The position numbers and the translations under genes are program-made. From Catalinimonas alkaloidigena (GTDB lineage: Bacteria; Bacteroidota; Bacteroidia; Cytophagales; Cyclobacteriaceae), in the NCBI RefSeq assembly GCF_029504655.1, contig NZ_JAQFIL010000003.1:89650-153649 (forward strand): a stretch of 64,000 bases of DNA, read 5' to 3'. This document shows, one piece after another, positions 1 through 64,000 of this stretch (positions are counted from its first letter, which is position 1; each line of letters begins with the position of its first letter). Below the pieces are notes generated by a model. That model did no database searches, had not been told where the DNA came from, and saw only the letters and a list, made by a program, of their open reading frames with translations.

Positions 1-381
1 CTTGTGGGTCACCTTATGGATCAAGCCCTTCTCGTCTGACACATCATAAGCACTACCTAATTCTTCCCCTTTCAATTGATATTTATGCGCCCTTTTACGC
101 CTTTCCAGAATTGTGTCTATTTCGCTTTGTTCCAGATTGACCAGCTCTTCATTCCATTGCGACTTTTGTTTTCTGACTTGTTTATCTTTTTGTCTTCCAA
201 GAAAACTATTCAACCTGGCCATCAGAATGAGTATGCCAACTACTATGACAATGACGATTAATACCAAGGTGCCGATCACTCCGGGGCTGGTCAGCCAATT
301 CTCAGTATCAATGGTATTTGCTTGCAATAATAGGCTGTTTAGTTTGGGTAGGGGAAATAAGAATGTGATAAGGTAAATCAT
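1..381 (-). CDS. 5' part of unknown membrane protein (cut by window edge)
   Basis: An open frame starts at the ATG at 381 on the minus strand and runs off the left edge (127 codons visible). The first 20 residues are hydrophobic, a strong membrane segment lies near residues 38-62, and a highly charged Lys/Glu/Gln-rich helix follows. I do not recognise the family. Short N-terminal membrane anchors of this kind occur in subunits of haem-copper oxidases and NO reductases, which would suit the nearby nitrosative-stress genes, but that is only a guess. It lies 46 bases downstream of the rrf2-type gene and may be co-transcribed with it. Confidence 0.55.
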   Translation of the reverse strand, partial: MIYLITFLFPLPKLNSLLLQANTIDTENWLTSPGVIGTLVLIVIVIVVGILILMARLNSFLGRQKDKQVRKQKSQWNEELVNLEQSEIDTILERRKRAHKYQLKGEELGSAYDVSDEKGLIHKVTHK

Positions 382-427
382 TATTTAATATATTAAGACC
401 TTTTTATCCTATTTTTGAATAATTTTT

Positions 428-862
428 TTATCTTTTTAAAAATGTTAGTCCTGTTTCTAAACCGGAGGCTAATTCAAATAAACTGGTAGTATTGAGCATA
501 TATTTTAGTTCATCCCTGATCCTGGCAAATTTGTCATGCACAGGGCAAGGCTGGGCAGCATTGCATTCTTCCAACCCCAAGCCACACCCCCTGTAAATAT
601 AATCGCCATCAATAGCATCAACGATCTGGCTTAAAGTGATCTGATCAATTTTCTTTTTTTCTATTTGAAACCCTCCTGCTGGTCCCATCACAGAACTTAG
701 TATCTTACTTCTTACCAGTTGTTGGAGTATTTTAGCAGTAAACGCCAATGGCGATCCGATTTCATTAGCAATACCCTTCAGGCTTGTCCTTTTATCTTCC
801 AGGGACTGTACTGCTACATAAATAGTAGCCCGGATTCCATATTCACAGGCTTTTGAAAACAT
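428..862 (-). CDS. Rrf2-family transcriptional regulator (NsrR/IscR-like)
   Basis: A 144-residue protein of normal Rrf2 length. The N-terminal winged helix-turn-helix (about residues 1-65) has the usual Rrf2 opening (FSKACEYGIRA). Three cysteines at 93, 100 and 106 sit in the loop where IscR, NsrR and RsrR bind an Fe-S cluster. NsrR-type members sense nitric oxide and repress hmp, ytfE/RIC and similar genes, and both of those families occur in this window. The effector is inferred, not shown. A long palindrome at 898-927, just upstream of the start, is a likely autoregulatory operator. Confidence 0.9.
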   Translation of the reverse strand: MFSKACEYGIRATIYVAVQSLEDKRTSLKGIANEIGSPLAFTAKILQQLVRSKILSSVMGPAGGFQIEKKKIDQITLSQIVDAIDGDYIYRGCGLGLEECNAAQPCPVHDKFARIRDELKYMLNTTSLFELASGLETGLTFLKR

Positions 863-897
863 ATTCTCTCTGGTTTGGTAGAAAGGTAAAACAAAAA

Positions 898-927
898 ATT
901 ATATCGGACAAATTTATCCGATATAAT
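898..927. promoter_or_regulatory. Palindromic operator upstream of the Rrf2 gene
   Basis: ATTATATCGGA and its exact reverse complement TCCGATATAAT are separated by 8 bases. The palindrome lies 36 bases upstream of the Rrf2 start codon, in the position expected for autoregulation. It is seen directly; binding by this Rrf2 protein is inferred. Confidence 0.65.
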
Positions 928-1013
928 TTTTTTAACCCTTAACTAATTAGGTAGGGTAGTTTCAAATCAACAAATAAAATTATTTACCCAGAGTTAAATT
1001 TACGGATTGAATA

Positions 1014-1616
1014 CTACACCACCTTTTCATAAAATGCTTTGGTTTCGGGTTGAAAAACTCTGACCGGTTTATCTTTGAGGTACTTGCGTTTTTCTTTGAG
1101 CTGAAAATAAATATAGATAAAACAGCTTCCGTAAAATATGGCAAAAATTGCCAGCTCGTAGGTGGGGGATATCCACTGTATTGAACTATTGGCTAGCATG
1201 CTGGCCCCAAAGATGACGGCAAGGTTTCCTAAAATCACCATAACCTTCCACTCCTGCACAATTTGTTTGATCCTGCTAAAAGTGAGGACTTGAAAAACAC
1301 CGGTCACAATGACCCAAAGTGCGATCAACTCCCAGAGAAGGTTAATTTGTGCTGCCGCAGAAAAAATAGCAAAGCTACCTATGAATAACTCTGTCACTCC
1401 TTTACCTAGAGGTGAGAATTTGTTGTTTTTTTGAGAGCTTATGTTTCTAATGATAATGATTAAGCCACTCAAAATCAAAAGAGATCCAAATGGGATGGCC
1501 AATGCATTGATTTCATCACCAGGATAACACAAAGCTACCAGGCCAAATGTAATAGCACCTATTCCCTTGTATATGAAGCTACTCTTATTTTTTATAAATT
1601 GTCTTTCCAACGTCAT
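1014..1616 (-). CDS. HdeD/DUF308-like membrane protein
   Basis: A 200-residue protein with about six hydrophobic segments in pairs, the pattern of the HdeD/DUF308 family. The paired segments have the small-residue content of that family (ITFGLVALCYPG, then IWxIxTGVFQVLTF-like). HdeD of E. coli is an inner-membrane acid-resistance protein, but most DUF308 members have no proven role. It is transcribed on its own, 150 bases from the Rrf2 gene. The C-terminus is a charged cytoplasmic tail. Confidence 0.7.
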   Translation of the reverse strand: MTLERQFIKNKSSFIYKGIGAITFGLVALCYPGDEINALAIPFGSLLILSGLIIIIRNISSQKNNKFSPLGKGVTELFIGSFAIFSAAAQINLLWELIALWVIVTGVFQVLTFSRIKQIVQEWKVMVILGNLAVIFGASMLANSSIQWISPTYELAIFAIFYGSCFIYIYFQLKEKRKYLKDKPVRVFQPETKAFYEKVV

Positions 1617-1845
1617 GATAAATGGCTTTAATGTTATAAAAAATTTATCCGCAAGCTTTGATGCGGGGCAATACCATCCGGAGTAAAAACTTGTTCACAA
1701 GTTAGTAAGGGGCAGCTTGTAGTAAAACGACTCATGTCATACATAATTGATGATCTTTGTCATTGAAAAGTTATTCTTATTAAAGCAGGTCTTATTCCAA
1801 AGAAGCAGCATGAGAAAGATGATAGGATGGTATGGAAAATTTGTC

Positions 1846-1899
1846 AATTTGGCGTTAGGTCAAATTTTTGCTACAAATTGATCCCATACGCCAAATTGA
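1846..1899. repeat. Long imperfect hairpin in the 1617-1974 gap
   Basis: CAATTTGGCGT (1846-1856) and ACGCCAAATTG (1889-1899) are perfect reverse complements, and the sequence between them pairs partly (TCAAATTT with AAATTGA), giving an extended stem of about 54 bases. It has no T-tract. It is the only structured element I see in this 358-base gap between the HdeD-like gene and the mreB-like gene. It could be an RNA structure or a decayed repeat. Confidence 0.5.
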
Positions 1900-1974
1900 A
1901 TAGTACTCTAAACTTCTCCGAGCTATTGACAAATATCATTCACTTTTTCATCATAAACTTTTAAAATAGTGTGG

Positions 1975-3003
1975 TTACTGGAATAACACAGCCTGATACA
2001 GTTTGGGGGAATGAATAACCCTGGCAATACCTCTGATCACGGACTGCAAAGCATCAACATCATGTTGTACCTGAAGCTTAGTTTTGGCTTTCAATCTTTG
2101 CTTAAGTCCACGTAACAAAGAACCTCCACCTGTCAGGTAAATTCCGTTTCCGTAGATATCACCAGCAAGTTCTGGCTCACAAGTTTCAAGTGCTTGTAGA
2201 ATAGCATCTTCTATCTTACTGATAGTGCTATCTAAGATATTTGCTACTTCTGAGTGACCTATTTCTATACTCACCGGAAGTCCGGTCATCAGGTTCTTGC
2301 CTATCATCTGGTAGGGTTCGGGAACATCCTCAGGGGTATCAGTAGCTGAGCCGACTTTGATCTTGAGTTGCTCTGCTACCTTACTGCCAATAGACATGTT
2401 GTATCGCTTTCTGAAGTAATTTTGTATGTCTTCGTCAAAAGTATCTCCCGCTATTTTAATAGACTGATGGGACACAATGCCAGATAATGAAATAATCACA
2501 ATTTCTGTAACGCCACCACCAATGTCTACCAAAAATTTACCATCAGGTTCCTGAATATCCAGCCCCATGCCAATGGCAGCTGCGATAGGTTCAAAGATGA
2601 GATATTTCCGGTGCGCTTTAAATTGTTCTAGCACATCTCGCAAAGCTCTTTTTTCCACTTCGGTAGTATCATAAGGAATACCTGCCACCACATTGTCAAA
2701 GCCATAAAAAAAGGAAGATCTGGAGTGATGGTTTTTGATCATTGACTTTACCATACAATTGGCCGAATCATAATCCATGATAACTCCACCTTTTAGTGGT
2801 TTTACAATTTTAAATTGCTCACTGGCTTTACCCAGCATATCATAAGCTTCTTGCCCTACTGCTTTCACAGCCTTTTTATCTTTATGCAATGCAATAAAGG
2901 AGGGCTGGGTAAAATAGTCACCTTCTTTTTCAGTAAAAATAGTATTACTGTTTCCAAGATCTAAGCCAAGGCTATTACCTCTTCTTAAGCTGATATTAAA
3001 CAT
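1975..3003 (-). CDS. MreB-like bacterial actin
   Basis: A 342-residue MreB/actin-fold ATPase. The first phosphate loop (LDLGNSNTIF) and the second (DIGGGVTEIVII) are visible, as is the C-terminal GGGSLLRGL adenosine motif. I chose the start at 3003 (MFNISLRRG) because MreB proteins begin a few residues before the first phosphate loop; a longer frame up to 3069 would add an unrelated tail. MreB polymers guide cell-wall synthesis. This gene is not next to mreC/mreD, and its phosphate-1 loop reads GNSN where housekeeping MreB has GTAN, so it is probably a paralogue. Confidence 0.85.
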   Translation of the reverse strand: MFNISLRRGNSLGLDLGNSNTIFTEKEGDYFTQPSFIALHKDKKAVKAVGQEAYDMLGKASEQFKIVKPLKGGVIMDYDSANCMVKSMIKNHHSRSSFFYGFDNVVAGIPYDTTEVEKRALRDVLEQFKAHRKYLIFEPIAAAIGMGLDIQEPDGKFLVDIGGGVTEIVIISLSGIVSHQSIKIAGDTFDEDIQNYFRKRYNMSIGSKVAEQLKIKVGSATDTPEDVPEPYQMIGKNLMTGLPVSIEIGHSEVANILDSTISKIEDAILQALETCEPELAGDIYGNGIYLTGGGSLLRGLKQRLKAKTKLQVQHDVDALQSVIRGIARVIHSPKLYQAVLFQ

Positions 3004-3097
3004 ATTATATATGATGATTGGAATTGAAAAACCTGTCAGCCCGGATGATGAGAACAGCAGGAAATACAATACGGTTAATGCTACTTTTTACTTTAAA

Positions 3098-3490
3098 TTA
3101 TTCTTTATGTCCGGAATTAATGACTTGAAGTACTTTGTACTGCCTTACAGTTCCATGTACTTCCCATTCCACTGAGTCTCCTTCATGATATCCGATGAGT
3201 GCTACGCCTAGTGGAGAAAATATTGAAATTTTATTGTTTTTAGGGTTTACTTTACTGGGCACTACTAAAGTTATTTTAATCTCTTTTCCCAGTGTGTTCT
3301 CATACAATGTAACTTCCGAGTTCAGGCCAATTACGCCTTCTGGAATTTTATCTCCAGAGACAATATTAGCCTCTTTTAATTCTTCCACCAGTCTTGAATA
3401 CGAATAACTGGATAGATTATGAGGATTATAATTGACAAATTTTGAGATCAAATCATAATCTCTTTCAGTGACTACAATCTTTTTTGACAT
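3098..3490 (-). CDS. Rnk/GreA C-terminal-domain protein
   Basis: A 130-residue protein with the GreA/GreB C-terminal FKBP-like fold at about residues 50-130 (NSEVTLYENTLGKEIKITLV ... SIFSPLGVALIGYHEGDSVEW). The short N-terminal helix replaces the long Gre coiled coil, as in Rnk. Rnk-type proteins bind RNA polymerase near the secondary channel and were first described as regulators of nucleoside diphosphate kinase. It lies 95 bases upstream of the mreB-like gene on the same strand and may form a transcription unit with it. Confidence 0.8.
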   Translation of the reverse strand: MSKKIVVTERDYDLISKFVNYNPHNLSSYSYSRLVEELKEANIVSGDKIPEGVIGLNSEVTLYENTLGKEIKITLVVPSKVNPKNNKISIFSPLGVALIGYHEGDSVEWEVHGTVRQYKVLQVINSGHKE

Positions 3491-3559
3491 TTTAGATATG
3501 CGTTAAATGGAATGATTTATTTTATATAATGGGTATTGTTCTGATTCTATTTAAAACAA

Positions 3560-3601
3560 GGGCTACCCCGGCGGGGGTTGCAACCCAGCCAGCGCGTCCC
3601 C
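3560..3601. repeat. GC-rich cluster of short palindromes
   Basis: Inside an AT-rich gap lies a 42-base GC-rich block holding CCCCGGCGGGG (3566-3576) and the perfect palindrome GGGTTGCAACCC (3575-3586), followed by GCCAGCGCGTCCCC. No T-tract follows on either strand. It differs sharply in composition from its surroundings and could be a small inserted element or an RNA structure. Confidence 0.4.
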
Positions 3602-3647
3602 TTATCTAGAATATCAGAATATCCTTTAGTGAAGCTTTTTTCAGAAT

Positions 3648-4136
3648 TTATTTTACAATTCCTGTTGAAGTAAAAGTGTTATTGCTTTTTAAAAGAGAAG
3701 CATATTCCCATCCAATAACCACCAGTTTTCCGTTCCGTAGCTGCTCCAGATAGTAGGAAGTTTTCTTACTGCTCAAGCCATAGCCATTCAGGATTCCCAT
3801 TAAGCCTCCCTCCAATGATCCCAAGGCTTTGCCATCAATTTTTTCCAGCAAAAGCGAGGATAAAGAACCAGCCACAAAAATTTTCCCTATCCCTGAAATG
3901 TCAAGGATATGGATTTTTGTAGAAGTCAAATGTGTAAAACAGGCTGAAACATGACAAAAATCCTCATCAGAAAAGCTGTTTATTTTTCCCAATACAGAAA
4001 GATGCTCCAGGGGAGGGTGGCGGTTTTTTAGGTTTCGGACCGAAGCCTCACCCTCAGCAAGTGTATTGCACACCTTTACATGCAGGTGTATCTTCCACTT
4101 ATGCTCCAGATTATCTTTTAGAGGTACCTTGTTCAT
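3648..4136 (-). CDS. Small stress-type protein resembling DUF1269
   Basis: A 162-residue soluble protein that I do not recognise with certainty. The C-terminal third has a glycine-rich helix-turn (SLEGGLMGILNGYGL) followed by YYLEQLRNGKLVVIG, a pattern seen in DUF1269 and general-stress proteins where a Gly-rich segment precedes 'YexxlrxGkvLv'. An FNR-like box (4224-4237) lies about 88 bases upstream of the start, so it is probably part of the anaerobic or nitrosative response together with the kinase and receiver-CRP genes beside it. Confidence 0.5.
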   Translation of the reverse strand: MNKVPLKDNLEHKWKIHLHVKVCNTLAEGEASVRNLKNRHPPLEHLSVLGKINSFSDEDFCHVSACFTHLTSTKIHILDISGIGKIFVAGSLSSLLLEKIDGKALGSLEGGLMGILNGYGLSSKKTSYYLEQLRNGKLVVIGWEYASLLKSNNTFTSTGIVK

Positions 4137-4223
4137 TATTAAGTTGAATATGAAATGCCTATTGATGAAGCAAAGAAAAGGCTAATTTCTCATATCTAAT
4201 ATGACCTACGTCTGAAAAAACAT

Positions 4224-4237
4224 ATGATTTATATCAT
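4224..4237. promoter_or_regulatory. FNR-like box
   Basis: ATGATTTATATCAT, a perfect ATGAT-N4-ATCAT palindrome, lies upstream of the minus-strand gene at 3648-4136. It matches the spacing of CRP/FNR-superfamily sites (TTGAT-N4-ATCAA) and recurs at 7116 and 29159 in this window. Confidence 0.55.
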
Positions 4238-4269
4238 CAAAAAAGTATAACGTCAAAATTGAAGCGCAC

Positions 4270-5331
4270 TTATGACTTCACTTTTATTAATCCCTCCTTG
4301 TCCAGAATAGTGATCCCTTTTCTGTCAATAGTAATCAGGCTTTCTTCTTTGAAATCCGCCAAAGTCCTGATTACTGTCTCTTTCACTGTTCCGATCAGGC
4401 TGGCAAGGTCTTCTCTGGTTAAAGTGACTTCAGGGAGAGTTCCATCCTGTCTGGAAGATTGTTCACTTACCCTCAAGAGCACTTCGGCTACCCTTTGCCT
4501 CACTGAAAAATAAGACACCTGTAATAACTGCTCCTCTCTTTCCATCAGATTGTTGGAAAGCATTTTGATGAATTTGTTGGCTACGCTACGATTGCTATAG
4601 AGAAACTTAAAGAAATCCTCCTGGGGGATCAGGCAGACTTCTGTATCTTCTAAAGCTATGGCAGTTTCGGTATAAGTATCTTTCTCGCTGAGCAAAGGCA
4701 TAAACCCAAAGAAATCCCCTGCCTGAAAAATCCCGGTAATGAATTCCTTACCATCTTCGGTAGTCTTGAAAGTTTTGGCCTTTCCTTTGCTTAGGAAGTA
4801 AAGCATATCAGCTTTGACGCCTTCCTGAAAAATGCCTTTTTTCTTTTTGTACGTCTTGATCTTTCTCTTTTTGGAGAGGTCTTTCAGTTCTTTATATTCA
4901 CTGGCTTCTGTGTAAAATTCATTGAGCCCATTGATATTATTAGCGTATTCCTTCTTCAGGATTTCATTTTTGCGCAGACGACTTTCCACCGCATTCAGCA
5001 GCTCCATTTCTTCAAAAGGCTTGGTTAGATAGTCATCCGCACCCAGGTTCATGCCTTTGCGCACATCTTCTTTTTCTGCCCTGGCAGTGAGAAAAATAAA
5101 AGGAATACTGGCGGTTTCCGCTTTTTTACTGAGGATATGCAGCACTCCATAACCATCCAGGCCGGGCATCATAATATCGCAGATGATCAGGTCAGGTTGA
5201 TGCTCGGTGGCCTTTTCTATGCCTAGCTTTCCGCTTTCAGCAGTGATTACCTCATAGTTCGCCAATTCAAGAATATCGGCGGTGGTTTCTCTGACATCAG
5301 CATTATCTTCTATCAATACTATTTTATGCAT
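4270..5331 (-). CDS. Response regulator fused to a CRP/FNR-type regulator
   Basis: A 353-residue protein. The receiver domain (1-120) has the acidic pair Glu8/Asp9, phospho-acceptor Asp52 in ICDIMMPG, and Lys104 in LTKPF. A basic linker (about 135-155) leads to a cyclic-nucleotide-binding-like barrel (about 150-265) and a CRP-type helix-turn-helix (about 290-345; LTREDLASLIGTVKETVIRT). It thus couples a His-Asp phosphorelay to a CRP/FNR DNA-binding module. It overlaps the kinase gene upstream by 8 bases (stop and start interlock), so the two are translationally coupled and almost certainly partners. It likely recognises the ATGAT-N4-ATCAT boxes nearby, one of which sits upstream of its own operon. 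Confidence 0.92.
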   Translation of the reverse strand: MHKIVLIEDNADVRETTADILELANYEVITAESGKLGIEKATEHQPDLIICDIMMPGLDGYGVLHILSKKAETASIPFIFLTARAEKEDVRKGMNLGADDYLTKPFEEMELLNAVESRLRKNEILKKEYANNINGLNEFYTEASEYKELKDLSKKRKIKTYKKKKGIFQEGVKADMLYFLSKGKAKTFKTTEDGKEFITGIFQAGDFFGFMPLLSEKDTYTETAIALEDTEVCLIPQEDFFKFLYSNRSVANKFIKMLSNNLMEREEQLLQVSYFSVRQRVAEVLLRVSEQSSRQDGTLPEVTLTREDLASLIGTVKETVIRTLADFKEESLITIDRKGITILDKEGLIKVKS

Positions 5332-7066
5332 TTTCTTCCTGGTCTAAGGGTAGCGTGATTGTGAAAGTAGAGCCTTGCTCCAGTTTACTGTCAAAAGTAA
5401 TTTCCCCATTCATAAGTTCTATGTATTTTTTGACAATGGGCAGTCCTAAGCCTGTGCCTTCAATATTGGTCACATTACGTGCCCTAAAAAACAGGTTGAA
5501 CAAATTCTGCTGTTCATCTTCCGGTATACCAATCCCCTGATCTATAATCTTTACGGTGAGAGATGTATCATTAGTATTTATAATCAAGTCCACTGGTTCA
5601 TTTGGTGGAGAATATTTAAGTGCGTTAGACAAAAGATTCAAAAAAACATTTCGGGTAAACTGCTTATCCAGATTGACCTGGATGGTTTCCTGATCGGAAG
5701 TAAGCTGTACTTCCTGTCCCGGCTTCTGTACATGCTGCAACTCCTGAACAATGGTTTCCATAAACTCCATCAGGTCAAAGATCTCTTTCTTCATCTGTAA
5801 AGCCCCTTCTTCCAACCTTCCCAGAGAAAGGAACTCATTGAGAATATCTATCAGGTTCTTTACGCTGGATTTAATGCGTTCCACATTTTTCAGCCTTTTA
5901 TCTTCCTTCCCTGGCTCATTCAGGCGGGCAATCAGGTTGGCAGAAGACAAGATGGTGCTCAATGGCGTTCTGAACTCATGAGAGGCCATGGATACAAAGC
6001 GGGATTTTAGCTCGCTGAGTTCTTTTTCTTTTTTCAGGGCTTTAAGCATTTTCTGCTCAGTACTTTTTTGCTCGCTAATATTGGTAAAAACAAACATCAC
6101 CAGGTTTACATCTAGGTGACCCTCATCCAACGGCATAGTGTTGACTTTGTAACTATTCGCTTTGTATTTGATCTCGTAAGAATAATGTCCACCATGAAAG
6201 GTTTTTTGCGCATAGGTGAGCATTTGTTTTTTCCATTCTGTAGAGAAGTTCTTCACCTGTTTTACAGAATGTCCTTCTACATTTTCTTTGCTCAACTCTA
6301 TTTTTCGCAATTCTTCACCATCCAAAAATACAATCTGATAGTCCCGGTTGATGACCACAATCATCACTTTAGGAAAGTAGCGGGCAATTGCCACGTACAA
6401 AGCATAATTTTTCTTTGCCTGCGCATCTGCCTGCCGGGTTTCATGGATCTGGTATTCCAGGGAAAGGTTGGTTTCTACCAGTTTCTTCACCATAGCAGTC
6501 AACTCTCGAGTGCGCTCCTTTACTTTTTGTTCCAGTTCTTCAGTATACGTCCTCTGTCTAACCTCAGGTGTCAATACTGCATCTACTGACATTTTTTGCT
6601 CAATCACCGTAGCCGCCCAGTCCACACCGTTGATGATCAATGAAATCTCATCTTTTTTGGGCGATCTGAATTCCTTGAAAAAAAACACGAGTGCGCCTAA
6701 TAATTTACCATTTAGTCTGGAATGAATGGGAGTGGCCCACCAGCCATTCTGAAGTGAGTAAGTACTATCTTTCCAAATAATTCTTTTGCTTATCGGTTCA
6801 AAAGATGAATTGCTGTTGATACCAGGCAACTGCTTGAATACCACAAGTTTGATAAGTTCCAATAAATCAGGTGACAGTGAGGGAGCAGCGCCTATTTGCC
6901 ATTTTCCTGTGCTTTTGTCACCAACGAGTATAGAAACTAAAAACTCACTGGACTGGGCTTCTATCCACTTGATGATCTGCTCTAGTAATTCCTTTAGCGG
7001 GGCTTGTCGGGATATGCTTTTCTGAAGGTGGTTTTTCACAATATCAAAATCAGGCTTAGGGTTCAT
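5324..7066 (-). CDS. Soluble GAF-PAS sensor histidine kinase
   Basis: A 580-residue kinase without membrane segments. A GAF-like region (about 15-155), a coiled coil rich in Glu/Lys (about 165-215), a PAS domain (about 220-335), and the dimerisation domain with the phospho-accepting His363 in SHEFRTPL come in order. The C-terminal ATPase domain shows the N box (NLLSNALKYSP), DQGIGIP and GTGLGLPIVKKY. It is cytoplasmic, so its signal must be internal (redox, gas or metabolite). It is co-transcribed with the receiver-CRP gene. An FNR-like box lies 50 bases before the start, pointing to autoregulation. Confidence 0.92.
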   Translation of the reverse strand: MNPKPDFDIVKNHLQKSISRQAPLKELLEQIIKWIEAQSSEFLVSILVGDKSTGKWQIGAAPSLSPDLLELIKLVVFKQLPGINSNSSFEPISKRIIWKDSTYSLQNGWWATPIHSRLNGKLLGALVFFFKEFRSPKKDEISLIINGVDWAATVIEQKMSVDAVLTPEVRQRTYTEELEQKVKERTRELTAMVKKLVETNLSLEYQIHETRQADAQAKKNYALYVAIARYFPKVMIVVINRDYQIVFLDGEELRKIELSKENVEGHSVKQVKNFSTEWKKQMLTYAQKTFHGGHYSYEIKYKANSYKVNTMPLDEGHLDVNLVMFVFTNISEQKSTEQKMLKALKKEKELSELKSRFVSMASHEFRTPLSTILSSANLIARLNEPGKEDKRLKNVERIKSSVKNLIDILNEFLSLGRLEEGALQMKKEIFDLMEFMETIVQELQHVQKPGQEVQLTSDQETIQVNLDKQFTRNVFLNLLSNALKYSPPNEPVDLIINTNDTSLTVKIIDQGIGIPEDEQQNLFNLFFRARNVTNIEGTGLGLPIVKKYIELMNGEITFDSKLEQGSTFTITLPLDQEENA

Positions 7067-7115
7067 TAAATTATTTTTTGAAGTGAAAGAATAGCTCCAG
7101 ACCTATGGGAATAAA

Positions 7116-7129
7116 ATGATTTTAATCAT
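7116..7129. promoter_or_regulatory. FNR-like box upstream of the kinase/receiver-CRP operon
   Basis: ATGATTTTAATCAT is a perfect palindrome 50 bases upstream of the kinase start codon (7066, minus strand). Its spacing fits a CRP/FNR-family site. It is the best candidate for autoregulation by the receiver-CRP protein of this operon. Confidence 0.6.
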
Positions 7130-7196
7130 CAAATGTGAGAGACTTACATCATTGTATCCTGATTTTTACTTTGCGTACTTTGTAATAACAATTCTA

Positions 7197-8384
7197 GTAC
7201 TCTACCCGATGATATTTATCAGTTGATAATCGCAGGCCCCAGTTCGCTCTACTCTTCGCAGAAATAGTTTAAGCAGCCTATCAAAGTCAGCTTGATGCTT
7301 GCCTTTTAAATACTGCCGGAACCAATCTAACCCTCTGCGGAAAGTACTCTTGGCTGGATAGCCGTGCTTTTTGATCGCTACTTTTTGTGTTTTATCCAAG
7401 AACTCTCTGCCTAAGGACAGGCAAATAGCAAAAGCAATACACACTAAAGCAAATAGTTTTTTCCACTTGTCTAGACTTCGTAAATGTGAACCTTCCAATT
7501 TGAAACCGCGTCCTTTCAAACTTTGAAAGAAAACCTCTATGGTCCAGCGTTTGCGATATATGTGCGGAAGCTGCTTAGCAAAGTGAGTACCGATGACATA
7601 CAACATTTCTCGGTTAGCCAGTCTTCTAATAGCTACATTAACTCTTACTCCATCCACAATAGCATTTTGAAAGTACCGTGTAGACTGGTGAGCCATTAAT
7701 TCTTCGGCTTGGTAGGTTTCACCGTTACGCAAGGTGATAGTATGATGTTTAGGAACGCGGACACAGAAGGGAATTTCAGCCTTCTGAAGCCAAGTCAGCC
7801 ACTGATGGCCGATAAATTCTCTATCCATAATGACTGAAGCGATGCGTGCTTTACCTAGCAGCCTTACACACTGCTTCAGTAGATCGATCCGATCTTGATA
7901 GTTGCTATTCCCACTTTTATTATCCAACATCTCAAAGTATAAAGGCAAGCCCACTTTACCTACACAAGCGGTGATACATAAAATATTAACCTGGCACTGG
8001 CCAAAATCCCATTCCGTACGGTCAAGACTCAGACTCACTTCTCCGGGGGGTAGAAACCTAGATAGAAGGGCCGCTACTTGTTGATAATCAAGAAGAGCAT
8101 CTTTGAAAAAAGCTTGGATGCGCCGTTCATTTGAAGTCTCTCGTACTTCATCATTCAGTTCCGTAGCTAACTCACAGAATTGCACAGTGCGCATTTTGAT
8201 AACTGTTTTTACAAACTGCCAGACAAATTTCTGTCGTGACAAATGGCGGACAACAGGAAAGGCATTCAAAGTTTTTTTATCTTTGATTCTAATAAATATT
8301 TCATGGTAAAGCTGAGTTTAGAGTGTATGGTAACCTCAAAATTCAGCTTTTCTTTTTCTTACTCAAAATCATCGGGTAGAGTAC
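7197..8384 (-). mobile_element. IS4-family insertion sequence (1188 bp)
   Basis: The ends are GTACTCTACCCGATGAT (7197-7213) and its perfect reverse complement at 8368-8384. The flanks carry a 7-bp direct repeat AATTCTA (7190-7196 and 8385-8391), the target-site duplication. The single transposase gene fills the element on the minus strand. The intact ends, duplication and transposase suggest a fairly recent insertion. It separates the kinase operon from the SpoIIAA-like gene. Confidence 0.93.
7202..8269 (-). CDS. IS4-family DDE transposase
   Basis: A 355-residue transposase. The catalytic acids are visible as LDRTEW, VIMDREF and the IS4 signature YRKRWTIEVFFQSLK, which matches Y-(2)-R-(3)-E-(6)-K exactly. 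It occupies nearly the whole element and ends just inside the left inverted repeat. It looks intact and probably active. Confidence 0.95.
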   Translation of the reverse strand: MNAFPVVRHLSRQKFVWQFVKTVIKMRTVQFCELATELNDEVRETSNERRIQAFFKDALLDYQQVAALLSRFLPPGEVSLSLDRTEWDFGQCQVNILCITACVGKVGLPLYFEMLDNKSGNSNYQDRIDLLKQCVRLLGKARIASVIMDREFIGHQWLTWLQKAEIPFCVRVPKHHTITLRNGETYQAEELMAHQSTRYFQNAIVDGVRVNVAIRRLANREMLYVIGTHFAKQLPHIYRKRWTIEVFFQSLKGRGFKLEGSHLRSLDKWKKLFALVCIAFAICLSLGREFLDKTQKVAIKKHGYPAKSTFRRGLDWFRQYLKGKHQADFDRLLKLFLRRVERTGACDYQLINIIG

Positions 8385-8451
8385 AATTCTAGTTTATGCT
8401 CTAAATATAGATTAACCAGAATGCAACTACTTTAATATAGTAATTTTTAGT

Positions 8452-8808
8452 ATGATGGAAACAATCACAACCCGGCGAGATGACATTGTTGGGTTCCGTA
8501 TAGACGGAACAACCAGTGAGGCAGATTTGAAACCTGTGCTAATCAAACTTAGGGAAAAACTTAAGTCTCACGCTAAGGTAAGGCTATATGTAGAATATGT
8601 GGATTCTCATGGTTTTTCTATGGATACGCTGATTGAGGACCTCAAATATAATTTTGGTCATCTTGGACATTTTGAAAAAGCTGCAATTATTACCATGAAA
8701 GACTGGCTCAAGCAAGCTGCTCAGTTAACCAATGTAGTTGGGGGCATCAAACTAAAAAGCTTCCATTTCTCTGAGAAAGATAAGGCTGGCAGATGGATAG
8801 AGGAGTAG
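8452..8808 (+). CDS. SpoIIAA-like (STAS-fold) protein
   Basis: A 118-residue protein matching the SpoIIAA-like family found in many marine Bacteroidota: an N-terminal strand (DDIVGFRIDGTTSEADLK), a central RLYVEYVDSHGF, and the typical FEKAAIITMKDWLKQ followed by the late FHFSEKDKAGRWIEE. Members have a STAS-like fold and sometimes bind lipids or take part in stress signalling, but no fixed role is known. ATG codons at 8452 and 8455 are both possible. A good terminator follows at 8896. Confidence 0.8.
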   Translation: MMETITTRRDDIVGFRIDGTTSEADLKPVLIKLREKLKSHAKVRLYVEYVDSHGFSMDTLIEDLKYNFGHLGHFEKAAIITMKDWLKQAAQLTNVVGGIKLKSFHFSEKDKAGRWIEE

Positions 8809-8895
8809 TAATTTTTTTATCATTGTTTAGTTAAGTTTAGGTGGTGAGAATCCATAAGTATTTTTTTAAGGCTTCTCCTCCAAGGCTGGCTGTAA

Positions 8896-8923
8896 AACCC
8901 GAAGTAAAATTCGGGTTTTTTTC
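8896..8923 (+). terminator. Rho-independent terminator
   Basis: AACCCGAA (8896-8903) pairs with TTCGGGTT (8910-8917) across a 6-base loop and runs into a T-tract. It lies 88 bases after the SpoIIAA-like gene. Confidence 0.85.
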
Positions 8924-9039
8924 TTATAAATTAGTTTTCTCATGGTTAATACATGCTACTAAGCATAAACATTTTAAAGTGTAGTTAGCTGCCCTAATCA
9001 GATATTTCAAGTTTTTTATTCATTAGATATGATAAATAA

Positions 9040-9399
9040 AGAGCACAATCACCCCCCCCCCCAATATACAACGCTGAATGGACAGGCGCACTCCTCAAAG
9101 ATATACTAGAAGATGTGTGCATCAAGGAGGATGCAGTATACATTGGTTATTATGACAAAGATATGCATCTCAGTGGTGATCCCTTCAAAGTACCCATCTC
9201 GCGCGGAGTTCCTATGTCTAAGGCATTACAGGATGAAACGCTGGTTGCTTGGGCTATGAATGGAAAAAATATTCCCATTGAACATGGATATCCACTTCGC
9301 CTGGTGTGTGGTGGCTGACCGGCCTCTACTTCCGGTAAATGGTTGCACAAAATTGTGGTGTGCAAACCCTGGATTAAATCACGTACTATGAATATACTA
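9040..9399 (+). pseudogene. Remnant of a molybdopterin (sulfite-oxidase-type) oxidoreductase
   Basis: The frame from about 9040 reads YNAEWTGALLKDILED, then DETLVAWAMNGKNIPIEHGY and PLRLVCGG, the typical segment of SorA/YedY-type Moco enzymes in which ALNG-like and PLRLVVPGW motifs occur. A frameshift near 9316 moves the continuation (STSGKWLHKI) into another frame. The 5' end is lost, and an 11-base C run (9052-9062) sits at the junction. Only about a quarter of the gene is left. Confidence 0.75.
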
Positions 9400-9444
9400 T
9401 ATTCTCTCTGATACATTTATCTTCTTTTGTCAATCACCTTATAG

Positions 9445-10734
9445 TTTACACTCAATGAGAGCGTTGCCCAGTACCATAAAGAATATCTTTCGGCAAAAGA
9501 AAGTGAACCCAGCAATTTCGGTTGGATGCAGGACTTTCCACCTCCTCCTGACAGAGTGCTAAAAGTATCGGGTGGATCTTTTTTTGAGTTTCCAGCCATA
9601 CGCTGGAGTGTGGTGCATATGCGGGAATTCCTACCCACAGTCGAAGTATCAGGCGGTTTAGATGCTCCGATTTCTTTTGAATACGAGCGGGGCGAAAATA
9701 TGAATTCGATAACTTATTTGCTGTGGGATGCACAAGATTCCATGACTTGAGAGGAGTCGTTGTGGAAAAATTATACCGATGGTATCATTATTTTACATCA
9801 AGGTAAGGTAGTCTACGAACGCTACTTTAGTGAGTTGAACGAAACTGATGTACATGCTGTGATGTCGCTCACTAAATCGTTTACTGGCACCCTGGCAGCT
9901 GCCCTGGTTGCTGAAGGAGTGATTGACGAACATAAACTGGTGGCGGAATACGTGCCGGAACTAAAAAACTCGGGCTTCGGCGACGCCACTGTCCGACAGG
10001 TGATGGACATAACCACCGCATTGGAATACAGCGAGAACTATGCTGATCCTAACGCCGAAGTCTGGAGTTTCTCGGCAGCCGGAAGCCCTTTACCCAAGTC
10101 CGAAGACTATGACGGTCCGATAGGATATTATGAGTACTTGGAAACAGTGAAAAAGAATGGACAGCACGGGGAAGCTTTTGGCTACCACACCATCAACGCC
10201 GACGCGCTGGGTTGGATTATGGCGAAGGCCACGGGTAAGTCAGTAGACGAGTTATTGTCTGACAAAATCTGGAGCCGGTTAGGTGTGGAACAAGACAGCT
10301 ATTACCAGGTGGATGGCCTAGGGACTCCCTTTGCCGGAGGTGGCTTTAACGCCGGGCTGCGCGATCTGGCCCGCTTTGGAGAGATGATTCGTAACAAAGG
10401 AGAGTGGCAAGGCAAGCAGATCATTCCGCAAGCTGCGGTGGAAGATATTGAGAAAGGGGGGAGTCAGGAAGCTTTCGCTAAATCAGATCACACTGAACTC
10501 AAAGGCTGGTCGTACCGCAATATGTGGTGGTTATGCCCGACTGGGAAGACTGAAAATGAACACGGAGCCTTTAGCGCCCGTGGGGTGCACGGACAGGCTA
10601 TCTACATTGACCCAAAAGCTGAAATGGTGATTGTACGGCTAGCTTCGCACCCGGTTGCAGCTAATGCCGCCAACGATGCCTATTCGCTACCAGCTTATCA
10701 GGCTGTGGCCGAGTATCTGATGGAAAAAAATTAA
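9445..10734 (+). pseudogene. Serine hydrolase (beta-lactamase / aminohexanoate-dimer hydrolase type) with in-frame stop
   Basis: One reading frame runs from 9445 to 10734 apart from a TGA at 9748-9750. Homologues known to me read MTW at this point, so TGA probably replaced TGG. The N-terminal part has NFGWMQDFPPPPDR and IRWSVVHMREFLPT; the second part has the class C-like nucleophile motif SLTKSFTG and a late HGQAIYIDP. Such enzymes are esterases or amide hydrolases. No start codon with a leader is visible upstream, so the 5' end is also lost. The nonsense codon plus the missing start argue for a pseudogene rather than readthrough. Confidence 0.8.
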
Positions 10735-10804
10735 AAACAACCATGAAGAGGTTAAGATTATGAGCACACCGAAATAGGTTATTAAAATACAACCATTCTT
10801 ACTG

Positions 10805-11289
10805 ATGATGACAGAGAAATTTTTTAGCAAAGCATTTATTTCAAAAACACTCTATGGATCTATTACCATATTGGCGGTGTTGCTATCTTTCAAAGATCAT
10901 CAACTATCGGCTTGGCACGGAATGTTGCTTTTGTTTGGGACTTCACTTTCGGTAGCCCATGCCGAAGCATTCAGCGAAACAATCAGTCAGGTAATTGCGG
11001 GAAAGAAAAAGCTGGACAAAAAGAGCTTCTTATCATTTGGCATGAGACCCGACCGATTCTGTCTTCAGCCTACTTGCCCATACTGATGTTGTTAATTGCA
11101 GCTGTAGGATTGTTTTCAGTAGCAACTGCAGTGATGCTGGCAGAATGCTTAATCTATGTCACACTTTTTGTCTATGGGCTGCGTATAGGATGCTTACTGC
11201 ATGGTCCCAGGATACGCATGTTTTTAGCAGGGTTGTTTACTTTAGGAATTGGTGGTTTGCTTGGTATTTCAAAATTGTTATTTCATTAA
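10805..11289 (+). pseudogene. Small membrane protein gene broken by a frameshift
   Basis: Frame one (from ATG 10805) gives an N-terminal membrane segment and LFGTSLSVAHAEAFSETI. After about 11025 the continuation in another frame gives KELLIIWHETRPILSSAYLP and three further membrane segments to 11289. Joined, they make one protein of about 160 residues with four helices. I do not recognise the family. The frameshift is near a run of A's (KKKLDKK). Confidence 0.6.
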
Positions 11290-11987
11290 GTTTAGGTTAC
11301 CGCTCAGAAAATTACTAGGGTTATGAAAGTCACGATAAAATTTTTAAATGATCAAATATATTTTACCTCCGCGGTTTTCTAGATAAAAATAAAAGGAGAT
11401 ATGTTGAGGTTAGTACTCCTAAAATGGGTCTTTCAAAATATAAACATAAACACAATATAAAAAGTATTGCCATTCCGTGGACTGTCCACACTTTTTCTTT
11501 CAAGAATCTTATAATTTTCACCATAAGTTAAAAAATATCAATATCTCCTATACACGAGCTACTTTTTCAAAACAGCCTAACACTTTCTATCAGAAGGTAA
11601 ATAAAAATATAAAGCAAAAGAAGTCCTGTGTAAAAAGTGCGTGTCTTCTTCTTGGTTTTGCCGAATAAAAGGCGCTGAAGCCCATATTTAAATGTTTTTT
11701 CGTATGGAGTTTTCATAATGCTTTGTGTTTTCAGTAAATGCTAGCGCTCTCTGAACCCTTCTTACAAGACCAAATGGCTTATGTTTAGACGATAAAAATT
11801 AATCAGGTTGACTGATAGAAAAGCAAATAATTAGCAGAACACTACTACAAATACAACTTATAAAATTAACACAAAGTTAACGCATTATATTTTGATATTA
11901 AAAAATTTAAACTGTCAAATCACTTTTATTAATACACAAGTTCATTAAAATGACTTTTCCGGTTTTAAAGCGACTTAAAATTAGCTA
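11290..11987. other. AT-rich intergenic region, nothing recognised
   Basis: About 700 bases of AT-rich sequence between the broken membrane-protein gene and the porin gene. I find no convincing coding frame, no strong terminator and no tRNA-like fold. The long A/T stretch near 11820-11960 may hold the border of an old deletion. Confidence 0.5.
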
Positions 11988-13202
11988 TTAAAAGGAAACT
12001 TCATACTGCACCCTAAATCTCCAGCTTTGATAAGAGATATCTACATCACCTTCCTCAAATTCAAAGTAAGAGACATCTGCAGTCAGCTTATTCGCATGTC
12101 TGCTGAAGAAGCAATTTAAGGCTAAAGAAAACTCTTCTCTGGCATATTCAGGAAAGCCAATAGATGGTTGGAAAATTGCATAACGGAGGGCCGGTTCAAA
12201 AAGTGGTTTTGTAGTATCTGATTCGTGATTCAGCACATAGCCTGCCTGCCAGAATCCTCCTCTCAGACGAGTGAAAGTTTGGTTGATATGATCATCTATG
12301 TCTTTCAGGTGCATCTCACTATGCCAACTGAATGAACGGTACATAAAAGCCGTTTCAAACAACCATTGGTTAACGGTATACTGTCCGGCTTCCCCTATCT
12401 CAAAACCAGCCAGGCTTCCTCCCCCTGAAGAAGAAAACCTGGTATACCGGCTCCTGTTGGTTGCCCCTGCCAAGGCCACTGAAGCCAAGGGTTCTTGACG
12501 ACCTTCCAGGTCTGAACCTATCATAGGCACTGCTTCTCCTAAAAAATTCCACTGAACACGGGCAGTGTACATTAGGTTTTCGTCATCATTTTCCCTGGCA
12601 TTAATGCCCGTTCCGGTAAGCACAGCCAGATGATAGTTAAAGTCAGCTAATTTAGACTTTTGGATATGCCCGTACATTGTGAAACCTTGCTGCCTGTCTA
12701 TGGTAAAGGGACGGTTAATGATTGAGCGTTCCATCATCTGCTGATTGCCACTTGAAATCATCCTCTCTCGGGTATACTCTGTCTTCCACTGTCCTAATTT
12801 GAAACTCAGCCAGGGCCATTTTTCACTCATTATCCTGAAGTCCAGTAATCTTGAAGCACCCAGTTCGTACTCAAAATAATACTTTAACCAGGGTTGAAAA
12901 GTATGGCCTCCTACTTTTAGTCGCGCCCGATTGATTTTAAATATTGTCTCCCGCTCAGGTGCAAAATTCGCAAACGTAATGGGGTTCTGGTCATTAGGCG
13001 TGGCAAACCTGAACTGAAGCCTGCCACCAATCTGCAACTGAAACTTATTGTCTGGGGAGGTAAATTGAAAGCCCTTTGAAGTATATTCAATTTGTGTGGT
13101 TAAGAAATCTTTTGCTTTACCATCATTTTGCTGAGCAAATGTATTATGTAACAGACACACTAAAGAGATAAAAAGTAGGACAGTACTTAATTTGACATTC
13201 AT
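11988..13202 (-). CDS. Outer-membrane porin (phosphate-selective porin O/P type)
   Basis: A 404-residue protein with a clear Sec signal peptide (MNVKLSTVLLFISLVCLLHN, cleaved after TFA). The barrel begins with FQLQIGGRLQFRF and contains RARLKVGGHTFQPWLKYYFEYE, typical of the OprO/OprP porin family. Alternating strands continue to a C-terminal strand ending in Phe (FRVQYEVSF), the outer-membrane insertion signal. It would allow anions such as phosphate or other small solutes to cross. It is monocistronic; the bidirectional terminator at 13328-13374 lies behind its promoter side. Confidence 0.88.
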   Translation of the reverse strand: MNVKLSTVLLFISLVCLLHNTFAQQNDGKAKDFLTTQIEYTSKGFQFTSPDNKFQLQIGGRLQFRFATPNDQNPITFANFAPERETIFKINRARLKVGGHTFQPWLKYYFEYELGASRLLDFRIMSEKWPWLSFKLGQWKTEYTRERMISSGNQQMMERSIINRPFTIDRQQGFTMYGHIQKSKLADFNYHLAVLTGTGINARENDDENLMYTARVQWNFLGEAVPMIGSDLEGRQEPLASVALAGATNRSRYTRFSSSGGGSLAGFEIGEAGQYTVNQWLFETAFMYRSFSWHSEMHLKDIDDHINQTFTRLRGGFWQAGYVLNHESDTTKPLFEPALRYAIFQPSIGFPEYAREEFSLALNCFFSRHANKLTADVSYFEFEEGDVDISYQSWRFRVQYEVSF

Positions 13203-13327
13203 GTAATGGACTTTCTATAATAACTTATGCTGTTCAGGTAAAAAATAAAGTGAGGTATATGAACTTGAGATACTCAAATTAGGATCCCCCATTATATTAT
13301 GAAAAGGGAATAAGGGTAAAGAAAACG

Positions 13328-13374
13328 AATTGAAAAGAGGCTGTCCTGATGTTTTAGACAGCCTCTTTTCAATT
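13328..13374. terminator. Strong hairpin terminator
   Basis: An 18-base perfect stem (13328-13345 with 13357-13374; AAAAGAGGCTGTC core) with an 11-base loop and A/T tracts on both sides. It lies 6 bases after the stop of the minus-strand PepSY-like gene, which it terminates; by symmetry it could work in both directions. Confidence 0.88.
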
Positions 13375-13379
13375 GATGA

Positions 13380-13823
13380 TTAATCAATAAAGGAATAAGC
13401 ATTTTCTGTCACCTGACCATCTTGTGTTAAGACTACCTGACGATCTGCTAAGTTACTATCCAATTCTACATCATAGAGCTTTTCTCCGCCTTTTTCCACG
13501 AGTTCCGCGTCATCAATCTGATAGTCTTTGAAATCTACCTGAATGGTATTTTTTACCGCTTCAGGAAGTTCGCTTGGCCTGATGTCGTATTTGTAAAGAA
13601 TAAGCTCGCCCATAGCATCAATGTAAGCATTATGATCTATTTGGTTGTGGTCAAATTCCACCTCGTAATCATCTCCATGTTTTTCCCATTCTACATCCCG
13701 GGCATCGGGAAAATTAGTTTTAAAAGTATTCAATACTACTGAGGGTATGTCATTGAGATTAATATCCTGTGCGCAAGACATCAACGCACCACTAAATATG
13801 AAAAGTGAAATAATGATTCTCAT
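13380..13823 (-). CDS. Secreted PepSY-like (DUF2874) protein
   Basis: A 147-residue lipoprotein-like protein; I start it at 13823 (MRIIISLFIFSGALMSCAQD), which gives a lipobox ending MSC, rather than at an upstream codon that would add a non-signal tail. The mature part has two PepSY-like repeats (VVLNTFKTNFPDARDVEWEK and VKNTIQVDFKDYQIDDAE), as in the BLIP-like periplasmic proteins of Bacteroidota. These often accompany two-component systems. It lies directly downstream of the kinase-regulator pair at 13927-15866 and is probably their target or sensor partner. Confidence 0.85.
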   Translation of the reverse strand: MRIIISLFIFSGALMSCAQDINLNDIPSVVLNTFKTNFPDARDVEWEKHGDDYEVEFDHNQIDHNAYIDAMGELILYKYDIRPSELPEAVKNTIQVDFKDYQIDDAELVEKGGEKLYDVELDSNLADRQVVLTQDGQVTENAYSFID

Positions 13824-13926
13824 GTTATTAGTTTTTGGGTTTAAATTAATTATATCCCAAAGGTCAATAACAAAACTGGAAAGAATTGGGAATAGCGGAA
13901 AGCTTCTGTTATTTTCTATCATTGAC

Positions 13927-15192
13927 CTACAATCGCATGTTGAAATGATGCTGTTGCTGTCGGTAGCTATATTGTATAGTAATATCGTATAAACTGGCTA
14001 TGGATTTTACAATTGCCATGCCCAAGCCTGTAGAGTGAACTCTGGTATTGTTTTTATAGAAACGCTCAAATATTTGGCCTGAATCCAATGGCTCCTCTAT
14101 ACCGGTATTAGAGATGCTAAAGCCGTCGTAGTTGACATTTATGGAGATTAAGCCTCCTCTTGTATTATGAACGATAGCATTCTTGAATAAATTTGAGATC
14201 ATGATGCGCGCAAGTTCTGGGTTCATATGTTTCTCACAAGGTGAGATTATCTGTAAACTGAACTCAATCTCTCTAAAGTCAGCCTGATCCTTAAAATCAT
14301 CGCATAAATTTTTTACCAGCTTATCAACTGACACTTTTTCAACATCCTGAAACTGCCTGTTTTCAATTTTGGAAAGTAATAGCAGGGATTTATTCATCCG
14401 GGTAAGACGCTCCAGATTGTTTATGACAGTCATTAAGCCGGTGAGTTGTGTTTCTGTCAGGTCATTTTTCCCTATAATTAGCTCTAGTTTATTCAGGCTA
14501 ATGGCAAGGGGTGTTTGCAACTCATGGGAAGCGTTTTCAATAAATTGTTTTTGTTGATTGTAAACATTGATATTACTCTGTAAAAGCTTACTGATCGTAT
14601 CATTCAAGATGTTAAATTCTTCAACTTGTGTCTTTTGTATACGCACTGACTCTGGTCGGTCCAGCTGAAATCGTTCTAAATATCTGAGTAACTTATAAAA
14701 AGGCTGCCAGATACGTTGCAGTAGAAGGTTGTTGAGCACAATCATACTGGCGACTAGTCCCAGATAAAGCCACAAAATAGCGTATAGCAGGTCTTCAATC
14801 AGGTCATCTTCCTCTACCATAGAGGTAATGATGCTCAACTCATAGTATTGTTGATCAAGAAGAAATACTGATCTGAGCATTCTTACCGGTTCATAATCTT
14901 CTTCATTAAACATGTATAGGGTAGTGTCTTGATAGGTGTCATCATGCGTGATAGCCTCATTGGGCGAAATTTTCCTGATCGCATAATTGCCTTCCTGAAA
15001 GCTACTTTGATATAGAACCGTACTGTCATTAGCTGCTTTCTGAATAATCAGTATTTTGGAGTTTTGTAACCCATCATCAATACTATCGTAAATCTCATCC
15101 AGCATAACAAAATAAAAGATAATGGCCCAAACCGATATGATGATCAGCAATAGTCCTATGAAGTAGGATGAGGTATAATTCAGTAATTTCAC
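13927..15192 (-). CDS. Membrane sensor histidine kinase
   Basis: A 421-residue classic sensor kinase. Membrane helix 1 (about 10-30) and helix 2 (about 137-157) flank a periplasmic sensor domain. A HAMP-like stretch leads to the phospho-accepting His223 in ASHELQTPLA. The ATPase domain has NLFKNAIVHN and STGLGMAIVKSI; the G1 region is short (SISNTGIEEP). It overlaps the response-regulator gene by 4 bases and works with it. A PepSY-like secreted protein downstream suggests an envelope signal. Confidence 0.92.
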   Translation of the reverse strand: MKLLNYTSSYFIGLLLIIISVWAIIFYFVMLDEIYDSIDDGLQNSKILIIQKAANDSTVLYQSSFQEGNYAIRKISPNEAITHDDTYQDTTLYMFNEEDYEPVRMLRSVFLLDQQYYELSIITSMVEEDDLIEDLLYAILWLYLGLVASMIVLNNLLLQRIWQPFYKLLRYLERFQLDRPESVRIQKTQVEEFNILNDTISKLLQSNINVYNQQKQFIENASHELQTPLAISLNKLELIIGKNDLTETQLTGLMTVINNLERLTRMNKSLLLLSKIENRQFQDVEKVSVDKLVKNLCDDFKDQADFREIEFSLQIISPCEKHMNPELARIMISNLFKNAIVHNTRGGLISINVNYDGFSISNTGIEEPLDSGQIFERFYKNNTRVHSTGLGMAIVKSIASLYDITIQYSYRQQQHHFNMRL

Positions 15193-15866
15193 GCCAACAC
15201 CAGTTTATAACCCACACCGTATACAGCCTGAATCTCCATGGCTGCCTGTTGGTCTTTTAGTTTTTTTCTAAGATTCTTGATTTGTGAATAAACAAACTCA
15301 AAACTATCCGCTTCGTCAATCTGATCACCCCACACATGTTCCGCAAGTGCTGACTTGCTCACCAGGCGGTTTTTGTTGGAAACGAAGTATAATAATATGT
15401 CAAACTCTTTACGGTTAAGTTGTAACTCTTCTCCATTTACTATTACCCTGCGTTCATCCGGATCTATGATCAAGTTTTGCACGTTAACTTTGTTGGAGCC
15501 ATTAAATTTTTTCCTGCGTAGCACAGATTTCAGGCGGGCATGCAGTTCTGCCATATGAAAAGGTTTGGATAGATAATCATCAGCGCCCAGGTTAAGCCCC
15601 TGTATCCGGTCATCCAGCGAGTTTTTAGCAGAAACAATGATTACTCCCTCTGCTTTATTGCTTTTTTTTAACTCATTCAATATATCCAAACCACTACCAT
15701 CAGGTAAAGATATATCCAGAAGGATACAGTCATATTCATAAAGGTGTACTTTCTCAAGCGCTGTATCATAATTTATGGCTGTTTCTATCAGGTAATTTTC
15801 TGCCTGCAGCGATTCTATGATATTATTACGCATATCAGCTTCATCTTCTATTACTAATATTTTCAT
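15189..15866 (-). CDS. OmpR-family response regulator
   Basis: A 225-residue regulator. The receiver has Glu7/Asp8, phospho-acceptor Asp51 (LLDISLPDGSG) and Lys101 (LSKPF). The C-terminal winged helix has the usual LNRKEFDILLYFV and VYGVGYKL ends. It precedes the kinase gene and overlaps it by 4 bases, so the two are co-translated partners. Confidence 0.94.
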   Translation of the reverse strand: MKILVIEDEADMRNNIIESLQAENYLIETAINYDTALEKVHLYEYDCILLDISLPDGSGLDILNELKKSNKAEGVIIVSAKNSLDDRIQGLNLGADDYLSKPFHMAELHARLKSVLRRKKFNGSNKVNVQNLIIDPDERRVIVNGEELQLNRKEFDILLYFVSNKNRLVSKSALAEHVWGDQIDEADSFEFVYSQIKNLRKKLKDQQAAMEIQAVYGVGYKLVLA

Positions 15867-16052
15867 CTTTCGGAGATTAAATTAGTATACAATTAAGCGA
15901 AAAGAATATGGAAAGATTTAGGAATTAGAATCTTCTCTACGAAGGAAACGTGATAAATAACATAAGTTTATAGAAACTCCAATGAGTCTGATCATTTATG
16001 ATTGAGAGCCTGGTTTATAGTGAATCAATATTGTACTAAATAAATGTATGCT

Positions 16053-16196
16053 ATGCCAAAGAAAAATAGAAACAAAGAAAAAGCTGATACTTCCGTGAGA
16101 AATGCTAGTCCGGTATGCTATATCAATTCGGATGAGTTGCGTCCTGAATATATTGAGGATCCGAATGAGAGAAAAGATAAGAAGGAGAATAAATAA
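16053..16196 (+). CDS. Small unknown protein (47 aa)
   Basis: The ATG at 16053 opens a 47-codon frame rich in Lys, Asn and Glu with the central motif VCYINSDELRPEYIEDP. It has no signal peptide or membrane segment. It lies 172 bases upstream of the flavohaemoglobin gene on the same strand. The uneven composition and the proline/acidic motif look like a real small protein, but I know no family. Confidence 0.45.
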   Translation: MPKKNRNKEKADTSVRNASPVCYINSDELRPEYIEDPNERKDKKENK

Positions 16197-16368
16197 TCGG
16201 ATGTTTTAGCATTATAAAACGTTAATGTATGCTGATCCTTATTTTGGAAATCCTATTGCCCGTTTTTTGTAAAAAACTTCGGTTAGCTTTGAAACTATAT
16301 ACTCTATTATTGGGTATTAAAAGACTAAAATATCTTTTTATCTTTTAAAATTTTAACCAGCATTATTT

Positions 16369-17598
16369 ATGCTCTCATCAGAAACTATTCAAGTAGTTAA
16401 AGCCACAACGCCAGCCTTAAAAGAACATGGGAATGCCATTACCATCAGAATGTATGAGCTGCTTTTTCAGCATCATCCTGAGTTAAAAAATATATTTAAC
16501 ATGAGTCATCAGGCTACGGGGATGCAGTCGAGAAGCCTGGCAGATGCCATTTATCAGTATGCTTTGCATATAGAAAATCTGGAGGAAGTAATTCCTTTAG
16601 TAGAGCGCGTGGCTCAGAAGCATGCCGGGCTTGACATTCGTCCGGAACATTATCCTATTGTAGGTAAATATCTTTTACGAGCTATTGAAGATGTACTTGG
16701 CGATGCTGCTACTGATGAAGTGATAGAAGCCTGGGGAGAAGCCTATCAACTGCTAGCCAATGTATTTATAAAGCGGGAACAGGAGATATACCATGCTGGC
16801 GCTACACAAAAGGGAGGATGGGAAGGATTCCGAAACTTTGTCATCGCCCGCAAAGTGAAAGAAAGCAGTATGATTACTTCTTTTTATTTACAACCTGAAG
16901 ATGGAAAAGCTATTGCTGGTTTTGAACCCGGACAATACCTTACTTTCAAACTGAAAATTCCCGGGCTAGAGCATACGGTGTTGCGTAACTATAGCCTATC
17001 AGATTCACCAGACAAAGATTACTATAGGGTCAGTATCAAACGGGAGCCTGGTGTAACTGACCCTGAGGAGTATCCGATGGGAGTGGCCTCCAACTATTTT
17101 CATGACCATTTACAGGAAGGCTCAGTCGCACCTGTTCATATACCTACCGGAAACTTCTATTTGAATAAAGAACTATCTCTGCCAGTAGTGCTGATCAGTG
17201 GTGGAGTAGGGCAAACTCCTATGATGAGTATGTTGAATACATTGGTTGCGGAAGGTTCAAAACGCCCTGTATGGTACATTCATGGAGCAAGAAATGGCAA
17301 AGAACACGCTTTTAAGGACCATATTAAAAGTATAGATCAGCAGTATGATCATATAAATACCTACATCTGTTATGAGAGACCAGGGCCTAATGATATTTTA
17401 GGGAAAGATTATGATGCAAAGGGTTTTATCAATCTAGATCTGATCCAAGATTTATTACCGAGTAAGGAAGCTGACTTTTACTTCTGCGGACCTAAGGAAT
17501 TTATGAGAATGTTGTATCATGCTATTACAGCCTGGGGAGTGCCGCAGGAACGAATTCATTTTGAGTTCTTTGGACCTACTACTGAAATTACGGAGTAA
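16369..17598 (+). CDS. hmp: Flavohaemoglobin, nitric oxide dioxygenase
   Basis: A 409-residue protein of full Hmp length. The globin domain (1-140) has the distal Tyr/Phe region (RMYELLFQHHPELK) and the proximal His in VAQKHAGLDI. The FAD-binding domain follows (RNYSLSDSP), then the NAD-binding domain (GGVGQTPMMSML, YFCGPKEFM). It oxidises NO to nitrate with O2 and NAD(P)H in the cytoplasm. It fits the nearby Rrf2 (NsrR-like) regulator and RIC repair protein. A hairpin follows the stop. Confidence 0.97.
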   Translation: MLSSETIQVVKATTPALKEHGNAITIRMYELLFQHHPELKNIFNMSHQATGMQSRSLADAIYQYALHIENLEEVIPLVERVAQKHAGLDIRPEHYPIVGKYLLRAIEDVLGDAATDEVIEAWGEAYQLLANVFIKREQEIYHAGATQKGGWEGFRNFVIARKVKESSMITSFYLQPEDGKAIAGFEPGQYLTFKLKIPGLEHTVLRNYSLSDSPDKDYYRVSIKREPGVTDPEEYPMGVASNYFHDHLQEGSVAPVHIPTGNFYLNKELSLPVVLISGGVGQTPMMSMLNTLVAEGSKRPVWYIHGARNGKEHAFKDHIKSIDQQYDHINTYICYERPGPNDILGKDYDAKGFINLDLIQDLLPSKEADFYFCGPKEFMRMLYHAITAWGVPQERIHFEFFGPTTEITE

Positions 17599-17628
17599 TT
17601 GATGCGATATTTGAACATCTTATAGAAA

Positions 17629-17664
17629 CTTTCCGGCATAAGGCAAAAGTTTTATGTCGGAAAG
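17629..17664 (+). terminator. Hairpin after hmp
   Basis: CTTTCCGGCATAA (17629-17641) pairs with TTATGTCGGAAAG (17652-17664) with one mismatch. It lies 30 bases after the hmp stop. The following T content is modest, so it is a probable but not certain terminator. Confidence 0.5.
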
Positions 17665-17837
17665 CTCAAAACAGTTTTTGTACATATCAGTAATGTTAAA
17701 AACTAAGGGTGTATAGTTGTTCTTCTGTTCTAAGTTATCCTCAACTTAAGATCACCATCATGAAAAAAGAAACTCAAAATACTTCAGATTCACCCCAAGA
17801 GCTCAATGGTCCTCTGCTTAGCTCTAATTTTCCATTT

Positions 17838-18116
17838 TTATTTGTACTTGTTCTCTGATAACTCTTTTTTCAGAAATCTTCCTCTGGCATCAGGCAGATA
17901 CTTGAGCAGCCACAGCCCGGTAAAGAAGAGGAGAAGGGAACCGATGAAAGCAGCAATGGCAAGATCCTGGTTTTCATCCAGGGCATTGTTGAGGGCACTA
18001 TAGAGGAGCCATATCTGTATGCTGAGAATGCCTATTAATAACATGATAATACCCAGCATCAAGGTATTAGTTTTATTGGGATGGCTCTGGTTTTGGGTAA
18101 CTCTGAAACTGCTCAT
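17838..18116 (-). CDS. Small two-helix membrane protein of the Rieske/MopB operon
   Basis: A 92-residue protein with two hydrophobic helices (about 20-42 and 52-72) and a basic C-terminus. I recognise no firm family; similar small proteins (DUF6755-like) occur next to Rieske genes. It starts 11 bases after the Rieske gene stop, so it is the last gene of the molybdo-oxidoreductase operon and may be an anchor or assembly subunit. Confidence 0.65.
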   Translation of the reverse strand: MSSFRVTQNQSHPNKTNTLMLGIIMLLIGILSIQIWLLYSALNNALDENQDLAIAAFIGSLLLFFTGLWLLKYLPDARGRFLKKELSENKYK

Positions 18117-18127
18117 AACTTTTTTGT

Positions 18128-18646
18128 TTAGCTTATTGTATCTTTAAACGCAGTCACATACACTTTCTCATTCCGTACGACCACACTTAACTGCGGAAGG
18201 GCACGGGGTGGGGGACCTTGCAGTACTTCGCCGGTATCAGCACTGAACCAACCGTTGTGGCAGGGGCATTCAATTTTCTTAACCTCATCGCGATACACTA
18301 CTGCGCAGGAAAGATGAGTGCATTTCTGCTCAAAGGCACGCCATTCCCCTTCTGCTAAATGGATTAAAATATAGGGAATTTCTTTAGTACCCTTGATGGC
18401 AAACATCGTCATGCCTCCAACCGGCACCTCTGAAGTATTACATACAAGATGTTCTCCTTCCAGTTCCTTATCGGGGTAGGCAAAAGAACTTAGTACGACA
18501 TAGCCATTGCCCAGCGCCAGCCCCCCTGAAAGGAGGCAAAGAAACTTGGCAAATTCACGGCGCGTAACATGCGTTGCTTCATCCTGACGTATGGGAAAGT
18601 CTCCCTTCCAGTTTGGCGGATTCTTTTCTTTGGGTTCGTAAGCCAT
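18128..18646 (-). CDS. Rieske 2Fe-2S protein with Tat-type anchor
   Basis: A 172-residue protein. A twin-arginine motif (TRREFAKFL) precedes a hydrophobic segment, so it is exported folded and probably anchored in the periplasm. The cluster ligands are visible as CTHLSC and CPCHNGWF, and a conserved GPPPRALP proline loop follows. It would pass electrons between the quinol-oxidising b-type subunit and the ferredoxin or catalytic subunit encoded just upstream in the operon. Confidence 0.93.
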   Translation of the reverse strand: MAYEPKEKNPPNWKGDFPIRQDEATHVTRREFAKFLCLLSGGLALGNGYVVLSSFAYPDKELEGEHLVCNTSEVPVGGMTMFAIKGTKEIPYILIHLAEGEWRAFEQKCTHLSCAVVYRDEVKKIECPCHNGWFSADTGEVLQGPPPRALPQLSVVVRNEKVYVTAFKDTIS

Positions 18647-18658
18647 CGGTCAATTATC

Positions 18659-19234
18659 TTAATGTACTTTTAGTTCTTTACTTCCTTTTGGCATCATCAC
18701 ATTCACTTTGGTATGCACTGTTTGCGCACCAAATTTAAAGGTATTGACAGGATCACTATTCGGACGTTTCTTCCGCATCTCTTCCCGCGTTCCATAATAC
18801 AAGGCTCCGCTGGGACACACAGTTGCACACATAGGTTTTTTTCCTACACTGGTGCGGTCATAGCAAAGGTTGCACTTCATCATAAGCTCGGCTGCTTCCA
18901 TCTTTTTAGGTACACCAAAAGGACATGCCATTACGCAATTGGAACAACCAATACAGCGGGAAGTGTTAGCTGAATGAACTACTCCATTGCTGTCTTTTGA
19001 AATGGCATCAGCAGGGCACACATTAGCGCAGGCAGGATCTTCGCAATGCATACAGACCTGCACAGTAGTTTGTACAGAATGCGCTCTGTCTACATAATTT
19101 ACGTGGATCATGGTTTCCTGCCCGTTGGTTTCACATTCGGCACAAGCCGTTTCACAGGCATGGCAACTAATGCAGCGCTGCATATCCACAAAAAATTCCA
19201 TGTCCTGATCAAAATTCTTCTCTGGTTCTGCCAT
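18659..19234 (-). CDS. Ferredoxin-like electron-transfer subunit with four 4Fe-4S clusters
   Basis: A 191-residue protein with four cysteine groups ([49 protein letters not shown] with [10 protein letters not shown]). This is the NrfC/DmsB-type arrangement that wires a MopB catalytic subunit to the membrane. It has no signal peptide, so it is cytoplasmic or travels with a partner. It lies between the MopB and Rieske genes. Confidence 0.93.
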
Positions 19235-19264
19235 AAGTCTATTCTGTATATAATTGAAAAAATA

Positions 19265-21481
19265 TTAAACACTCTGGTAAGCATCAGATTCAGATACTGG
19301 TGGCGCTTTTCGTCCTAAGGGAATCAGCTTACAGGCACACACCTTAAATTCAGGAATCTTTGAGATTGGATCAAGATTTCCTATGGTTAGCTGGTTGGCT
19401 GATTTGCTTCCGCCCCAGTGATAGGGGATAAAAACAGTGTCGGACCGTATGGTGGTTACTACTTGTGCCGGAAACTCTGCTTCCCCTCTTCGGGTGACTA
19501 CCTTTACCAGGTCACGGTCCTGGATACCAAATTGCTGGGCAAGGCTCGGGTGGATTTCCAATAGGGGTTCAGGGTATTGATCAAGCAGTTTTCCAATGCG
19601 ACGTGTTTGAGTACCACTCAGGTACTGTGAGACAACCCTTCCTGTGGTAAGGACTACAGGGTATTCTTTATCAGTAGGTTCGCCCGGATCACGGTAAGGT
19701 GCCGGATTGAAATGCGCTTTTCCGTCGGGAGTAGCAAATTTCCTGTCTTCCCACAGTCTTGGGGTACCGGGATGGTCCAGGCTAGGACAGGGCCAGAAAA
19801 CCCCATAGTTTTTCACAATTCTCTCATAAGTGATTCCATAATAATCCGCTGTCCCCCCTTTGGAAGCTACCCTGAGTTCATTAAAAATCGCCTCACTGTT
19901 TTTAAAAGCGAATTTATCGCCAGCGCCCAGGCGTGCCGCTAGTTCTTTTAATATAGAAGCATCGGTACGTGCATCTCCAGGTGGAGTTACTGCTGCATTG
20001 ATTTTTATCACCCGGCCTTCGGCCGAGGTAACGGTCCCTTCTTCCTCTTCATGTAGGGCACCCGACAGTACTACATTGGCATGCCGTGCAGTTTCATTCA
20101 AAAAGAAATCAATGGCTACATAATACTCCAGCTTTTCCAGTGCCTCACGCACCATATTATTATTTGGTAAAGAAACCACCGGATTAAAACAGATTGATAT
20201 TAAGCCCTTAATTTCACCTCTGTGAATGGCCTCCAGAATTTCATAAGCTGTAAGTCCTTTGCCGGGCATATCTTTCTCATCAATGCCCCAAACGTCTGCG
20301 ATATATTTACGATGTTCCGGGTTGGTAATATCGCGGTTACCGGGGAGTTGGTCACATTTATGCCCGTGTTCACGCCCTCCCTGTCCATTTCCCTGACCGG
20401 TAATGGTGCCATACCCGCAATAAGGTTTACCAATTCTACCGGTAGCCAATACCAGATTGATACACCCTAACACATTGTCAACGCCTTTGGAGTGGTGCTC
20501 TATCCCTCGGGCATGCATCATAAAGCTGGTTTTAGCCTGGCCCCACATAGCTGCGGCCTGCTTAATACTTTCTGCAGGTATGCCCGTTACTTTTTCAGCC
20601 CACTCAAGACTATAGTCTTTTACGGCGGCAATAGTTGCATCAAACCCACTGGTATGTTGATTAATAAAATCATGATCCAGCCAGTCATTTTCTACCAGTT
20701 GCTGTAACATAGCGCCATATAAAGCCGAGTCAGTACCCGGACGTACGGGCAGATGCAGATCGGCAGTGCGGGCCACAGGAGTTACCCGAGGATCTACGAC
20801 GATAAGTTTGGCGCCATTGTCACGGGCTTCCCAAATATAATGGATCAGGGTAGGAAAAGTCTCACTGACGTTTGACCCGCAGATCATGATCACTTCCGCG
20901 TGTTTTAAATCAACCCAACTGTTAGAGATGCGGTCCAGACCGAAGGCTTTTTTGTTGCCTGCTCCAGCGCTTACCATACATAGTCGGCCGTTATAATCAA
21001 GGTTGGCTGTTTTAAGTGCTACTCGGGCAAACTTACCGACCATATAACTCAACTCATTGGTGAGCGACACACCTGAGAGCATGGCAAAAGCATCATTTCC
21101 ATAAGTACTCTGGATACGTTTGATTTCGGTGACCGTTCTGCTCATGGCTGTTTCCCAGTCCACTGCTTTAAAACCTTCACTTTCTACTCGCTCAAGGGGA
21201 GACAGCAGGCGGTCAGCATGGTTATTCTGTAGATAGCGAGCGACTCCCTTAGGGCACATACGGCCTTCGTTGAAAGGGAATTCCATCCAGGGTTCAAAAC
21301 CCACTACAGCATTGTCTTTTACTTTTAACTGTAAACCGCACTGCATTCCGCAAAAACAGCAATGTGTTTTTACCAGCTTATCGGGATCGGCGTGGCCATG
21401 GAAGCCCTGTTTGGGAGCATAGGCCTTATGAGGGCCATAGTTTTCTATTATTTTATCAACCGAAATCGGTAGCTTTGCCAT
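19265..21481 (-). CDS. Molybdopterin oxidoreductase catalytic subunit (nitrate reductase/formate dehydrogenase type)
   Basis: A 738-residue MopB enzyme. The N-terminal 4Fe-4S site is CCFCGMQC with a distal MCPKG, and the Moco-binding domains follow (e.g. [36 protein letters not shown]). The C-terminal domain ends in [12 protein letters not shown], as in NasA/FdhF-type enzymes. No Tat signal is present, so it is probably cytoplasmic. With hmp, the SLAC1-type channel and RIC nearby, nitrate reduction is the best guess for the substrate, but this is inferred from context. Confidence 0.9.
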
Positions 21482-21505
21482 ACTCTTAGTTTTTAGTAGT
21501 AAGTA

Positions 21506-22561
21506 TTATCCAAAGAATTTTCCCTGCTGATTACGGGCCGCCAGATGTGCTTTTGCAAGTGCTGACCGCTTCCCTTCCGGGCTGTAATCAAGGTGGCTGC
21601 TTCCGTTCTCCAAATCAAAATTGAAATCTAATTCTTTGGTTACTTTTTTAAGATCGTTGATATGAAGTTGCGTTGCGAACTCCTCACCGGTATGAGGGCA
21701 TACTGCCATGCCCTGTTTTTCTCCTTCTCTTCGGTATACGTTGCTGCCCAACTGAGCAGGGCGCTGGAAAATGTGAAAAAATTTACCAAAAGGAATCCAC
21801 ACCAGAAATAAAATTACCGTAATGGCATGTGTAACTGACATAAACTCAAACGTTTTGCCCTGCATGAAGGAGTAATCAAAAGTTAGCCCCAAACCTGTAA
21901 CAGAAATTGCCAGCAGTAAAACCAGTGGTAGCCAATCGTCTTGGAAAGATTGCGTAGCAATAAGCCCTCCATGGGTTAGGCGGCGGCGCATCATCATAAT
22001 AGCACCAATAATCACGAACAAAGAGCACCAGTTAAGGATGTGAAAAGCGTTAAAAGCAACAAATCCGCCCAATGTAAATTCAGAAACAGGAAAGCCAAAC
22101 AAATGTGCTTCATAGATATTGATAGCATCCGGCTTAAGCGTAAAATGTATCCAGCCAAAGGTGAGAGGAATGGTTACTAGGAAGGCCAGCATGCAGCCGG
22201 TAGCCAGCAGAAAGTGTCCTACCCAGCGGGTTCTTCCCCGCGGATATATAAAACGCTGAAACAGAATGTTTTTGACAAACTGGCTAATGACAAATCCGGT
22301 ATAAGGAATAAACCTTTTGCTAAACACAAATTGCCAGGTCCGTTGCCAGTAAAGCCTGGTCGGTGGGCGTTGTAGCCATACAGAATAGCGGTAGACAATG
22401 CCAAAAATGGCAAATATAGTCCCAAACAGGTAGGCTATAAGGGCAGCATCAAAGTTTTGCAGGTCCCGGGAGCCAACATACACCAGCACAATGACCAGAA
22501 TCATGGCGAGGGTAGCATTCAGTAAAGCCTTTCTGTTTAGCGTTGCAAATATTTTGAACAT
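21506..22561 (-). CDS. NarI-like membrane cytochrome b subunit
   Basis: A 351-residue protein with about six membrane helices (20-58, 115-140, 160-185, 205-230, 240-262). Several His residues lie in or next to helices (GHFLLATGC, FNAFHILNW, VTHAITVILF, GKFFHIF), suitable for binding haem b as in NarI. The cytoplasmic C-terminal tail contains VCPHTGEEFATQL. As first gene of the operon with the MopB, ferredoxin and Rieske subunits, it probably links the enzyme to the quinone pool. Confidence 0.8.
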   Translation of the reverse strand: MFKIFATLNRKALLNATLAMILVIVLVYVGSRDLQNFDAALIAYLFGTIFAIFGIVYRYSVWLQRPPTRLYWQRTWQFVFSKRFIPYTGFVISQFVKNILFQRFIYPRGRTRWVGHFLLATGCMLAFLVTIPLTFGWIHFTLKPDAINIYEAHLFGFPVSEFTLGGFVAFNAFHILNWCSLFVIIGAIMMMRRRLTHGGLIATQSFQDDWLPLVLLLAISVTGLGLTFDYSFMQGKTFEFMSVTHAITVILFLVWIPFGKFFHIFQRPAQLGSNVYRREGEKQGMAVCPHTGEEFATQLHINDLKKVTKELDFNFDLENGSSHLDYSPEGKRSALAKAHLAARNQQGKFFG

Positions 22562-22590
22562 ATGGCCGGTTGGTTTAAACAGTCATTATT

Positions 22591-22620
22591 AAAAAAATCC
22601 CTGAAAGTTAAAGCTCAGGG
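22591..22620 (-). terminator. Possible leader terminator of the molybdo-oxidoreductase operon
   Basis: On the minus strand, CCCTGA pairs with TCAGGG across a short loop and is followed by seven T's, about 30 bases before the start codon of the first operon gene. A terminator at this place would act as an attenuator. The stem is only 6-7 bp, so the call is tentative. Confidence 0.35.
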
Positions 22621-22896
22621 CTTGTCATCATTTTATGTATTCAGTAATTAAAAAATTAGTAATTTTACTTATTGATGATAGCTTATATTTGCGAATAATT
22701 AAATTAATGAATATAAACTGAATCACAAAATCCATGATCTGAGAATCAATAACAGCTGCAATAACTTTTTTTAAACTTCCATTTCAAATGATTAATACCA
22801 TCTTTTTGGCTGATTAATATTAGAAAAGTGCCCTTAGTAAGGTGCGTTATTGCATCAAGACATTCTACAAGAAGTTACTCAACATAAACAGGATAA
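22621..22896. other. Divergent promoter region
   Basis: This AT-rich stretch separates the minus-strand molybdo-oxidoreductase operon from the plus-strand anion-channel gene and must hold both promoters. No perfect ATGAT-N4-ATCAT box is present. Weaker candidates such as CTTATTGATGATAG and CCATGATCTGAGAATCAA can be seen. Confidence 0.4.
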
Positions 22897-23952
22897 ATGA
22901 ATGTTATGAAGATATTTTCTCTACTCAAAGCAGAGGTTAAAAGCTTGTTTCCAGCATACTTTGCTTTGGTGATGTCAACAGGTATTGTTTCCATTGCAGC
23001 TCATCTTTTGGACTTCCCTGCCATCAGCGATATTCTTTTCTGGATTAATAATGTAGCCTTTGTTGTGTTGTTGTGCATGTTGCTATTACGCATACTATTT
23101 TTCTTCCCCTCTTTTATGGAAGACTTTGATTCGCACGCAAAAGGAGCTGGTTTTTTTACGCTGGTGGCGGCTTCCTGCATTTTAGGAGTACAATACATTC
23201 TTTTGAGAGATATGTATGGACCGGCTATTATTCTATGGTTTTTTTCTTTGATTCTATGGGTGGTTTTGATTTATTCTTTTTTTGTACTCATTACGGTAAA
23301 AAAGGTAAAACCTCCCCTGGAAAAAGGTATCAATGGTATCTGGTTAGTAATTGTGGTTGCTACACAAGCTGTTTCTATACTAGGCACATTACTCTCTGAC
23401 CAATTACCTTTTCCAGAGGAAAGAGTGCTGTTCTTAACCCTTTCCGGTTTTTTACTAGGCTGTATGTTGTACATCATCCTGATCACGCTGATATTTTACA
23501 GGCTCACATTCTTTCCTATGCGGGCAGAAGAATTTGCGCCTCCCTTCTGGATCAATATGGGAGCTGTAGCTATTAGTACTTTGTCTGGCGCGACACTCAT
23601 ATTAACTATTGAAGAGACCACAGGTCTTCTGGAGTTTATTCCTTTTCTTAAGGGTTTTAGCCTTTTCTTCTGGGCTACCGGCACCTGGTGGATACCCATT
23701 ATCATCATATTAGGTATATGGAGGCATCTCTATAACAAGATTCCGCTTTTTTACCATCCACAATACTGGGGAATGGTGTTCCCCTTAGGCATGTATACGG
23801 TATGTACCTGGCGGTTGAGTCAGGCGCTGGAATTGTCTTATTTGCAACTCATACCCACTGGCTTTATTTATGTGGCGCTGATTGCCTGGTTGCTTACTTT
23901 TCTTGGCTTATGTATTACTTTGATTAAGGGGTTGGGGCGTTTGAAAACCTAG
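22897..23952 (+). CDS. SLAC1/TehA-type anion channel
   Basis: A 351-residue membrane protein with ten hydrophobic helices, the length and pattern of the TDT family (TehA, SLAC1, Mae1). The start (FPAYFALVMSTGIVSIAAHL) and end (YNKIPLFYHPQYWGMVFPLGMY) match the family. SLAC1 and TehA conduct anions including nitrate; other members carry dicarboxylates or sulfite. The gene is divergent from the molybdo-oxidoreductase operon, so nitrate or nitrite movement is a reasonable but unproven role. Confidence 0.85.
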   Translation: MNVMKIFSLLKAEVKSLFPAYFALVMSTGIVSIAAHLLDFPAISDILFWINNVAFVVLLCMLLLRILFFFPSFMEDFDSHAKGAGFFTLVAASCILGVQYILLRDMYGPAIILWFFSLILWVVLIYSFFVLITVKKVKPPLEKGINGIWLVIVVATQAVSILGTLLSDQLPFPEERVLFLTLSGFLLGCMLYIILITLIFYRLTFFPMRAEEFAPPFWINMGAVAISTLSGATLILTIEETTGLLEFIPFLKGFSLFFWATGTWWIPIIIILGIWRHLYNKIPLFYHPQYWGMVFPLGMYTVCTWRLSQALELSYLQLIPTGFIYVALIAWLLTFLGLCITLIKGLGRLKT

Positions 23953-23971
23953 TAAGAAAACAGATAAGCAA

Positions 23972-24062
23972 CTGACGTTACGCAAATCATTGTGCAAAAT
24001 GCTAAGAGGAGGGTGTATATCTGCCAGATTTCCGAAATCTGGCAGATCTTGCGTAACATCAG
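23972..24062. repeat. Nested inverted repeat (91 bp)
   Basis: The outer arms CTGACGTTACGCAA (23972-23985) and TTGCGTAACATCAG (24049-24062) are near-perfect complements. Inside lies ATCTGCCAGATTT (24019-24031) with its perfect complement at 24035-24047. The nested structure lies between the converging anion-channel and cytochrome genes. It may act as a bidirectional terminator or be a small non-autonomous element. Confidence 0.6.
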
Positions 24063-24360
24063 TAAATAACTTAAGATTGATGATTAAGGCTATCCACTTC
24101 ACTCAATGTCCTGAAGTATTCCAGTATTTGTCTTGCCTGTTCTTCTGTTAAATTCTGGTTAGCCATGGGAGACAGATATTCCTGTAAAAGTTGCTTTGCT
24201 ATGGGGTCTTCTTTTACCATACCATCCGGGTTAAGTATCATATTCATAATCCATTCAGGACTTCTGCGAGTAGTTACCTCTTTAAGACCTGGTCCTATAA
24301 ATCGTTCTTCAATTTTGTGACAAGCCGTGCAATAGCTTTCAAAGATTTTCTGTCCCTGCT

Positions 24361-26052
24361 GGTTCTTCTTCATTTTTGATGATATCAACCTGAGGCATAG
24401 TGATTGACCACTCTTTTGCGGAGTAATTCAAAGCCAGCACGACCGTACATCTGCCTTTTGATGAGTTTGAGTCGGTTTACTTGCCCTTCCACTTGACCAT
24501 TACTCCAATGATAGGTAGCGGCAGCTTCCACGGCTGCATAATCACTTTCTAATCCTGTAGCGAAGTTTTTGAGTGCCGCTATGCCACTATCTTTTGCTTG
24601 CAGTATCCAATCTGGCAGTGCTTTGGCATCTTTTTTCTCAAAGATGGTATGAAAACTCAAAGCCATTCCCCTTGCTTTTTTTGCTTGAGGACAAATCTCA
24701 AAAAAAAGATTCAGAAAGTTCTGCTCTTCCATATTGATATCTTGCTCTTTCTTGCTGAGTAAGAATTGAACCTTCCTAGGAGTCCAATTTTTCACTTCTA
24801 ATTCCGGCAAAGGTACGGCATCAGCATCTTTTGGAATATTTTCAAAAAAACGGTAGACACTGCCAAGGCTACCTTGGTAACCCTGTTTTTTTATTTCTCT
24901 CCATAGCTGCTTTATATTCCTCTCCCCGTCTTGCCAGCGTTTAGCTAGGTATTCCCTAAAAGGAAGTACTGTTGACTGCTGACTTTTTGGGCGGCTTTTT
25001 GCCGGATAATGCTCAAAATTTCTGTATCTATTCACGGTATTGCGGCCAATTTTTAGCTGTCTGGCGATAACTCTACTGGAATAGCCTTGAGCTAAAAGCG
25101 ATTTTACCTCTTGAAAGACCACAGCCCTCTGAGCTGTTGGAGATAAAAGCGAAACAGCAGGACCAGTGACAGCATCAGGCATAATATCTTCAATCTTTTG
25201 TTGTTGTTGCTTTGTAGCTAGTGCTTTAGCTGCCATTCTTAATTCAGCATGCTGTTTTTCCATCATTCTTTTTAATGCATCCCCTAGGTTCTTGAGAAGA
25301 TGCCACCTGTCAGCAATCTGTATAGCATCAGGGGCACCTTCTTTAGCTCCTTCTGAGTAGCAACTAGCTCTGTCTCGGCTGATGATTTCTACTCCTGGGT
25401 GAGTCTTTAGCCAAGTAGCCAGTATTTCAGCTTCACGATCAGGAAGTAGCTCAATAGGTTGTTGCTTTTCTAAGTCAACCAGAATAGTACCGTAAGTCTG
25501 CCCCTTTTTTAAAGACCAATCATCTACTCCCAATACCTTTGGAGTAATAAAAGACATAGTTTCAGTAGCCTTCAGGATTCTGATCAATGTTGTATCACTT
25601 ACAGGCATACCTAGCAAAGAAGCTAAATATGCCCCTGCTTGTCCTCCTAATTGGTATCCAATTTCCTTAAGACGATGTTCCATTCTTCTGGTGCGTCTAC
25701 TATATACAGGAATAGATCCTAGACGCTCGCAAAAGATTTTTCTACTACAACGCTCATTCATGCAGCGGAAGCGCTTTACATTTAAAATTATAGTAGTCTC
25801 TTTTAGAGATAATGGAAGATCAGCTATTTTTCTACAGTAATGGCTGTGAATATGTGATGAAGGAGTCTGGCAAAGAGGGCAGATTCCGCTGTTGATTGCC
25901 GTTTTTACCTTTACTTCTAAATTATTGGCGCCAATATTAGCCTCATCCAGTACCAGCCCCTCTTCCCAAGCAAGTATTGACATTAGATCCATATCCGGAT
26001 AATGCCAACCCAGCTCCTAAAATTCCTGTTGCATCAAAAATGAAGAAGAACC
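24361..26052 (-). mobile_element. ISL3-family insertion sequence (1692 bp)
   Basis: The ends are 21-bp perfect inverted repeats, starting GGTTCTTCTTCATTTTTGAT at 24361 and complementary at 26032-26052. The flanks carry an 8-bp direct repeat TCCCTGCT (24353-24360 and 26053-26060), as expected for ISL3. The clean duplication suggests a recent insertion into the cytochrome c gene. Confidence 0.96.
24385..25992 (-). CDS. ISL3-family transposase
   Basis: A 535-residue transposase. The N-terminal zinc finger (CPLCQTPSSHIHSHYCR) and second Cys set (CMNERCSRKIFCE) are typical of ISL3. The DDE core starts with VLGVDDWSLKKGQTYGTILV and holds the IADRWHLLKNLGD motif. A helix-turn-helix (SSRVIARQLKIGRNTVNRY) lies in the middle insertion. 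The end, YGRAGFELLRKRV, is standard. It looks intact. Confidence 0.95.
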   Translation of the reverse strand: MDLMSILAWEEGLVLDEANIGANNLEVKVKTAINSGICPLCQTPSSHIHSHYCRKIADLPLSLKETTIILNVKRFRCMNERCSRKIFCERLGSIPVYSRRTRRMEHRLKEIGYQLGGQAGAYLASLLGMPVSDTTLIRILKATETMSFITPKVLGVDDWSLKKGQTYGTILVDLEKQQPIELLPDREAEILATWLKTHPGVEIISRDRASCYSEGAKEGAPDAIQIADRWHLLKNLGDALKRMMEKQHAELRMAAKALATKQQQQKIEDIMPDAVTGPAVSLLSPTAQRAVVFQEVKSLLAQGYSSRVIARQLKIGRNTVNRYRNFEHYPAKSRPKSQQSTVLPFREYLAKRWQDGERNIKQLWREIKKQGYQGSLGSVYRFFENIPKDADAVPLPELEVKNWTPRKVQFLLSKKEQDINMEEQNFLNLFFEICPQAKKARGMALSFHTIFEKKDAKALPDWILQAKDSGIAALKNFATGLESDYAAVEAAATYHWSNGQVEGQVNRLKLIKRQMYGRAGFELLRKRVVNHYASG

Positions 26053-26490
26053 TCCCTGCTGTGCCATTTGTTCATCAATAGTAGACCCAAGCTCAATTTC
26101 CTGAATGGGACCTACACCTTTTACCTGCATAGGGTTTGCCAAAGCATCTATCTCCGGAGAAACTGCGCTATCTGCGTTATCTTGGGTTTCGGTATTTTCC
26201 TGGTCTGTTGTAGCCTGTTGTTCTTCTGCTCCACCTCCGGTACAAGCTGTAAAAAACAGTGATAGACAGCAGATTAGGAGTAAACACGAGTTCTTAAAAA
26301 AAATCAGAGTTTGCATACTTTCTCTATTTGGTTAAAAAAATCAGCAAAAATAGATAGATGATATGTCATTACGCTAAGCTTTCAGCTTTATACCATTTAG
26401 TAAGAAGTTAACAGCATCAAAAGAGGATTGTTAAAATGTTGAGCTTTTACATTTTTACTGAAAAAATTATTTGCTCCATTTTTCTTGAAT

Positions 26491-26544
26491 ATGATTTGCC
26501 TCATAAACGTCCTGCTGACTAGCATTTACTTTAGCAGAAACAAA
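26491..26544 (+). promoter_or_regulatory. FNR-like box and conserved promoter block (copy 1)
   Basis: ATGATTTGCCTCAT is a near-palindrome, followed by about 40 bases (starting ATAAACG, with TTTAGCAGAAA) that closely resemble the block at 29159-29212 upstream of the RIC gene. The outer-membrane protein gene starts 32 bases later. The shared block suggests co-regulation of both genes by a CRP/FNR-family protein. Confidence 0.55.
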
Positions 26545-26576
26545 TTGACTGTCGCTAACGCTAACATACCAAAAAT

Positions 26577-27594
26577 ATGAAAACCACTAGTTTGTTAATC
26601 GTATTATGCCTGCTAAGTCTGTGGCCTGAGCATAGCCATGGACAGGAGCATTGTATGCATGCATCAGCAGGTAATTTTGCCCCCCTGGGTGTGATGGGAA
26701 GTCACACGCATAGCAAAGGCTCATGGATGTTCTCCTACCAACTGATGCACATGAATATGCAGGAGAATCGCCTGGGGAGAGAAAATATAGAGAAAGATGC
26801 AATTCTTTCTAAGTACATGATGGCACCAACCAATATGACTATGTGGATGCACATGCTGGGAGGCATGTATGCAGTGACTGACAAACTTACCCTGATGGGT
26901 ATGCTACCTTACGCTAGCAACTACATGGAAATGACAGACCGTATGGGCATGTCATCCAAAATGAGCAGCAGCAGCCTGGGAGATATAAGCCTGACTGCTT
27001 TGTATAACTTGTATAAGAGTCACCAGCAAAACCTGCAACTGAACCTGGGGGTTAGTATTCCAAGCGGTAGCATTCATGAATCTACTACGGTAAACTATAT
27101 GCAGCAAACCAGCGATATGTGCCTGCCGTACATGATGCAGACTGGCTCAGGTACTTTAGACTTTATGCCTGCCATTTCTTATTCTGCTATCCACAGGTCG
27201 TTTGTTTATGGAATTAAAGGGCAAGGTCGCTTGCGAACTGGAGAGAATTCAAAATCTTACCGTCTGGGAAACCTGACTTCATTGGATGGTTGGCTTGCTT
27301 ACCAGCAGAAAAACTGGCTGAGCTACTCACTTCGCTTACAGGCGTTAAAAAAATTGGAAGATAGAAGGCCAGGATGTAGAACTGAATCCAATGATGTCTC
27401 CAACCTCTGATGCTCTGAATACCGGAGGCTCTGTAGTGAATGCTTTTATCAGTACGAACTGCACCATCAGGAAAGGGCCTTTTGAAGGACACCGTCTGGC
27501 TTTTGAGTATGGAGTCCCTATATATCAGAACCTGAATGGAATCCAAATGTGGGGAAGAAATACCTTGCTGCTAGGCTGGCAGGCAAGTTTCTGA
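26577..27594 (+). pseudogene. Met/His-rich outer-membrane transporter-like protein, frameshifted
   Basis: A signal peptide (MKTTSLLIVLCLLSLWPEHS) is followed by a barrel-like protein unusually rich in Met and His (QLMHMNMQEN, MTMWMHMLGGM). The frame breaks after RLQALKK in an A7 run near 27346-27352; one base of shift restores the reading KNWKIEGQDVELNPMMSPTS through to the stop at 27592-27594. Similar proteins occur near copper and metal-handling genes. The homopolymer site means a sequencing error or phase variation is as likely as true decay. Confidence 0.7.
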
Positions 27595-27608
27595 GTGTGT
27601 TTCAGTAC

Positions 27609-28883
27609 TCATGATTGTTCACTTTTCAACTGTGAGGCAATCAACGGTGCTTTAGGAGCCAGAAAGAATCCCGTCAGACTGGCAAACATAATCGGCATGA
27701 GACTATGAAAACCTGTCATCGTACTAAGCAGTATGATGGTACTGATGGGTGTTCTGGTAACACAGGCATTGATGGCAGCCATACAGCCTACGATGACCAA
27801 ACCTGCATTAAGCTCTGGAAAAACAATCAATAACATCTGACCCAAACAAGCCCCTAGAAAGAATAAAGGAATGATAAAGCCACCTCTCCAGCCTGAGGTA
27901 GCTGAAACCACAATGGCAATGATCTTGAAGATCAAAAGGATGAACAGATAGCCTAAAGTGCGATCTTCTACAAGGACATCGGTAATTTCATAATGACCAA
28001 AAAATCGGGTAAGAGGCAGGAAGCATGCGATAGTGCCCAGTATGAGTCCACCCAGCGTGGTTTTAATGTAGATCTTTTTTATTTTGGAGAACAATGCTTT
28101 GGAAAAGCGAAAGACGATAATGAAAAGCCATCCGATAATAGCGCCCAATACTCCAACGCCTACTGCTAACAAGAAATCGGAAGGACCTCCATAAACGTAC
28201 TCTTGCAGTATCCAGGTAGGACCATAACCGATGTGTGTCAGCAAAATAAAGATGACAAAAGCAGCGCAACTGGATACAAACGCTGGAATCAGAGCCTGAT
28301 AAAATTCTACCATGTGTCTATGATGCAGGATTTCCAGCGCAAAAAAGCCAGACCCGAGCGGAGCCCCAAATAGAGCTGTAAAACCTGATGCCATACCCGC
28401 TATGGTCAGCGAACGTAAGTCTTCTCCCTTCAGGCGAAGCTTTCTGGCCAGCCAGGTACCTGTGGAACCCGTCACCTGTACCAGTGGAGCCTCAGGTCCT
28501 ATGCTGCTTCCGGCAGCAATACCGATAAAGGAAGAGAGGATCATAGAAGGGTTATTTTTGGGGTCAAGCCTTCCTCCTTTAAAACGGATGTTATTGACGA
28601 TCAGATCCATTTCACCAGGATCACCTATTCGGTGGATAATTAGCCCCACCAATAAACCTGCTAGGGTCATTAGAGGAATAAGTACCCAACCGGAAAGCCG
28701 CATACTTTCATGCAAAACAAATTCAAGAGCAATCCAATAAATGGCGGCTATGACTCCACCGATCAATCCTATAATTAACCAATACAAAAACTGCTTACTT
28801 AATACAAAAGGGTTGAGTTCCAGTTTCTCACTCACCCTATTACGTATCCTGATGTATTGCCTTTTTTGTTTGTATTCTAACAT
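27609..28883 (-). CDS. ClC-family chloride channel/transporter
   Basis: A 424-residue ClC protein from the start at 28883 (MLEYKQKRQY); a longer frame from 28943 adds an unlikely leader. Signature segments are visible: GSSIGPEAPLVQ for the GxEGP loop, GWRGGFIIPLFFLGACLGQ for the GGxFxPxLxxGA motif, and TRTPISTIILLSTMTG near the end. ClC proteins move chloride (some nitrate or fluoride), by channel or proton exchange, in the inner membrane. The Glu in GPEAP is the gating residue seen in exchangers. The gene converges on the outer-membrane protein gene. Confidence 0.92.
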   Translation of the reverse strand: MLEYKQKRQYIRIRNRVSEKLELNPFVLSKQFLYWLIIGLIGGVIAAIYWIALEFVLHESMRLSGWVLIPLMTLAGLLVGLIIHRIGDPGEMDLIVNNIRFKGGRLDPKNNPSMILSSFIGIAAGSSIGPEAPLVQVTGSTGTWLARKLRLKGEDLRSLTIAGMASGFTALFGAPLGSGFFALEILHHRHMVEFYQALIPAFVSSCAAFVIFILLTHIGYGPTWILQEYVYGGPSDFLLAVGVGVLGAIIGWLFIIVFRFSKALFSKIKKIYIKTTLGGLILGTIACFLPLTRFFGHYEITDVLVEDRTLGYLFILLIFKIIAIVVSATSGWRGGFIIPLFFLGACLGQMLLIVFPELNAGLVIVGCMAAINACVTRTPISTIILLSTMTGFHSLMPIMFASLTGFFLAPKAPLIASQLKSEQS

Positions 28884-29158
28884 TTCTACTTTCTCAAGCC
28901 TCAAAGGTATACAGACACTTTGTACGAGACAATAAAAGCGCAAGAGAAGGCACTAAATTGAGTGGCATGAAAATCAAATCTTGGAAAAGCTTCTGATTTT
29001 TCCTTACATATTTTATCTCCACAATAATTTACAAAGCATTATGAAAAAAGAGCTGTAAAGAAACTGAATCAGCTTGATGGGGAGAAGAGTTGCTTTCTCA
29101 ATGTATACAGAAAATGCTTTGGGTGTCTGTTGAAAAAATTAACTCAGATTTTCGCGAT

Positions 29159-29212
29159 ATGATTCAAATCATAAACGCTCTGATAACTAACCTTTAGTTT
29201 AGCGGAAAACAA
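29159..29212 (+). promoter_or_regulatory. FNR-like box and conserved promoter block (copy 2)
   Basis: ATGATTCAAATCAT (29159-29172) is a perfect palindrome. It is followed by ATAAACGCTCTGATAACTAA and TTTAGTTTAGCGGAAAACAA, closely similar to 26503-26544. It lies about 120 bases upstream of the RIC gene and likely drives it under oxygen or NO control. Confidence 0.6.
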
Positions 29213-29330
29213 TATAATCGTAATGATAATACTTACCCACGACGAGCCGGCCTAAGTGGTTTTGGTCTTTAACCAAAAATGCTCAAATGTGGGGAAGTAC
29301 TCTTAATCATTTATAAACTAAATAGACAAA

Positions 29331-30071
29331 ATGATGAGTACATTTATGCAAGAACCTGTAGGGCAGATCGTCAACCGTGATTATCGTACCGCTGATATTT
29401 TCAAAAAGTTTAATATTGATTTTTGCTGTGGGGGCAAAAAGCCATTGATCAAGGCCTGTGAGAAAAAAAATATTAATCTGGAAGAGCTTGAGCAAGCTTT
29501 GTTAAGTGTGCTCAACCAACCACAAGAGGAAGTAGTTAATTACGCTGCATGGCCACTGGATCTGTTAGTTGACTATATTGAAAAGAAACACCACCGCTAT
29601 GTAGAAGAGAATATTCCACTCCTCCAGCAGTATCTTCATAAAGTAGCCTCAGTACATGGTGATCGCCATCCAGAGTTAATTGAAGTATATCAACTTTTTA
29701 ACCAGTGTGAGGATGAACTGGGACAGCATATGCAAAAAGAAGAGCAAATTTTATTTCCCTATATACGTATGATGATAAATACTCAGCTTAGGGGCAGACA
29801 ACTAGAGACCCCGTATTTTGGTACAGTAGAAAATCCCATCGCTATGATGGAGCATGAGCATGATGCGGAAGGCGAAAGGTTTAGAAAAATAGCTGCTTTG
29901 TGCGATCAGTATACTCCTCCGGCAGATGCCTGTAATACGTACAAAGTTACATTTGCTAAGCTTCAGGAGTTTGAGGCAGACCTCTATACCCATATACATT
30001 TAGAGAACAACATTCTATTCCCTAAAGCTGCTGAACTGGAGAAGAAACTCGCTTTGGCTGCATTAGATTAA
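29331..30071 (+). CDS. RIC/ScdA iron-sulfur cluster repair di-iron protein
   Basis: A 246-residue protein of normal RIC length. The ScdA N-terminal domain (1-60) has FNIDFCCGG and KAC. The haemerythrin-like domain follows, with di-iron ligands visible in KKHHRY, VHGDRHPEL, HMQKEEQILFPY, MMEHEHDAEGE and HIHLENNILFP. YtfE/ScdA/RIC proteins repair Fe-S clusters after NO or peroxide damage in the cytoplasm. It is preceded by an FNR-like box and followed by a degenerate paralogue. Confidence 0.95.
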   Translation: MMSTFMQEPVGQIVNRDYRTADIFKKFNIDFCCGGKKPLIKACEKKNINLEELEQALLSVLNQPQEEVVNYAAWPLDLLVDYIEKKHHRYVEENIPLLQQYLHKVASVHGDRHPELIEVYQLFNQCEDELGQHMQKEEQILFPYIRMMINTQLRGRQLETPYFGTVENPIAMMEHEHDAEGERFRKIAALCDQYTPPADACNTYKVTFAKLQEFEADLYTHIHLENNILFPKAAELEKKLALAALD

Positions 30072-30262
30072 CACAGTTAAGTCATTTTGGTGTGATTGAT
30101 TAATAATGGTTGTAAAGGAGCAGGTTCAGAAGATAAAACCATTTCTAACTGCCTTTTTATCTGCTCCTTTTAAATCCATCTCTAAGAGGATCTTTGTAGA
30201 AAACGCCTTCTGTTAATGTAATATTCACAAAGAAAATCCTAGACTAACGAGCTAAATAATAA

Positions 30263-30790
30263 ATGAAAGAAGAATATTATTACTGGCCGGCAGATTTGCT
30301 TGTCCAATATCTTGTTAAAGATTACCACAAGCACATTCTTCAAATGCTGCATGAAGTTAGAGTAGATTTTAGACAATTGCTATCTATCTATGGGGTGTCC
30401 TATCCCTTGTTATATGAAGTACAGCGTCAGTATCTGCAATGTGCTGAAGAGATAATGTCACACCTTTCCAAAGAAGCTATAGCGGTCTTGCCTTATGTAA
30501 ATAGGTATACTAAGGAACTAAAAAAACAAAATTTTCTAAGAAAGCCAGGGCTATATTCTGTCTGCCACTCTATTGATGCAATGTGCACCGAACATAAATT
30601 TGGAAAAAGATATTTTGACAGTTTGATAGATCATATGGATTATGTTGACATGCCAGAAAATGAGCTTTATCAAAAGATCTACTGGACTTTACAGGAAATG
30701 ACCTTTCGTTGGCAGGAACTGGTACACCTGGAGGACGATATTCTTTTTCCTAAGCTTGTTGAGATGGAGTCTTTTTTGAAACCCATATAA
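30263..30790 (+). CDS. Degenerate RIC paralogue (haemerythrin-like)
   Basis: A 175-residue protein aligned by eye with the C-terminal domain of the RIC protein upstream. It lacks the ScdA cysteine domain. Some ligand motifs remain (KDYHKHILQM, CTEHKFGKRYF, VHLEDDILFPKLVEME), but the HGDRHP position reads YGVSYP and the HMQKEEQILFP position reads HLSKEAIAVLP. Loss of two or three metal ligands suggests changed metal binding or a new role. It lies 13 bases before the ribonucleotide reductase start. Confidence 0.8.
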   Translation: MKEEYYYWPADLLVQYLVKDYHKHILQMLHEVRVDFRQLLSIYGVSYPLLYEVQRQYLQCAEEIMSHLSKEAIAVLPYVNRYTKELKKQNFLRKPGLYSVCHSIDAMCTEHKFGKRYFDSLIDHMDYVDMPENELYQKIYWTLQEMTFRWQELVHLEDDILFPKLVEMESFLKPI

Positions 30791-30803
30791 ACCCATATTC
30801 ACC

Positions 30804-33364
30804 GTGATTGCTAAACTAACACCAACAAAGGAAACACTGCAGGTTTTTACTGAAAATGAAGTCAGAGAGCAAAGTACTGCTTATTTTTGCGGTGATAGCC
30901 TGGCCGCAGAGGTATGGATGAGTAAATATGCTTTGAAGGATAGTCAAGGAAATTTTTATGAGAAGTCTCCAGACGATATGCATAGAAGACTTGCCAGGGA
31001 GTTTGCTCGTATAGAGGAGCGATACCCTATGTCCTTATTGGAAGATGAAATATATGCGCTTCTAAAAAACTTTTCTTACATCATTCCGCAAGGTAGTCCT
31101 ATGGCGGGGATTGGAAATAACTTTCAGCAGGCATCTTTATCCAACTGTTTTGTTATCGGAGTTGAGTCAGAAGCTGATTCTTATGGTTCTGTACTTTCTT
31201 TGGACGAAGAACTTGTGCAACTTATGAAAAGAAGGGGAGGTGTGGGTGTAGACTTATCTCACATCAGGCCGGAAGGTAGTAAAGTAAATAATTCCGCACT
31301 GACAGCTACTGGCATCGTCCCTTTCATGCATCGTTTTTCAAACTCTACACCCGGGAAGTAGCACAGGGGGGTAGAAGAGGGGCGCTCATGCTCACCCTGA
31401 TGGTAAAACACCCGGAGGCTGTTTCCTTTGCCAACGCCAAAAGGAATACAACTGATGTTACAGGAGCTAATATATCTTTAAAGTTAGATGATGCCTTTAT
31501 GCTGGCCGTTCAGGATGACGGTTTGTATTTGCAAGAGTTTCCGGTCAATAGTTCCGCTCCATTAGTTAGTAAAGAGACGAAAGCCCGGGAGATCTGGCAG
31601 GAGATTATTGAAGGTGCCTGGAAGTCAGCAGAGCCGGGCGTTATCTTCTGGGATACCATCATCCGTGAATCATTACCGGACCGTTATGCTGAAGAAGGTT
31701 TCCAGACAGTCTCTACCAATCCCTGTGGAGAGATTCCTCTTTGTCCGTATGATAGCTGCCGCCTTATGGCGATGAATCTGACTGGCTATGTGAAAGATTC
31801 CTTTCATTCGGAAGCTTATTTTGATTTTGATCTTTTCAAACAGCATGTCAGAATCGCTCTTCGCTTGATGGATGATTTGGTGGATCTGGAGCTTGAAAAG
31901 ATCAACAGAATCATAGAGAAAGTAGAAAAAGACACAGAGCCTAAACATTACAAGCGGGTAGAGCATGAACTGTGGATTAAAATCAAAGAAAAGTGTGAGA
32001 AAGGGAGGAGGACAGGCTTGGGTATCACCGGTTTGGGTGATATGCTGGCATCATTGGGCATTAAATATGGGTCTGAGGAGTCTATCACTGTAGCGGAGCA
32101 GGTGCAAACTACACTCCTGGTGGAAGCATATAGAAGCTCCATTCAACTGGGCAAGGAAAGAGGAGTATTTCCTGTGTTTGATGCGGAAAAAGAAAAGGGG
32201 CATCCTCTGATCAACAGAATCAGGCGCATAGATCCGGAGTTGGTAAAAGATATGGCACTGAACGGTAGAAGAAACATATCTATGCTTACCATTGCCCCCA
32301 CCGGAAGCACAAGCCTGCTTAGCCAGACCACCTCAGGTATAGAACCAGCCTTTAGGCTCTATTATTCCCGGAGGAAAAAGGTAAATGACGCAAAATCCGG
32401 AAAATCAAATCAGCATTATTTTATAGATGATAATGGGGATACCTATGAAGAATATGCTGTTTTTCATCATGGCTTCAGAAAGTGGTTAGAGCATCAGGGT
32501 TATCAGCCTGATGAAATCAAAACCTTCAATAAAAAGGACCTTCTGCGATTGTTAGAAGAATCGCCTTATGCCGAAGCCAGCAGCGATCAGATTGACTGGA
32601 GGGCTAAGGTGAAGCTACAGAGTGCATTACAGAAATGGGTAGACCACTCAATTAGTGTTACAGTGAATTTGCCGGAAGATACCCCTCAGGCTATGATCTC
32701 GCAAATCTATATTGATGCCTGGAAACAGGGCTGTAAAGGGATCACAGTGTACCGGGAAGGCAGCCGGGCTGGAATTTTAGTAAGTGAAAAGAAACTTGAT
32801 CAGCAGGATTTTTTGGAAACCATTCCACCCAAACGACCCGTTGAGTTGGAAGCAGCTGTATTGCGATTTAAAAACAATGAAAAAAACTGGGTTGCCGTGG
32901 TGGGCATATATCATGGTAAGCCCTATGAGATTTTTACAGGAAGGGCCGAAGATTCTTTCTCTATTCTGGAAAGTGTAGATAAGGGAAAAGTGATTAAAAG
33001 TAAGGGAGAAAATGGCAAAAACAGGTATGACTTCCAGTACTTGGATAATGATGGCTACAAGGTGACGATTGAAGGATTGTCACGTACATTCAATGAAGAG
33101 TACTGGAATTACGCCAAGCTCATCAGTGGGATACTCAGACATGGAATGCCACTCAAGTATGTTATTGAAATGATTGAAGATCTGTACCTGGATGGCCAGA
33201 CATTAAATACCTGGAGGAATGGTGTAAAAAGGGCTTTATTACAATTTATACCCGATGGTACTGTGCCTACTGATAACGCCTGCCCTCATTGTAAACAAGC
33301 CTCATTAGTCTATCAGGAATCCTGCTTGCAATGTAGCCAATGTGGGTACAGTAAGTGCGGTTAA
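30804..33364 (+). pseudogene. nrdJ: Adenosylcobalamin-dependent ribonucleotide reductase, frameshifted
   Basis: The first frame (30804-31361) has the class II start region and LSNCFVIG, RRGGVGVDLSHIRP. Family members read NSTREVAQGG here, but the DNA has ACACCCGGGAAG, two bases too many, which ends the frame at a TAG. The second frame resumes with EVAQGGRRGALML and carries NPCGEIPLCP (active-site Cys and Glu), SMLTIAPTGSTSLL, and a C-terminal zinc/thiol tail with CPHC and CSQCGYSKCG. If real, the break inactivates the O2-independent reductase; a class I enzyme would then be needed elsewhere. Sequencing error or recoding cannot be excluded. Confidence 0.85.
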
Positions 33365-33398
33365 CATATTAAAAGAATAGGCCCATCAATCAGACAAT

Positions 33399-35234
33399 AT
33401 GAAAAATAGATTCAGACCACATACCTTCCATATTCCTGTAATGGGGACTGGGTATACCATTGACACCCCTATAAAAGTGGCTCCGTACGGCATCACTTCA
33501 GTCATATCCATCATAGACCACAGGCTCGTAGAACAAATGCGTGAATACCATAGCAGGCTACACAATTATGCCTATACCCCAATTCATGAAAAAGAGGAAG
33601 ACAGCAGGGCAAGAAGTATTACCGCATACTTAGATCTGGTCAATGATATTGTCATTGAGAAGCTTAATAAGCTCAAAAAATCTTCATTTGAAGCAGAAAG
33701 TGAAATCACAAAATATTTTGAAATGCTTCCCGAGTCTTCCCCGCTCAAGCATGAATATAGACAGATGCTTCAGTCCGGCAAAGAGAACCAAAAAAGAAAA
33801 CAAGAGCAATTAAGGGATAAAATCGTGCCTGGAGCGATTGACGTGAATATCATGACCAAGCTTGATAAAGTTAACTACTCCGGAAATGAAGCTTTACCGG
33901 TAGAATACAATGACGCGCATGCAGCGTTACGAGGATTCGCGAATAGCAGGCTTTCATCATCAGTGGTGCTCTCTGCAGGTCTAAACCCAAGGTTATATGG
34001 TTACATGGCAACTTTTAATGATTTCTTTCCTGATCATTCAGGTTTAGCAAGAAAGAAAATAATATTAAAAGTTAGCGATTACCGTTCTGCTTTGATTCAG
34101 GGTAAGTTTCTGGCAAAAAAGGGATTGTGGGTATCAGAATTCAGGATAGAATCAGGGTTAAATTGCGGGGGGCACGCGTTTGCCACAGATGGTTATTTGC
34201 TGGGACCTATCCTACAAGAGTTTAAAGAAAAGAGGGATGATCTTGTATTTTCTCTATTTCAGATTTATACAGAAGTACTCAACAATGATAGAGGAAAAGT
34301 GGTGCAGGAGCCACCTCCCGTTTTCATTACTGTGCAGGGAGGAGTGGGCACATATAATGAACACAACTTCCTGCTTGACTTTTATAACATTGACTCCGTA
34401 GGATGGGGGTCGCCATTTTTGCTGGTTCCGGAGGCTGTAAATATAGACAGAGGTACTATTGATCTCCTTAGGCAAGCGGAAGAAGAAGAACTCTATTTGA
34501 GCAATGTGTCACCTTTAGGAGTACCGTTCAATACGGTGAAAGGAAGTACAGCTGAACTTGAAAGGCAAAAAAGAATAGAAGCAGGTAAATCTGGCGCTCC
34601 CTGTCTAAAGGAACACCTGGTTTTTAACACAGACTTTACCAAAAAGCCGATTTGTACCGCTTCCCGGCAATACCAAAAACGCAAGATTAAGGAGCTTAAT
34701 GATAAAAAGACAGAACTTGATCGTGAAGCTTTCAAAAAATCATTCAACAAAATTGTGGAGAAAACATGCTTATGCGTAGGGTTAAGTAATTCCGTATTAT
34801 TGGAAAATCACATAGAAATGTATCGTGGCTCAAAAGGTATCGCCGTGTGCCCTGGGCCCAACATGGCTTATTTTTCAAAAATTGCTACGCTAAAAGAAAT
34901 GGTGGACCATATATATGGTAGGACCAACATAGTCCAAAAAGAAATTCGCCCCCACATGTTCACTAAAGAACTTAAATTATATATCGATTATCTTCTAACA
35001 AAGATAGAGGAATGTCAAGGGCAATTGAGCGATTCACAACTTAAATATTTTCAATTGTTTGAAGCAAGTCTGGAAGAAGGAGTGAGCTATTATAAAGAAC
35101 TGTTTTCAAGCCTTAAGTCACAGTTTGAGGATATTAAACCCAGGCTGCTGCAGGAATTAAACCTACTTCAGAAAGAGTTGAAATATGTTAAATGGAGTAT
35201 ATGTTCAAATTTCAAAGAAGCCTCCATTAGTTGA
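33399..35234 (+). CDS. Conserved-looking 611-aa protein of unknown function
   Basis: A 611-residue soluble protein starting 35 bases after nrdJ. I do not recognise the family firmly. The middle part has GLNCGGHAFATDG and VFITVQGGVGTYNEHNFL followed by SVGWGSPFLLVPEAVN, a pattern like an alpha/beta barrel with FMN-type glycine loops as in glutamate synthase-like enzymes. Cysteines in GAPCLKEHLV, KPICTAS, KTCLCVG and AVCPGPN could bind an Fe-S cluster. The last 100 residues are helical. Position after RIC and nrdJ suggests a role in anaerobic or NO-stressed growth. Confidence 0.6.
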   Translation: MKNRFRPHTFHIPVMGTGYTIDTPIKVAPYGITSVISIIDHRLVEQMREYHSRLHNYAYTPIHEKEEDSRARSITAYLDLVNDIVIEKLNKLKKSSFEAESEITKYFEMLPESSPLKHEYRQMLQSGKENQKRKQEQLRDKIVPGAIDVNIMTKLDKVNYSGNEALPVEYNDAHAALRGFANSRLSSSVVLSAGLNPRLYGYMATFNDFFPDHSGLARKKIILKVSDYRSALIQGKFLAKKGLWVSEFRIESGLNCGGHAFATDGYLLGPILQEFKEKRDDLVFSLFQIYTEVLNNDRGKVVQEPPPVFITVQGGVGTYNEHNFLLDFYNIDSVGWGSPFLLVPEAVNIDRGTIDLLRQAEEEELYLSNVSPLGVPFNTVKGSTAELERQKRIEAGKSGAPCLKEHLVFNTDFTKKPICTASRQYQKRKIKELNDKKTELDREAFKKSFNKIVEKTCLCVGLSNSVLLENHIEMYRGSKGIAVCPGPNMAYFSKIATLKEMVDHIYGRTNIVQKEIRPHMFTKELKLYIDYLLTKIEECQGQLSDSQLKYFQLFEASLEEGVSYYKELFSSLKSQFEDIKPRLLQELNLLQKELKYVKWSICSNFKEASIS

Positions 35235-35262
35235 TGAATATCAATAAGATAAAAAGAATAAC

Positions 35263-35886
35263 ATGTATTCTAAAAAAGAAGAGATATTTAATGCAGTAAC
35301 CCACGGAGTGGGGGCCTGCCTTGCCATAGCTGCATTGGTAATTTTGATTGTTCTGGCTGCAATAAAAGGCACAACCATTCATGTGGTAAGCTTTTCCATC
35401 TTTGGAGCCATGTTAGTAATACTTTACACTGTATCAACGCTTTATCATAGTTTGACCCACAAGAAGGCAAAAAGACTATTCAGGAAGTTTGATCATATGT
35501 CCATTTTCCTGCTGATAGCAGGTACCTATACACCCTTTTGTCTAGCTATATTAAAAAATTCATTAGGATGGACCATTTTTGGAGTTGTATGGGGAATAGC
35601 GATTGCAGGTATTTTGATGAAAGTTTTTTATGTAGGTAAAAAGGAGATACTTTCAATAGTTCTGTATATCACGCTGGGATGGATTGTAATAATTGCTATT
35701 CAGCCATTACATATGCTCATGTCCTTTCAGGGTTTTGTGTTCCTAATATTAGGGGGTATATTCTATACCTTGGGAACATTTTTTTACGCTCAGCACAAGA
35801 TTAAGTATAATCATGGGATTTGGCATTTATTTGTACTGGCAGGAAGCACTCTCCATTTTTTTTCGGTATTAAGTTTATTACCCTGA
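35263..35886 (+). CDS. Haemolysin III / PAQR-family membrane protein
   Basis: A 207-residue protein with seven membrane helices. The PAQR metal-site motifs are visible: EIFNAVTHGVGA near the start, TLYHSLTHKKAKRLFRKFDH in the middle, and GIWHLFVLAGSTLHF near the end, with the conserved Ser and three His. Bacterial members (YqfA/TrhA) affect membrane fluidity; true haemolysis is doubtful. It lies 28 bases after the 611-residue protein gene. Confidence 0.93.
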   Translation: MYSKKEEIFNAVTHGVGACLAIAALVILIVLAAIKGTTIHVVSFSIFGAMLVILYTVSTLYHSLTHKKAKRLFRKFDHMSIFLLIAGTYTPFCLAILKNSLGWTIFGVVWGIAIAGILMKVFYVGKKEILSIVLYITLGWIVIIAIQPLHMLMSFQGFVFLILGGIFYTLGTFFYAQHKIKYNHGIWHLFVLAGSTLHFFSVLSLLP

Positions 35887-36231
35887 AATATTTTTTGGTG
35901 TTTCATAAAAATTCTAAGTTTTTATTTATGAATGATCTAAGTACTGCGACAAATTTAATTCACGTATAAACTATTGTTAATATGTTGATTATCAGAATAA
36001 TAGAAGCTTTTAACCTGTAATCTTAAACAGTCTAACTACTTAATACTATACTCAATAACAAAGGCAGGTTAATTTGGAAAGAGAAAAAGGATTAGCTGAT
36101 TAACCACTATCTAAAAGTTATAGAAAAGTTTATTGAAGTATTTCAGCAAAAGGAAAAACAACTACGAAATGCCCGAAATAAATAAGCATAACGGCAAAAC
36201 AGATATTTGCTCAGCATTCTGAAGTGAAAAA
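35887..36231. other. AT-rich intergenic region, nothing recognised
   Basis: About 345 bases with no convincing frame, hairpin or repeat. It marks the border between the respiratory gene block and the mobile-element/cassette region. Confidence 0.5.
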
Positions 36232-36327
36232 ATGTTGTGGGGTGGAAAGCAGTGGACGAGTGGTTACTATTACTATGCTAACACTGTAGGTCAATATGAC
36301 ACTCCTGAACGAATGGTTAACACATAA
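36232..36327 (+). pseudogene. C-terminal scrap of an IS200/IS605 TnpA transposase
   Basis: A 31-codon frame reads LWGGKQWTSGYYYYANTVGQ followed by YDTPERMVNT. This resembles the end of IS200/REP-associated TnpA proteins (LWGGxLWxxGYY then TVG). The HUH and Tyr motifs are missing, so it is only a relic. Confidence 0.6.
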
Positions 36328-36456
36328 ACCGTTAAATTTAATTAGAATTACCGCATTCAGGGGTAGGGTAGAGGTTGTTTAACATATAAGCGATTATTAC
36401 ACTTTCAAGCAGAAGTACTCAGCTCATCAGGCTTATTTACCCTATCAGCCAAAATG

Positions 36457-36879
36457 TCAAAAGCCATACTCTACTACCTCTTCTTCTACTTGTGAGTTAA
36501 GCCCATCATCCATTGGATAGGAGGGAAGTGACCTCAGCATTACCTGATCAGCATTGAGTACTGAATAACCCACATCATAACAAAAGTAGAAGGCTTTGCC
36601 AGAGATGATCCTTCGGGAGGTATGATACTGCGCATCAAATCCTTTTTGCAGCAGCATTTGCTTATTTATTACCGGATAAGTTTGAGGATCATCTTTTATG
36701 AAAGCAAGCAGCACTCTATGATTAATGAGCAGCTGTTGGTTGACTTTTCTGATCAAAGCATTTCTAGCGACTTTCTGGTGATTATGAAAAGAGGCTCTAC
36801 AGGCATCAGAGCAGAATTTCTTATCCGCTCTGCCGTGGATAGGAGTGTGGCAGATGGCACAAGTCTTGGATACGGTCAT
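36457..36879 (-). CDS. Small zinc-ribbon protein divergent from the array recombinase
   Basis: A 140-residue protein. The N-terminus has a four-Cys/His zinc knuckle (CAICHTPIHGRADKKFCSDAC), then a basic helix, and a C-terminal part with FYFCYDVGYSVL. This type of protein is common in Bacteroidota but has no known function. It is divergently transcribed from the recombinase, sharing a 140-base promoter region full of inverted GTTTGTAAAC-type repeats. It may be a DNA-binding regulator of the recombinase or itself. Confidence 0.75.
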   Translation of the reverse strand: MTVSKTCAICHTPIHGRADKKFCSDACRASFHNHQKVARNALIRKVNQQLLINHRVLLAFIKDDPQTYPVINKQMLLQKGFDAQYHTSRRIISGKAFYFCYDVGYSVLNADQVMLRSLPSYPMDDGLNSQVEEEVVEYGF

Positions 36880-36888
36880 GTATTAGTC

Positions 36889-36950
36889 GTTTGTAAACGT
36901 ATAGCGAAATATACGTTTAAAAGGCTATACGCTTACAAACGTTTACAAAC
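36889..36950. promoter_or_regulatory. Repeated operator between zinc-ribbon gene and recombinase
   Basis: GTTTGTAAACGTATAG (36889-36904) and CTATACGCTTACAAAC (36925-36940) are inverted copies with one mismatch. A third half-site, GTTTACAAAC, follows at 36941-36950. The sites overlap the region where both divergent promoters must lie. They look like operators that regulate recombinase expression. Confidence 0.6.
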
Positions 36951-37016
36951 ATTTATAGTCGTATCTAATCGAAAGGTATGATTCGGCCATGGGTTTAAGT
37001 GCTTATTTTAGCGGTT

Positions 37017-37877
37017 ATGGATCAGATACTCTCTCAGGTAGCTTTAAGATTGGAGCAAATGAACTATAGCCCAAGTACAAAGAAGACCTATGTAGGTATG
37101 CTAAGGCTATTTCTGGGACACTTTCCAAGCCAGGACTTAAGAAGCTTGGAAGAAGAGCAGATCAGAGCATTTTTGGTAGAAGCCTGCCAGGGCAAATCCC
37201 TTTCCTATCAGAACCAGCTCATCAATTCCATCAAGTATTTCTACGAGCAAATCCTAAAACGTCCCCGGACCTATTATCAGATAGATCGTCCTAGAAAAGA
37301 ATACCGCTTACCGGTGGTCTTATCCAAACAAGAAGTTATAGCGATCCTAATGCGGGTGAAAAATAGAAAACATCATGCAATTCTCTCCACTATTTATGCC
37401 TCTGGCTTAAGAATCTCAGAAGTGATAAGACTTAAAATCAAGGATATAGACTCCAAACGGATGGTTTTAGTAGTAAGCCAAGGCAAAGGTAAAAAGGACC
37501 GTCAGGTACCGCTTTCCAAGCATCTCCTGCAAGAACTTCGTTCCTACTATCTGGAGTACCAACCCAAAGCTTATCTTTTTGAGGGAGAAAAAGGGGGAGC
37601 CTACAGTAAAAGTAGCATCCAGCAGATTTTCAGAAGGGCCAAAAGAGGAGCAGGTATACACAAGAAAGCCACCGTGCATACACTACGTCACAGCTATGCA
37701 ACGCATCTGTTAGAGTCTGGCACCGATTTAAGAATGATCCAGGTGCTTCTAGGCCACAACAGCGTCAAAACGACAGAAATTTATACACACGTAAGTCATA
37801 GATACATTCAGTCGGTGGTGAGCCCCTTTGATACCCTATCTTGTGAAGCAAAAAAGGAAAACCTATATTGTAAATAA
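37017..37877 (+). CDS. Tyrosine recombinase of the cassette array (integron-integrase-like)
   Basis: A 286-residue recombinase from the ATG at 37017 (MDQILSQVALRLEQ); a GTG at 36999 would add six residues. The SAM-like core-binding domain is at 15-85. The catalytic residues are visible: Arg in ASGLRISEV, Lys in QGKGKKDRQ, His-x-x-Arg in HTLRHSYATHL, His in LLGHNSVKTT and Tyr in EIYTHV. The end SPFDTL resembles SPLDAL of IntI1. The roughly 20-residue insertion that marks IntI integrases before the HxxR box appears absent: only about 35 residues separate VPLSKHLL from the RRAKRGAG helix. The stop is 28 bases from the first cassette, and transcription runs towards the array. Confidence 0.9.
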   Translation: MDQILSQVALRLEQMNYSPSTKKTYVGMLRLFLGHFPSQDLRSLEEEQIRAFLVEACQGKSLSYQNQLINSIKYFYEQILKRPRTYYQIDRPRKEYRLPVVLSKQEVIAILMRVKNRKHHAILSTIYASGLRISEVIRLKIKDIDSKRMVLVVSQGKGKKDRQVPLSKHLLQELRSYYLEYQPKAYLFEGEKGGAYSKSSIQQIFRRAKRGAGIHKKATVHTLRHSYATHLLESGTDLRMIQVLLGHNSVKTTEIYTHVSHRYIQSVVSPFDTLSCEAKKENLYCK

Positions 37878-37917
37878 ACACAACTCCGCTGTGTTTATTC
37901 GGATGTTACCCAGCATG
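37873..37917 (+). other. Putative attI-like insertion site
   Basis: The recombinase stop overlaps an inverted repeat (AATAAACAC 37873-37881 and GTGTTTATT 37891-37899). Then CGGATG/TTACCCAGC follows, with the crossover point between G37905 and T37906 where cassette 1 begins. In integrons new cassettes enter at attI next to the integrase, and this is the corresponding position. The hairpin could be the recombinase-binding structure or a weak terminator. Confidence 0.65.
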
Positions 37918-37924
37918 TAAATAG

Positions 37925-38275
37925 ATGAAAAAAGAGAAGAGCTTAAATCTGGTAGTAGAATTTCTGAATAAAGAGATCAAAAGGCTAGATGAAGAAATCA
38001 AAGTTGAAGAAGGAAACTCTGCCGATAAAATAGACTTAAAATCTCAGATGATTGCTGCGATTAAAAATCTGGACTTTTGCTCGGAACATGGATTAAATGC
38101 TGCTCAAATAGAAGTAATTAAAATTCCTGAAGACGGCAGTGATTCTTATTTTACAGAGTATGTCATGGTAGATGAGCAGGAATTAAATAATATTTCTGAA
38201 TGGGCAGTAGCGAGAAATGGGGGGAAAGAAATTCGGTTGAATTGCTTTGACTTGATAATCAGAAAAAAGGATTGA
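37925..38275 (+). CDS. Cassette 1 (37906-38405): unknown 116-aa protein
   Basis: A soluble protein with a charged N-terminal helix (LVVEFLNKEIKRLDEEIKVE) and a C-terminal alpha/beta part. I know no family. The start codon is 19 bases into the cassette, typical for integron cassettes. It is the first cassette after the recombinase and so probably the most recently acquired and the best expressed. Confidence 0.75.
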   Translation: MKKEKSLNLVVEFLNKEIKRLDEEIKVEEGNSADKIDLKSQMIAAIKNLDFCSEHGLNAAQIEVIKIPEDGSDSYFTEYVMVDEQELNNISEWAVARNGGKEIRLNCFDLIIRKKD

Positions 38276-38280
38276 ACACG

Positions 38281-38411
38281 CTGGGTAACAAAAGCTATCT
38301 GTCAGGCTGCGGAATCCTGTACTTGAAAGTTAGCTTCACCAAGCACCATTTTTGCGAAATAAAAGATATAATCAAACAAGCGCAGCCCGTCAGCTAGCGG
38401 GCTCGTTGTAA
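38281..38411 (+). repeat. attC1, long type
   Basis: It begins CTGGGTAAC, complementary to the cassette 1 start TTACCCAGC, and ends at G38405/TT. Arms AGCTATCTGTCAGGCTGCG and GCAGCCCGTCAGCTAG pair with extrahelical bases; the apical part has CACCAAGCACCA, the long-type block. Confidence 0.88.
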
Positions 38412-38416
38412 AACAT

Positions 38417-38812
38417 ATGAAAAAAGAATACTTCATATTTGTTTTTCTGATTTTTGGATTTACATGTGCTGACCAATCTTGTAATCTGAAAGACGGAAAA
38501 TATAAAGTAGTTTACGATAAGCAATTTTCAGGTTATGCGGAATCAGAATTTGTAATTATAGATCAAACTTTGATTGAATTAAAGAATAACCAAAAATCTG
38601 AATACAAGATTAATTGGATTGCGGAAGACCAATTTCGACTAGACCCGATTAATAAGGAAACAGATTCTTTGACAAGCATTCAAGAGGAATTGAACTCTTT
38701 GGGAGAGCCATATTATCAAATTACCGGATGCAAAGCTGGCGATATTATGTTTGAGTTTTACCGTAATCCACATATACTTATAAATTCTGGGAAACTAATT
38801 AGAAAAGATTAA
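38417..38812 (+). CDS. Cassette 2 (38406-38941): secreted protein, identical to cassette 17 gene
   Basis: A 131-residue protein with a signal peptide (MKKEYFIFVFLIFGFTCADQ) and a lipobox-like Cys at 17. The mature part is small and mostly beta (KYKVVYDKQFSGYAESEFVI). I know no family. The coding sequence appears identical to that at 47567-47962, so the cassette was duplicated. The start is 11 bases into the cassette. Confidence 0.8.
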   Translation: MKKEYFIFVFLIFGFTCADQSCNLKDGKYKVVYDKQFSGYAESEFVIIDQTLIELKNNQKSEYKINWIAEDQFRLDPINKETDSLTSIQEELNSLGEPYYQITGCKAGDIMFEFYRNPHILINSGKLIRKD

Positions 38813-38816
38813 ATAC

Positions 38817-38947
38817 GTTTTACAACATTATGCATCGGTCAGCCCTATTTGAAACGCACCTGGGAGTTTATTGCTCCAAGCACCATTTTGATATTCGAAC
38901 AGAAAACGCAAACAACGCCAGGCCGTCCGCTGCATCGATCGTTAGCA
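38817..38947 (+). repeat. attC2, long type
   Basis: GTTTTACAAC pairs with the cassette start TTGTAAAAC; crossover at G38941. The apical block reads TTGCTCCAAGCACC. It is almost the same as the intron-split attC17. Confidence 0.9.
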
Positions 38948-38959
38948 GGCACTTAAAAA

Positions 38960-39469
38960 ATGAGAGAATTAGATGATCCAATTTGGAAAGATTTGACTGG
39001 TGGATATCAAGTTCCTTATGATGCATCGGATGCTTTAAAGAGACTTGAAGCTTCTGCTGATGAAAAGGATGAGGAATTGATCTGGGAGGAACTCTGGAAT
39101 GAATTGTATCATCAGGGAGACGTGGGAACAGCTTCTTTCTTAGCCATCCCCCAACTCGTTAGGATTTACAAGATAAAAAATAGAGCTTCTTATCATGTAT
39201 TTGCTTTTATCACAACGATTGAATTAGTCAGGATCAATGATTCAATTCATCTTCCGGATGAATTTAACAATGAATATGAAGAAGCTCTCGATCGGATTCC
39301 GGAATTGATTGATCTGATAAAAGATCAGATTTGGGATTCGGTATTGGCAGCCAGTGTATTATCAGCCACCGCGATTTGGAAGAAAAAGTATAAGATGGCG
39401 GAGCTGATAGCTGAATTAGAAGATGATAATTTGACGGATTACTTATTGGATCAGATAAATGAATATTGA
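38960..39469 (+). CDS. Cassette 3 (38942-39599): unknown 169-aa immunity-like helical protein
   Basis: A soluble, mostly helical acidic protein. The segment WEELWNELYHQGDVGTASFL followed by AIPQLVRIYK looks like HEAT-type helical proteins found beside polymorphic-toxin immunity genes. That resemblance is from memory and is weak; the function is unknown. The start is 18 bases into the cassette. Confidence 0.75.
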   Translation: MRELDDPIWKDLTGGYQVPYDASDALKRLEASADEKDEELIWEELWNELYHQGDVGTASFLAIPQLVRIYKIKNRASYHVFAFITTIELVRINDSIHLPDEFNNEYEEALDRIPELIDLIKDQIWDSVLAASVLSATAIWKKKYKMAELIAELEDDNLTDYLLDQINEY

Positions 39470-39473
39470 AAGC

Positions 39474-39605
39474 GCCTGCTAACAGTATGCAGCGCCCAGC
39501 CCTGTTAAATAGCGATTGAAAGTCGATCGCCCTAAGCACTATTTTTGCAACTTGAAAGAAAAACGCAAACAAGACCAGGGCCGTGCTCTGCATCGGTCGT
39601 TAGGG
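39474..39605 (+). repeat. attC3, long type
   Basis: GCCTGCTAAC pairs with the cassette start TTAGCAGGC; crossover at G39599. Apical block CCCTAAGCACTA and AAAACGCAAACAAG. Confidence 0.88.
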
Positions 39606-39616
39606 GCTACCTGAAA

Positions 39617-40339
39617 ATGAATATGATTAGAAACTTATTAATCCTATCAATTAGCATTTTAAGTCTTTTTGCGTGCGATGCAGAAGAAAGTAAATTAAGC
39701 AGAAATGTTTTTCTTACTCATTCTATATCTGATAAGTATAACAAGATAAGCCAATACAATAAACAGATGCCAGAAAAGGCAAAATGGGCTTTTCAACTAG
39801 CTAAAAAAATTAAAGGTGTATCAGATACCTGCTATATGATGTTGCCTAATTATAAGACAAACCAGATTATCGACTACATAAAGCAGCATGAAAAGACTTT
39901 TCCGACAATAATAAGAAATACATTAAAAACTGCTACGGATGCTTATCACCAATCCAATTCTAAATTAGATGCAGAGAAAATACAAATTGTTGAAAATGAA
40001 ATTCTGTCTCAACTTATAGATTTTGCATTTTCAGCAGATCTGAGATTTGATACATTTTCGTTAGTGCCTATAGCAAAATCAGATGAAATAAAAGATGGAG
40101 AAACTTATGTGGCAGATGTATTTTTTTCAGCAAGTAACTCAAGCTTTCCAACAAAGATTATTATAAATGAGGAATACTGGAAAGATACATTGACCTTTGA
40201 TCAATCATCTTTCCCTCATGTAAAAATTGATAAAAACAGATATCAAAAAGGGATGAATACGATAACACCAAAATATGTTGTTGAAACAATAGATGGAAAA
40301 GAGGAATATGAGTTTGAAATTAATTTTGAAGTAAAATAG
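39617..40339 (+). CDS. Cassette 4 (39600-40403): lipoprotein
   Basis: A 240-residue protein from the ATG at 39617, with a lipoprotein signal (MNMIRNLLILSISILSLFAC). An upstream in-frame codon would start inside the previous attC and is rejected. The N-terminal half is helical; the C-terminal half (KDGETYVADVFF and later) has a beta-sandwich look, ending VVETIDGKEEYEFEINFEV. The shape resembles gliding-motility accessory lipoproteins, but no family is certain. Confidence 0.8.
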   Translation: MNMIRNLLILSISILSLFACDAEESKLSRNVFLTHSISDKYNKISQYNKQMPEKAKWAFQLAKKIKGVSDTCYMMLPNYKTNQIIDYIKQHEKTFPTIIRNTLKTATDAYHQSNSKLDAEKIQIVENEILSQLIDFAFSADLRFDTFSLVPIAKSDEIKDGETYVADVFFSASNSSFPTKIIINEEYWKDTLTFDQSSFPHVKIDKNRYQKGMNTITPKYVVETIDGKEEYEFEINFEVK

Positions 40340-40342
40340 GCA

Positions 40343-40409
40343 GCCCCTAACACTGTTCAGGCCAGACCCTTGCTTCGCTGCGGGCCATGCCTGCACTGGA
40401 CCGTTAGGG
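40343..40409 (+). repeat. attC4, short type
   Basis: GCCCCTAAC pairs with TTAGGGGC of the cassette start; crossover at G40403. The compact palindrome is about 67 bp with the CTTGCTTCGCTGC apex. Confidence 0.9.
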
Positions 40410-40422
40410 GCAAGGCAAAGAA

Positions 40423-40875
40423 ATGAATTGGATTTACAAACCTGATACAGGAATACAGTTAGATGAAAACGAAAAGATAAGGATCAGATTTGGTGATTCA
40501 AGGGAAGAGTTACGTTCAAGACTGAATTATCAAAAGCCAAGAATAACCAGATTTGAAAATGAAGATAGCTATGAAAATATATTGGGTTCTGGAGATTGGA
40601 TCAGGCTCAGTTTTCAAGAAAATCAGTTAGATGAGATTGAAATTTTAATTGGCAAAATCACAATAGGTAAAATATCAATAGCGGTAGATGAGGATTTGGA
40701 TTTATCTCTAGCCAAATTTAGAGATGAAGGATTCGGAATAAAAGAAGGGGATATGAGCTATGTGATACCAGAATTAAAATTGGATATTGGTGACAGTGGT
40801 AAAAACGGAGGGGAAGACAATAAAATATGTTGGCTTTTTATGACGAGAGATGTAGAATATTTAATGAATGAATAG
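40423..40875 (+). CDS. Cassette 5 (40404-40939): unknown 150-aa soluble protein
   Basis: No signal peptide. An N-terminal LDENEKIRIRFGDSREELRS and a central SGDWIRLSFQENQLDEIEIL give a beta-rich small protein like some immunity or regulatory proteins. I know no family. The start is 19 bases into the cassette. Confidence 0.75.
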   Translation: MNWIYKPDTGIQLDENEKIRIRFGDSREELRSRLNYQKPRITRFENEDSYENILGSGDWIRLSFQENQLDEIEILIGKITIGKISIAVDEDLDLSLAKFRDEGFGIKEGDMSYVIPELKLDIGDSGKNGGEDNKICWLFMTRDVEYLMNE

Positions 40876-40878
40876 CCA

Positions 40879-40945
40879 GCCCCTAACACTGTTCAGGCCA
40901 GAGCCTTGCTTCGCTGCAGCCCATGCCTGCACTGGGTCGTTAGGT
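40879..40945 (+). repeat. attC5, short type
   Basis: GCCCCTAAC pairs with the cassette start TTAGGGGC; crossover at G40939. Nearly identical in sequence to attC4, so cassettes 4 and 5 have closely related attC sites although their genes differ. Confidence 0.9.
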
Positions 40946-40977
40946 GCCAAATGAAAATGAAAGATTACTGATAATTG

Positions 40978-41403
40978 ATGGAATTTATACCTGAGATTCT
41001 ATATACGGTAATAGCTATCCTAATTGCTTACTTTATTGTCAGACGATTGACTGATAAGGAAGATAAGAATTTCAACTCTAAATTCTTTAAATACTTGATA
41101 GTCTTATTCATGGGGGCAATAGGATTTGAATTGATAATCCGTTGGACAACTTCCAAACCTGAGATAGTCACGCAAACAATTGAACAATTACAAGCAAATC
41201 CAGAGATAAGAAGAACGATTGGGACTTATGAAGGCTTTGGATACAATAAAAATGAAATCGAGGAAATTAAAGAATTACCGGCTAGGATAGCTTTTACATT
41301 GTACGGGAGTGAGGCCGAGATAAATTTATCAGTGTTGATTGACTCTTCTGCCAATGTATTTGAGATTAAAGATTATAAGATTGATAGTTTGATAAAAAAA
41401 TGA
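40978..41403 (+). CDS. Cassette 6 (40940-41533): small membrane protein
   Basis: A 141-residue protein with two membrane helices (about 5-22 and 38-58) and a soluble C-terminal domain containing RRTIGTYEGFGYNKNEIEEI. The start at 40978 (ATG) is preferred over a TTG three bases earlier. No family is known to me. Confidence 0.75.
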   Translation: MEFIPEILYTVIAILIAYFIVRRLTDKEDKNFNSKFFKYLIVLFMGAIGFELIIRWTTSKPEIVTQTIEQLQANPEIRRTIGTYEGFGYNKNEIEEIKELPARIAFTLYGSEAEINLSVLIDSSANVFEIKDYKIDSLIKK

Positions 41404-41407
41404 ATTC

Positions 41408-41539
41408 GGCACCTAACAAAAAGCAGCTGCTACGCCTCTTGATGATGAGCCTGTAAGCTTGTTGCACCAAGTGCCAAAATAGAAACACGAAAGAAAAACG
41501 CAAACAAACCGGCTCAGCAGCTCGCTCAGGCCGTTGTGG
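41408..41539 (+). repeat. attC6, long type
   Basis: GGCACCTAAC pairs with the cassette start TTAGGTGCC; crossover at G41533. Apical TTGCACCAAGTGCC and AAAACGCAAACAAACCGG. Confidence 0.88.
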
Positions 41540-41547
41540 CTAATATT

Positions 41548-42102
41548 ATGAAGACAGCAATCCAGATATTAATAGTATTGATATTTTTGAGTTCCTGTGT
41601 GCAGCAAGAAAGGCAATATGAACAAGAAATACATAGAGTTGACAATAATCAATCTGAATCAACTCTGACAGAAAAAGTTGACGAACAAATAATTGAAAAG
41701 AAATTTGGTGAAGAGTTGTTTAAATCCATTTTGGACACCGTAACAATTAACGGAGTATCAGTTGACTTTCTAATTAATAATCAATGGGTTTACAGACCAT
41801 TTGACAACTGTGAATCATTTTTGAAATTTCAAGAAAATGGAAAAGGAGTCAGTTATAACTGTGAGATTGAAGAAGACTATGAAATGACTTATCAGATTGA
41901 AGGGAATAAAGTATTCATTTCAGAATATGATATTCCACACGTTGACAATGAAGAAAACAAAAAGATTAAATACAGAGACGATACTTATGTTTACAATGGG
42001 CAATCCCTCATAATGGTGGACTCGAGAATGTATAATATTAACGGACTCGATTGGACACCAAAAATTAAAGTTGTAATTGCCTTTGAAAGAAAGAAATACT
42101 AG
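41548..42102 (+). CDS. Cassette 7 (41534-42225): lipoprotein
   Basis: A 184-residue protein with a lipoprotein signal (MKTAIQILIVLIFLSSC). The start is the ATG at 41548; a GTG at 41536 would spoil the signal. The mature part has an acidic linker and a small beta domain (NNQWVYRPFDNCESFLKFQE). The WVYRPFDNCESFLKFQENGKG style is like lipocalin-type lipid-binding lipoproteins. Function unknown. Confidence 0.8.
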   Translation: MKTAIQILIVLIFLSSCVQQERQYEQEIHRVDNNQSESTLTEKVDEQIIEKKFGEELFKSILDTVTINGVSVDFLINNQWVYRPFDNCESFLKFQENGKGVSYNCEIEEDYEMTYQIEGNKVFISEYDIPHVDNEENKKIKYRDDTYVYNGQSLIMVDSRMYNINGLDWTPKIKVVIAFERKKY

Positions 42103-42231
42103 CCACAACATTATGTATCGGCCAACCCTCTTTGAAAAGTAATCGGAAATTTATTTCTCTAAGCACGAAAGTTGATAATTGAAAGTAAAACACCCAACAA
42201 GCCGGGCCGTCCGCTACATTTGGCGTTGGCG
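42101..42231 (+). repeat. attC7, long type
   Basis: AGCCACAAC pairs with the cassette start TTGTGGCTA; crossover at G42225. It overlaps the gene stop by two bases. Apical block CTCTAAGCACGAAAGTTG. Confidence 0.88.
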
Positions 42232-42244
42232 ATAATATGAAAAG

Positions 42245-42733
42245 ATGAAAAACCTAATATTTTACCTTACTATTCTTTTGCTTACAAGCTCTTGTTCTGA
42301 CAGTCAGATTGTCATTATTGACGAGAAAGTTAGTAGCAATGAGAAGTTAAATGCGTTAGATTCTTCTGAAGTTTTTTCAGTTGCCAGATGGCATAAGGGC
42401 GATGCTCCACCAAAGTATGCAGAATTTAAAAACTCTGAATTGGTGATTGTCAAGACCAAAAATTATGAAAGTCAATTACAAGAAGAGAGGCACTCCCAAT
42501 TAAGTCAATTACTTAATGAAGCAGAAAATGGAAATGACATTTTGATGATTTTAAATGGGGTAGAAATATTAAAAGAACAATTACATTTGCTCAAACAATT
42601 GAAGCCGCAGGATTTGAATTCGGTAGAAAGATTGGAAAAAGGGGTTGCCGAAAGCATCTATGGTGATAACGCAAGAACCGAAAATGTACTGATCAATACG
42701 TATGATTTGAAAACTGATTGGATAGATGAATGA
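42245..42733 (+). CDS. Cassette 8 (42226-42863): lipoprotein
   Basis: A 162-residue lipoprotein with signal MKNLIFYLTILLLTSSC. The mature protein is helical in its second half (EERHSQLSQLLNEAENGNDI). No family known to me. A second ATG nine bases upstream is possible but lacks a better signal. Confidence 0.78.
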   Translation: MKNLIFYLTILLLTSSCSDSQIVIIDEKVSSNEKLNALDSSEVFSVARWHKGDAPPKYAEFKNSELVIVKTKNYESQLQEERHSQLSQLLNEAENGNDILMILNGVEILKEQLHLLKQLKPQDLNSVERLEKGVAESIYGDNARTENVLINTYDLKTDWIDE

Positions 42734-42739
42734 AGTACT

Positions 42740-42869
42740 ACCGCCAACAAAAATCAGCTGCTATGCCTCTGAATTTGAGTCTAAAAGCTATTTGCTCCAA
42801 GAAGCTAAAATGAAAAACGAAAGTGAAACGCCAACAACCCGGCCCAGCAGCTAGCTTCGGTCGTTATGC
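42740..42869 (+). repeat. attC8, long type
   Basis: ACCGCCAAC pairs with the cassette start TTGGCG; crossover at G42863. Apical TTGCTCCAAGAAGC and GAAACGCCAACAACCCGG. The complementarity is only 6 bases, the shortest among the well-matched cassettes. Confidence 0.85.
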
Positions 42870-42915
42870 CCAATGTAAATTGAAAAGAAAAGTGCAAAAG
42901 AGCTATCTTTGAGGT

Positions 42916-43743
42916 ATGGATAGCAAAGAAAAATATATCAACCCATTCACTGATTTTGGGTTCAAGAAGCTGTTTGGAACGGATTTCAACAAAGAGCTAC
43001 TAATCGACTTCTTAAATAATGTACTTGGCGACAGAGAACGTATTCAGGATTTAACTTATTTGAACACAGAACATTTAGGCAATGCAGAAACAGATCGGAA
43101 AGCGATTTTTGATTTGTACTGTGAGAATGAGAAAGGGGAGAAGTTTATCATAGAGTTGCAAAATGTCAAGCAGCAATATTTCAAAGATAGGAGCATTTTC
43201 TATTCAACTTTTCCGATACAAAGTCAAGCACCAAAAGGTAGGGAATGGGATTATTATTTGAAAGCCGTTTATACCATTGGTATCCTGAATTTTAGTTTTC
43301 CAGATCAGAACGAGCAAGAACGTTTTTTAAGAGAAGTTCAGCTAATTGATAAAGAGACCAAAGAAGTCTTTTACCATAAGTTGACGTTCATTTATCTGGA
43401 AATGCCAAAATTTAGGAAAAGTGAAGATGAATTGATCAGTCAATTTGACAAATGGATGTACGTGATAAAGAACCTGCATCGTTTACAAGACAAACCCGTT
43501 AAATTACAGGAGAAGGTGTTTGAAAAACTCTTTTCCGAAGCAGAAATAGCGAAACTTAATTCAGAAGATATGAAAGCATACGAAGAAAGCTTAAAAACCT
43601 ACAGAGACAACTATAGCATCATTGAGACTGCCAAGAGTGATACCAGAATTGAGATTGCCAAACGTTTAAAAAATAAAGGTATCGACTTTGAAACAATTGC
43701 TGAAACTACGGGACTATCAAAGGAAGAGATAGAAAAATTGTAA
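42916..43743 (+). CDS. Cassette 9 (42864-43811): Rpn-family PD-(D/E)XK nuclease
   Basis: A 275-residue protein of the Rpn/PDDEXK_2 family. The start INPFTDFGFKKLFG is the family signature. The nuclease residues fit AIFDLYCENEKGEKFIIELQ: Asp, then Glu-x-Gln after the strand. A conserved YYLKAVYTIGILNF follows, and a C-terminal helix-turn-helix-like AKRLKNKGIDFETIAETTGL ends it. Rpn proteins are DNA nucleases promoting recombination; some are linked to phage defence. This is the largest native cassette apart from cassette 21. Confidence 0.92.
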   Translation: MDSKEKYINPFTDFGFKKLFGTDFNKELLIDFLNNVLGDRERIQDLTYLNTEHLGNAETDRKAIFDLYCENEKGEKFIIELQNVKQQYFKDRSIFYSTFPIQSQAPKGREWDYYLKAVYTIGILNFSFPDQNEQERFLREVQLIDKETKEVFYHKLTFIYLEMPKFRKSEDELISQFDKWMYVIKNLHRLQDKPVKLQEKVFEKLFSEAEIAKLNSEDMKAYEESLKTYRDNYSIIETAKSDTRIEIAKRLKNKGIDFETIAETTGLSKEEIEKL

Positions 43744-43748
43744 ACACA

Positions 43749-43817
43749 GGGCATAACATTGCATATCCGCAACGCTTCGGCCAGTGGCCTTGCCAGCGGC
43801 TATGCTTGGCGTTATAC
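43749..43817 (+). repeat. attC9, short type
   Basis: GGGCATAAC pairs with the cassette start TTATGCCC; crossover at G43811. Arms GCATATCCGC and GCGGCTATGC. Confidence 0.9.
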
Positions 43818-43826
43818 CCAATTTAA

Positions 43827-44288
43827 ATGAGAAATGCGATCATACTTGATCTGGATGGAGTCTTGATCACGACACCGAAATGGAAAGCGGATGCAATACA
43901 TGCTGATGGATATTCAGATTTTAATCGGCATGCAGTAGATAACCTCAATTTGTTATTAAAAGATATCTCGGCTGAATTATGGTTAAGTTCAAGCCGAAGA
44001 ATAGGAAAAACGATGGATGAATTTAGGACCATATTTCATAATCGGGGAATAGAGAGTAACTTGATTGGATTTCTGCCAGGCGATGAACTAGGAATACAAA
44101 GGAAGATTGAGGTAACTAATTTCTTGGAAAATGAATCGTTCATAAACTTCTTGATCATTGATGATGATGCTTCCCTGCATGGATTGGAATTAGAAAAAAA
44201 GAAGTACTGGATAAGAACAGATCCCCATCTGGGATTTGATTCCAACAAATTAGATGAGGCGAAGGAAAAGATAAAAAACTGGGTATAA
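43827..44288 (+). CDS. Cassette 10 (43812-44404): HAD-fold phosphatase-like protein
   Basis: A 153-residue HAD-superfamily protein without a cap. Motif I is ILDLDGVLIT, motif II LWLSSSRR, and motif IV FLIIDDDASLHGL. This short form resembles the HAD domains associated with RNA-repair (Swiss Army Knife) proteins. The stop codon lies inside the attC start (GGGTATAAC): the last codons and the recombination site overlap. Confidence 0.85.
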   Translation: MRNAIILDLDGVLITTPKWKADAIHADGYSDFNRHAVDNLNLLLKDISAELWLSSSRRIGKTMDEFRTIFHNRGIESNLIGFLPGDELGIQRKIEVTNFLENESFINFLIIDDDASLHGLELEKKKYWIRTDPHLGFDSNKLDEAKEKIKNWV

Positions 44289-44410
44289 CACTGCTCAGCC
44301 CTCACCCTAGCAATATAAATGCTAGAACATTAGTCGCTCTAAGTAGCGAAAATGATAAATGAAAGTAAAACAGCCAACAAGCCGGGCGACGGCTGCGCTT
44401 ATCGTTAGGC
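44281..44410 (+). repeat. attC10, long type
   Basis: GGGTATAAC pairs with the cassette start TTATACCC; crossover at G44404. Apical CGCTCTAAGTAGCG and AAAACAGCCAACAAGCCGGG. Confidence 0.9.
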
Positions 44411-44429
44411 TCAATGCAAAGGTAAAAAG

Positions 44430-44861
44430 ATGAAATTGATACTTAGCTTCATAATATTGACTCTATCTGCTGAAAGCAGTGATCTTGAGCAATGCGATTG
44501 TAACATTAAGAATTTAGTAACTGTAAATCAGCACTTAGAAAAGTTATCAGAAACAGATATCCAGCTACTACTTTGTACATTTGATGAAAGCTGTAAGAAT
44601 AATTCTGAATTTTCTTCATTCAGCAATGAGATGCTATTTGAAGTTTTAAGTAGAAACCCAGAATTGGTAATTAAGGAATTGTCGGTCAATAAAGGCAAAT
44701 ACGATCTAAATCTTATCACTTCAGAACTAGAAAAACCGATACATGATGGATTTGATCTAGAAGTGATAGTTGAAAAAGTAAAAGCACTGCATCAGGCCGA
44801 TGAAATTAAATCATTAATACTCAGTTCGCTGGAAAAGGCGGTTGAAAAAGGAAAGCAATGA
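44430..44861 (+). CDS. Cassette 11 (44405-44920): secreted helical protein
   Basis: A 143-residue protein with a short signal peptide (MKLILSFIILTLSAES). The mature part has Cys in LEQCDCNIKN and LLLCTFDESC, perhaps two disulfides, then helices. No family is known to me. Its stop lies in the attC start. Confidence 0.75.
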   Translation: MKLILSFIILTLSAESSDLEQCDCNIKNLVTVNQHLEKLSETDIQLLLCTFDESCKNNSEFSSFSNEMLFEVLSRNPELVIKELSVNKGKYDLNLITSELEKPIHDGFDLEVIVEKVKALHQADEIKSLILSSLEKAVEKGKQ

Positions 44862-44926
44862 GCCTAACAAAGCTCAGCATCCAGCATCGGGCAATGCCCT
44901 CGCCGTCTGCTGCGCAAACGTTATGC
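44859..44926 (+). repeat. attC11, short type
   Basis: TGAGCCTAAC pairs with the cassette start TTAGGCTCA (9 bp); crossover at G44920. The clearest case of the terminal complementarity rule. Confidence 0.92.
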
Positions 44927-44936
44927 CCTATATGAA

Positions 44937-45281
44937 ATGAAAAAAATATTACTACTCATTTTTCTAGGTTTTACCAGTGGATGTTCAAATCAATCAGAAA
45001 AAGTGATTTTGTTCACTGATACAGATAACCATGAAATACAATCAGATTATGATTATTATCTACCAAATGTGATAGCTTATCTTGATAAAAAAGGTATAGG
45101 ACACGAAAAGAGTACCTCACGAACTATCAATCTTGGTAATCAATCTGAAATTAAAATTGAGGAAAATGAGCAGTTTGCGATGATATTAATAAGTCCCGAA
45201 AAAGACAGTGAAATTGAATACAGATTTGGTACAGATGTAGATTTGATACTCAGGATAAAAGAATATTTTGAGCTTGAATGA
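44937..45281 (+). CDS. Cassette 12 (44921-45354): small lipoprotein
   Basis: A 114-residue lipoprotein with signal MKKILLLIFLGFTSGC. The mature part of about 95 residues is beta-rich with acidic patches and VDLILRIKEYF near the end. No family known. The start is 16 bases into the cassette. Confidence 0.8.
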   Translation: MKKILLLIFLGFTSGCSNQSEKVILFTDTDNHEIQSDYDYYLPNVIAYLDKKGIGHEKSTSRTINLGNQSEIKIEENEQFAMILISPEKDSEIEYRFGTDVDLILRIKEYFELE

Positions 45282-45290
45282 TTAAAATAC

Positions 45291-45360
45291 AGGGCATAAC
45301 ACTCCATATCCGCTATGCTTCGGGCGATGCCCTCGCCAGCGGCTATGGTAGCCGTTGGCT
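45291..45360 (+). repeat. attC12, short type
   Basis: AGGGCATAAC pairs with TTATGCCCT; crossover at G45354. Arms CATATCCGCTATG and CAGCGGCTATG resemble attC9 and attC21. Confidence 0.92.
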
Positions 45361-45379
45361 GCTATAGGATCAAAACTAA

Positions 45380-45736
45380 GTGAAAGACGAAGAAAAAGAG
45401 ATAACTGAAATTATCAGGAATTGGATAAAATTATTATCAGAGAACCGTTTAGAAGAAGCTAGTAAGCAAATAGCTAATGATGCTAATCAATTTTGGACGG
45501 AAGACAGGTTAAAAGCAGTAGTTTTTACAGATAAGAATTTTAAAATTGAAAATCCCTACGAAATGAATCCTGAAGGTGAGAGAGTAGAGATTTATGAATT
45601 TGATGATAATTCAGGATGGGCTGTAGAATATGATCTTCCGATTGAAAAAAGGTGGAGTGATTTGACAGCTCAATTTACATTTAGAAAGAATAAGGGAAAG
45701 ATGGATTTTACATTAGAAGACATTCATGTTTTATAA
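45380..45736 (+). CDS. Cassette 13 (45355-45811): unknown 118-aa immunity-like protein
   Basis: A soluble acidic protein starting with GTG at 45380 (KDEEKEITEIIRNWIKLL). The segment GWAVEYDLPIEKRWSDLTAQ resembles small DUF7668-like proteins often found in cassettes and near immunity genes; this is recalled, not verified. No ATG start is available near the cassette start. Confidence 0.7.
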   Translation: MKDEEKEITEIIRNWIKLLSENRLEEASKQIANDANQFWTEDRLKAVVFTDKNFKIENPYEMNPEGERVEIYEFDDNSGWAVEYDLPIEKRWSDLTAQFTFRKNKGKMDFTLEDIHVL

Positions 45737-45749
45737 CTAAATCTGAAAC

Positions 45750-45817
45750 AGCAGCCAACACCAGGCAGGCCAGACCCTTCGCTTCGCTTCGGGCCATGCC
45801 TGCCCATATCGTTATCT
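45750..45817 (+). repeat. attC13, short type
   Basis: AGCAGCCAAC pairs with the cassette start TTGGCTGCT; crossover at G45811. Apex CTTCGCTTCGCTTCGGG. Confidence 0.9.
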
Positions 45818-45833
45818 GTGATATAATTAAGAA

Positions 45834-46214
45834 ATGAGAGAAGGAAAATTATATACTTGTCCATGTTGTGGTTACATAATTCTTTCAGAACCACCGGGAA
45901 GCTATGAAATCTGTGGAATTTGTGGTTGGGAAGATGATGCGGTGCAATTGGCTAACCCTTGCACGAAAGGTGGTGCAAATTCACAATCTCTAGATGAAGG
46001 ACAGAGTAACTTTGAATATACTACTCCTAGTGCGGATATAGCTGAATACGAAAGAAGCGGAATTCATAAGGACAAGAAATGGCGAAGATTAAATAACGTA
46101 GAGAAAGAAATTTATTTAACTGAATCTAAGAATGGCACGATGTGGGTAAATAAAGCGATTTATGACTTATCTGAAGCATATTGGAATAAAAATATAGTCC
46201 TTGAAAAGACTTAA
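45834..46214 (+). CDS. Cassette 14 (45812-46342): CPCC-family cysteine-rich protein
   Basis: A 126-residue protein with the CPCC signature (YTCPCCGYIILSEPPGSYEI followed by CGICGWEDD), a four-Cys zinc ribbon, then ANPCTKGGANSQSLDEGQSN. The family (Cys_rich_CPCC) is common in polymorphic-toxin immunity neighbourhoods, but its function is unproven. Confidence 0.92.
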   Translation: MREGKLYTCPCCGYIILSEPPGSYEICGICGWEDDAVQLANPCTKGGANSQSLDEGQSNFEYTTPSADIAEYERSGIHKDKKWRRLNNVEKEIYLTESKNGTMWVNKAIYDLSEAYWNKNIVLEKT

Positions 46215-46217
46215 AAC

Positions 46218-46348
46218 CACAGATAACACTATGCAGTCGCCAACCTAGCAAATACGAGTTAGAACATCAGTTGCTCCAAGTCAGAACATTAATACTTGGC
46301 AGTGAAATAGCCAACCAGTCGGCCTGGCGTCTGCATTCAACGTTAGCA
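46218..46348 (+). repeat. attC14, long type
   Basis: CACAGATAAC pairs with the cassette start TTATCTGTG; crossover at G46342. Apical TTGCTCCAAGTCAG and AATAGCCAACCAGTCGGCC. Confidence 0.88.
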
Positions 46349-46363
46349 CACATAGAAGAAAGA

Positions 46364-46840
46364 ATGAATAAAAGTCAAGCGGGATTGATAGGATCAAAAG
46401 TGGCAGTAGTTTTTGTCTCTATAGGTTTAATTGCTGCATCCGGAATTCTAATGCTCATCAATAGAGGATCGCTCATTGAAAATTTGAATCTGATTACTAA
46501 GATGATTCTATATCCTAATGTGACAATAGGAATTATAGCCTGTTATGCTTTTGGTTGGATTTATGGACGATACGCGGGAATTATCATCATAATTTCAAAT
46601 AAAGATGAATTATGGATTGGGATTTTAACTGGATTTCTAACTCTGCTCACTGCAACATTAGTCGGTTCTTCAGTAGGCTTAATCCGAGGATTGTTAAATT
46701 CTGAAGATTTAATTTCCTCCATTAATGATTACCTATACGAGCCATTGTATGGAATATTGATCTTTGGGTTCATTCCTACAATAGTTCTTGGTATATTATT
46801 CGGTAATATGATAAGAAATCGTGAACATAGAAATGAATGA
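46364..46840 (+). CDS. Cassette 15 (46343-46967): polytopic membrane protein
   Basis: A 158-residue protein with four membrane helices (about 8-30, 42-66, 75-110, 128-150), starting at ATG 46364 (MNKSQAGLIGSKVAVVFVSI). An upstream in-frame start would lie inside attC14 and is rejected. No family known to me. Confidence 0.75.
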   Translation: MNKSQAGLIGSKVAVVFVSIGLIAASGILMLINRGSLIENLNLITKMILYPNVTIGIIACYAFGWIYGRYAGIIIIISNKDELWIGILTGFLTLLTATLVGSSVGLIRGLLNSEDLISSINDYLYEPLYGILIFGFIPTIVLGILFGNMIRNREHRNE

Positions 46841-46844
46841 ATAC

Positions 46845-46973
46845 GTGTGCTAACACTATGCATATGTGAGCCTAGCAATAATGAGCCAGAACGTTAATTG
46901 CGCCATGTAGCGATACAGATAGACGCAAGTAAATAGCCAACAAGTCGGCACACACATGCATTTGACGTTGGGC
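46845..46973 (+). repeat. attC15, long type
   Basis: GTGTGCTAAC pairs with the cassette start TTAGCACAC; crossover at G46967. Apical TTGCGCCATGTAGCG and AATAGCCAACAAGTCGGC. Confidence 0.88.
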
Positions 46974-46998
46974 AACATCCAATTAAGAAAGTAAATTG

Positions 46999-47481
46999 AT
47001 GAACATAGAGACACATAAATTCTGGGACTCAAATTACTACCACCATCCACCATTAACAGATGAGATGATTACTAAAGCTGAAGAAATATTGGATGTAAAA
47101 TTCCCTTTACTTTTCATTGACTTACTTAAAATACAGAATGGAGGCTATACCCAAGGATTTGCTTTTCCTATGGGTGAACCTACAACATGGGCTAAGAATC
47201 ATGTTCCTCTGTCAGAATTATTCGGTATTATCATTGATCAGTCAATAGAAACAGCACAAAATGTATTAGATTCAAAATACATTATTGAAGAATGGGGATT
47301 ACCAGAAAAACAAGTCTTGATAACTGGGGACGGTCATTGGTGGATTACTCTAGATTATAGAAAAGGTGAAGTTCCATCAGTGAGGTGGATTGATGTAGAA
47401 TGTAATGAAGATATTCATGTGGCAGATAACTTTGAATCTTTTATAAATGGATTGGTATCTGAAGATAATTACGCAGAATAA
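46999..47481 (+). CDS. Cassette 16 (46968-47555): SMI1/KNR4 (SUKH) family protein
   Basis: A 160-residue protein of SUKH type: PPLTDEMITKAEEILDVKFP is the family opening (PLTEEDIEEAEKELGVKLP-like), LLKIQNGG is the core motif, and ITGDGHWWITLDYR the later one. SUKH proteins are immunity factors against nuclease and other polymorphic toxins. No toxin is adjacent, so it would act as an orphan immunity gene. Start at ATG 46999; a TTG three bases earlier is possible. Confidence 0.9.
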   Translation: MNIETHKFWDSNYYHHPPLTDEMITKAEEILDVKFPLLFIDLLKIQNGGYTQGFAFPMGEPTTWAKNHVPLSELFGIIIDQSIETAQNVLDSKYIIEEWGLPEKQVLITGDGHWWITLDYRKGEVPSVRWIDVECNEDIHVADNFESFINGLVSEDNYAE

Positions 47482-47491
47482 TAATTAAGAC

Positions 47492-47561
47492 GTTGCCCAA
47501 CAAGCCATAAGCGCAAAGCCACGGCCAACGGCCTCGCCTGCGCCTATGGTGATCGTTGTAA
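47492..47561 (+). repeat. attC16, short type
   Basis: GTTGCCCAAC pairs with the cassette start TTGGGCAAC; crossover at G47555. Arms CATAAGCGCA and GCGCCTATG. Confidence 0.9.
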
Positions 47562-47566
47562 AACAT

Positions 47567-47962
47567 ATGAAAAAAGAATACTTCATATTTGTTTTTCTGA
47601 TTTTTGGATTTACATGTGCTGACCAATCTTGTAATCTGAAAGACGGAAAATATAAAGTAGTTTACGATAAGCAATTTTCAGGTTATGCGGAATCAGAATT
47701 TGTAATTATAGATCAAACTTTGATTGAATTAAAGAATAACCAAAAATCTGAATACAAGATTAATTGGATTGCGGAAGACCAATTTCGACTAGACCCGATT
47801 AATAAGGAAACAGATTCTTTGACAAGCATTCAAGAGGAATTGAACTCTTTGGGAGAGCCATATTATCAAATTACCGGATGCAAAGCTGGCGATATTATGT
47901 TTGAGTTTTACCGTAATCCACATATACTTATAAATTCTGGGAAACTAATTAGAAAAGATTAA
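47567..47962 (+). CDS. Cassette 17 gene: second copy of the cassette 2 secreted protein
   Basis: A 131-residue protein apparently identical in DNA to 38417-38812. The flanking bases (TTGTAAAACATATG before, TACGTTTTACA after) also match, so the whole cassette was copied. Without the intron and IS the cassette would be 536 bp, the same as cassette 2. The start is the ATG at 47567; an upstream GTG-type codon lies in attC16. Confidence 0.85.
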   Translation: MKKEYFIFVFLIFGFTCADQSCNLKDGKYKVVYDKQFSGYAESEFVIIDQTLIELKNNQKSEYKINWIAEDQFRLDPINKETDSLTSIQEELNSLGEPYYQITGCKAGDIMFEFYRNPHILINSGKLIRKD

Positions 47963-47966
47963 ATAC

Positions 47967-47974
47967 GTTTTACA
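47967..47974 (+). repeat. attC17, 5' fragment (split by group II intron)
   Basis: GTTTTACA, the first bases of the attC of cassette 17, cut off from the rest (51497-51619) by the intron insertion. In cassette 2 the same bases continue with ACATTATGCATCGG. Confidence 0.88.
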
Positions 47975-48070
47975 ATCGAGTAGACGGCTGACAGTCTCTG
48001 ACTGCCAGTGCGCCTCTCTGTCTTGTCCTGAAATAGGTTGACAATAATTTTTAACTTTATTTCACACATT

Positions 48071-48433
48071 ATGGACAAGACTACTATTACAAAAGAGGAA
48101 GTTATTGCAGAGTACCTGGCTGGAGGTATCTCTTTCATCAAACTCGGAAAGAAGTACAATATTCCAGGTAGCACTGTTTCAACCTGGGTACACAAATATG
48201 AAGGTAGACACCGAACCTGGCGAGACAGGATGAAGCGGCAACAGCAATTAAAGCAGGAAAGGCAACTCCAGGCTCAGATTCCTCAACTTCCCGAAGATGT
48301 GAGACAATTACAAACGGCTTTGCGTAAAGCAGAGCTTCATAATAAGCTCCTGGAAGAGATCTTGCGCCTATCAGAAGAGCATACCGGACTGGATTTGAGA
48401 AAAAAGTTTGGCACCAGGCAATCATCAATATAG
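48071..48433 (+). CDS. IS3 OrfA (helix-turn-helix)
   Basis: A 120-residue OrfA starting MDKTTITKEEVIAEYLAGG. The helix-turn-helix SFIKLGKKYNIPGSTVSTWV is followed by a leucine-zipper-like helix (LQTALRKAELHNKLLEEIL). In IS3 elements a -1 frameshift near the end fuses it to OrfB; here OrfB begins six bases later. Confidence 0.9.
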   Translation: MDKTTITKEEVIAEYLAGGISFIKLGKKYNIPGSTVSTWVHKYEGRHRTWRDRMKRQQQLKQERQLQAQIPQLPEDVRQLQTALRKAELHNKLLEEILRLSEEHTGLDLRKKFGTRQSSI

Positions 48434-48438
48434 GGCAA

Positions 48439-49329
48439 GTGGAAAGCCGCAGCATTCATACACTTTGCTCATTGCTTGGTTACAGTCGGCAAGCTTATTA
48501 CCAGTATCAGCAACACCAGGAGAAAGAAGCTTTGCAGGTGGATCTACTCTTGCAGCAGGTGATTCTGATACGATCAAAACAAAAGCGTTTGGGTACTCGC
48601 AAATTGCTTGTTATGATGCAACATTTTATGCAAGAGCATCATATTCAACTGGGGCGTGACAGGCTCTTTGATCTGCTAAGAGAGAAAGCGTTATTAGTCC
48701 GAAGGAGGAGGCCTAAAAAGCCTATTACTACCTTTTCTAACCATTGGATGCAAAAGTATGATAATCTTATTGTTGATTTCATCCCAACTTCACCCAATCA
48801 GGTTTGTGTCAGTGATCTTACTTACATCTCCCTGAGCATGGGGTTTGCTTACCTGAGCCTGATTACTGATGCCTATAGCCACAAGATTATTGGTTTTTGC
48901 CTATCAGCAACTTTATCAGCAGATGGGTGCATTCAGGCACTGGAAATGGCTATTGCCAGTGCCAAAGGTCAAATTCTTATCCATCATTCTGATAGAGGCA
49001 CACAATACTGCTGTCTGGAATATGTTGCTTTACTCACTAAGCATAAAGTCAGTATCAGTATGACTCAAAGTGGAGATCCACGAGAGAATGCTTTAGCCGA
49101 AAGAGTAAATGGAATATTGAAAGAAGAGTTACTTGAGGAGATATATCTGAGCTTAGATGCTGCCAGCAAGGCAGTTGCTGTGGCTGTGGGTATCTATAAT
49201 CAAGAAAGACCCCACAGCAGCATTGATATGCTTACCCCTTCAGAAGCACACTCGCGAAAAGGTGAGTTAAAGAAGCACTGGAAAAGTTATTATCACCCTA
49301 AATACGAAAAGGATATGGAGATATTATAG
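48439..49329 (+). CDS. IS3 OrfB (DDE transposase)
   Basis: A 296-residue integrase-fold transposase. The DDE acids are in CVSDLTYISL, HHSDRGTQYC and NALAERVNGILKEELL. The N-terminal half has the HTH_21-like LGTRKLLVMM. It looks intact, so the element could still move. Confidence 0.93.
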   Translation: MESRSIHTLCSLLGYSRQAYYQYQQHQEKEALQVDLLLQQVILIRSKQKRLGTRKLLVMMQHFMQEHHIQLGRDRLFDLLREKALLVRRRRPKKPITTFSNHWMQKYDNLIVDFIPTSPNQVCVSDLTYISLSMGFAYLSLITDAYSHKIIGFCLSATLSADGCIQALEMAIASAKGQILIHHSDRGTQYCCLEYVALLTKHKVSISMTQSGDPRENALAERVNGILKEELLEEIYLSLDAASKAVAVAVGIYNQERPHSSIDMLTPSEAHSRKGELKKHWKSYYHPKYEKDMEIL

Positions 49330-49375
49330 AAGGTTTTTTTAAGGCATAAGCAGAAATGCATATAGAAAGAAAAAG

Positions 49376-49402
49376 CCCGCTAACAGAACTGTTAACGGGC
49401 CT
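49376..49402 (+). terminator. Terminator after IS3 orfB
   Basis: GCCCGCTAACAG and CTGTTAACGGGC pair in a long stem about 45 bases after the orfB stop, preceded by A-rich sequence. T-tract is weak, but position and stem length fit a terminator. Confidence 0.6.
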
Positions 49403-50132
49403 ATATGCTTCTCTGACAGTCTTATTCCTGGCAGGTTGCTCCTCAGTGGACGCCACGCGGCAGCGCCTGCTTCCGCTTTAGGCTGCAAAGTAAATGTAAA
49501 CTATATTCAGGATTTAATTATGTTTGTAAACCTATTGAAGGATTATCACACAAAAAGTGTAAACTTTATTCAGGACGAGACACTCACACCACCCGGCATA
49601 CGGTCCTCGTACCGGGCGGTTCATTGAATTTCAGGACTGAGTTTCTGGTAATAGCTTGCCATCTGTTCATAACCTCTTTTTCTTAGGCGTGCAACAGTAA
49701 TTGTAGTTCCAAGTATAGGGCTTTGGGCCACTGCCCATCCTCCCATATTGGTTCTGCTCCAGGCATAAGCCTGCCCTTGTTTTACGCCTAATCTAATGAG
49801 GTTTTTACGCTTTCTTTCCGGCTTTTTCCAATCATGCCATATGCAATACCTGAGGCGGTTTCTTAGCCATTCATCCAGTGATTTGAGCTTGGTAAAAATA
49901 CTTGCCAGTCGGTAGTTGTTTACCCAACCCCTGTACACTTCATTTATTTTGGCTATTCTTTCCTCAAAACTATAAGGCAGTGTTTTCTTGGTCATTGCCT
50001 TTAGTTTGCGCTTTAGACTTGCCCAACTGCTCTTCTTGGCAACCAGTTGATATCTACCTTTTTCTCCTTTACGGTAAGTTGGTACAAACCCATGACCTAG
50101 TAATTCAAAGTCCGAAGGTCTACGTATACCGC

Positions 50133-50146
50133 CGCGCCACGGTGGC
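50133..50146. repeat. 14-bp palindromic insertion (copy 1) in the intron RT gene
   Basis: On the plus strand: CGC followed by the 11-bp palindrome GCCACGGTGGC (50136-50146). Deleting these 14 bases restores EKSGIRRP. The edges can shift by two bases because of repeats. Confidence 0.55.
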
Positions 50147-50731
50147 TTTTTTCTGGGTTAATAGGTAAATCCAGCTTATCTCTTAGAAAGAGATATGTTT
50201 CGTTTCCTATCTTCCTTGCCTCCTCTTTTGTCTTAGCGTAAATACTAAAATCATCGGCATACCTGATGAACCGGTATCCTTTAGATTTCAGATGTTTATC
50301 CAGTTGGTCTAACAGTATGTTAGATAAAAGGGGGCTTAGGGGACTTCCTTGTGGCATTCCTTTTCTGCGCTTATGAAGCTTCCCATTGATTAAAATAGGA
50401 GCCCGTAGCCACTTGCGGATTAGCCATAAGGTAGTAGGGCATTTAACTTTGTTGTAGATGAGTTGCAGTAGCTTATAATGCTGGACTTCATCGAAGAAAC
50501 TCTTCAGGTCTATATCCACAATATCCTGATATCCATCATTGATGTGTATCAAGGATTTCTGGACTGTCTGATGAAGGTTCTTGTTAGGGCGGAAGCCATA
50601 GCTTTCTTCTTCAAAATCTAGTTCGAATTTGATTGCTAATTGTTGACTTACCGCCTGCTGAAGCCATCTGTCAACTACTGTGGGCACTCCCAGCAATCTG
50701 GTTTTGCCATTCCCTTTGGGTATCTCTACAG

Positions 50732-50746
50732 CGCGGCTGCCGCCCC
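50732..50746. repeat. 14-bp palindromic insertion (copy 2) in the intron RT gene
   Basis: The 11-bp palindrome GCGGCTGCCGC (50733-50743) plus CCC. Deleting 14 bases restores QAIRAVEIPK. It has the same build as copy 1 (5-bp arm, 1 base, 5-bp arm, 3-base tail) with a different sequence. The exact edges are ambiguous by one base. Confidence 0.55.
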
Positions 50747-51496
50747 TCTGATAGCTTGCGGTACATACGTCCTGTTCAGGATAGATGTCACCGTGGATAC
50801 ACGGTGGTAATCCAGGTATGAGCGTAGCTGATCTACCTTCATGTCATCTACTCCTGGTGCCCCTTTATTACCTACCACTTTGCGGTAGGCTCTGTACAGG
50901 TTTTTCGGTTGTAGTACTTTTTCTATCATCTTTTGTTCTGTCCTTGTCCGCTTAAGGGAAAGCTATCTCGTCTTAAGACGACATTCTGACCCGAATTTGG
51001 ACGCAATTCAATGTTCGGTCCTTCGCTGTTCTGTGAGACCTCAGGGGTATGGTATTCGCAATCCCTGCTCGTTCCTCCAGCTACTATGACCTCTGTCGGC
51101 AGCCGACGCTGTGACTTCTCAGATATCTGTTAATATCTGAGACCTCCCTCGGTAAGGTAAATACCCCGCGCCGCGTCGGCTTGTGCCTATTCCTGCTACA
51201 TCTACTATTTCGGTGCTGGCCTCTTTCGAGGAGTTGGACTTCGGTATCATGTGCTACCTCATCCGACCTCATAGCCTCGGTATGTAGTTTCTGTTCGTCA
51301 GTACAGACACCGCAGTCTGGCCGCTCGGCGGTCCGATTACTTCAGTTCCAGAGTCACCTCTGACAACCTTGCCGCTTGCTTAGCTTGGGGTAACGACTCC
51401 CCCGCCTACGGGACTATTTCCTGGTGAACATTACACCAGAACTTTCACCCTTTGGGACATCCTTTTAAAGAACTATATTTACCATTCAAGGCACAC

Positions 51497-51619
51497 ACAT
51501 TATGCATCGGTCAGCCCTATTTGAAACGCACCTGGGAGTTTATTGCTCCAAGCACCATTTTTGATATTCGAACAGAAAACGCAAACAAATCGGCCCGGAT
51601 GGTGCATCGGTCGTTATCC
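51497..51619 (+). repeat. attC17, 3' part
   Basis: It continues the split attC with ACATTATGCATCGGTCAG and the block TTGCTCCAAGCACC, nearly the same as attC2, and ends at G51613/TT. Together with 47967-47974 it gives a full long-type attC. Confidence 0.9.
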
Positions 51620-51637
51620 TCAATTACTGAACTGAAT

Positions 51638-52447
51638 ATGAACAGAATTCTACCTTTTTTAATACTACTAATCTTTACAACGGGATGCTCGTTTTTGAAC
51701 TCCTCTTCTGAAGGATACGACAATGCAGTAAGTCAAGTAAATGCAATTGCGAATGGAGATTTTGACGAAGCTATCTCCTATTTTGATATTGACTTATCCG
51801 ATACGGCTCAAGTCAACCAACTTAAAAGAGGAATTCCGAATATTCAGACAGCAATAACTGAAAATTTCGGAACTGATTTTGACCTGTCTTTTTCTAAGTC
51901 AGATAAAAAGTTCTCGTTTTCAACAGCTGACGATGAAGAATCTGTAATCGAACCTTTAAAGGTTAAGATTCAAATTAAAAATGATACACATTTCGGCATT
52001 ATTGAGGCCACTATTAACGAGCAGAACAACAAAATTCAGTACATCAACTTATTGAATTACAAGGAAGAAATTCCTTCTTATCTTTTGCTATATCTAGCTG
52101 GATTAATTGCTCTTGGCGTTGCTACTTTAAATATAATGGCGATTAGGCGTATCCGGAAAAGCAAATTGAAAAGGAAATGGTTACGAATAATTGGAGTATT
52201 AGTATTTAACGTCCCAACAATAACGTTGACAGCCCTTGGGCATTTTAGCCTCGATATTTCATTTCAGATATTATTGGGAATTGGTTTTAGTGCAACTGGA
52301 ATCGAAGAGACTCTAGTAACTTTTGGAATTCCGATTGGATCGATCATAACACTTATAATGGTGAAAACAGGAGAACAAAAGAGGATAACAGACGATAAGC
52401 TCAATGAGCAAACGGAGCTTTCAGCAAATGTCAGTGAAGTAAATTAA
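51638..52447 (+). CDS. Cassette 18 (51614-52494): lipoprotein with C-terminal membrane helices
   Basis: A 269-residue protein starting at ATG 51638 with a lipoprotein signal (MNRILPFLILLIFTTGCSFL). The mature domain to about residue 145 is soluble (DFDEAISYFDIDLSDTAQVN); then three hydrophobic helices follow (about 147-168, 188-208, 216-245). The C-terminal 20 codons overlap the attC, which begins at GAGGATAAC (52381). Cargo running into its own recombination site is unusual. No family known. Confidence 0.8.
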   Translation: MNRILPFLILLIFTTGCSFLNSSSEGYDNAVSQVNAIANGDFDEAISYFDIDLSDTAQVNQLKRGIPNIQTAITENFGTDFDLSFSKSDKKFSFSTADDEESVIEPLKVKIQIKNDTHFGIIEATINEQNNKIQYINLLNYKEEIPSYLLLYLAGLIALGVATLNIMAIRRIRKSKLKRKWLRIIGVLVFNVPTITLTALGHFSLDISFQILLGIGFSATGIEETLVTFGIPIGSIITLIMVKTGEQKRITDDKLNEQTELSANVSEVN

Positions 52448-52500
52448 CTTTAAATAAATTAAAAAGGGTATGCTCACATGAGCTTATCTGATCGTTGGCA
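52381..52500 (+). repeat. attC18, overlapping the end of the cassette gene
   Basis: GAGGATAAC pairs with the cassette start TTATCCTC; crossover at G52494. Arms GATAAGCTCAATGAGC and GCTCACATGAGCTTATC pair well. The gene stop lies at 52447, inside the palindrome. Confidence 0.82.
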
Positions 52501-52532
52501 GAGATAGAAAATAGAAAAACTTAGTTCTTGAA

Positions 52533-53027
52533 ATGGAGATAGAAAAGCTGATAAAGTCAATCATGAAAGACTCAGATTGCTTTGTGAGGCAACCAAATTT
52601 TGGTATTCGAACACCCAATCAGATTCCTGATGATCTTAAGCAATTTTATGATTTGACTGATGGTATTTTGTTATTTGGAAACGAGTTTTACTCAATTGAA
52701 ATAATTGGAAGAGAAGAATTCATTCCTATAAATGAAGTCTTTTTTTCAGTAGATGAAAGGAGCGATATAGATGATATAAGCAACAACTGGTTCTTAATCG
52801 GAAAAGAAGATAATTTAGGTCAATATATAAGCATTGACTTATCAGAAGGAAAAAGGGGCCAATGTTATGATAGTTTTCATGAAACACATGGATTAGTTGG
52901 AAATTCGCCAATAATAGCAAAGAGCTTTTCTGATTTGTTAAGATTGCTTTATCAAAATAAGGGACAGTACTGGTATTGGTTAGAGGAGGGATTTGAAAAA
53001 CTAGGAGATGCTTATGATGAAAATTAA
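52533..53027 (+). CDS. Cassette 19 (52495-53097): SMI1/KNR4 (SUKH)-like protein
   Basis: A 164-residue protein with IPDDLKQFYDLTDGILLFGN, the core SUKH helix-turn, and NNWFLIGKEDNLGQYISIDL, the usual strand pair. A late FSDLLRLLYQNKGQYWYW is typical. It is a second SUKH immunity-type cassette, not closely similar to cassette 16. Confidence 0.85.
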   Translation: MEIEKLIKSIMKDSDCFVRQPNFGIRTPNQIPDDLKQFYDLTDGILLFGNEFYSIEIIGREEFIPINEVFFSVDERSDIDDISNNWFLIGKEDNLGQYISIDLSEGKRGQCYDSFHETHGLVGNSPIIAKSFSDLLRLLYQNKGQYWYWLEEGFEKLGDAYDEN

Positions 53028-53042
53028 ATTAAGATTGTATAC

Positions 53043-53103
53043 CTCTGCCAACAATTAAGGATTCGTGTGGCCGGAACGGCCCAACATGAATCCTATGTTG
53101 ACT
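53043..53103 (+). repeat. attC19, short type
   Basis: CTCTGCCAAC pairs with the cassette start TTGGCAGAG; crossover at G53097. Arms AGGATTCGTGTGGCC and GGCCCAACATGAATCCT form a tight stem. Confidence 0.92.
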
Positions 53104-53313
53104 GAACCTGCTCGAGGATGTTATTATGGGGATTAGGTAGGGTTTGCGAGGAGTGTATTGAGAAGGTAGTAAACCTCCTTTTTTGTTTCCGAGTTAGTGG
53201 AGCGCCATCTCTATCGGCCAAACTAGAAAATCGACTATCCAAAGTCAGGAAAAAGCAGCACTTTATACCGGATAGGGCATAGCTCTCCCATTACGCCCTA
53301 GAATGGAGTTTTT

Positions 53314-54440
53314 TTACTGACTGCTCTTCTGGTTTGCGATCCGTTCCAGCCATATTTTTGGAGGCGCTCTGCCATAGAACATGCTCACCGTTTGCAGTGT
53401 ACCGTTGCCACAGGCACAGCACTTACGGTGAGATACCAATTCCTTCTGATCATCAGGAGCAACGCTTAGACCAAGCATCTGCTGGAGACTAGATAGCTTT
53501 TCAGGTTTCCAACTACTGGATAGGAAGCCGTAGTGCCTGATTCTCACAAAGCCTCTGGGCAGGATATGCTGGCTGAACCTTCTGATGAACTCTTTGTCAG
53601 TAAGGCTCATCTGCATTTTCTGCGCTCCTTTCCGGTAGTCCTTATAGCTGAAAGTAACCTGGCCGTTATCCAGGCCGATAAGTCTATGATTGCTAATGGC
53701 GATCTTATGAGTGTAGCGCCCCAGATATTCTACCACGGCTTTAGGATGTTGGAAAGGGCGCTTAGCATACACCACCCACTCTTTTTTAAATAAATTGGCA
53801 AAGAAGGTCTTTTCCTGCTTTGGAAACTCTCTTCTCAAGCCAGCCACGAACCTGGCCCGGAAGACCTTGCTCATAGCCTTCACTGGGAAAAGGAACTTAC
53901 CTTTATTCCGAGCAGGTTTCCATTTACCTTGCTTGGTCACGCCACCTCCAGGAACGATGCAATGTAAGTGCGGGTGAAGAGAGAGGTTCTGGCCCCAGGT
54001 GTGGAGTACAGCAATCATAGCTGGCTTGGCCCCCAGGTGCTTGGCATCTTTGGCAAAGCTTTGCATCACTGACCAGGCTGTACTGAACAGCAAAGCATAT
54101 ACCTTGGCAGGAGCATACAGACACAGAGGATTGACCTGTTCAGGCAGGGTAAAGACCAGATGGAAGTAAGGCACAGGCAGAAGCTCGGATTCTCTAGCCT
54201 GTATCCATGCTTCTCTCTGTTCCCCCTGGCATTTAGGGCAATGCCTGTTTCTGCAACTGTTGTAGCTGATAGACAGATTGCCACAGCTATCGCACTGATC
54301 TATATGTCCTCCAAGATCAGCAGTCCTACATTTTCTTAGGGCATGCAGTGTGTCCTTACCTGCCAACTGTTACTACAGTAGCTACCGAGCCGATGCCTGT
54401 TCCTGTTCAGCACATCGGCTACTTCATGCCTGGGACGCAC
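53314..54440 (-). pseudogene. IS91-family HUH transposase, frameshifted near the N-terminus
   Basis: The main frame from 54366 has the N-terminal zinc finger (CRTADLGGHIDQCDSC and CRNRHCPKCQGEQREAW), the HUH motif HPHLHCIVPGGG, and the Tyr region YLGRYTHKIAISNHRL. The true start is probably the GTG at 54440 that overlaps the recombinase stop (RPRHEVADVLNRNRHRL). A shift near 54355 (ACACACTG where ACACTG would fit) separates it from the rest. It would catalyse rolling-circle transposition. The break may inactivate it. Confidence 0.85.
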
Positions 54441-55228
54441 TACTTATCCGGATAAAGCGTATCCATAGGACTGAATGGCTTTCGCCTTCCCATTTGAGAG
54501 ACGTGCAGGTATATCAATGTCGTCTCTATGTGTGCATGTCCCAGTAGTTCTTTGATGCTCAGGATGTCTAATCCGTCTTCAAGTAGGTGTGTGGCATAAG
54601 TATGCCGAAGCATATGGGTGGTGACTTCTTTTGCCAATCCAGCTTTTTTACGGGCATGGCTTACTACCCACCATATTCCTTTCTGGGAAAGGGGCATTTT
54701 CTGACCGTCTTCTTCTTTACCGTTGAAGAGCCACTGATGAGGATTCTCATTTTTGAGATAAATCTGCAGTCCTCTGGCCAGGTGCTTACTCAAAGGCAGG
54801 TAGCGATCCTTGCGCCCTTTCCCACGTCTGACATGTACTGCCAGCCGATCAAAGTCTACATCTTTGATATGGAGTCCACAAAGCTCAAAGCAGCGTAGCC
54901 CACAACTGTAAAGCATACCGATGATGAGCCGGTGGCGCATCAGGTTGGGTGCCAGTAGCAACCTTCGCATCTCCTCCTTACTCAGGATGACCGGTAAATC
55001 TTTAGGTTGTTCAATGGAAGGAAGTACAACACGCTTTTCTTTGAGACCTTCCATCCGGTAAACATACCTCAGGCCATAGACGGTATGCTTAAAAAAACTC
55101 TCAGATGGTGTTTTCTTCTGCTGTTTAAGGTAATGCAAATAGTCTAACACTTGTTCTTCATCCAGCAGAACTGGATTAGTGTTGTAATACTGGGCCATCT
55201 GGGCCAGACAACGCGAGTAATTTGTCAA
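54440..55228 (-). CDS. Tyrosine recombinase of the IS91-like element
   Basis: A 262-residue visible frame from a TTG at 55228. Catalytic residues: Arg in SCGLRCFEL, Lys in RGKGRKDRY, HMLRHTYATHL, LLGHAHIETT and LIYLHV. Homologous sequence (FLPFYQKLERSLSVAGYSQS) continues upstream in frame to about 55305 without an ATG, so the 5' end is damaged or uses a rare start. It ends FSPMDTL, like the array recombinase (SPFDTL), and shares with it the absence of the IntI insertion. Confidence 0.85.
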   Translation of the reverse strand: MTNYSRCLAQMAQYYNTNPVLLDEEQVLDYLHYLKQQKKTPSESFFKHTVYGLRYVYRMEGLKEKRVVLPSIEQPKDLPVILSKEEMRRLLLAPNLMRHRLIIGMLYSCGLRCFELCGLHIKDVDFDRLAVHVRRGKGRKDRYLPLSKHLARGLQIYLKNENPHQWLFNGKEEDGQKMPLSQKGIWWVVSHARKKAGLAKEVTTHMLRHTYATHLLEDGLDILSIKELLGHAHIETTLIYLHVSQMGRRKPFSPMDTLYPDK

Positions 55229-55364
55229 TGTACTCTGGCTGTAGCCAGCAACTGAGAGACTTCTTTCTAGTTTCTGATAGAATGGGAGAAAATCAGGAAC
55301 CTCACGGCATGTTCAATTCCATTGCGGCTTTCTACAAGGGTTTCACCCTTGGCGCGATGTGTTT

Positions 55365-55422
55365 TTTTTCATGATATAAATGGTTTAAATTACCTTCATC
55401 AAGATAAGAATATCATGAAAAA
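55365..55422. repeat. 13-bp inverted repeat near the IS91-like element end
   Basis: TTTTTCATGATAT (55365-55377) and ATATCATGAAAAA (55410-55422) are perfect complements, 32 bases apart. It could belong to the element's terminus or be a transcription terminator. Confidence 0.5.
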
Positions 55423-55452
55423 CCCTGCTGCTAAAGGCTACCGTAGGTTTAG

Positions 55453-55581
55453 TTCAACAAATTGCAGTAGCTAGCCCTGTCTGAAAAGCATTCGGAAGCT
55501 AATTGCTCCAAGCACGAAAATTGATAGTTTGAAAAATAAACGCCAACAAGACGGGCCAGCTACTCGCACCGGCCGTTAGGT
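55453..55581 (+). repeat. attC20, long type
   Basis: It starts TTCAACAAATTGCAGTAGC and ends at G55575/TT. The apical block is TTGCTCCAAGCACGAAAATTG and AAACGCCAACAAG. The bases before AAC match the cassette 20 start poorly, the only bad fit in the array. Confidence 0.82.
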
Positions 55582-55589
55582 CTTATTTA

Positions 55590-56486
55590 ATGAAGGTATT
55601 AAAATACATACTGTTTTTTATAACAACTACAGCCTCTGGTCAGGATAGATTTCCCTTTGTAATGGATACTATAAAAGCAAATGGTGTAATAAGTTCTCAC
55701 CAAATGCTTGAAGGAGGTTTTGAGTTGATAGGTTTTTCAACTGACAACAAAATTTTTGATCTAAGCAAGTTAGATGATCTCTATAACCTGCATCTTCATA
55801 AATATATTTTGCTTAGAGAAAGTATAAAAAAATCAGAAGAGGGGTATATGGAAATTGAAGAATCAGAATTTGAAATTCCACCGAGTGAGCAACCACCTCC
55901 ACCACCTCCAATTACTGATCCCACAAAAGATTTTGAGTTAGGCCAGTCTCTTCAGGTAAAAGTAGATACCTCTCAGATTGTTGCTATGCCAGAATATATT
56001 GATAATTCTGAAGTCAGGCTCAATGTGTATGATGGTAGTATTAGGGAAATTTATGAATCTGAAATTAGTTTCCTAAGTAAATATTATAAGCAAACAAGTG
56101 ATAAGTATGAGGCATATCCGCTGCAAGTAATCAATCTCACAGATTCTATAGTGGAGATTGAAACAAAAGAGGGATGGATTTATATGATTCAGGAGGCTAT
56201 CGACAGTCTTGGTAACTGGAAACCCATCGAATATATTGACTACAGAGCAATTTGTGGGAATAGTTATTCTCAAAAGTCGTTGTTACCTGATGAATATCTA
56301 ATTTCAATGATATATAAATACAGTGGTAGTTATGCCACTAAACTGAGAGTGAAATTTGCCACTAACAAAAGCATCTATTACTCAAATGAGTTTGATGGAA
56401 AAATAAACTATAGTCAGTTTGAAGTACCTGATTTTATAAGATATGAGGGTCATGAAACTCAAAATGATCGGTTTTTGAAAAATTAA
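55590..56486 (+). CDS. Cassette 21 (55576-56555): secreted 298-aa protein
   Basis: A 298-residue protein with a signal peptide (MKVLKYILFFITTTASGQ). A proline-rich stretch (PPSEQPPPPPPITDP) at about residue 100 separates two parts. The C-terminal part has YEAYPLQVINLTDSIVEIET and ends in a beta-rich region. No family known to me. It is the largest native cassette. The start is 14 bases into it. Confidence 0.8.
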   Translation: MKVLKYILFFITTTASGQDRFPFVMDTIKANGVISSHQMLEGGFELIGFSTDNKIFDLSKLDDLYNLHLHKYILLRESIKKSEEGYMEIEESEFEIPPSEQPPPPPPITDPTKDFELGQSLQVKVDTSQIVAMPEYIDNSEVRLNVYDGSIREIYESEISFLSKYYKQTSDKYEAYPLQVINLTDSIVEIETKEGWIYMIQEAIDSLGNWKPIEYIDYRAICGNSYSQKSLLPDEYLISMIYKYSGSYATKLRVKFATNKSIYYSNEFDGKINYSQFEVPDFIRYEGHETQNDRFLKN

Positions 56487-56490
56487 GAAC

Positions 56491-56561
56491 AAGACCTAAC
56501 AAAGGCATAGCCGCTAAGCTTTGGCCGATGGCCTTGCCAGCGGCTATGCTCGGCGTTGGTG
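56491..56561 (+). repeat. attC21, short type
   Basis: AAGACCTAAC pairs with the cassette start TTAGGTCTT; crossover at G56555. Arms CATAGCCGCTAAGC and CAGCGGCTATG. Confidence 0.92.
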
Positions 56562-56627
56562 GTGATCAAAAAAACTCAGACAAGGAATGTGGTATTTCGT
56601 ATATTGTGATAGAAAAATATAAGACTC

Positions 56628-56807
56628 ATGAAGAAGACACAATTATTAGAAACCATTCAAGATATGCCGGAAGAATTTTCTGTAGATGAATTAATGGAAA
56701 GATTGATGATTTTACAGAAAATAGAAGAAGGCCAACAGCAAATACAGGCAGGACAATTCTACACAGAGGAAGAAGCTAAAAAGAAATTGGAAAAATGGTT
56801 AAAGTAA
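56628..56807 (+). CDS. Cassette 22 (56556-57157): antitoxin
   Basis: A 59-residue acidic protein (MKKTQLLETIQDMPEEFSVD, ending EEEAKKKLEKWLK). It overlaps the ParE-like gene by 13 bases, the usual antitoxin-before-toxin order. This type (PEEFSVDELMERL) is common as an antitoxin of Bacteroidota RelE/ParE toxins. It should bind and neutralise the toxin and repress the operon. The cassette leader is 72 bases, long enough for its own promoter. Confidence 0.88.
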   Translation: MKKTQLLETIQDMPEEFSVDELMERLMILQKIEEGQQQIQAGQFYTEEEAKKKLEKWLK

Positions 56808-57085
56808 TATGGGCAGAACGAGCCATAGATGATTTGACTAGTATAGCAGAATACAGTAGCAGATATTCGGAAAAATACGCTTCCTCTATTGTCTCCAAAC
56901 TCTTCAACAAAGTAAATATCTTGAAGAAAATGCCTAAGATTGGTAGGATAGTGCCTGAAAAGAATGATGAAAATGTCAGGGAATTGATAGAGGGCAATTA
57001 CAGAATCATCTATGAGATCAGAGGAGAAGAGAGGATAGAAGTACTAATGGTGCATCATTCGTCCAGACCGTTAGAAAATGTTTGA
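56795..57085 (+). CDS. Cassette 22: RelE/ParE-family toxin
   Basis: A 96-residue toxin with WAERAIDDLTSIAEYSSRYS at the start, MPKIGRIVPE in the middle and NYRIIYEIRGEERIEVLMVH near the end, the ParE/RelE pattern. ParE toxins poison gyrase, RelE toxins cut mRNA; the subgroup cannot be told. In integrons such modules stabilise the array against cassette loss. Confidence 0.93.
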   Translation: MVKVIWAERAIDDLTSIAEYSSRYSEKYASSIVSKLFNKVNILKKMPKIGRIVPEKNDENVRELIEGNYRIIYEIRGEERIEVLMVHHSSRPLENV

Positions 57086-57096
57086 GTAAAAAATGA

Positions 57097-57163
57097 CCAC
57101 CACCAACAAAATGCAAGCCCGACCTCGCTTCGCTGCGACCAGGGCCTGCCCATAACGTTGGTG
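57097..57163 (+). repeat. attC22, short type
   Basis: CCACCACCAAC pairs with the cassette start TTGGTGGTG; crossover at G57157. Apex CTCGCTTCGCTGCGACC. Confidence 0.9.
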
Positions 57164-57177
57164 GCTAGCATAAGAAA

Positions 57178-57564
57178 ATGAAAAGTAAAAAATTGATAGG
57201 ATACATATTAATTTTGATTGGATTGATTTTCTGCATTAGAACAATCCAATACGGATACGAATATGTCTCTTGGCAGGTAATAAGTCAGTATGGAACAACT
57301 TTGAATGCAAAAGTTATAGCTACAAATTGTGAAGATTCTGGAATAGTAAAATTTGAATTATTAGAAGTGGGAAAAATTATATTCCAAGAGGTAGAAAGTG
57401 ATTGTGGGATATTCAGTGTTGGAGAAGAGTATTCATTTCTGCATCATGAATTTTATCCCAATAAATACTTATTCATAAATGAGACACGGTCACCTATAGC
57501 CGGAGCCATTGCAATATTGATTTCAATACTTTTTGTTTTACCAGGAATATTAATGTTAAAGTAA
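57178..57564 (+). CDS. Cassette 23 (57158-57629): small membrane protein
   Basis: A 128-residue protein with an N-terminal helix (KKLIGYILILIGLIFCI) and a C-terminal helix (AGAIAILISILFVLPGILML) around a beta-rich loop. The layout resembles DUF3592-type proteins. It is the last complete cassette. Confidence 0.75.
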   Translation: MKSKKLIGYILILIGLIFCIRTIQYGYEYVSWQVISQYGTTLNAKVIATNCEDSGIVKFELLEVGKIIFQEVESDCGIFSVGEEYSFLHHEFYPNKYLFINETRSPIAGAIAILISILFVLPGILMLK

Positions 57565-57568
57565 AGCC

Positions 57569-57635
57569 AGCCACCAACAGCTCAGCGTGCATGCTTCGGC
57601 TAAAGCCTTCGCCGTCCGCTGCGCAACCGTTGGCA
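57569..57635 (+). repeat. attC23, short type, last of the array
   Basis: AGCCACCAAC pairs with the cassette start TTGGTGGCT; crossover at G57629/TTGGCAG. No matching CTGCCAAC occurs downstream, so anything after it is a truncated cassette or foreign DNA. Confidence 0.9.
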
Positions 57636-57639
57636 GTGA

Positions 57640-58212
57640 TCATGAAGTTTTCTTTGGAGGAGGATTCTCACGCACGATCTTGTAAAGCGTAGATTTAGAG
57701 ATATGGAACATCTCCAGAATTTCTGCAATGCTATGATCTTTATCATGGTAGAGTTTGATGAGTAGCTTCTGCTTTTTTTTATCCAAGGCAGGAGGGCGCC
57801 CACCCATTCTACCCCGAGCTCTTGCAGACAATAAGCCAGCTTGAGTCCTTTCCCTGATCAAGTTACGTTCAAATTCTGCAAGAGCTCCGAACATGTGGAA
57901 GATAAGCTTTCCTCCTGAGGTTGTAGTATCAATAGATTCCTGTAGACTCTTAAAAGAAACACCTTCACTCTCTAACCAGGTGACCCACTCAATCAAATTC
58001 CTCAAGGTCCTACCTAAACGATCCAGTCTCCAAACCACCAAAGTATCTCCAGCTCTGAGCTGCTCCCGAAGTTTGTCAAGACCTGGCCGCTCGGCTCTGG
58101 CACCGGAAATAGTATCTTCAAAGATGCGTTCGCATCCCGCTTTTTGTAAAGCATCTTTTTGTAGGTTGAGGTTCTGGTCAACGGTAGAGACTCTAGCATA
58201 TCCAATAAGCAT
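57640..58212 (-). CDS. Serine recombinase (resolvase/invertase)
   Basis: A 190-residue small serine recombinase. The catalytic Ser is in GYARVSTVDQNL, and the conserved Arg region is LVVWRLDRLGRTLRNLIEWV. The C-terminal helix-turn-helix is SIAEILEMFHISKSTLYKIV. Such enzymes resolve transposon cointegrates or invert DNA. It lies at the far border of the array, pointing into it, with its stop 10 bases from the last crossover point. It may mark the end of a transposon that truncated cassette 24. Confidence 0.94.
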   Translation of the reverse strand: MLIGYARVSTVDQNLNLQKDALQKAGCERIFEDTISGARAERPGLDKLREQLRAGDTLVVWRLDRLGRTLRNLIEWVTWLESEGVSFKSLQESIDTTTSGGKLIFHMFGALAEFERNLIRERTQAGLLSARARGRMGGRPPALDKKKQKLLIKLYHDKDHSIAEILEMFHISKSTLYKIVRENPPPKKTS

Positions 58213-58216
58213 ATAA

Positions 58217-58748
58217 AAATGAGATCTTAAAGTTTACTTCTTCATTAACCCTGGCAAGTTACAAAGAAGATATCTGAAAAGTACGAAAAGCCTGCTCTAT
58301 AACCAGCTTGTCATACTTTGATTTACCAACCGAGTTATTGCACAGAGGGGGTAAGAGCAAAAATTGGCATTGAAGAGCGTAAGAGCACTTTTAGAAAAAG
58401 GGGCAAAAGGGCAGGGTAGGGTGTGCGAGAAAGGGACCTTTTTAGGAAGGACAAGACAAACATACCCGTTTCCTGCTGAATACTTTCATTGGGTTAAAAA
58501 CTTGATAACTAAGTGTGAAGAAGAAAATATATGAGGAGTAGAATTACACATCATTTGTTGTTGTGCTTAAAAACTACTTTATCATCACTTTGCGAAGTTT
58601 CAGTAAGCATAAGTTTGTTACTTTCATCAATATTATAGGTCAAAATTTAGCACCTATTTACCTAATTTTCTTACTCTACTAGAAATAGCTTATAATAAGA
58701 AAATGTATAAAGTCTGAATAAGCTTAATTGAGATTCTAATTTAGAATT
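58217..58748. other. Intergenic region beyond the array
   Basis: About 530 bases without a coding frame. It holds GGTAGGGTGTGCGAG (58416-58430), similar to GGTAGGGTTTGCGAG (53136-53150) beside the IS91-like element, which hints at an old element end. Nothing else is recognised. Confidence 0.4.
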
Positions 58749-59132
58749 ATGAAAGATTACGCTTTGATTTGCTTTCTAGTACTTATGTGCATTCTTTCAT
58801 CATGCAGTGAAGACGCTGAGTCTCCAACAATTCCAAGTATTAGAATTTTAATTAATGAACAGGAAGCTGACACTTATCAAGTTCAGGCAAGTGATACGCT
58901 GGTAATTGAGGGTACTTTGCACTACGAATATGGAGAAAAACAATATATCCGTACTTATATAGATGATCTTCCGATTTCTAATACACTTCTTAGCGAAGAA
59001 ATAAATCCTTGGACGTATGAGCATAAAATATATATGCCTGAAGATGCTGAAGGCACATACCAGTATTTAGTTGAATATATTGATCAGGATGAAGTGGTAT
59101 TACAAAAATCAGTAGATCTGATTGTACCTTAA
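58749..59132 (+). CDS. Lipoprotein with Ig-like domain
   Basis: A 127-residue lipoprotein (signal MKDYALICFLVLMCILSSC). The mature part of about 105 residues is beta-sandwich-like (SDTLVIEGTLHYEYGEKQYI), similar to PKD/Ig-like extracellular domains that contain D/E-rich turns. No specific function can be given. It converges with the type IX fragment on the other strand. Confidence 0.75.
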   Translation: MKDYALICFLVLMCILSSCSEDAESPTIPSIRILINEQEADTYQVQASDTLVIEGTLHYEYGEKQYIRTYIDDLPISNTLLSEEINPWTYEHKIYMPEDAEGTYQYLVEYIDQDEVVLQKSVDLIVP

Positions 59133-59147
59133 TCTAAATTACTACTG

Positions 59148-59590
59148 TTATTGTGCTTCATTGACTAAGCTAACCCAACTACTGCTTTTTTGAGGAATGA
59201 GTTGTTCTCCTTGTTGACATAAGTAGCTTAGTGTCCAATAGTAAGTACCAGATGGAGCCAGATCTTTGTGTGCAATACGGCCATCCCATTGAGCTTCTGC
59301 ATCCTGTCCGCTATACAGTAGTTTTCCCCAGCGCTTATAGATTTGTAAGCGCATGTTTTGAATACGATGGTGGTTTGGCATAATAAATACATCATTGTAA
59401 CCATCAGCATTTGGGGTAAAGACATTGGCGGGAAGGAGTTCACAGTCGCAGTTCTCACTACGAAGAGTCAGGTGATATTGGGTAGTAAAGCAGTGGTTTT
59501 CTATCGTTACAGAGTAATCTCCAGCTTTGCTAAAGTTTCTTTGTGGGGAAGTATCGCCATCCTGCCAGTCTTTATGTAGACGGGCCCATA
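59148..59590 (-). pseudogene. C-terminal fragment of a type IX secreted protein
   Basis: The frame reads LPANVFTPNADGYNDVF, then MRLQIYKRWGKLLYSG, AQWDGRI and LAPSGTYYWTLSY: the gliding-motility-associated (type B) sorting domain of T9SS cargo. It breaks off upstream at about 59590 inside a preceding domain (GDYSVTIENHCFTTQYHLTL), with no start codon. It is the 3' remnant of a large adhesin or enzyme gene and shows that the host has a type IX system. Confidence 0.85.
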
Positions 59591-59683
59591 TTATTAAAAT
59601 GATTTTATTTAACTATTCAAATTTTAAGTTGTATTTTGTTTATTTGAAGGTGTAACACTACTCACTCCAATGCTAGCCTTTGA

Positions 59684-59902
59684 ATGGAACTTATCAATGT
59701 CATTAATATAATATGGATTGCGGGTTTTACCCCTATTCTCTTACTTGTGACAATTGATAGAATCAATACTTACAAAGTAAAAAGAGCGCTGAGGCAAGAA
59801 AAGCAAAAAGAGTATAACAAATCACTTCATGCCCATACTTCCAGAAAAGCTATTTATACCCATATTTCCAAAGGTCATTCTTTCTTTTCCATAATAGGGT
59901 AA
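59684..59902 (+). CDS. Possible 72-aa membrane protein
   Basis: A short frame with one hydrophobic N-terminal helix (INIIWIAGFTPILLLVTI) followed by a basic tail (KVKRALRQEKQKEYNKSLHA). No homologue is known to me and it could be a chance frame. Confidence 0.3.
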   Translation: MELINVINIIWIAGFTPILLLVTIDRINTYKVKRALRQEKQKEYNKSLHAHTSRKAIYTHISKGHSFFSIIG

Positions 59903-59966
59903 AAGAAAAGCCTGGAGAGAATCAGGCCCCAGGCTCATCATGGTATAACTTACGAGATTGAATAAT

Positions 59967-60095
59967 ACTGTAAATATCGCAAGTATAGCGGACTTTTCAT
60001 TACGCAGTTCTTGGGTAAACTTACCTGGTAAGAAAAAAGTAAGGTAGCCACAACGGAGTTGCCACAATGCAGCTGCTCTTCTTGGTCTTTGAGCT
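59967..60095 (+). repeat. Direct repeat, copy 1 (about 129 bp)
   Basis: It starts ACTGTAAATATCGCAAGT and ends TCTTTGAGCT, with GCCACAACGGAGTTGCCACA inside. It recurs at 60800-60928 with about 90% identity. Confidence 0.85.
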
Positions 60096-60178
60096 GTTGA
60101 TAAAGGTTATACAACACTGCAATACTACAAAGAAAGATTAGAGGAAAAGTTAAGGCAGGGTTACCATACTGTTATCAA

Positions 60179-60224
60179 AAGCAAAAGCCCGGCTCTTTAT
60201 GCGATGGGATGCCGGGCTTTTATT
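60179..60224 (+). terminator. Hairpin terminator
   Basis: AAAAGCCCGGC pairs with GCCGGGCTTTT around a 17-base loop. No gene ends directly upstream, so the transcript it stops is unknown; symmetry allows both directions. Confidence 0.7.
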
Positions 60225-60453
60225 TATTTATCGTCAGTTTTGAAATACCAAGTACGCTATTGGTGCGATAAAATGCCGCTGCAAATGCGTGACAATATTA
60301 CGGTGTAATGTATAGCAGATAGATGTAAAATCTTTAAAGTGTTATAATTATTCTTATGTTAAATAATTCTCCTTCAGTCATTTATATTTCATATATTTAG
60401 TCTCGGAAATCATAACGTGACTTGCTACTATTACCAGTCTAAGGTAAGTCACA

Positions 60454-60490
60454 GAAGGCAGCTCTTTCTGAGGGCTGCTTTCTTTTTTTT
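60454..60490 (+). terminator. Hairpin with T-tract
   Basis: GGCAGC and GCTGCT stems around TCTTTCTGAGG followed by CTTTTTTTT. The gene it serves is not apparent; it may end a small RNA or a degraded gene. Confidence 0.6.
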
Positions 60491-60712
60491 GATACTTTCC
60501 TGTGGTTCTATAATGAGATAATTTACACTTGAAGAAAAAGAATTTTTTATTGAAGCGAAGCAAATTTATGATAAACAATGTAATAGGCCAGTCTCAGAAT
60601 ATCTAAATCCTGTATGGATAGCTTTCGTAGCTATCATGGTTGGCTCTTAGTAGTCGGGTGGAGAAGAAATGCTAAAGTCAACCAAGTTTTAAAAGAGAAA
60701 GAAGATTATAAA

Positions 60713-60755
60713 AAAAAGCCCAGGAGGGTATGTTCCGCATATATTCCCGGGCTTA
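60713..60755 (+). terminator. Weak terminator-like hairpin
   Basis: After an A-rich run, AAGCCCAGGAGGG pairs partly with CCCGGGCTT. Only a short T-rich stretch follows, so it is uncertain. Confidence 0.35.
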
Positions 60756-60799
60756 ATCATGTTAAACAAAACTTATGCATGACATCCCTTTTTGGGGAT

Positions 60800-60928
60800 A
60801 CTGTAAATATCGCAAGTGTAGCGTACTTTTCATTACGCAGTTCTTGCGTAAGCTTACCAGGTAAGAAAAAAATGGAGTTGCCACAACGGAGTTGCCACAA
60901 TGCAGCTGCTCTTCTTAGGCTTTGAGCT
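60800..60928 (+). repeat. Direct repeat, copy 2 (about 129 bp)
   Basis: Second copy of the 59967-60095 repeat, in the same orientation, 704 bases further on. The two copies bound a region with terminators but no clear gene. Confidence 0.85.
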
Positions 60929-61191
60929 AAAGCATTTAGAACGATTTGGAAAATTAAGTCCTGACCATTTCCCGATCTACGCTGAACTAGTACTGATCTC
61001 AGGGAAGTGATGAGTATGGGTAATTAAAATTCAGTATTTACCAACTTTTCGTAGCAAAATCAGCTTAGTGATGCATTTAATGGCTAATCGTAAGCATTGT
61101 ATAAGTTCTATGCCTTCGGTATAGTCTACTTTTAATAAGACTTATTATTTGCATTTAAACGTTTACAAGAAATTTTTACTTAACTTAAAAT
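60929..61191. other. Intergenic region, nothing recognised
   Basis: AT-rich sequence between the second direct repeat and the fucosidase stop codon; no coding frame or strong hairpin is seen. Confidence 0.4.
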
Positions 61192-63594
61192 TTACAAATT
61201 AAAAATTTCTTCAAATAGATAAATTTTATTCTTTTCAGTGTCAATCTCTATTTCTTGCCCCTTGTATCTGAGATTACATTTACCACCTTTATTAGATATA
61301 AGCTTGCCATTGACCAATTGTTGGTTTTTCCATTCCATCCGTATTTCAAAATCCCCTCTGGCTTTAAGTCCTGAAACGCTGCCCTCTTTCCATGCTGAAG
61401 GTAAAGCTGGTAAAAGTTCAATCTCATTGGTATGTGATTGGATCAACATTTCAGCTATACCTGCGGTGCTGCCCATATTGCCATCAAGCTGAAAAGGAGG
61501 GTGAGCACATAACAGATTTCTGTAAGAACCACCACCGTCGCTCATATTGTAGCCTTTATCAGTAACCGGGGTAAGTACTTTCTTCAGGAGTTTGTAAGCT
61601 CTGTCCCCATCCTTAAGTCTAGCCCAAAAAGATACTTTCCAAGCTAGTGACCAACCTGTTCCTTCATCGCCACGAGCATTGAGGCTTATTTTTGCTGCTT
61701 CAGCCAAACCAGGAGTTTCTTTTACTGTAATTTGTTTTCCCGGATGGAGAGCAAACAGGTGAGATACATGCCTATGATGATTTTGGGGATCATCTATATC
61801 CTCTTTCCATTCCTGCAATTGCCCCCAGTGTCCTATCTGCGGAGATAGAATTTGATCACGTATAACTTCTACTTGATTCTTAAAATCGCTTTCAATACCT
61901 AAAACTTCACAGGCGAGCACACAGTTATTCAGAAGATCCCAGGCCATTTGATGATCCATAGAAGCTCCGGTAGAGATGCCTCCATGCTCAGGAGAATAGG
62001 ATGGACTTGAAACCAGATATCCATCTTCATCTTCTGTCAGATAATCTATCCAGAACAGTGCTGCTTCTTTCATAATGGGAAATGCCTGCTCTTGCAGATA
62101 AGTGGTATCCTGTGTAAATGCATAGTGTTCCCACAAATGCTGACAGAGCCATGCCGCACCACCAGGATAAAAACCCCAGGGAAAATCCCAGCCGGGTGCA
62201 GTAAATCCAAAAGGATTGTTCATGGTATTAACAACCCAGCCTCTGGTCCCAAAATGTTCTTTAGCAGCCAGTTGACCTGGTTCCACTAGTGTCTCTATAT
62301 AATCAAGCAGGGGTTTATGACATTCAGATAAATTGGTGACTTCCGCTGGCCAGTACAGCATTTGCTCATTGATATCAAAATGGTAATCATTGGCCCAGGG
62401 AGGATTAGTGCTGTTGTTCCACTTACCCTGAAGATTGAGGGGCATAGTGCCCGGGCGTGATCCTGAAATCATGAGATATCTTCCGTACTGGAAATATAGA
62501 ACCTCTAATCCGGTATCATCATTCCCTTCAGCATAAGCGATTTGTCTTTCATCTGTAGGAAGGCTATCATAAGATATGTCACCCAGCTTTAGCTTAACCG
62601 AATGGAACAGGGGCTGATAATCAGACAAATGTTCTCTTGATAGTGCCTCAAAATCTAAACCTTCAACGGTTTCAAGAACGTTAGCATTCTGAATCTGATA
62701 GTTATTTCCTTTATAAGTGGGAAAATCAGGAAGGTAATCAGTGGCTGCTGTATGGATAATGGTCAGGGATTTAGCTTTGTTGACAATAATTTCTCCAGCA
62801 CTAAATTTTACTTCTCCTTCAGGACTTATGACATGATAACTTGTGGCAAAGCGCATCCCGTTGTCTTTGACCTCCCCTTCAAATGAATAGGTATGCTCAA
62901 CAAATTTGTCGTTGATTTTATGGTGAGGCGTTTCATAACGAATGTGATACGTTTGACCTTCAGCATGCGTATTAGAGAAATGATAAACCATGACTCTTTT
63001 AGGATAGTTACCAAAGAAGACACGCTCATGTTGTACGTCTCCAGCCTGGAAACTGACTTTTCCTACTCCTTTATTTAAATCAAGTTCACGAAAGTAGTTT
63101 TTCACCTCACCTTCATTATCAACTCTGATGAAAAGATCACCCATAGTTTGCTGTGAGCCAAAATCACCAAAAGCTTGCTCAGAATCTTCTTTTTTATGAA
63201 TTTCTCCGGTCATCTCCTGATTAGCTAACTGATGGGCTTCCTCCATTTTACCCTCTTTTAACAAAGCTCTCACTTCAGGAAGATACTGTGCTGCTCCTTC
63301 ACGGATGCCAAAGTGGTAGTCCTTATGAGAGCCGGGTCCTCCTGCCCAAAGCGATTCCTCGGTAAACTGTATGCGTTCTTCATCAGGATCACCAAAAAAC
63401 ATGGCACCCATATAACCATTACCAATTGGTAGTGCCTCCAGCATCCAGTCCTCAGCAGGTTCATCATACCATAGTCTGAGAGGCGAAAGACCTGTTGAAG
63501 CCTTGGAGATTTGGTTTTCGGGAGTGGGTTGACAGGCCAGTAAGCTGTAGATAAGAAATAGGTATGTATAAGAAAATGATCTGGAAAAATACAT
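61192..63594 (-). CDS. GH95 alpha-L-fucosidase, lipoprotein
   Basis: An 800-residue glycoside hydrolase family 95 protein. A lipoprotein signal (SYTYLFLIYSLLAC) places it on the membrane surface or periplasmic face. The N-terminal domain starts LRLWYDEPAEDWMLEALPIG followed by NGYMGAMFFG, the GH95 hallmark. The (alpha/alpha)6 barrel has NLQGKWNNSTNPPWANDYHF, HHRHVSHLFALHPGKQI and FQLDGNMGSTAGIAEML. It removes alpha-1,2-linked fucose (some members act on galactose) from algal or host glycans. A SusD-like gene lies upstream on the same strand. Confidence 0.95.
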   Translation of the reverse strand: MYFSRSFSYTYLFLIYSLLACQPTPENQISKASTGLSPLRLWYDEPAEDWMLEALPIGNGYMGAMFFGDPDEERIQFTEESLWAGGPGSHKDYHFGIREGAAQYLPEVRALLKEGKMEEAHQLANQEMTGEIHKKEDSEQAFGDFGSQQTMGDLFIRVDNEGEVKNYFRELDLNKGVGKVSFQAGDVQHERVFFGNYPKRVMVYHFSNTHAEGQTYHIRYETPHHKINDKFVEHTYSFEGEVKDNGMRFATSYHVISPEGEVKFSAGEIIVNKAKSLTIIHTAATDYLPDFPTYKGNNYQIQNANVLETVEGLDFEALSREHLSDYQPLFHSVKLKLGDISYDSLPTDERQIAYAEGNDDTGLEVLYFQYGRYLMISGSRPGTMPLNLQGKWNNSTNPPWANDYHFDINEQMLYWPAEVTNLSECHKPLLDYIETLVEPGQLAAKEHFGTRGWVVNTMNNPFGFTAPGWDFPWGFYPGGAAWLCQHLWEHYAFTQDTTYLQEQAFPIMKEAALFWIDYLTEDEDGYLVSSPSYSPEHGGISTGASMDHQMAWDLLNNCVLACEVLGIESDFKNQVEVIRDQILSPQIGHWGQLQEWKEDIDDPQNHHRHVSHLFALHPGKQITVKETPGLAEAAKISLNARGDEGTGWSLAWKVSFWARLKDGDRAYKLLKKVLTPVTDKGYNMSDGGGSYRNLLCAHPPFQLDGNMGSTAGIAEMLIQSHTNEIELLPALPSAWKEGSVSGLKARGDFEIRMEWKNQQLVNGKLISNKGGKCNLRYKGQEIEIDTEKNKIYLFEEIFNL

Positions 63595-63710
63595 TGGAGA
63601 TTAAAGGAATGTTAGGAATTTAATTAGAAATGATATTTTGAGAATTGAGAAATTTGAAAGGCTTCACTACCTAGATGATATTGGTAGCGAAGCCCTAAAT
63701 ACAGTTTTAC

Positions 63711-64000
63711 TTACTGATAATCAGGGTTCTGGTCTAATTCTCCCTGACTTTTATCTATTTCGGCTTGAGGTAGGGGCCATTGATAAAATCTTTCTTCAAA
63801 GGTATAGAAGAGCACCCCATCTTCCACCCCATTCAGCACCTCATCGGCAATTCTCCAACGTTTCAAGTCATAGTAGCGTAGTCCCTCAAATGCCAATTCT
63901 ACCCTACGTTCATGCCTAATTCTTTCTCTCATTTCTTCTTGACTTAATCCCAGAGGGAGATCAGGCATATTTACTCTGCTTCTGACAGCGTTGATGGCAT
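63711..64000 (-). CDS. 3' part of a SusD/RagB outer-membrane lipoprotein gene (cut by window edge)
   Basis: The minus-strand frame enters from the right edge (AINAVRSRVNMPDLPLG) and ends at 63711. It has the SusD C-terminal signature: MRERIRHERRVELAFEGLRY followed by YDLKRWRIADEVLNG, and YQWPLPQAEIDKSQGELDQN. SusD proteins bind glycans at the cell surface as partners of SusC TonB-dependent transporters. With the GH95 enzyme it forms part of a polysaccharide utilisation locus for fucose-containing glycans. Confidence 0.93.
   Translation of the reverse strand, partial: AINAVRSRVNMPDLPLGLSQEEMRERIRHERRVELAFEGLRYYDLKRWRIADEVLNGVEDGVLFYTFEERFYQWPLPQAEIDKSQGELDQNPDYQ

Follow-up and report, generated by a model that had tools for sequence, protein, structure and literature searches.

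Does a run of cassettes behind a tyrosine recombinase in the Bacteroidota amount to an integron when that recombinase lacks the I2 insertion characteristic of integron integrases (IntI)? The question is raised by a locus in the 64,000-nt stretch of DNA analysed here (the window), for which the initial annotation had proposed a new integron class. We conclude that the locus is very probably a 22-cassette integron-like array, whose I2-less recombinase is predicted to capture and shuffle cassettes by means of folded, bottom-strand attC-like sites and an attI-like palindrome.

Organisation of the array

The recombinase gene (36999/37017-37877, + strand, with a GTG at 36999 as alternative start) stands at one end of the array, as had been annotated, and tandem cassettes follow it from 37906 to 57629. 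The same order and direction, recombinase then array, is found at the other loci of this genome. Imperfect palindromes of the pattern ...AAC ... G|TT end the units throughout the array, again in agreement with the annotation, and the outer boundaries at 37905/37906 and 57629 were correct. The number of cassettes had to be lowered from 23 to 22, because the boundary at 53097 falls within an IS91-type element in the attC of a SUKH cassette. The cargo had been described as lying on one strand, which is true of the cassette ORFs (all on +) but not of the inserts, since the IS91-type genes and the group II intron reverse transcriptase (RT) are on the - strand. The annotation placed the array in a Bacteroidota chromosome. 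It was right about the phylum (T9SS sorting-domain matches number 19 in this genome and zero in 14 control genomes), but 'chromosome' goes beyond what the assembly supports: the window's contig, C3, is 153,649 bp long and one of three. Rep_3 matches occur on contigs C2 and C1, and none on C3. The features are as follows; "own-arm" is the number of matching letters between a cassette's start and its own attC end, domain names are Pfam matches unless stated otherwise, and L034, L036 and L045 are other loci.

37017-37877, +: I2-less integron-type tyrosine recombinase, 286 aa (TIGR02249, catalytic residues)
37873-37907, +: attI-like candidate site, palindrome AATAAACACA/TGTGTTTATT, then CGGATG|TT (locus comparison, inverted repeat)
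37906-38405, +: cassette 1; ORF 37925-38275; attC 38280-38405; own-arm 10; identical twice in tandem at L034
38406-38941, +: cassette 2; ORF 38417-38812; attC 38817-38941; own-arm 10; 536/536 identical at L036
38942-39599, +: cassette 3; ORF 38960-39469; attC 39474-39599; own-arm 10; identical at L036, in tandem with cassette 2
39600-40403, +: cassette 4; ORF 39614-40339, GldM-domain match under the Pfam cut-off; attC 40342-40403; own-arm 10
40404-40939, +: cassette 5; ORF 40423-40875; attC 40878-40939; own-arm 9
40940-41533, +: cassette 6; ORF 40975-41403; attC 41408-41533; own-arm 10
41534-42225, +: cassette 7; ORF 41548-42102; attC 42100-42225; own-arm 10
42226-42863, +: cassette 8; ORF 42245-42733; attC 42739-42863; own-arm 7
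42864-43811, +: cassette 9; ORF 42916-43743, PDDEXK_2 nuclease family; attC 43748-43811; own-arm 9
43812-44404, +: cassette 10; ORF 43827-44288, HAD_SAK_2; attC 44280-44404; 593/593 identical at L036
44405-44920, +: cassette 11; ORF 44430-44861; attC 44859-44920; own-arm 10; 97% over 469 nt at L045
44921-45354, +: cassette 12; ORF 44937-45281; attC 45291-45354; own-arm 10
45355-45811, +: cassette 13; ORF 45380-45736, DUF7668; attC 45750-45811; own-arm 10
45812-46342, +: cassette 14; ORF 45834-46214, Cys-rich CPCC; attC 46218-46342; own-arm 10
46343-46967, +: cassette 15; ORF 46364-46840; attC 46845-46967; own-arm 10
46968-47555, +: cassette 16; ORF 46996-47481, SMI1/KNR4 (SUKH); attC 47492-47555; own-arm 10
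47556-51613, +: cassette 17, second copy of cassette 2 (first 420 nt identical); rest of attC 51498-51613
47976-51497, -: group II intron (RT in broken pieces) and IS3-family element (Rfam, TIGR04416 and transpos_IS3 matches)
51614-52494, +: cassette 18; ORF 51638-52447; attC 52380-52494, overlapping the ORF end; own-arm 9
52495-55575, +: cassette 19; ORF 52533-53027, SUKH; attC split, right part 55459-55575; 559/560 nt identical at L045
53053-55458, -: IS91-family transposase (53314-54366; NF033538, 433.7 bits) and tyrosine recombinase (54440-55228)
55576-56555, +: cassette 20; ORF 55590-56486; attC 56491-56555; own-arm 10
56556-57157, +: cassette 21; small ORF (by eye), then ORF 56795-57085 (ParE-like by eye), presumably a toxin-antitoxin pair; attC 57098-57157; own-arm 10
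57158-57629, +: cassette 22, array end; ORF 57178-57564; attC 57569-57629; own-arm 10

Two attC sites are interrupted. In cassette 17, the group II intron (Rfam group-II-D1D4-3 at 78.6 bits) breaks R'' after ..AA (47975), an insertion point common to all three copies seen, and holds the ORFs of the IS3-family element on the + strand within 48038-49329. The ends of the IS91-type element, 53053/55458, are accurate to a few nt; a 99.3% copy lies at the equivalent place of another attC in L034, and L045 has the SUKH cassette (cassette 19) with an unsplit attC and no such insert.

Cassette ends and cassette exchange

The first 10 nt of a cassette pair with the end of its own attC (147/154 letters) and not with the next cassette (66/154), as counted over positions 4-10 in 22 of the 23 units, all except the intron-split one, and with R'' positions picked by best own match, a choice that favours the 147/154. 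Since none of 100,000 shuffles scored as high (mean 54.3, maximum 94), the pattern is not due to chance. We regard the annotated arrangement, a recombinase followed by tandem units with palindromic ends, as confirmed. A version free of this choice used 32 attC-like sites that a covariance search had located outside the model-building set: upstream of 18/32 there was a 10-nt partner of their own that matched exactly, as compared with 19/928 control pairings, and 14 were thus missed.

The predicted folds consist of R''/R' (AAC/GTT), an inner stem and an unpaired spacer on the bottom strand, as the annotation's attC interpretation would have it. Among related sites from units selected for arm matches of at least 9, minimum-energy prediction made the bottom strand the more stable in 87/91 (mean -3.66 kcal/mol), and self-complementary cassette ends, seen in IntI controls too, the unpaired spacer and this strand preference are all integron-like; the 4-nt side of the spacer loop likewise occurs in both site sets. 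In other respects these sites differ from those of IntI. Bulges (extrahelical bases) in the 3' arm were predicted in only 7/90 sites, as against 33/38 IntI control sites (Mann-Whitney p 9e-20), and 16/90 had a 5'-arm bulge. The arms end at 10 bp, followed by an A at +11, whereas IntI arms mostly measure 9-15; this A is present in 122/122 units versus 10/54 in the IntI control. In 94/122 units it faces C, which is a mismatch on the top strand and a G.T wobble on the bottom strand.

A candidate attI lies just 3' of the recombinase gene, where a palindrome, its left arm overlapping the stop codon, precedes the first G|TT. Similarity between the window and L034, which has a 94% copy of the recombinase, extends to this GTT and ends there. 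A palindrome ahead of the first G|TT is recurrent, the best inverted repeat exceeding the shuffled 95% level in 21/36 regions.

Judged from sequence identity, cassettes have moved between arrays of this one genome. Full-length 100% copies of cassettes 1 (twice), 2+3 and 10 are present in other arrays, each of the three other recombinase loci has cassettes in common with the window array, and on either side identity stops no more than 1-3 nt from G|TT, as expected of units movable by crossover at G|TT. Gene order varies between these arrays of the one genome, and the palindromes fold; the annotation had named an unchanging order in homologous loci of relatives, or palindromes that do not fold as attC, as grounds for rejecting an integron. 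When 150 of 4672 first-look candidates in the genome were scored, 33/37 site-model matches fell within the four recombinase loci (23/27 minus the ten model-building sites), and every one of these 33 was on the other strand from the recombinase. One singleton site outside the four loci scored 49 bits.

The recombinase and its relatives

In a profile search, TIGR02249 (integron integrase) matched the recombinase in two stretches with 221.6 bits, under the cut-off of 265. Profile positions 188-227 were spanned by no match anywhere in the genome, and the same search found no I2-bearing IntI there. The best solved relative by sequence, VchIntIA (2a3v), places 62 chain residues opposite 19 of the query. 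The alignment gave the same picture: from the box-I loop to HxLRH, the new clade has 58 residues in 29/32 rows (the others 59, 59 and 63), compared with 100 in 17/17 IntI rows, 59-62 in five IS91-linked rows and 65-66 in four Xer-type rows, so that the window's recombinase, with 58, lacks the I2 insertion. All 59 rows of the alignment keep the catalytic R132, K157, H221, R224, H247 and Y256. The structure prediction is uncertain over residues 249-259, where the catalytic tyrosine lies.

A tree of 59 rows, including 33 of the new clade, 17 IntI and four Xer-type, supported the new clade at 95/97 and IntI, which forms one side of a branch, at 99/98. The two share one group without the Xer-type rows, with no firm order relative to the IS91-linked recombinases. 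By sequence, then, the clade is near the integron integrases yet outside them. A Xer chromosome-dimer recombinase was rejected (separated from the four Xer-type rows at 100/99 support; XerC and XerD models under cut-off).

The locus shares with integrons a tyrosine recombinase of a close clade, an adjoining attI-like site, tandem cassettes and crossover at G|TT. Its recombinase, unlike theirs, has no I2 insertion. Excerpts of PMC8138268 treat an 'Integron-like' subgroup of simple tyrosine recombinases and deem the insertion essential to integron function; these excerpts tie no insertion-less member to cassette arrays or a site type. Likewise, I2 is held necessary for cassette capture (PMC7790495 in part, citing Messier and Roy 2001). 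A bulge-less hairpin and I2-less recombinases are also combined in CTX-phi integration by XerCD, described in sections of PMC4792948 and PMC7790495 as using a hairpin without extrahelical bases; that phage, however, borrows the host's XerCD, whereas here a platform has its own recombinase and cassettes. The IS91-linked tyrosine recombinases, one of which sits inside an attC here, belong to the same wider group and lack I2, but each of the five examined has an IS91 transposase as its neighbour.

The annotation had implied that such a locus is unusual for the phylum, which our counts contradict: the I2-less family occurs in 130 of 295 genomes of a class sample, with canonical IntI in one, and canonical IntI is found in 105/395 phylum genomes. 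The annotation had proposed searching Bacteroidota genomes for the recombinase next to similar palindromes, and the pairing does recur in named genomes of the phylum. The 268 kb downstream of the recombinase in 80 named loci held 82 chained units, versus four in 694 kb upstream and six in reversed downstream sequence. At least two chained units occur in 21/80 loci, or 21/32 of those with at least 2.4 kb downstream (hand count); chains of short matches arise in reversed sequence too (14/38 loci vs 21), and laxer matching put the best chain 5' of the recombinase in 6/22. The window's site model generalises poorly (nine matches in the 80 loci, eight of them in one) and matches IntI arrays weakly (three in 364 kb). 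The recombinase is directed towards the cassettes in 15/22 scorable loci, as in the window, while IntI controls are mostly divergent (7/10 scorable).

A possible mechanism and its alternatives

Comparison shows to which clade the recombinase belongs, that the insertion is missing while the catalytic residues are intact, what signatures the sites carry, and that cassettes have been exchanged at G|TT; we infer the recombinase's role in that exchange, a folded single-strand substrate and the choice of strand. A free cassette circle would restore the 10-bp R helix by pairing the cassette start with the cassette's own R''. The helix would be flanked, at +11 and at the spacer, by G.T wobbles when the bottom strand folds and by A.C mismatches when the top strand does, which would explain the better folding of the bottom strand. 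The recombinase may read GTT at the crossover and the A at +11, tolerating the seven variable bases between them, and one strand would be exchanged at G|TT with attI, the junction being left to replication. The asymmetric spacer loop and the +11 wobble are candidates for blocking second-strand exchange without I2 and extrahelical bases.

An I2-less recombinase beside the array, together with exact cassette copies in the genome's other such arrays, makes it likely that this is another kind of integron, itself widespread, which would work without the I2 helix. The new class proposed by the annotation is supported, and on firmer grounds than it had, by the missing I2, the few extrahelical bases, the +11 signature, cassette exchange and the recurrent recombinase-array pairing. 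We lean somewhat towards the broader reading of a second integron design across the class Bacteroidia, where the canonical one is almost absent, with folded single-strand capture, neither I2 nor extrahelical bases, and the +11 A marking the strand.

A derived rather than separate or older system, that is, an ordinary working integron that lost I2 and the extrahelical bases, is possible but doubtful. Its grouping with IntI apart from the Xer-type rows (the order relative to IS91-linked recombinases not being firm) and the shared 4-nt loop side would fit such a loss. However, absence of I2 is the commoner state, because IS91-linked and Xer-type relatives also lack it, IntI is but one side of a branch, and IntI sites do not conserve the +11 A. 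We consider it unlikely that an ordinary Xer-like enzyme acts on double-stranded GTT/AAC sites with incidental hairpins: it would account for the Xer-like size, the inverted repeat at the attI-like site and a structure about equally similar to archaeal Xer and VchIntIA, but double-strand recognition does not need seven variable bases able to pair with the opposite end of the same cassette, and the bottom-strand bias is consistent.

Clusters of attC without integrase are common (PMC9668308, in part), and the weak matches of our site model in IntI arrays might suggest a canonical cluster moved in trans by IntI, with the recombinase a bystander. This is very improbable: no I2-bearing IntI was found in the genome and only one in the class sample, the bulges read by IntI are absent from most sites, and sites are linked to the recombinase genome-wide. 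As to whether the array counts as an integrase-less cluster (CALIN), the adjoining recombinase belongs to a clade close to IntI but is no IntI by the insertion criterion. Spread of units by homologous recombination or transposition between repeats, without a dedicated recombinase, is scarcely credible; the long sites are partly alike among themselves and cassette 1 is duplicated in tandem at L034, but the identity of moved cassettes ends within 1-3 nt of G|TT at both borders and the two ends of each unit are mutually complementary.

If the second design is ancestral, cassette recombination would have preceded I2, and would thus answer the chicken-and-egg problem of integron origin. In integron theory it is I2 that enabled cassettes to be captured. 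Parts of PMC4792948 ask how I2 could have come about in the absence of attC, and attC in the absence of I2, and parts of PMC7790495 see I2 acquisition as the step that paved the way; the question becomes testable with a cassette platform that is widespread, seems to have been active recently, and lacks I2 and, for the most part, extrahelical bases. Integron finders that key on the IntI-specific domain (PMC9668308, in part) would probably overlook this recombinase, which may leave the cassettes of a large bacterial class undercounted. Separately, two Acinetobacter plasmids carry a truncated member of the recombinase clade immediately ahead of tet(X3), suggesting one path along which genes of the Bacteroidota may have reached other bacteria.

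The recombinase gene and its array

The window covers bases 89,650–153,649 of contig NZ_JAQFIL010000003.1 (153,649 bp), one of three contigs of a 7.92-Mb genome in which we found 19 T9SS sorting-domain matches, compared with none in 14 control genomes, in agreement with Bacteroidota. As the initial annotation had stated, a tyrosine recombinase lies at one end of an array, and the units that follow, up to 57629, each carry an ORF on the + strand and are closed by an imperfect palindrome. The 23 cassettes claimed there had to be reduced to 22, since the boundary at 53097 is within an IS91-type element. Two cassettes, 17 and 19, are interrupted.

37017–37877: tyrosine recombinase gene, with an attI-like palindrome directly 3' and then tandem units to 57629
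47976–51497: insert in cassette 17, a group II intron that contains an IS3 element
53053–55458: insert in cassette 19, an IS91-type element that carries a tyrosine recombinase of its own

The group II intron splits the attC R'' (the N7-AAC end of the site) precisely at AA|C in all three copies seen, namely the one in the window and those in L036 (10138–12068) and L034, two other recombinase and array loci of the same genome. In this it resembles the attC-targeting group II introns known from canonical integrons. Its reverse transcriptase is present as broken pieces in the window and as a single 426-aa frame in the L036 copy. The IS91-type element directly follows the AAC of R'' in both copies seen (window and L034) and may aim at attC sites; its tyrosine recombinase is a member of the wider integron group. 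Lastly, PADLOC gave no matches for 10 cassette cargo proteins, and upstream of the array (31388–35886) we noted by eye three ORFs, one of them ribonucleotide-reductase-like.

Cassette ends and attC-like sites

In each attC, R'' is complementary to the GTT-N7 with which its own cassette begins and not to the beginning of the next one. Over positions 4–10 of the 22 units, the own start gives 147 matches in 154 letters and the next start 66, while shuffling gave a mean own-start match of 54.3, with 0 of 100,000 shuffles as high as 147. Such complementarity is the state expected if every cassette was once a circle. When positions were not picked by match, an exact 10-nt own partner was present at 18 of 32 independent sites versus 19 of 928 controls. 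We also compared own-arm lengths, i.e. the start/R'' complementarity within one cassette, with 20 stretches from the same phylum that contain canonical integron integrases (IntI), using an identical pipeline. Chains of at least 3 units were found in 21 of 38 loci of the new system and in 12 of the 20 IntI stretches. Reversed sequence also yields short arms, and thus own-arm matches of 7–9 are partly noise.

Table. Own-arm lengths in nt, with the number observed at each length in brackets
New system: 7 (17), 8 (5), 9 (18), 10 (80), 13 (2)
New system, reversed: 7 (28), 8 (8), 9 (10), 10 (2), 11 (2)
IntI: 7 (4), 8 (6), 9 (8), 10 (10), 11 (17), 12 (9), 13 (4), 14 (3), 15 (1)
IntI, reversed: 7 (18), 8 (9), 9 (5), 10 (2)

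Site statistics, those on folding below included, were taken from units picked for arm matches of at least 9, with sites that are not independent: all 122 units, which come from 32 loci, have A at position 11 of the cassette start (+11), with C as its partner in 94, compared with A in 10 of 54 IntI units; the base after AAC is A in 91 of 91 sites, and the base before G is C in 88 of 91. In the window, 21 of 22 units have A at +11; the one that does not begins within the IS91-type element.

The attC-like folding proposed for the palindromes is supported by prediction, the bottom strand being the stabler one at 87 of 91 sites and the top strand at 3. One-sided bulges in the 3' arm of the bottom strand, the place of extrahelical bases, were seen in 7 of 90 new sites versus 33 of 38 IntI sites, after 2 of 41 IntI sites with ambiguous direction had been dropped and one IntI and one new site had given no clamped fold. 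An attC covariance search had been suggested by the initial annotation. The alignment of short sites was too ragged for use, and the sole model, R1, was made from 10 long window sites with a structure chosen by RNAalifold. At E ≤0.1, with 150 of 4672 first-look candidates scored, R1 detected 37 sites in the genome, of which 33 (10 of them the sites from which R1 was built) fell in the four loci whose recombinase belongs to the clade described below (11, 7, 8 and 7 sites), all on the strand opposite the recombinase. The other four are singletons elsewhere in the genome (22.8–49 bits), and R1 generalises poorly to other loci.

Cassette copies and spread across genomes

Several cassettes recur within the genome. 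Cassette 1 is present in two tandem copies at L034, identical over the full length, cassettes 2+3 and cassette 10 have full-length identical copies at L036, and 559 of 560 bases of cassette 19 are present at L045, a further recombinase and array locus; cassette 17 is a repeat of the first 420 bases of cassette 2. For whole shared cassettes, identity extends 1–3 bases beyond the left boundary and 2 beyond the right. The first element directly after attI, beginning GTTGATAGGCAATTC..., is common to L034, L036 and L038 (three arrays in two genomes), and measures by eye approximately 600 bp in L036 and L038.

A scan of named genomes gave at least 585 pattern matches, 502 of which were confirmed, and the best 80 loci were kept. 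The initial annotation had suggested a search for the recombinase beside similar palindromes in Bacteroidota genomes; these 80 loci hold 82 chained units in 268 kb downstream, compared with 4 in 694 kb upstream and 6 in the reversed downstream sequence; 21 of the 80 have at least 2 chained units. In 33 of the best 80, the beginning of a first cassette (A at +11, own partner of at least 9) is no more than 600 nt away from the recombinase match. In 41 of the 80 a contig ends within 1.5 kb downstream of the recombinase, as opposed to 2 upstream, as if arrays had broken the assembly. Among 295 genomes of the class, in each of which no more than 7 or 8 candidates were scored, and with 33 family members placed on the tree, the recombinase family (E ≤1e-60) was detected in 130 and IntI in 1; among 395 genomes of the phylum, IntI was above cut-off in 105, one of which is listed as the same class. 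The chained units in named loci, together with the family in 130 class genomes, rule out that the window array is a lone oddity.

Relation to canonical integrons

The best NCBIfam model listed for the recombinase is the integron integrase, but the match is in two pieces and below cut-off. Its closest solved relative by sequence is VchIntIA, in whose chain 62 residues stand opposite 19 of the query. Archaeal Xer and VchIntIA match the predicted fold (pLDDT 83) about equally, and with VIA-align and Foldseek archaeal Xer ranked level with or above VchIntIA. The new clade, which lacks the IntI-specific insertion I2, has 58–63 residues from the box-I loop to HxLRH (32 of 32 rows), versus 100 in 17 of 17 IntI rows; catalytic residues are intact in 59 of 59 aligned rows. 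In the tree, well supported branches set off both the new clade (33 rows) and IntI (17 rows), within a group that excludes the four Xer-type rows. The tree fixes no branching order among IntI, the IS91-linked recombinases and the new clade, and four of its rows have long branches. Longer relatives (L045 6336–7760, L029 and L016) carry N-terminal beta-beta-alpha repeats. In 2 of these 3 proteins a HARP-like domain was found below the Pfam cut-off (E 8e-4 and 3e-3), with a middling predicted model of the region (pLDDT 70, pTM 0.38). HARP is a DNA-structure binder.

Both its components and its pattern of exchange match an integron, and that the system works like one is thus well supported. Identity with a canonical integron, in contrast, fails on three points, as the canonical form has I2, extrahelical bases and the other gene direction, and the array differs in all three; direction in the IntI control arrays is unsure for short chains, 10 of 15 being scorable. 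An IntI acting in trans was rejected, since the genome has no TIGR02249 (integron integrase) match spanning the insertion and IntI was detected in 1 of the 295 class genomes. Passages of published work describe I2 and extrahelical bases as coevolved and blocking a second exchange, posing the question of how one could arise before the other (PMC4792948), hold that cassette capture needs I2 (PMC7790495), and mention an "integron-like" subgroup with an incompletely conserved insertion (PMC8138268). The listed titles and abstract starts of open-licence PMC papers yielded no I2-less integron or cassette platform. For an integron-like system of the present kind, the strand would be chosen by bottom-strand folding, via wobbles at +11 and in the spacer, the recombinase would recognise GTT and A+11, and one-strand exchange with attI would occur at G|TT.

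On Acinetobacter plasmids (L134 and L136), tet(X3) is preceded by a recombinase, named xerD in PMC9784759, that is a truncated relative; its L136 copy falls within the new clade in the tree. A search after tet(X3) for an own-start partner of at least 8 letters gave none; between the truncated recombinase and tet(X3) there are a palindrome and a CTTG|TT-N7-A start, both attI-like.
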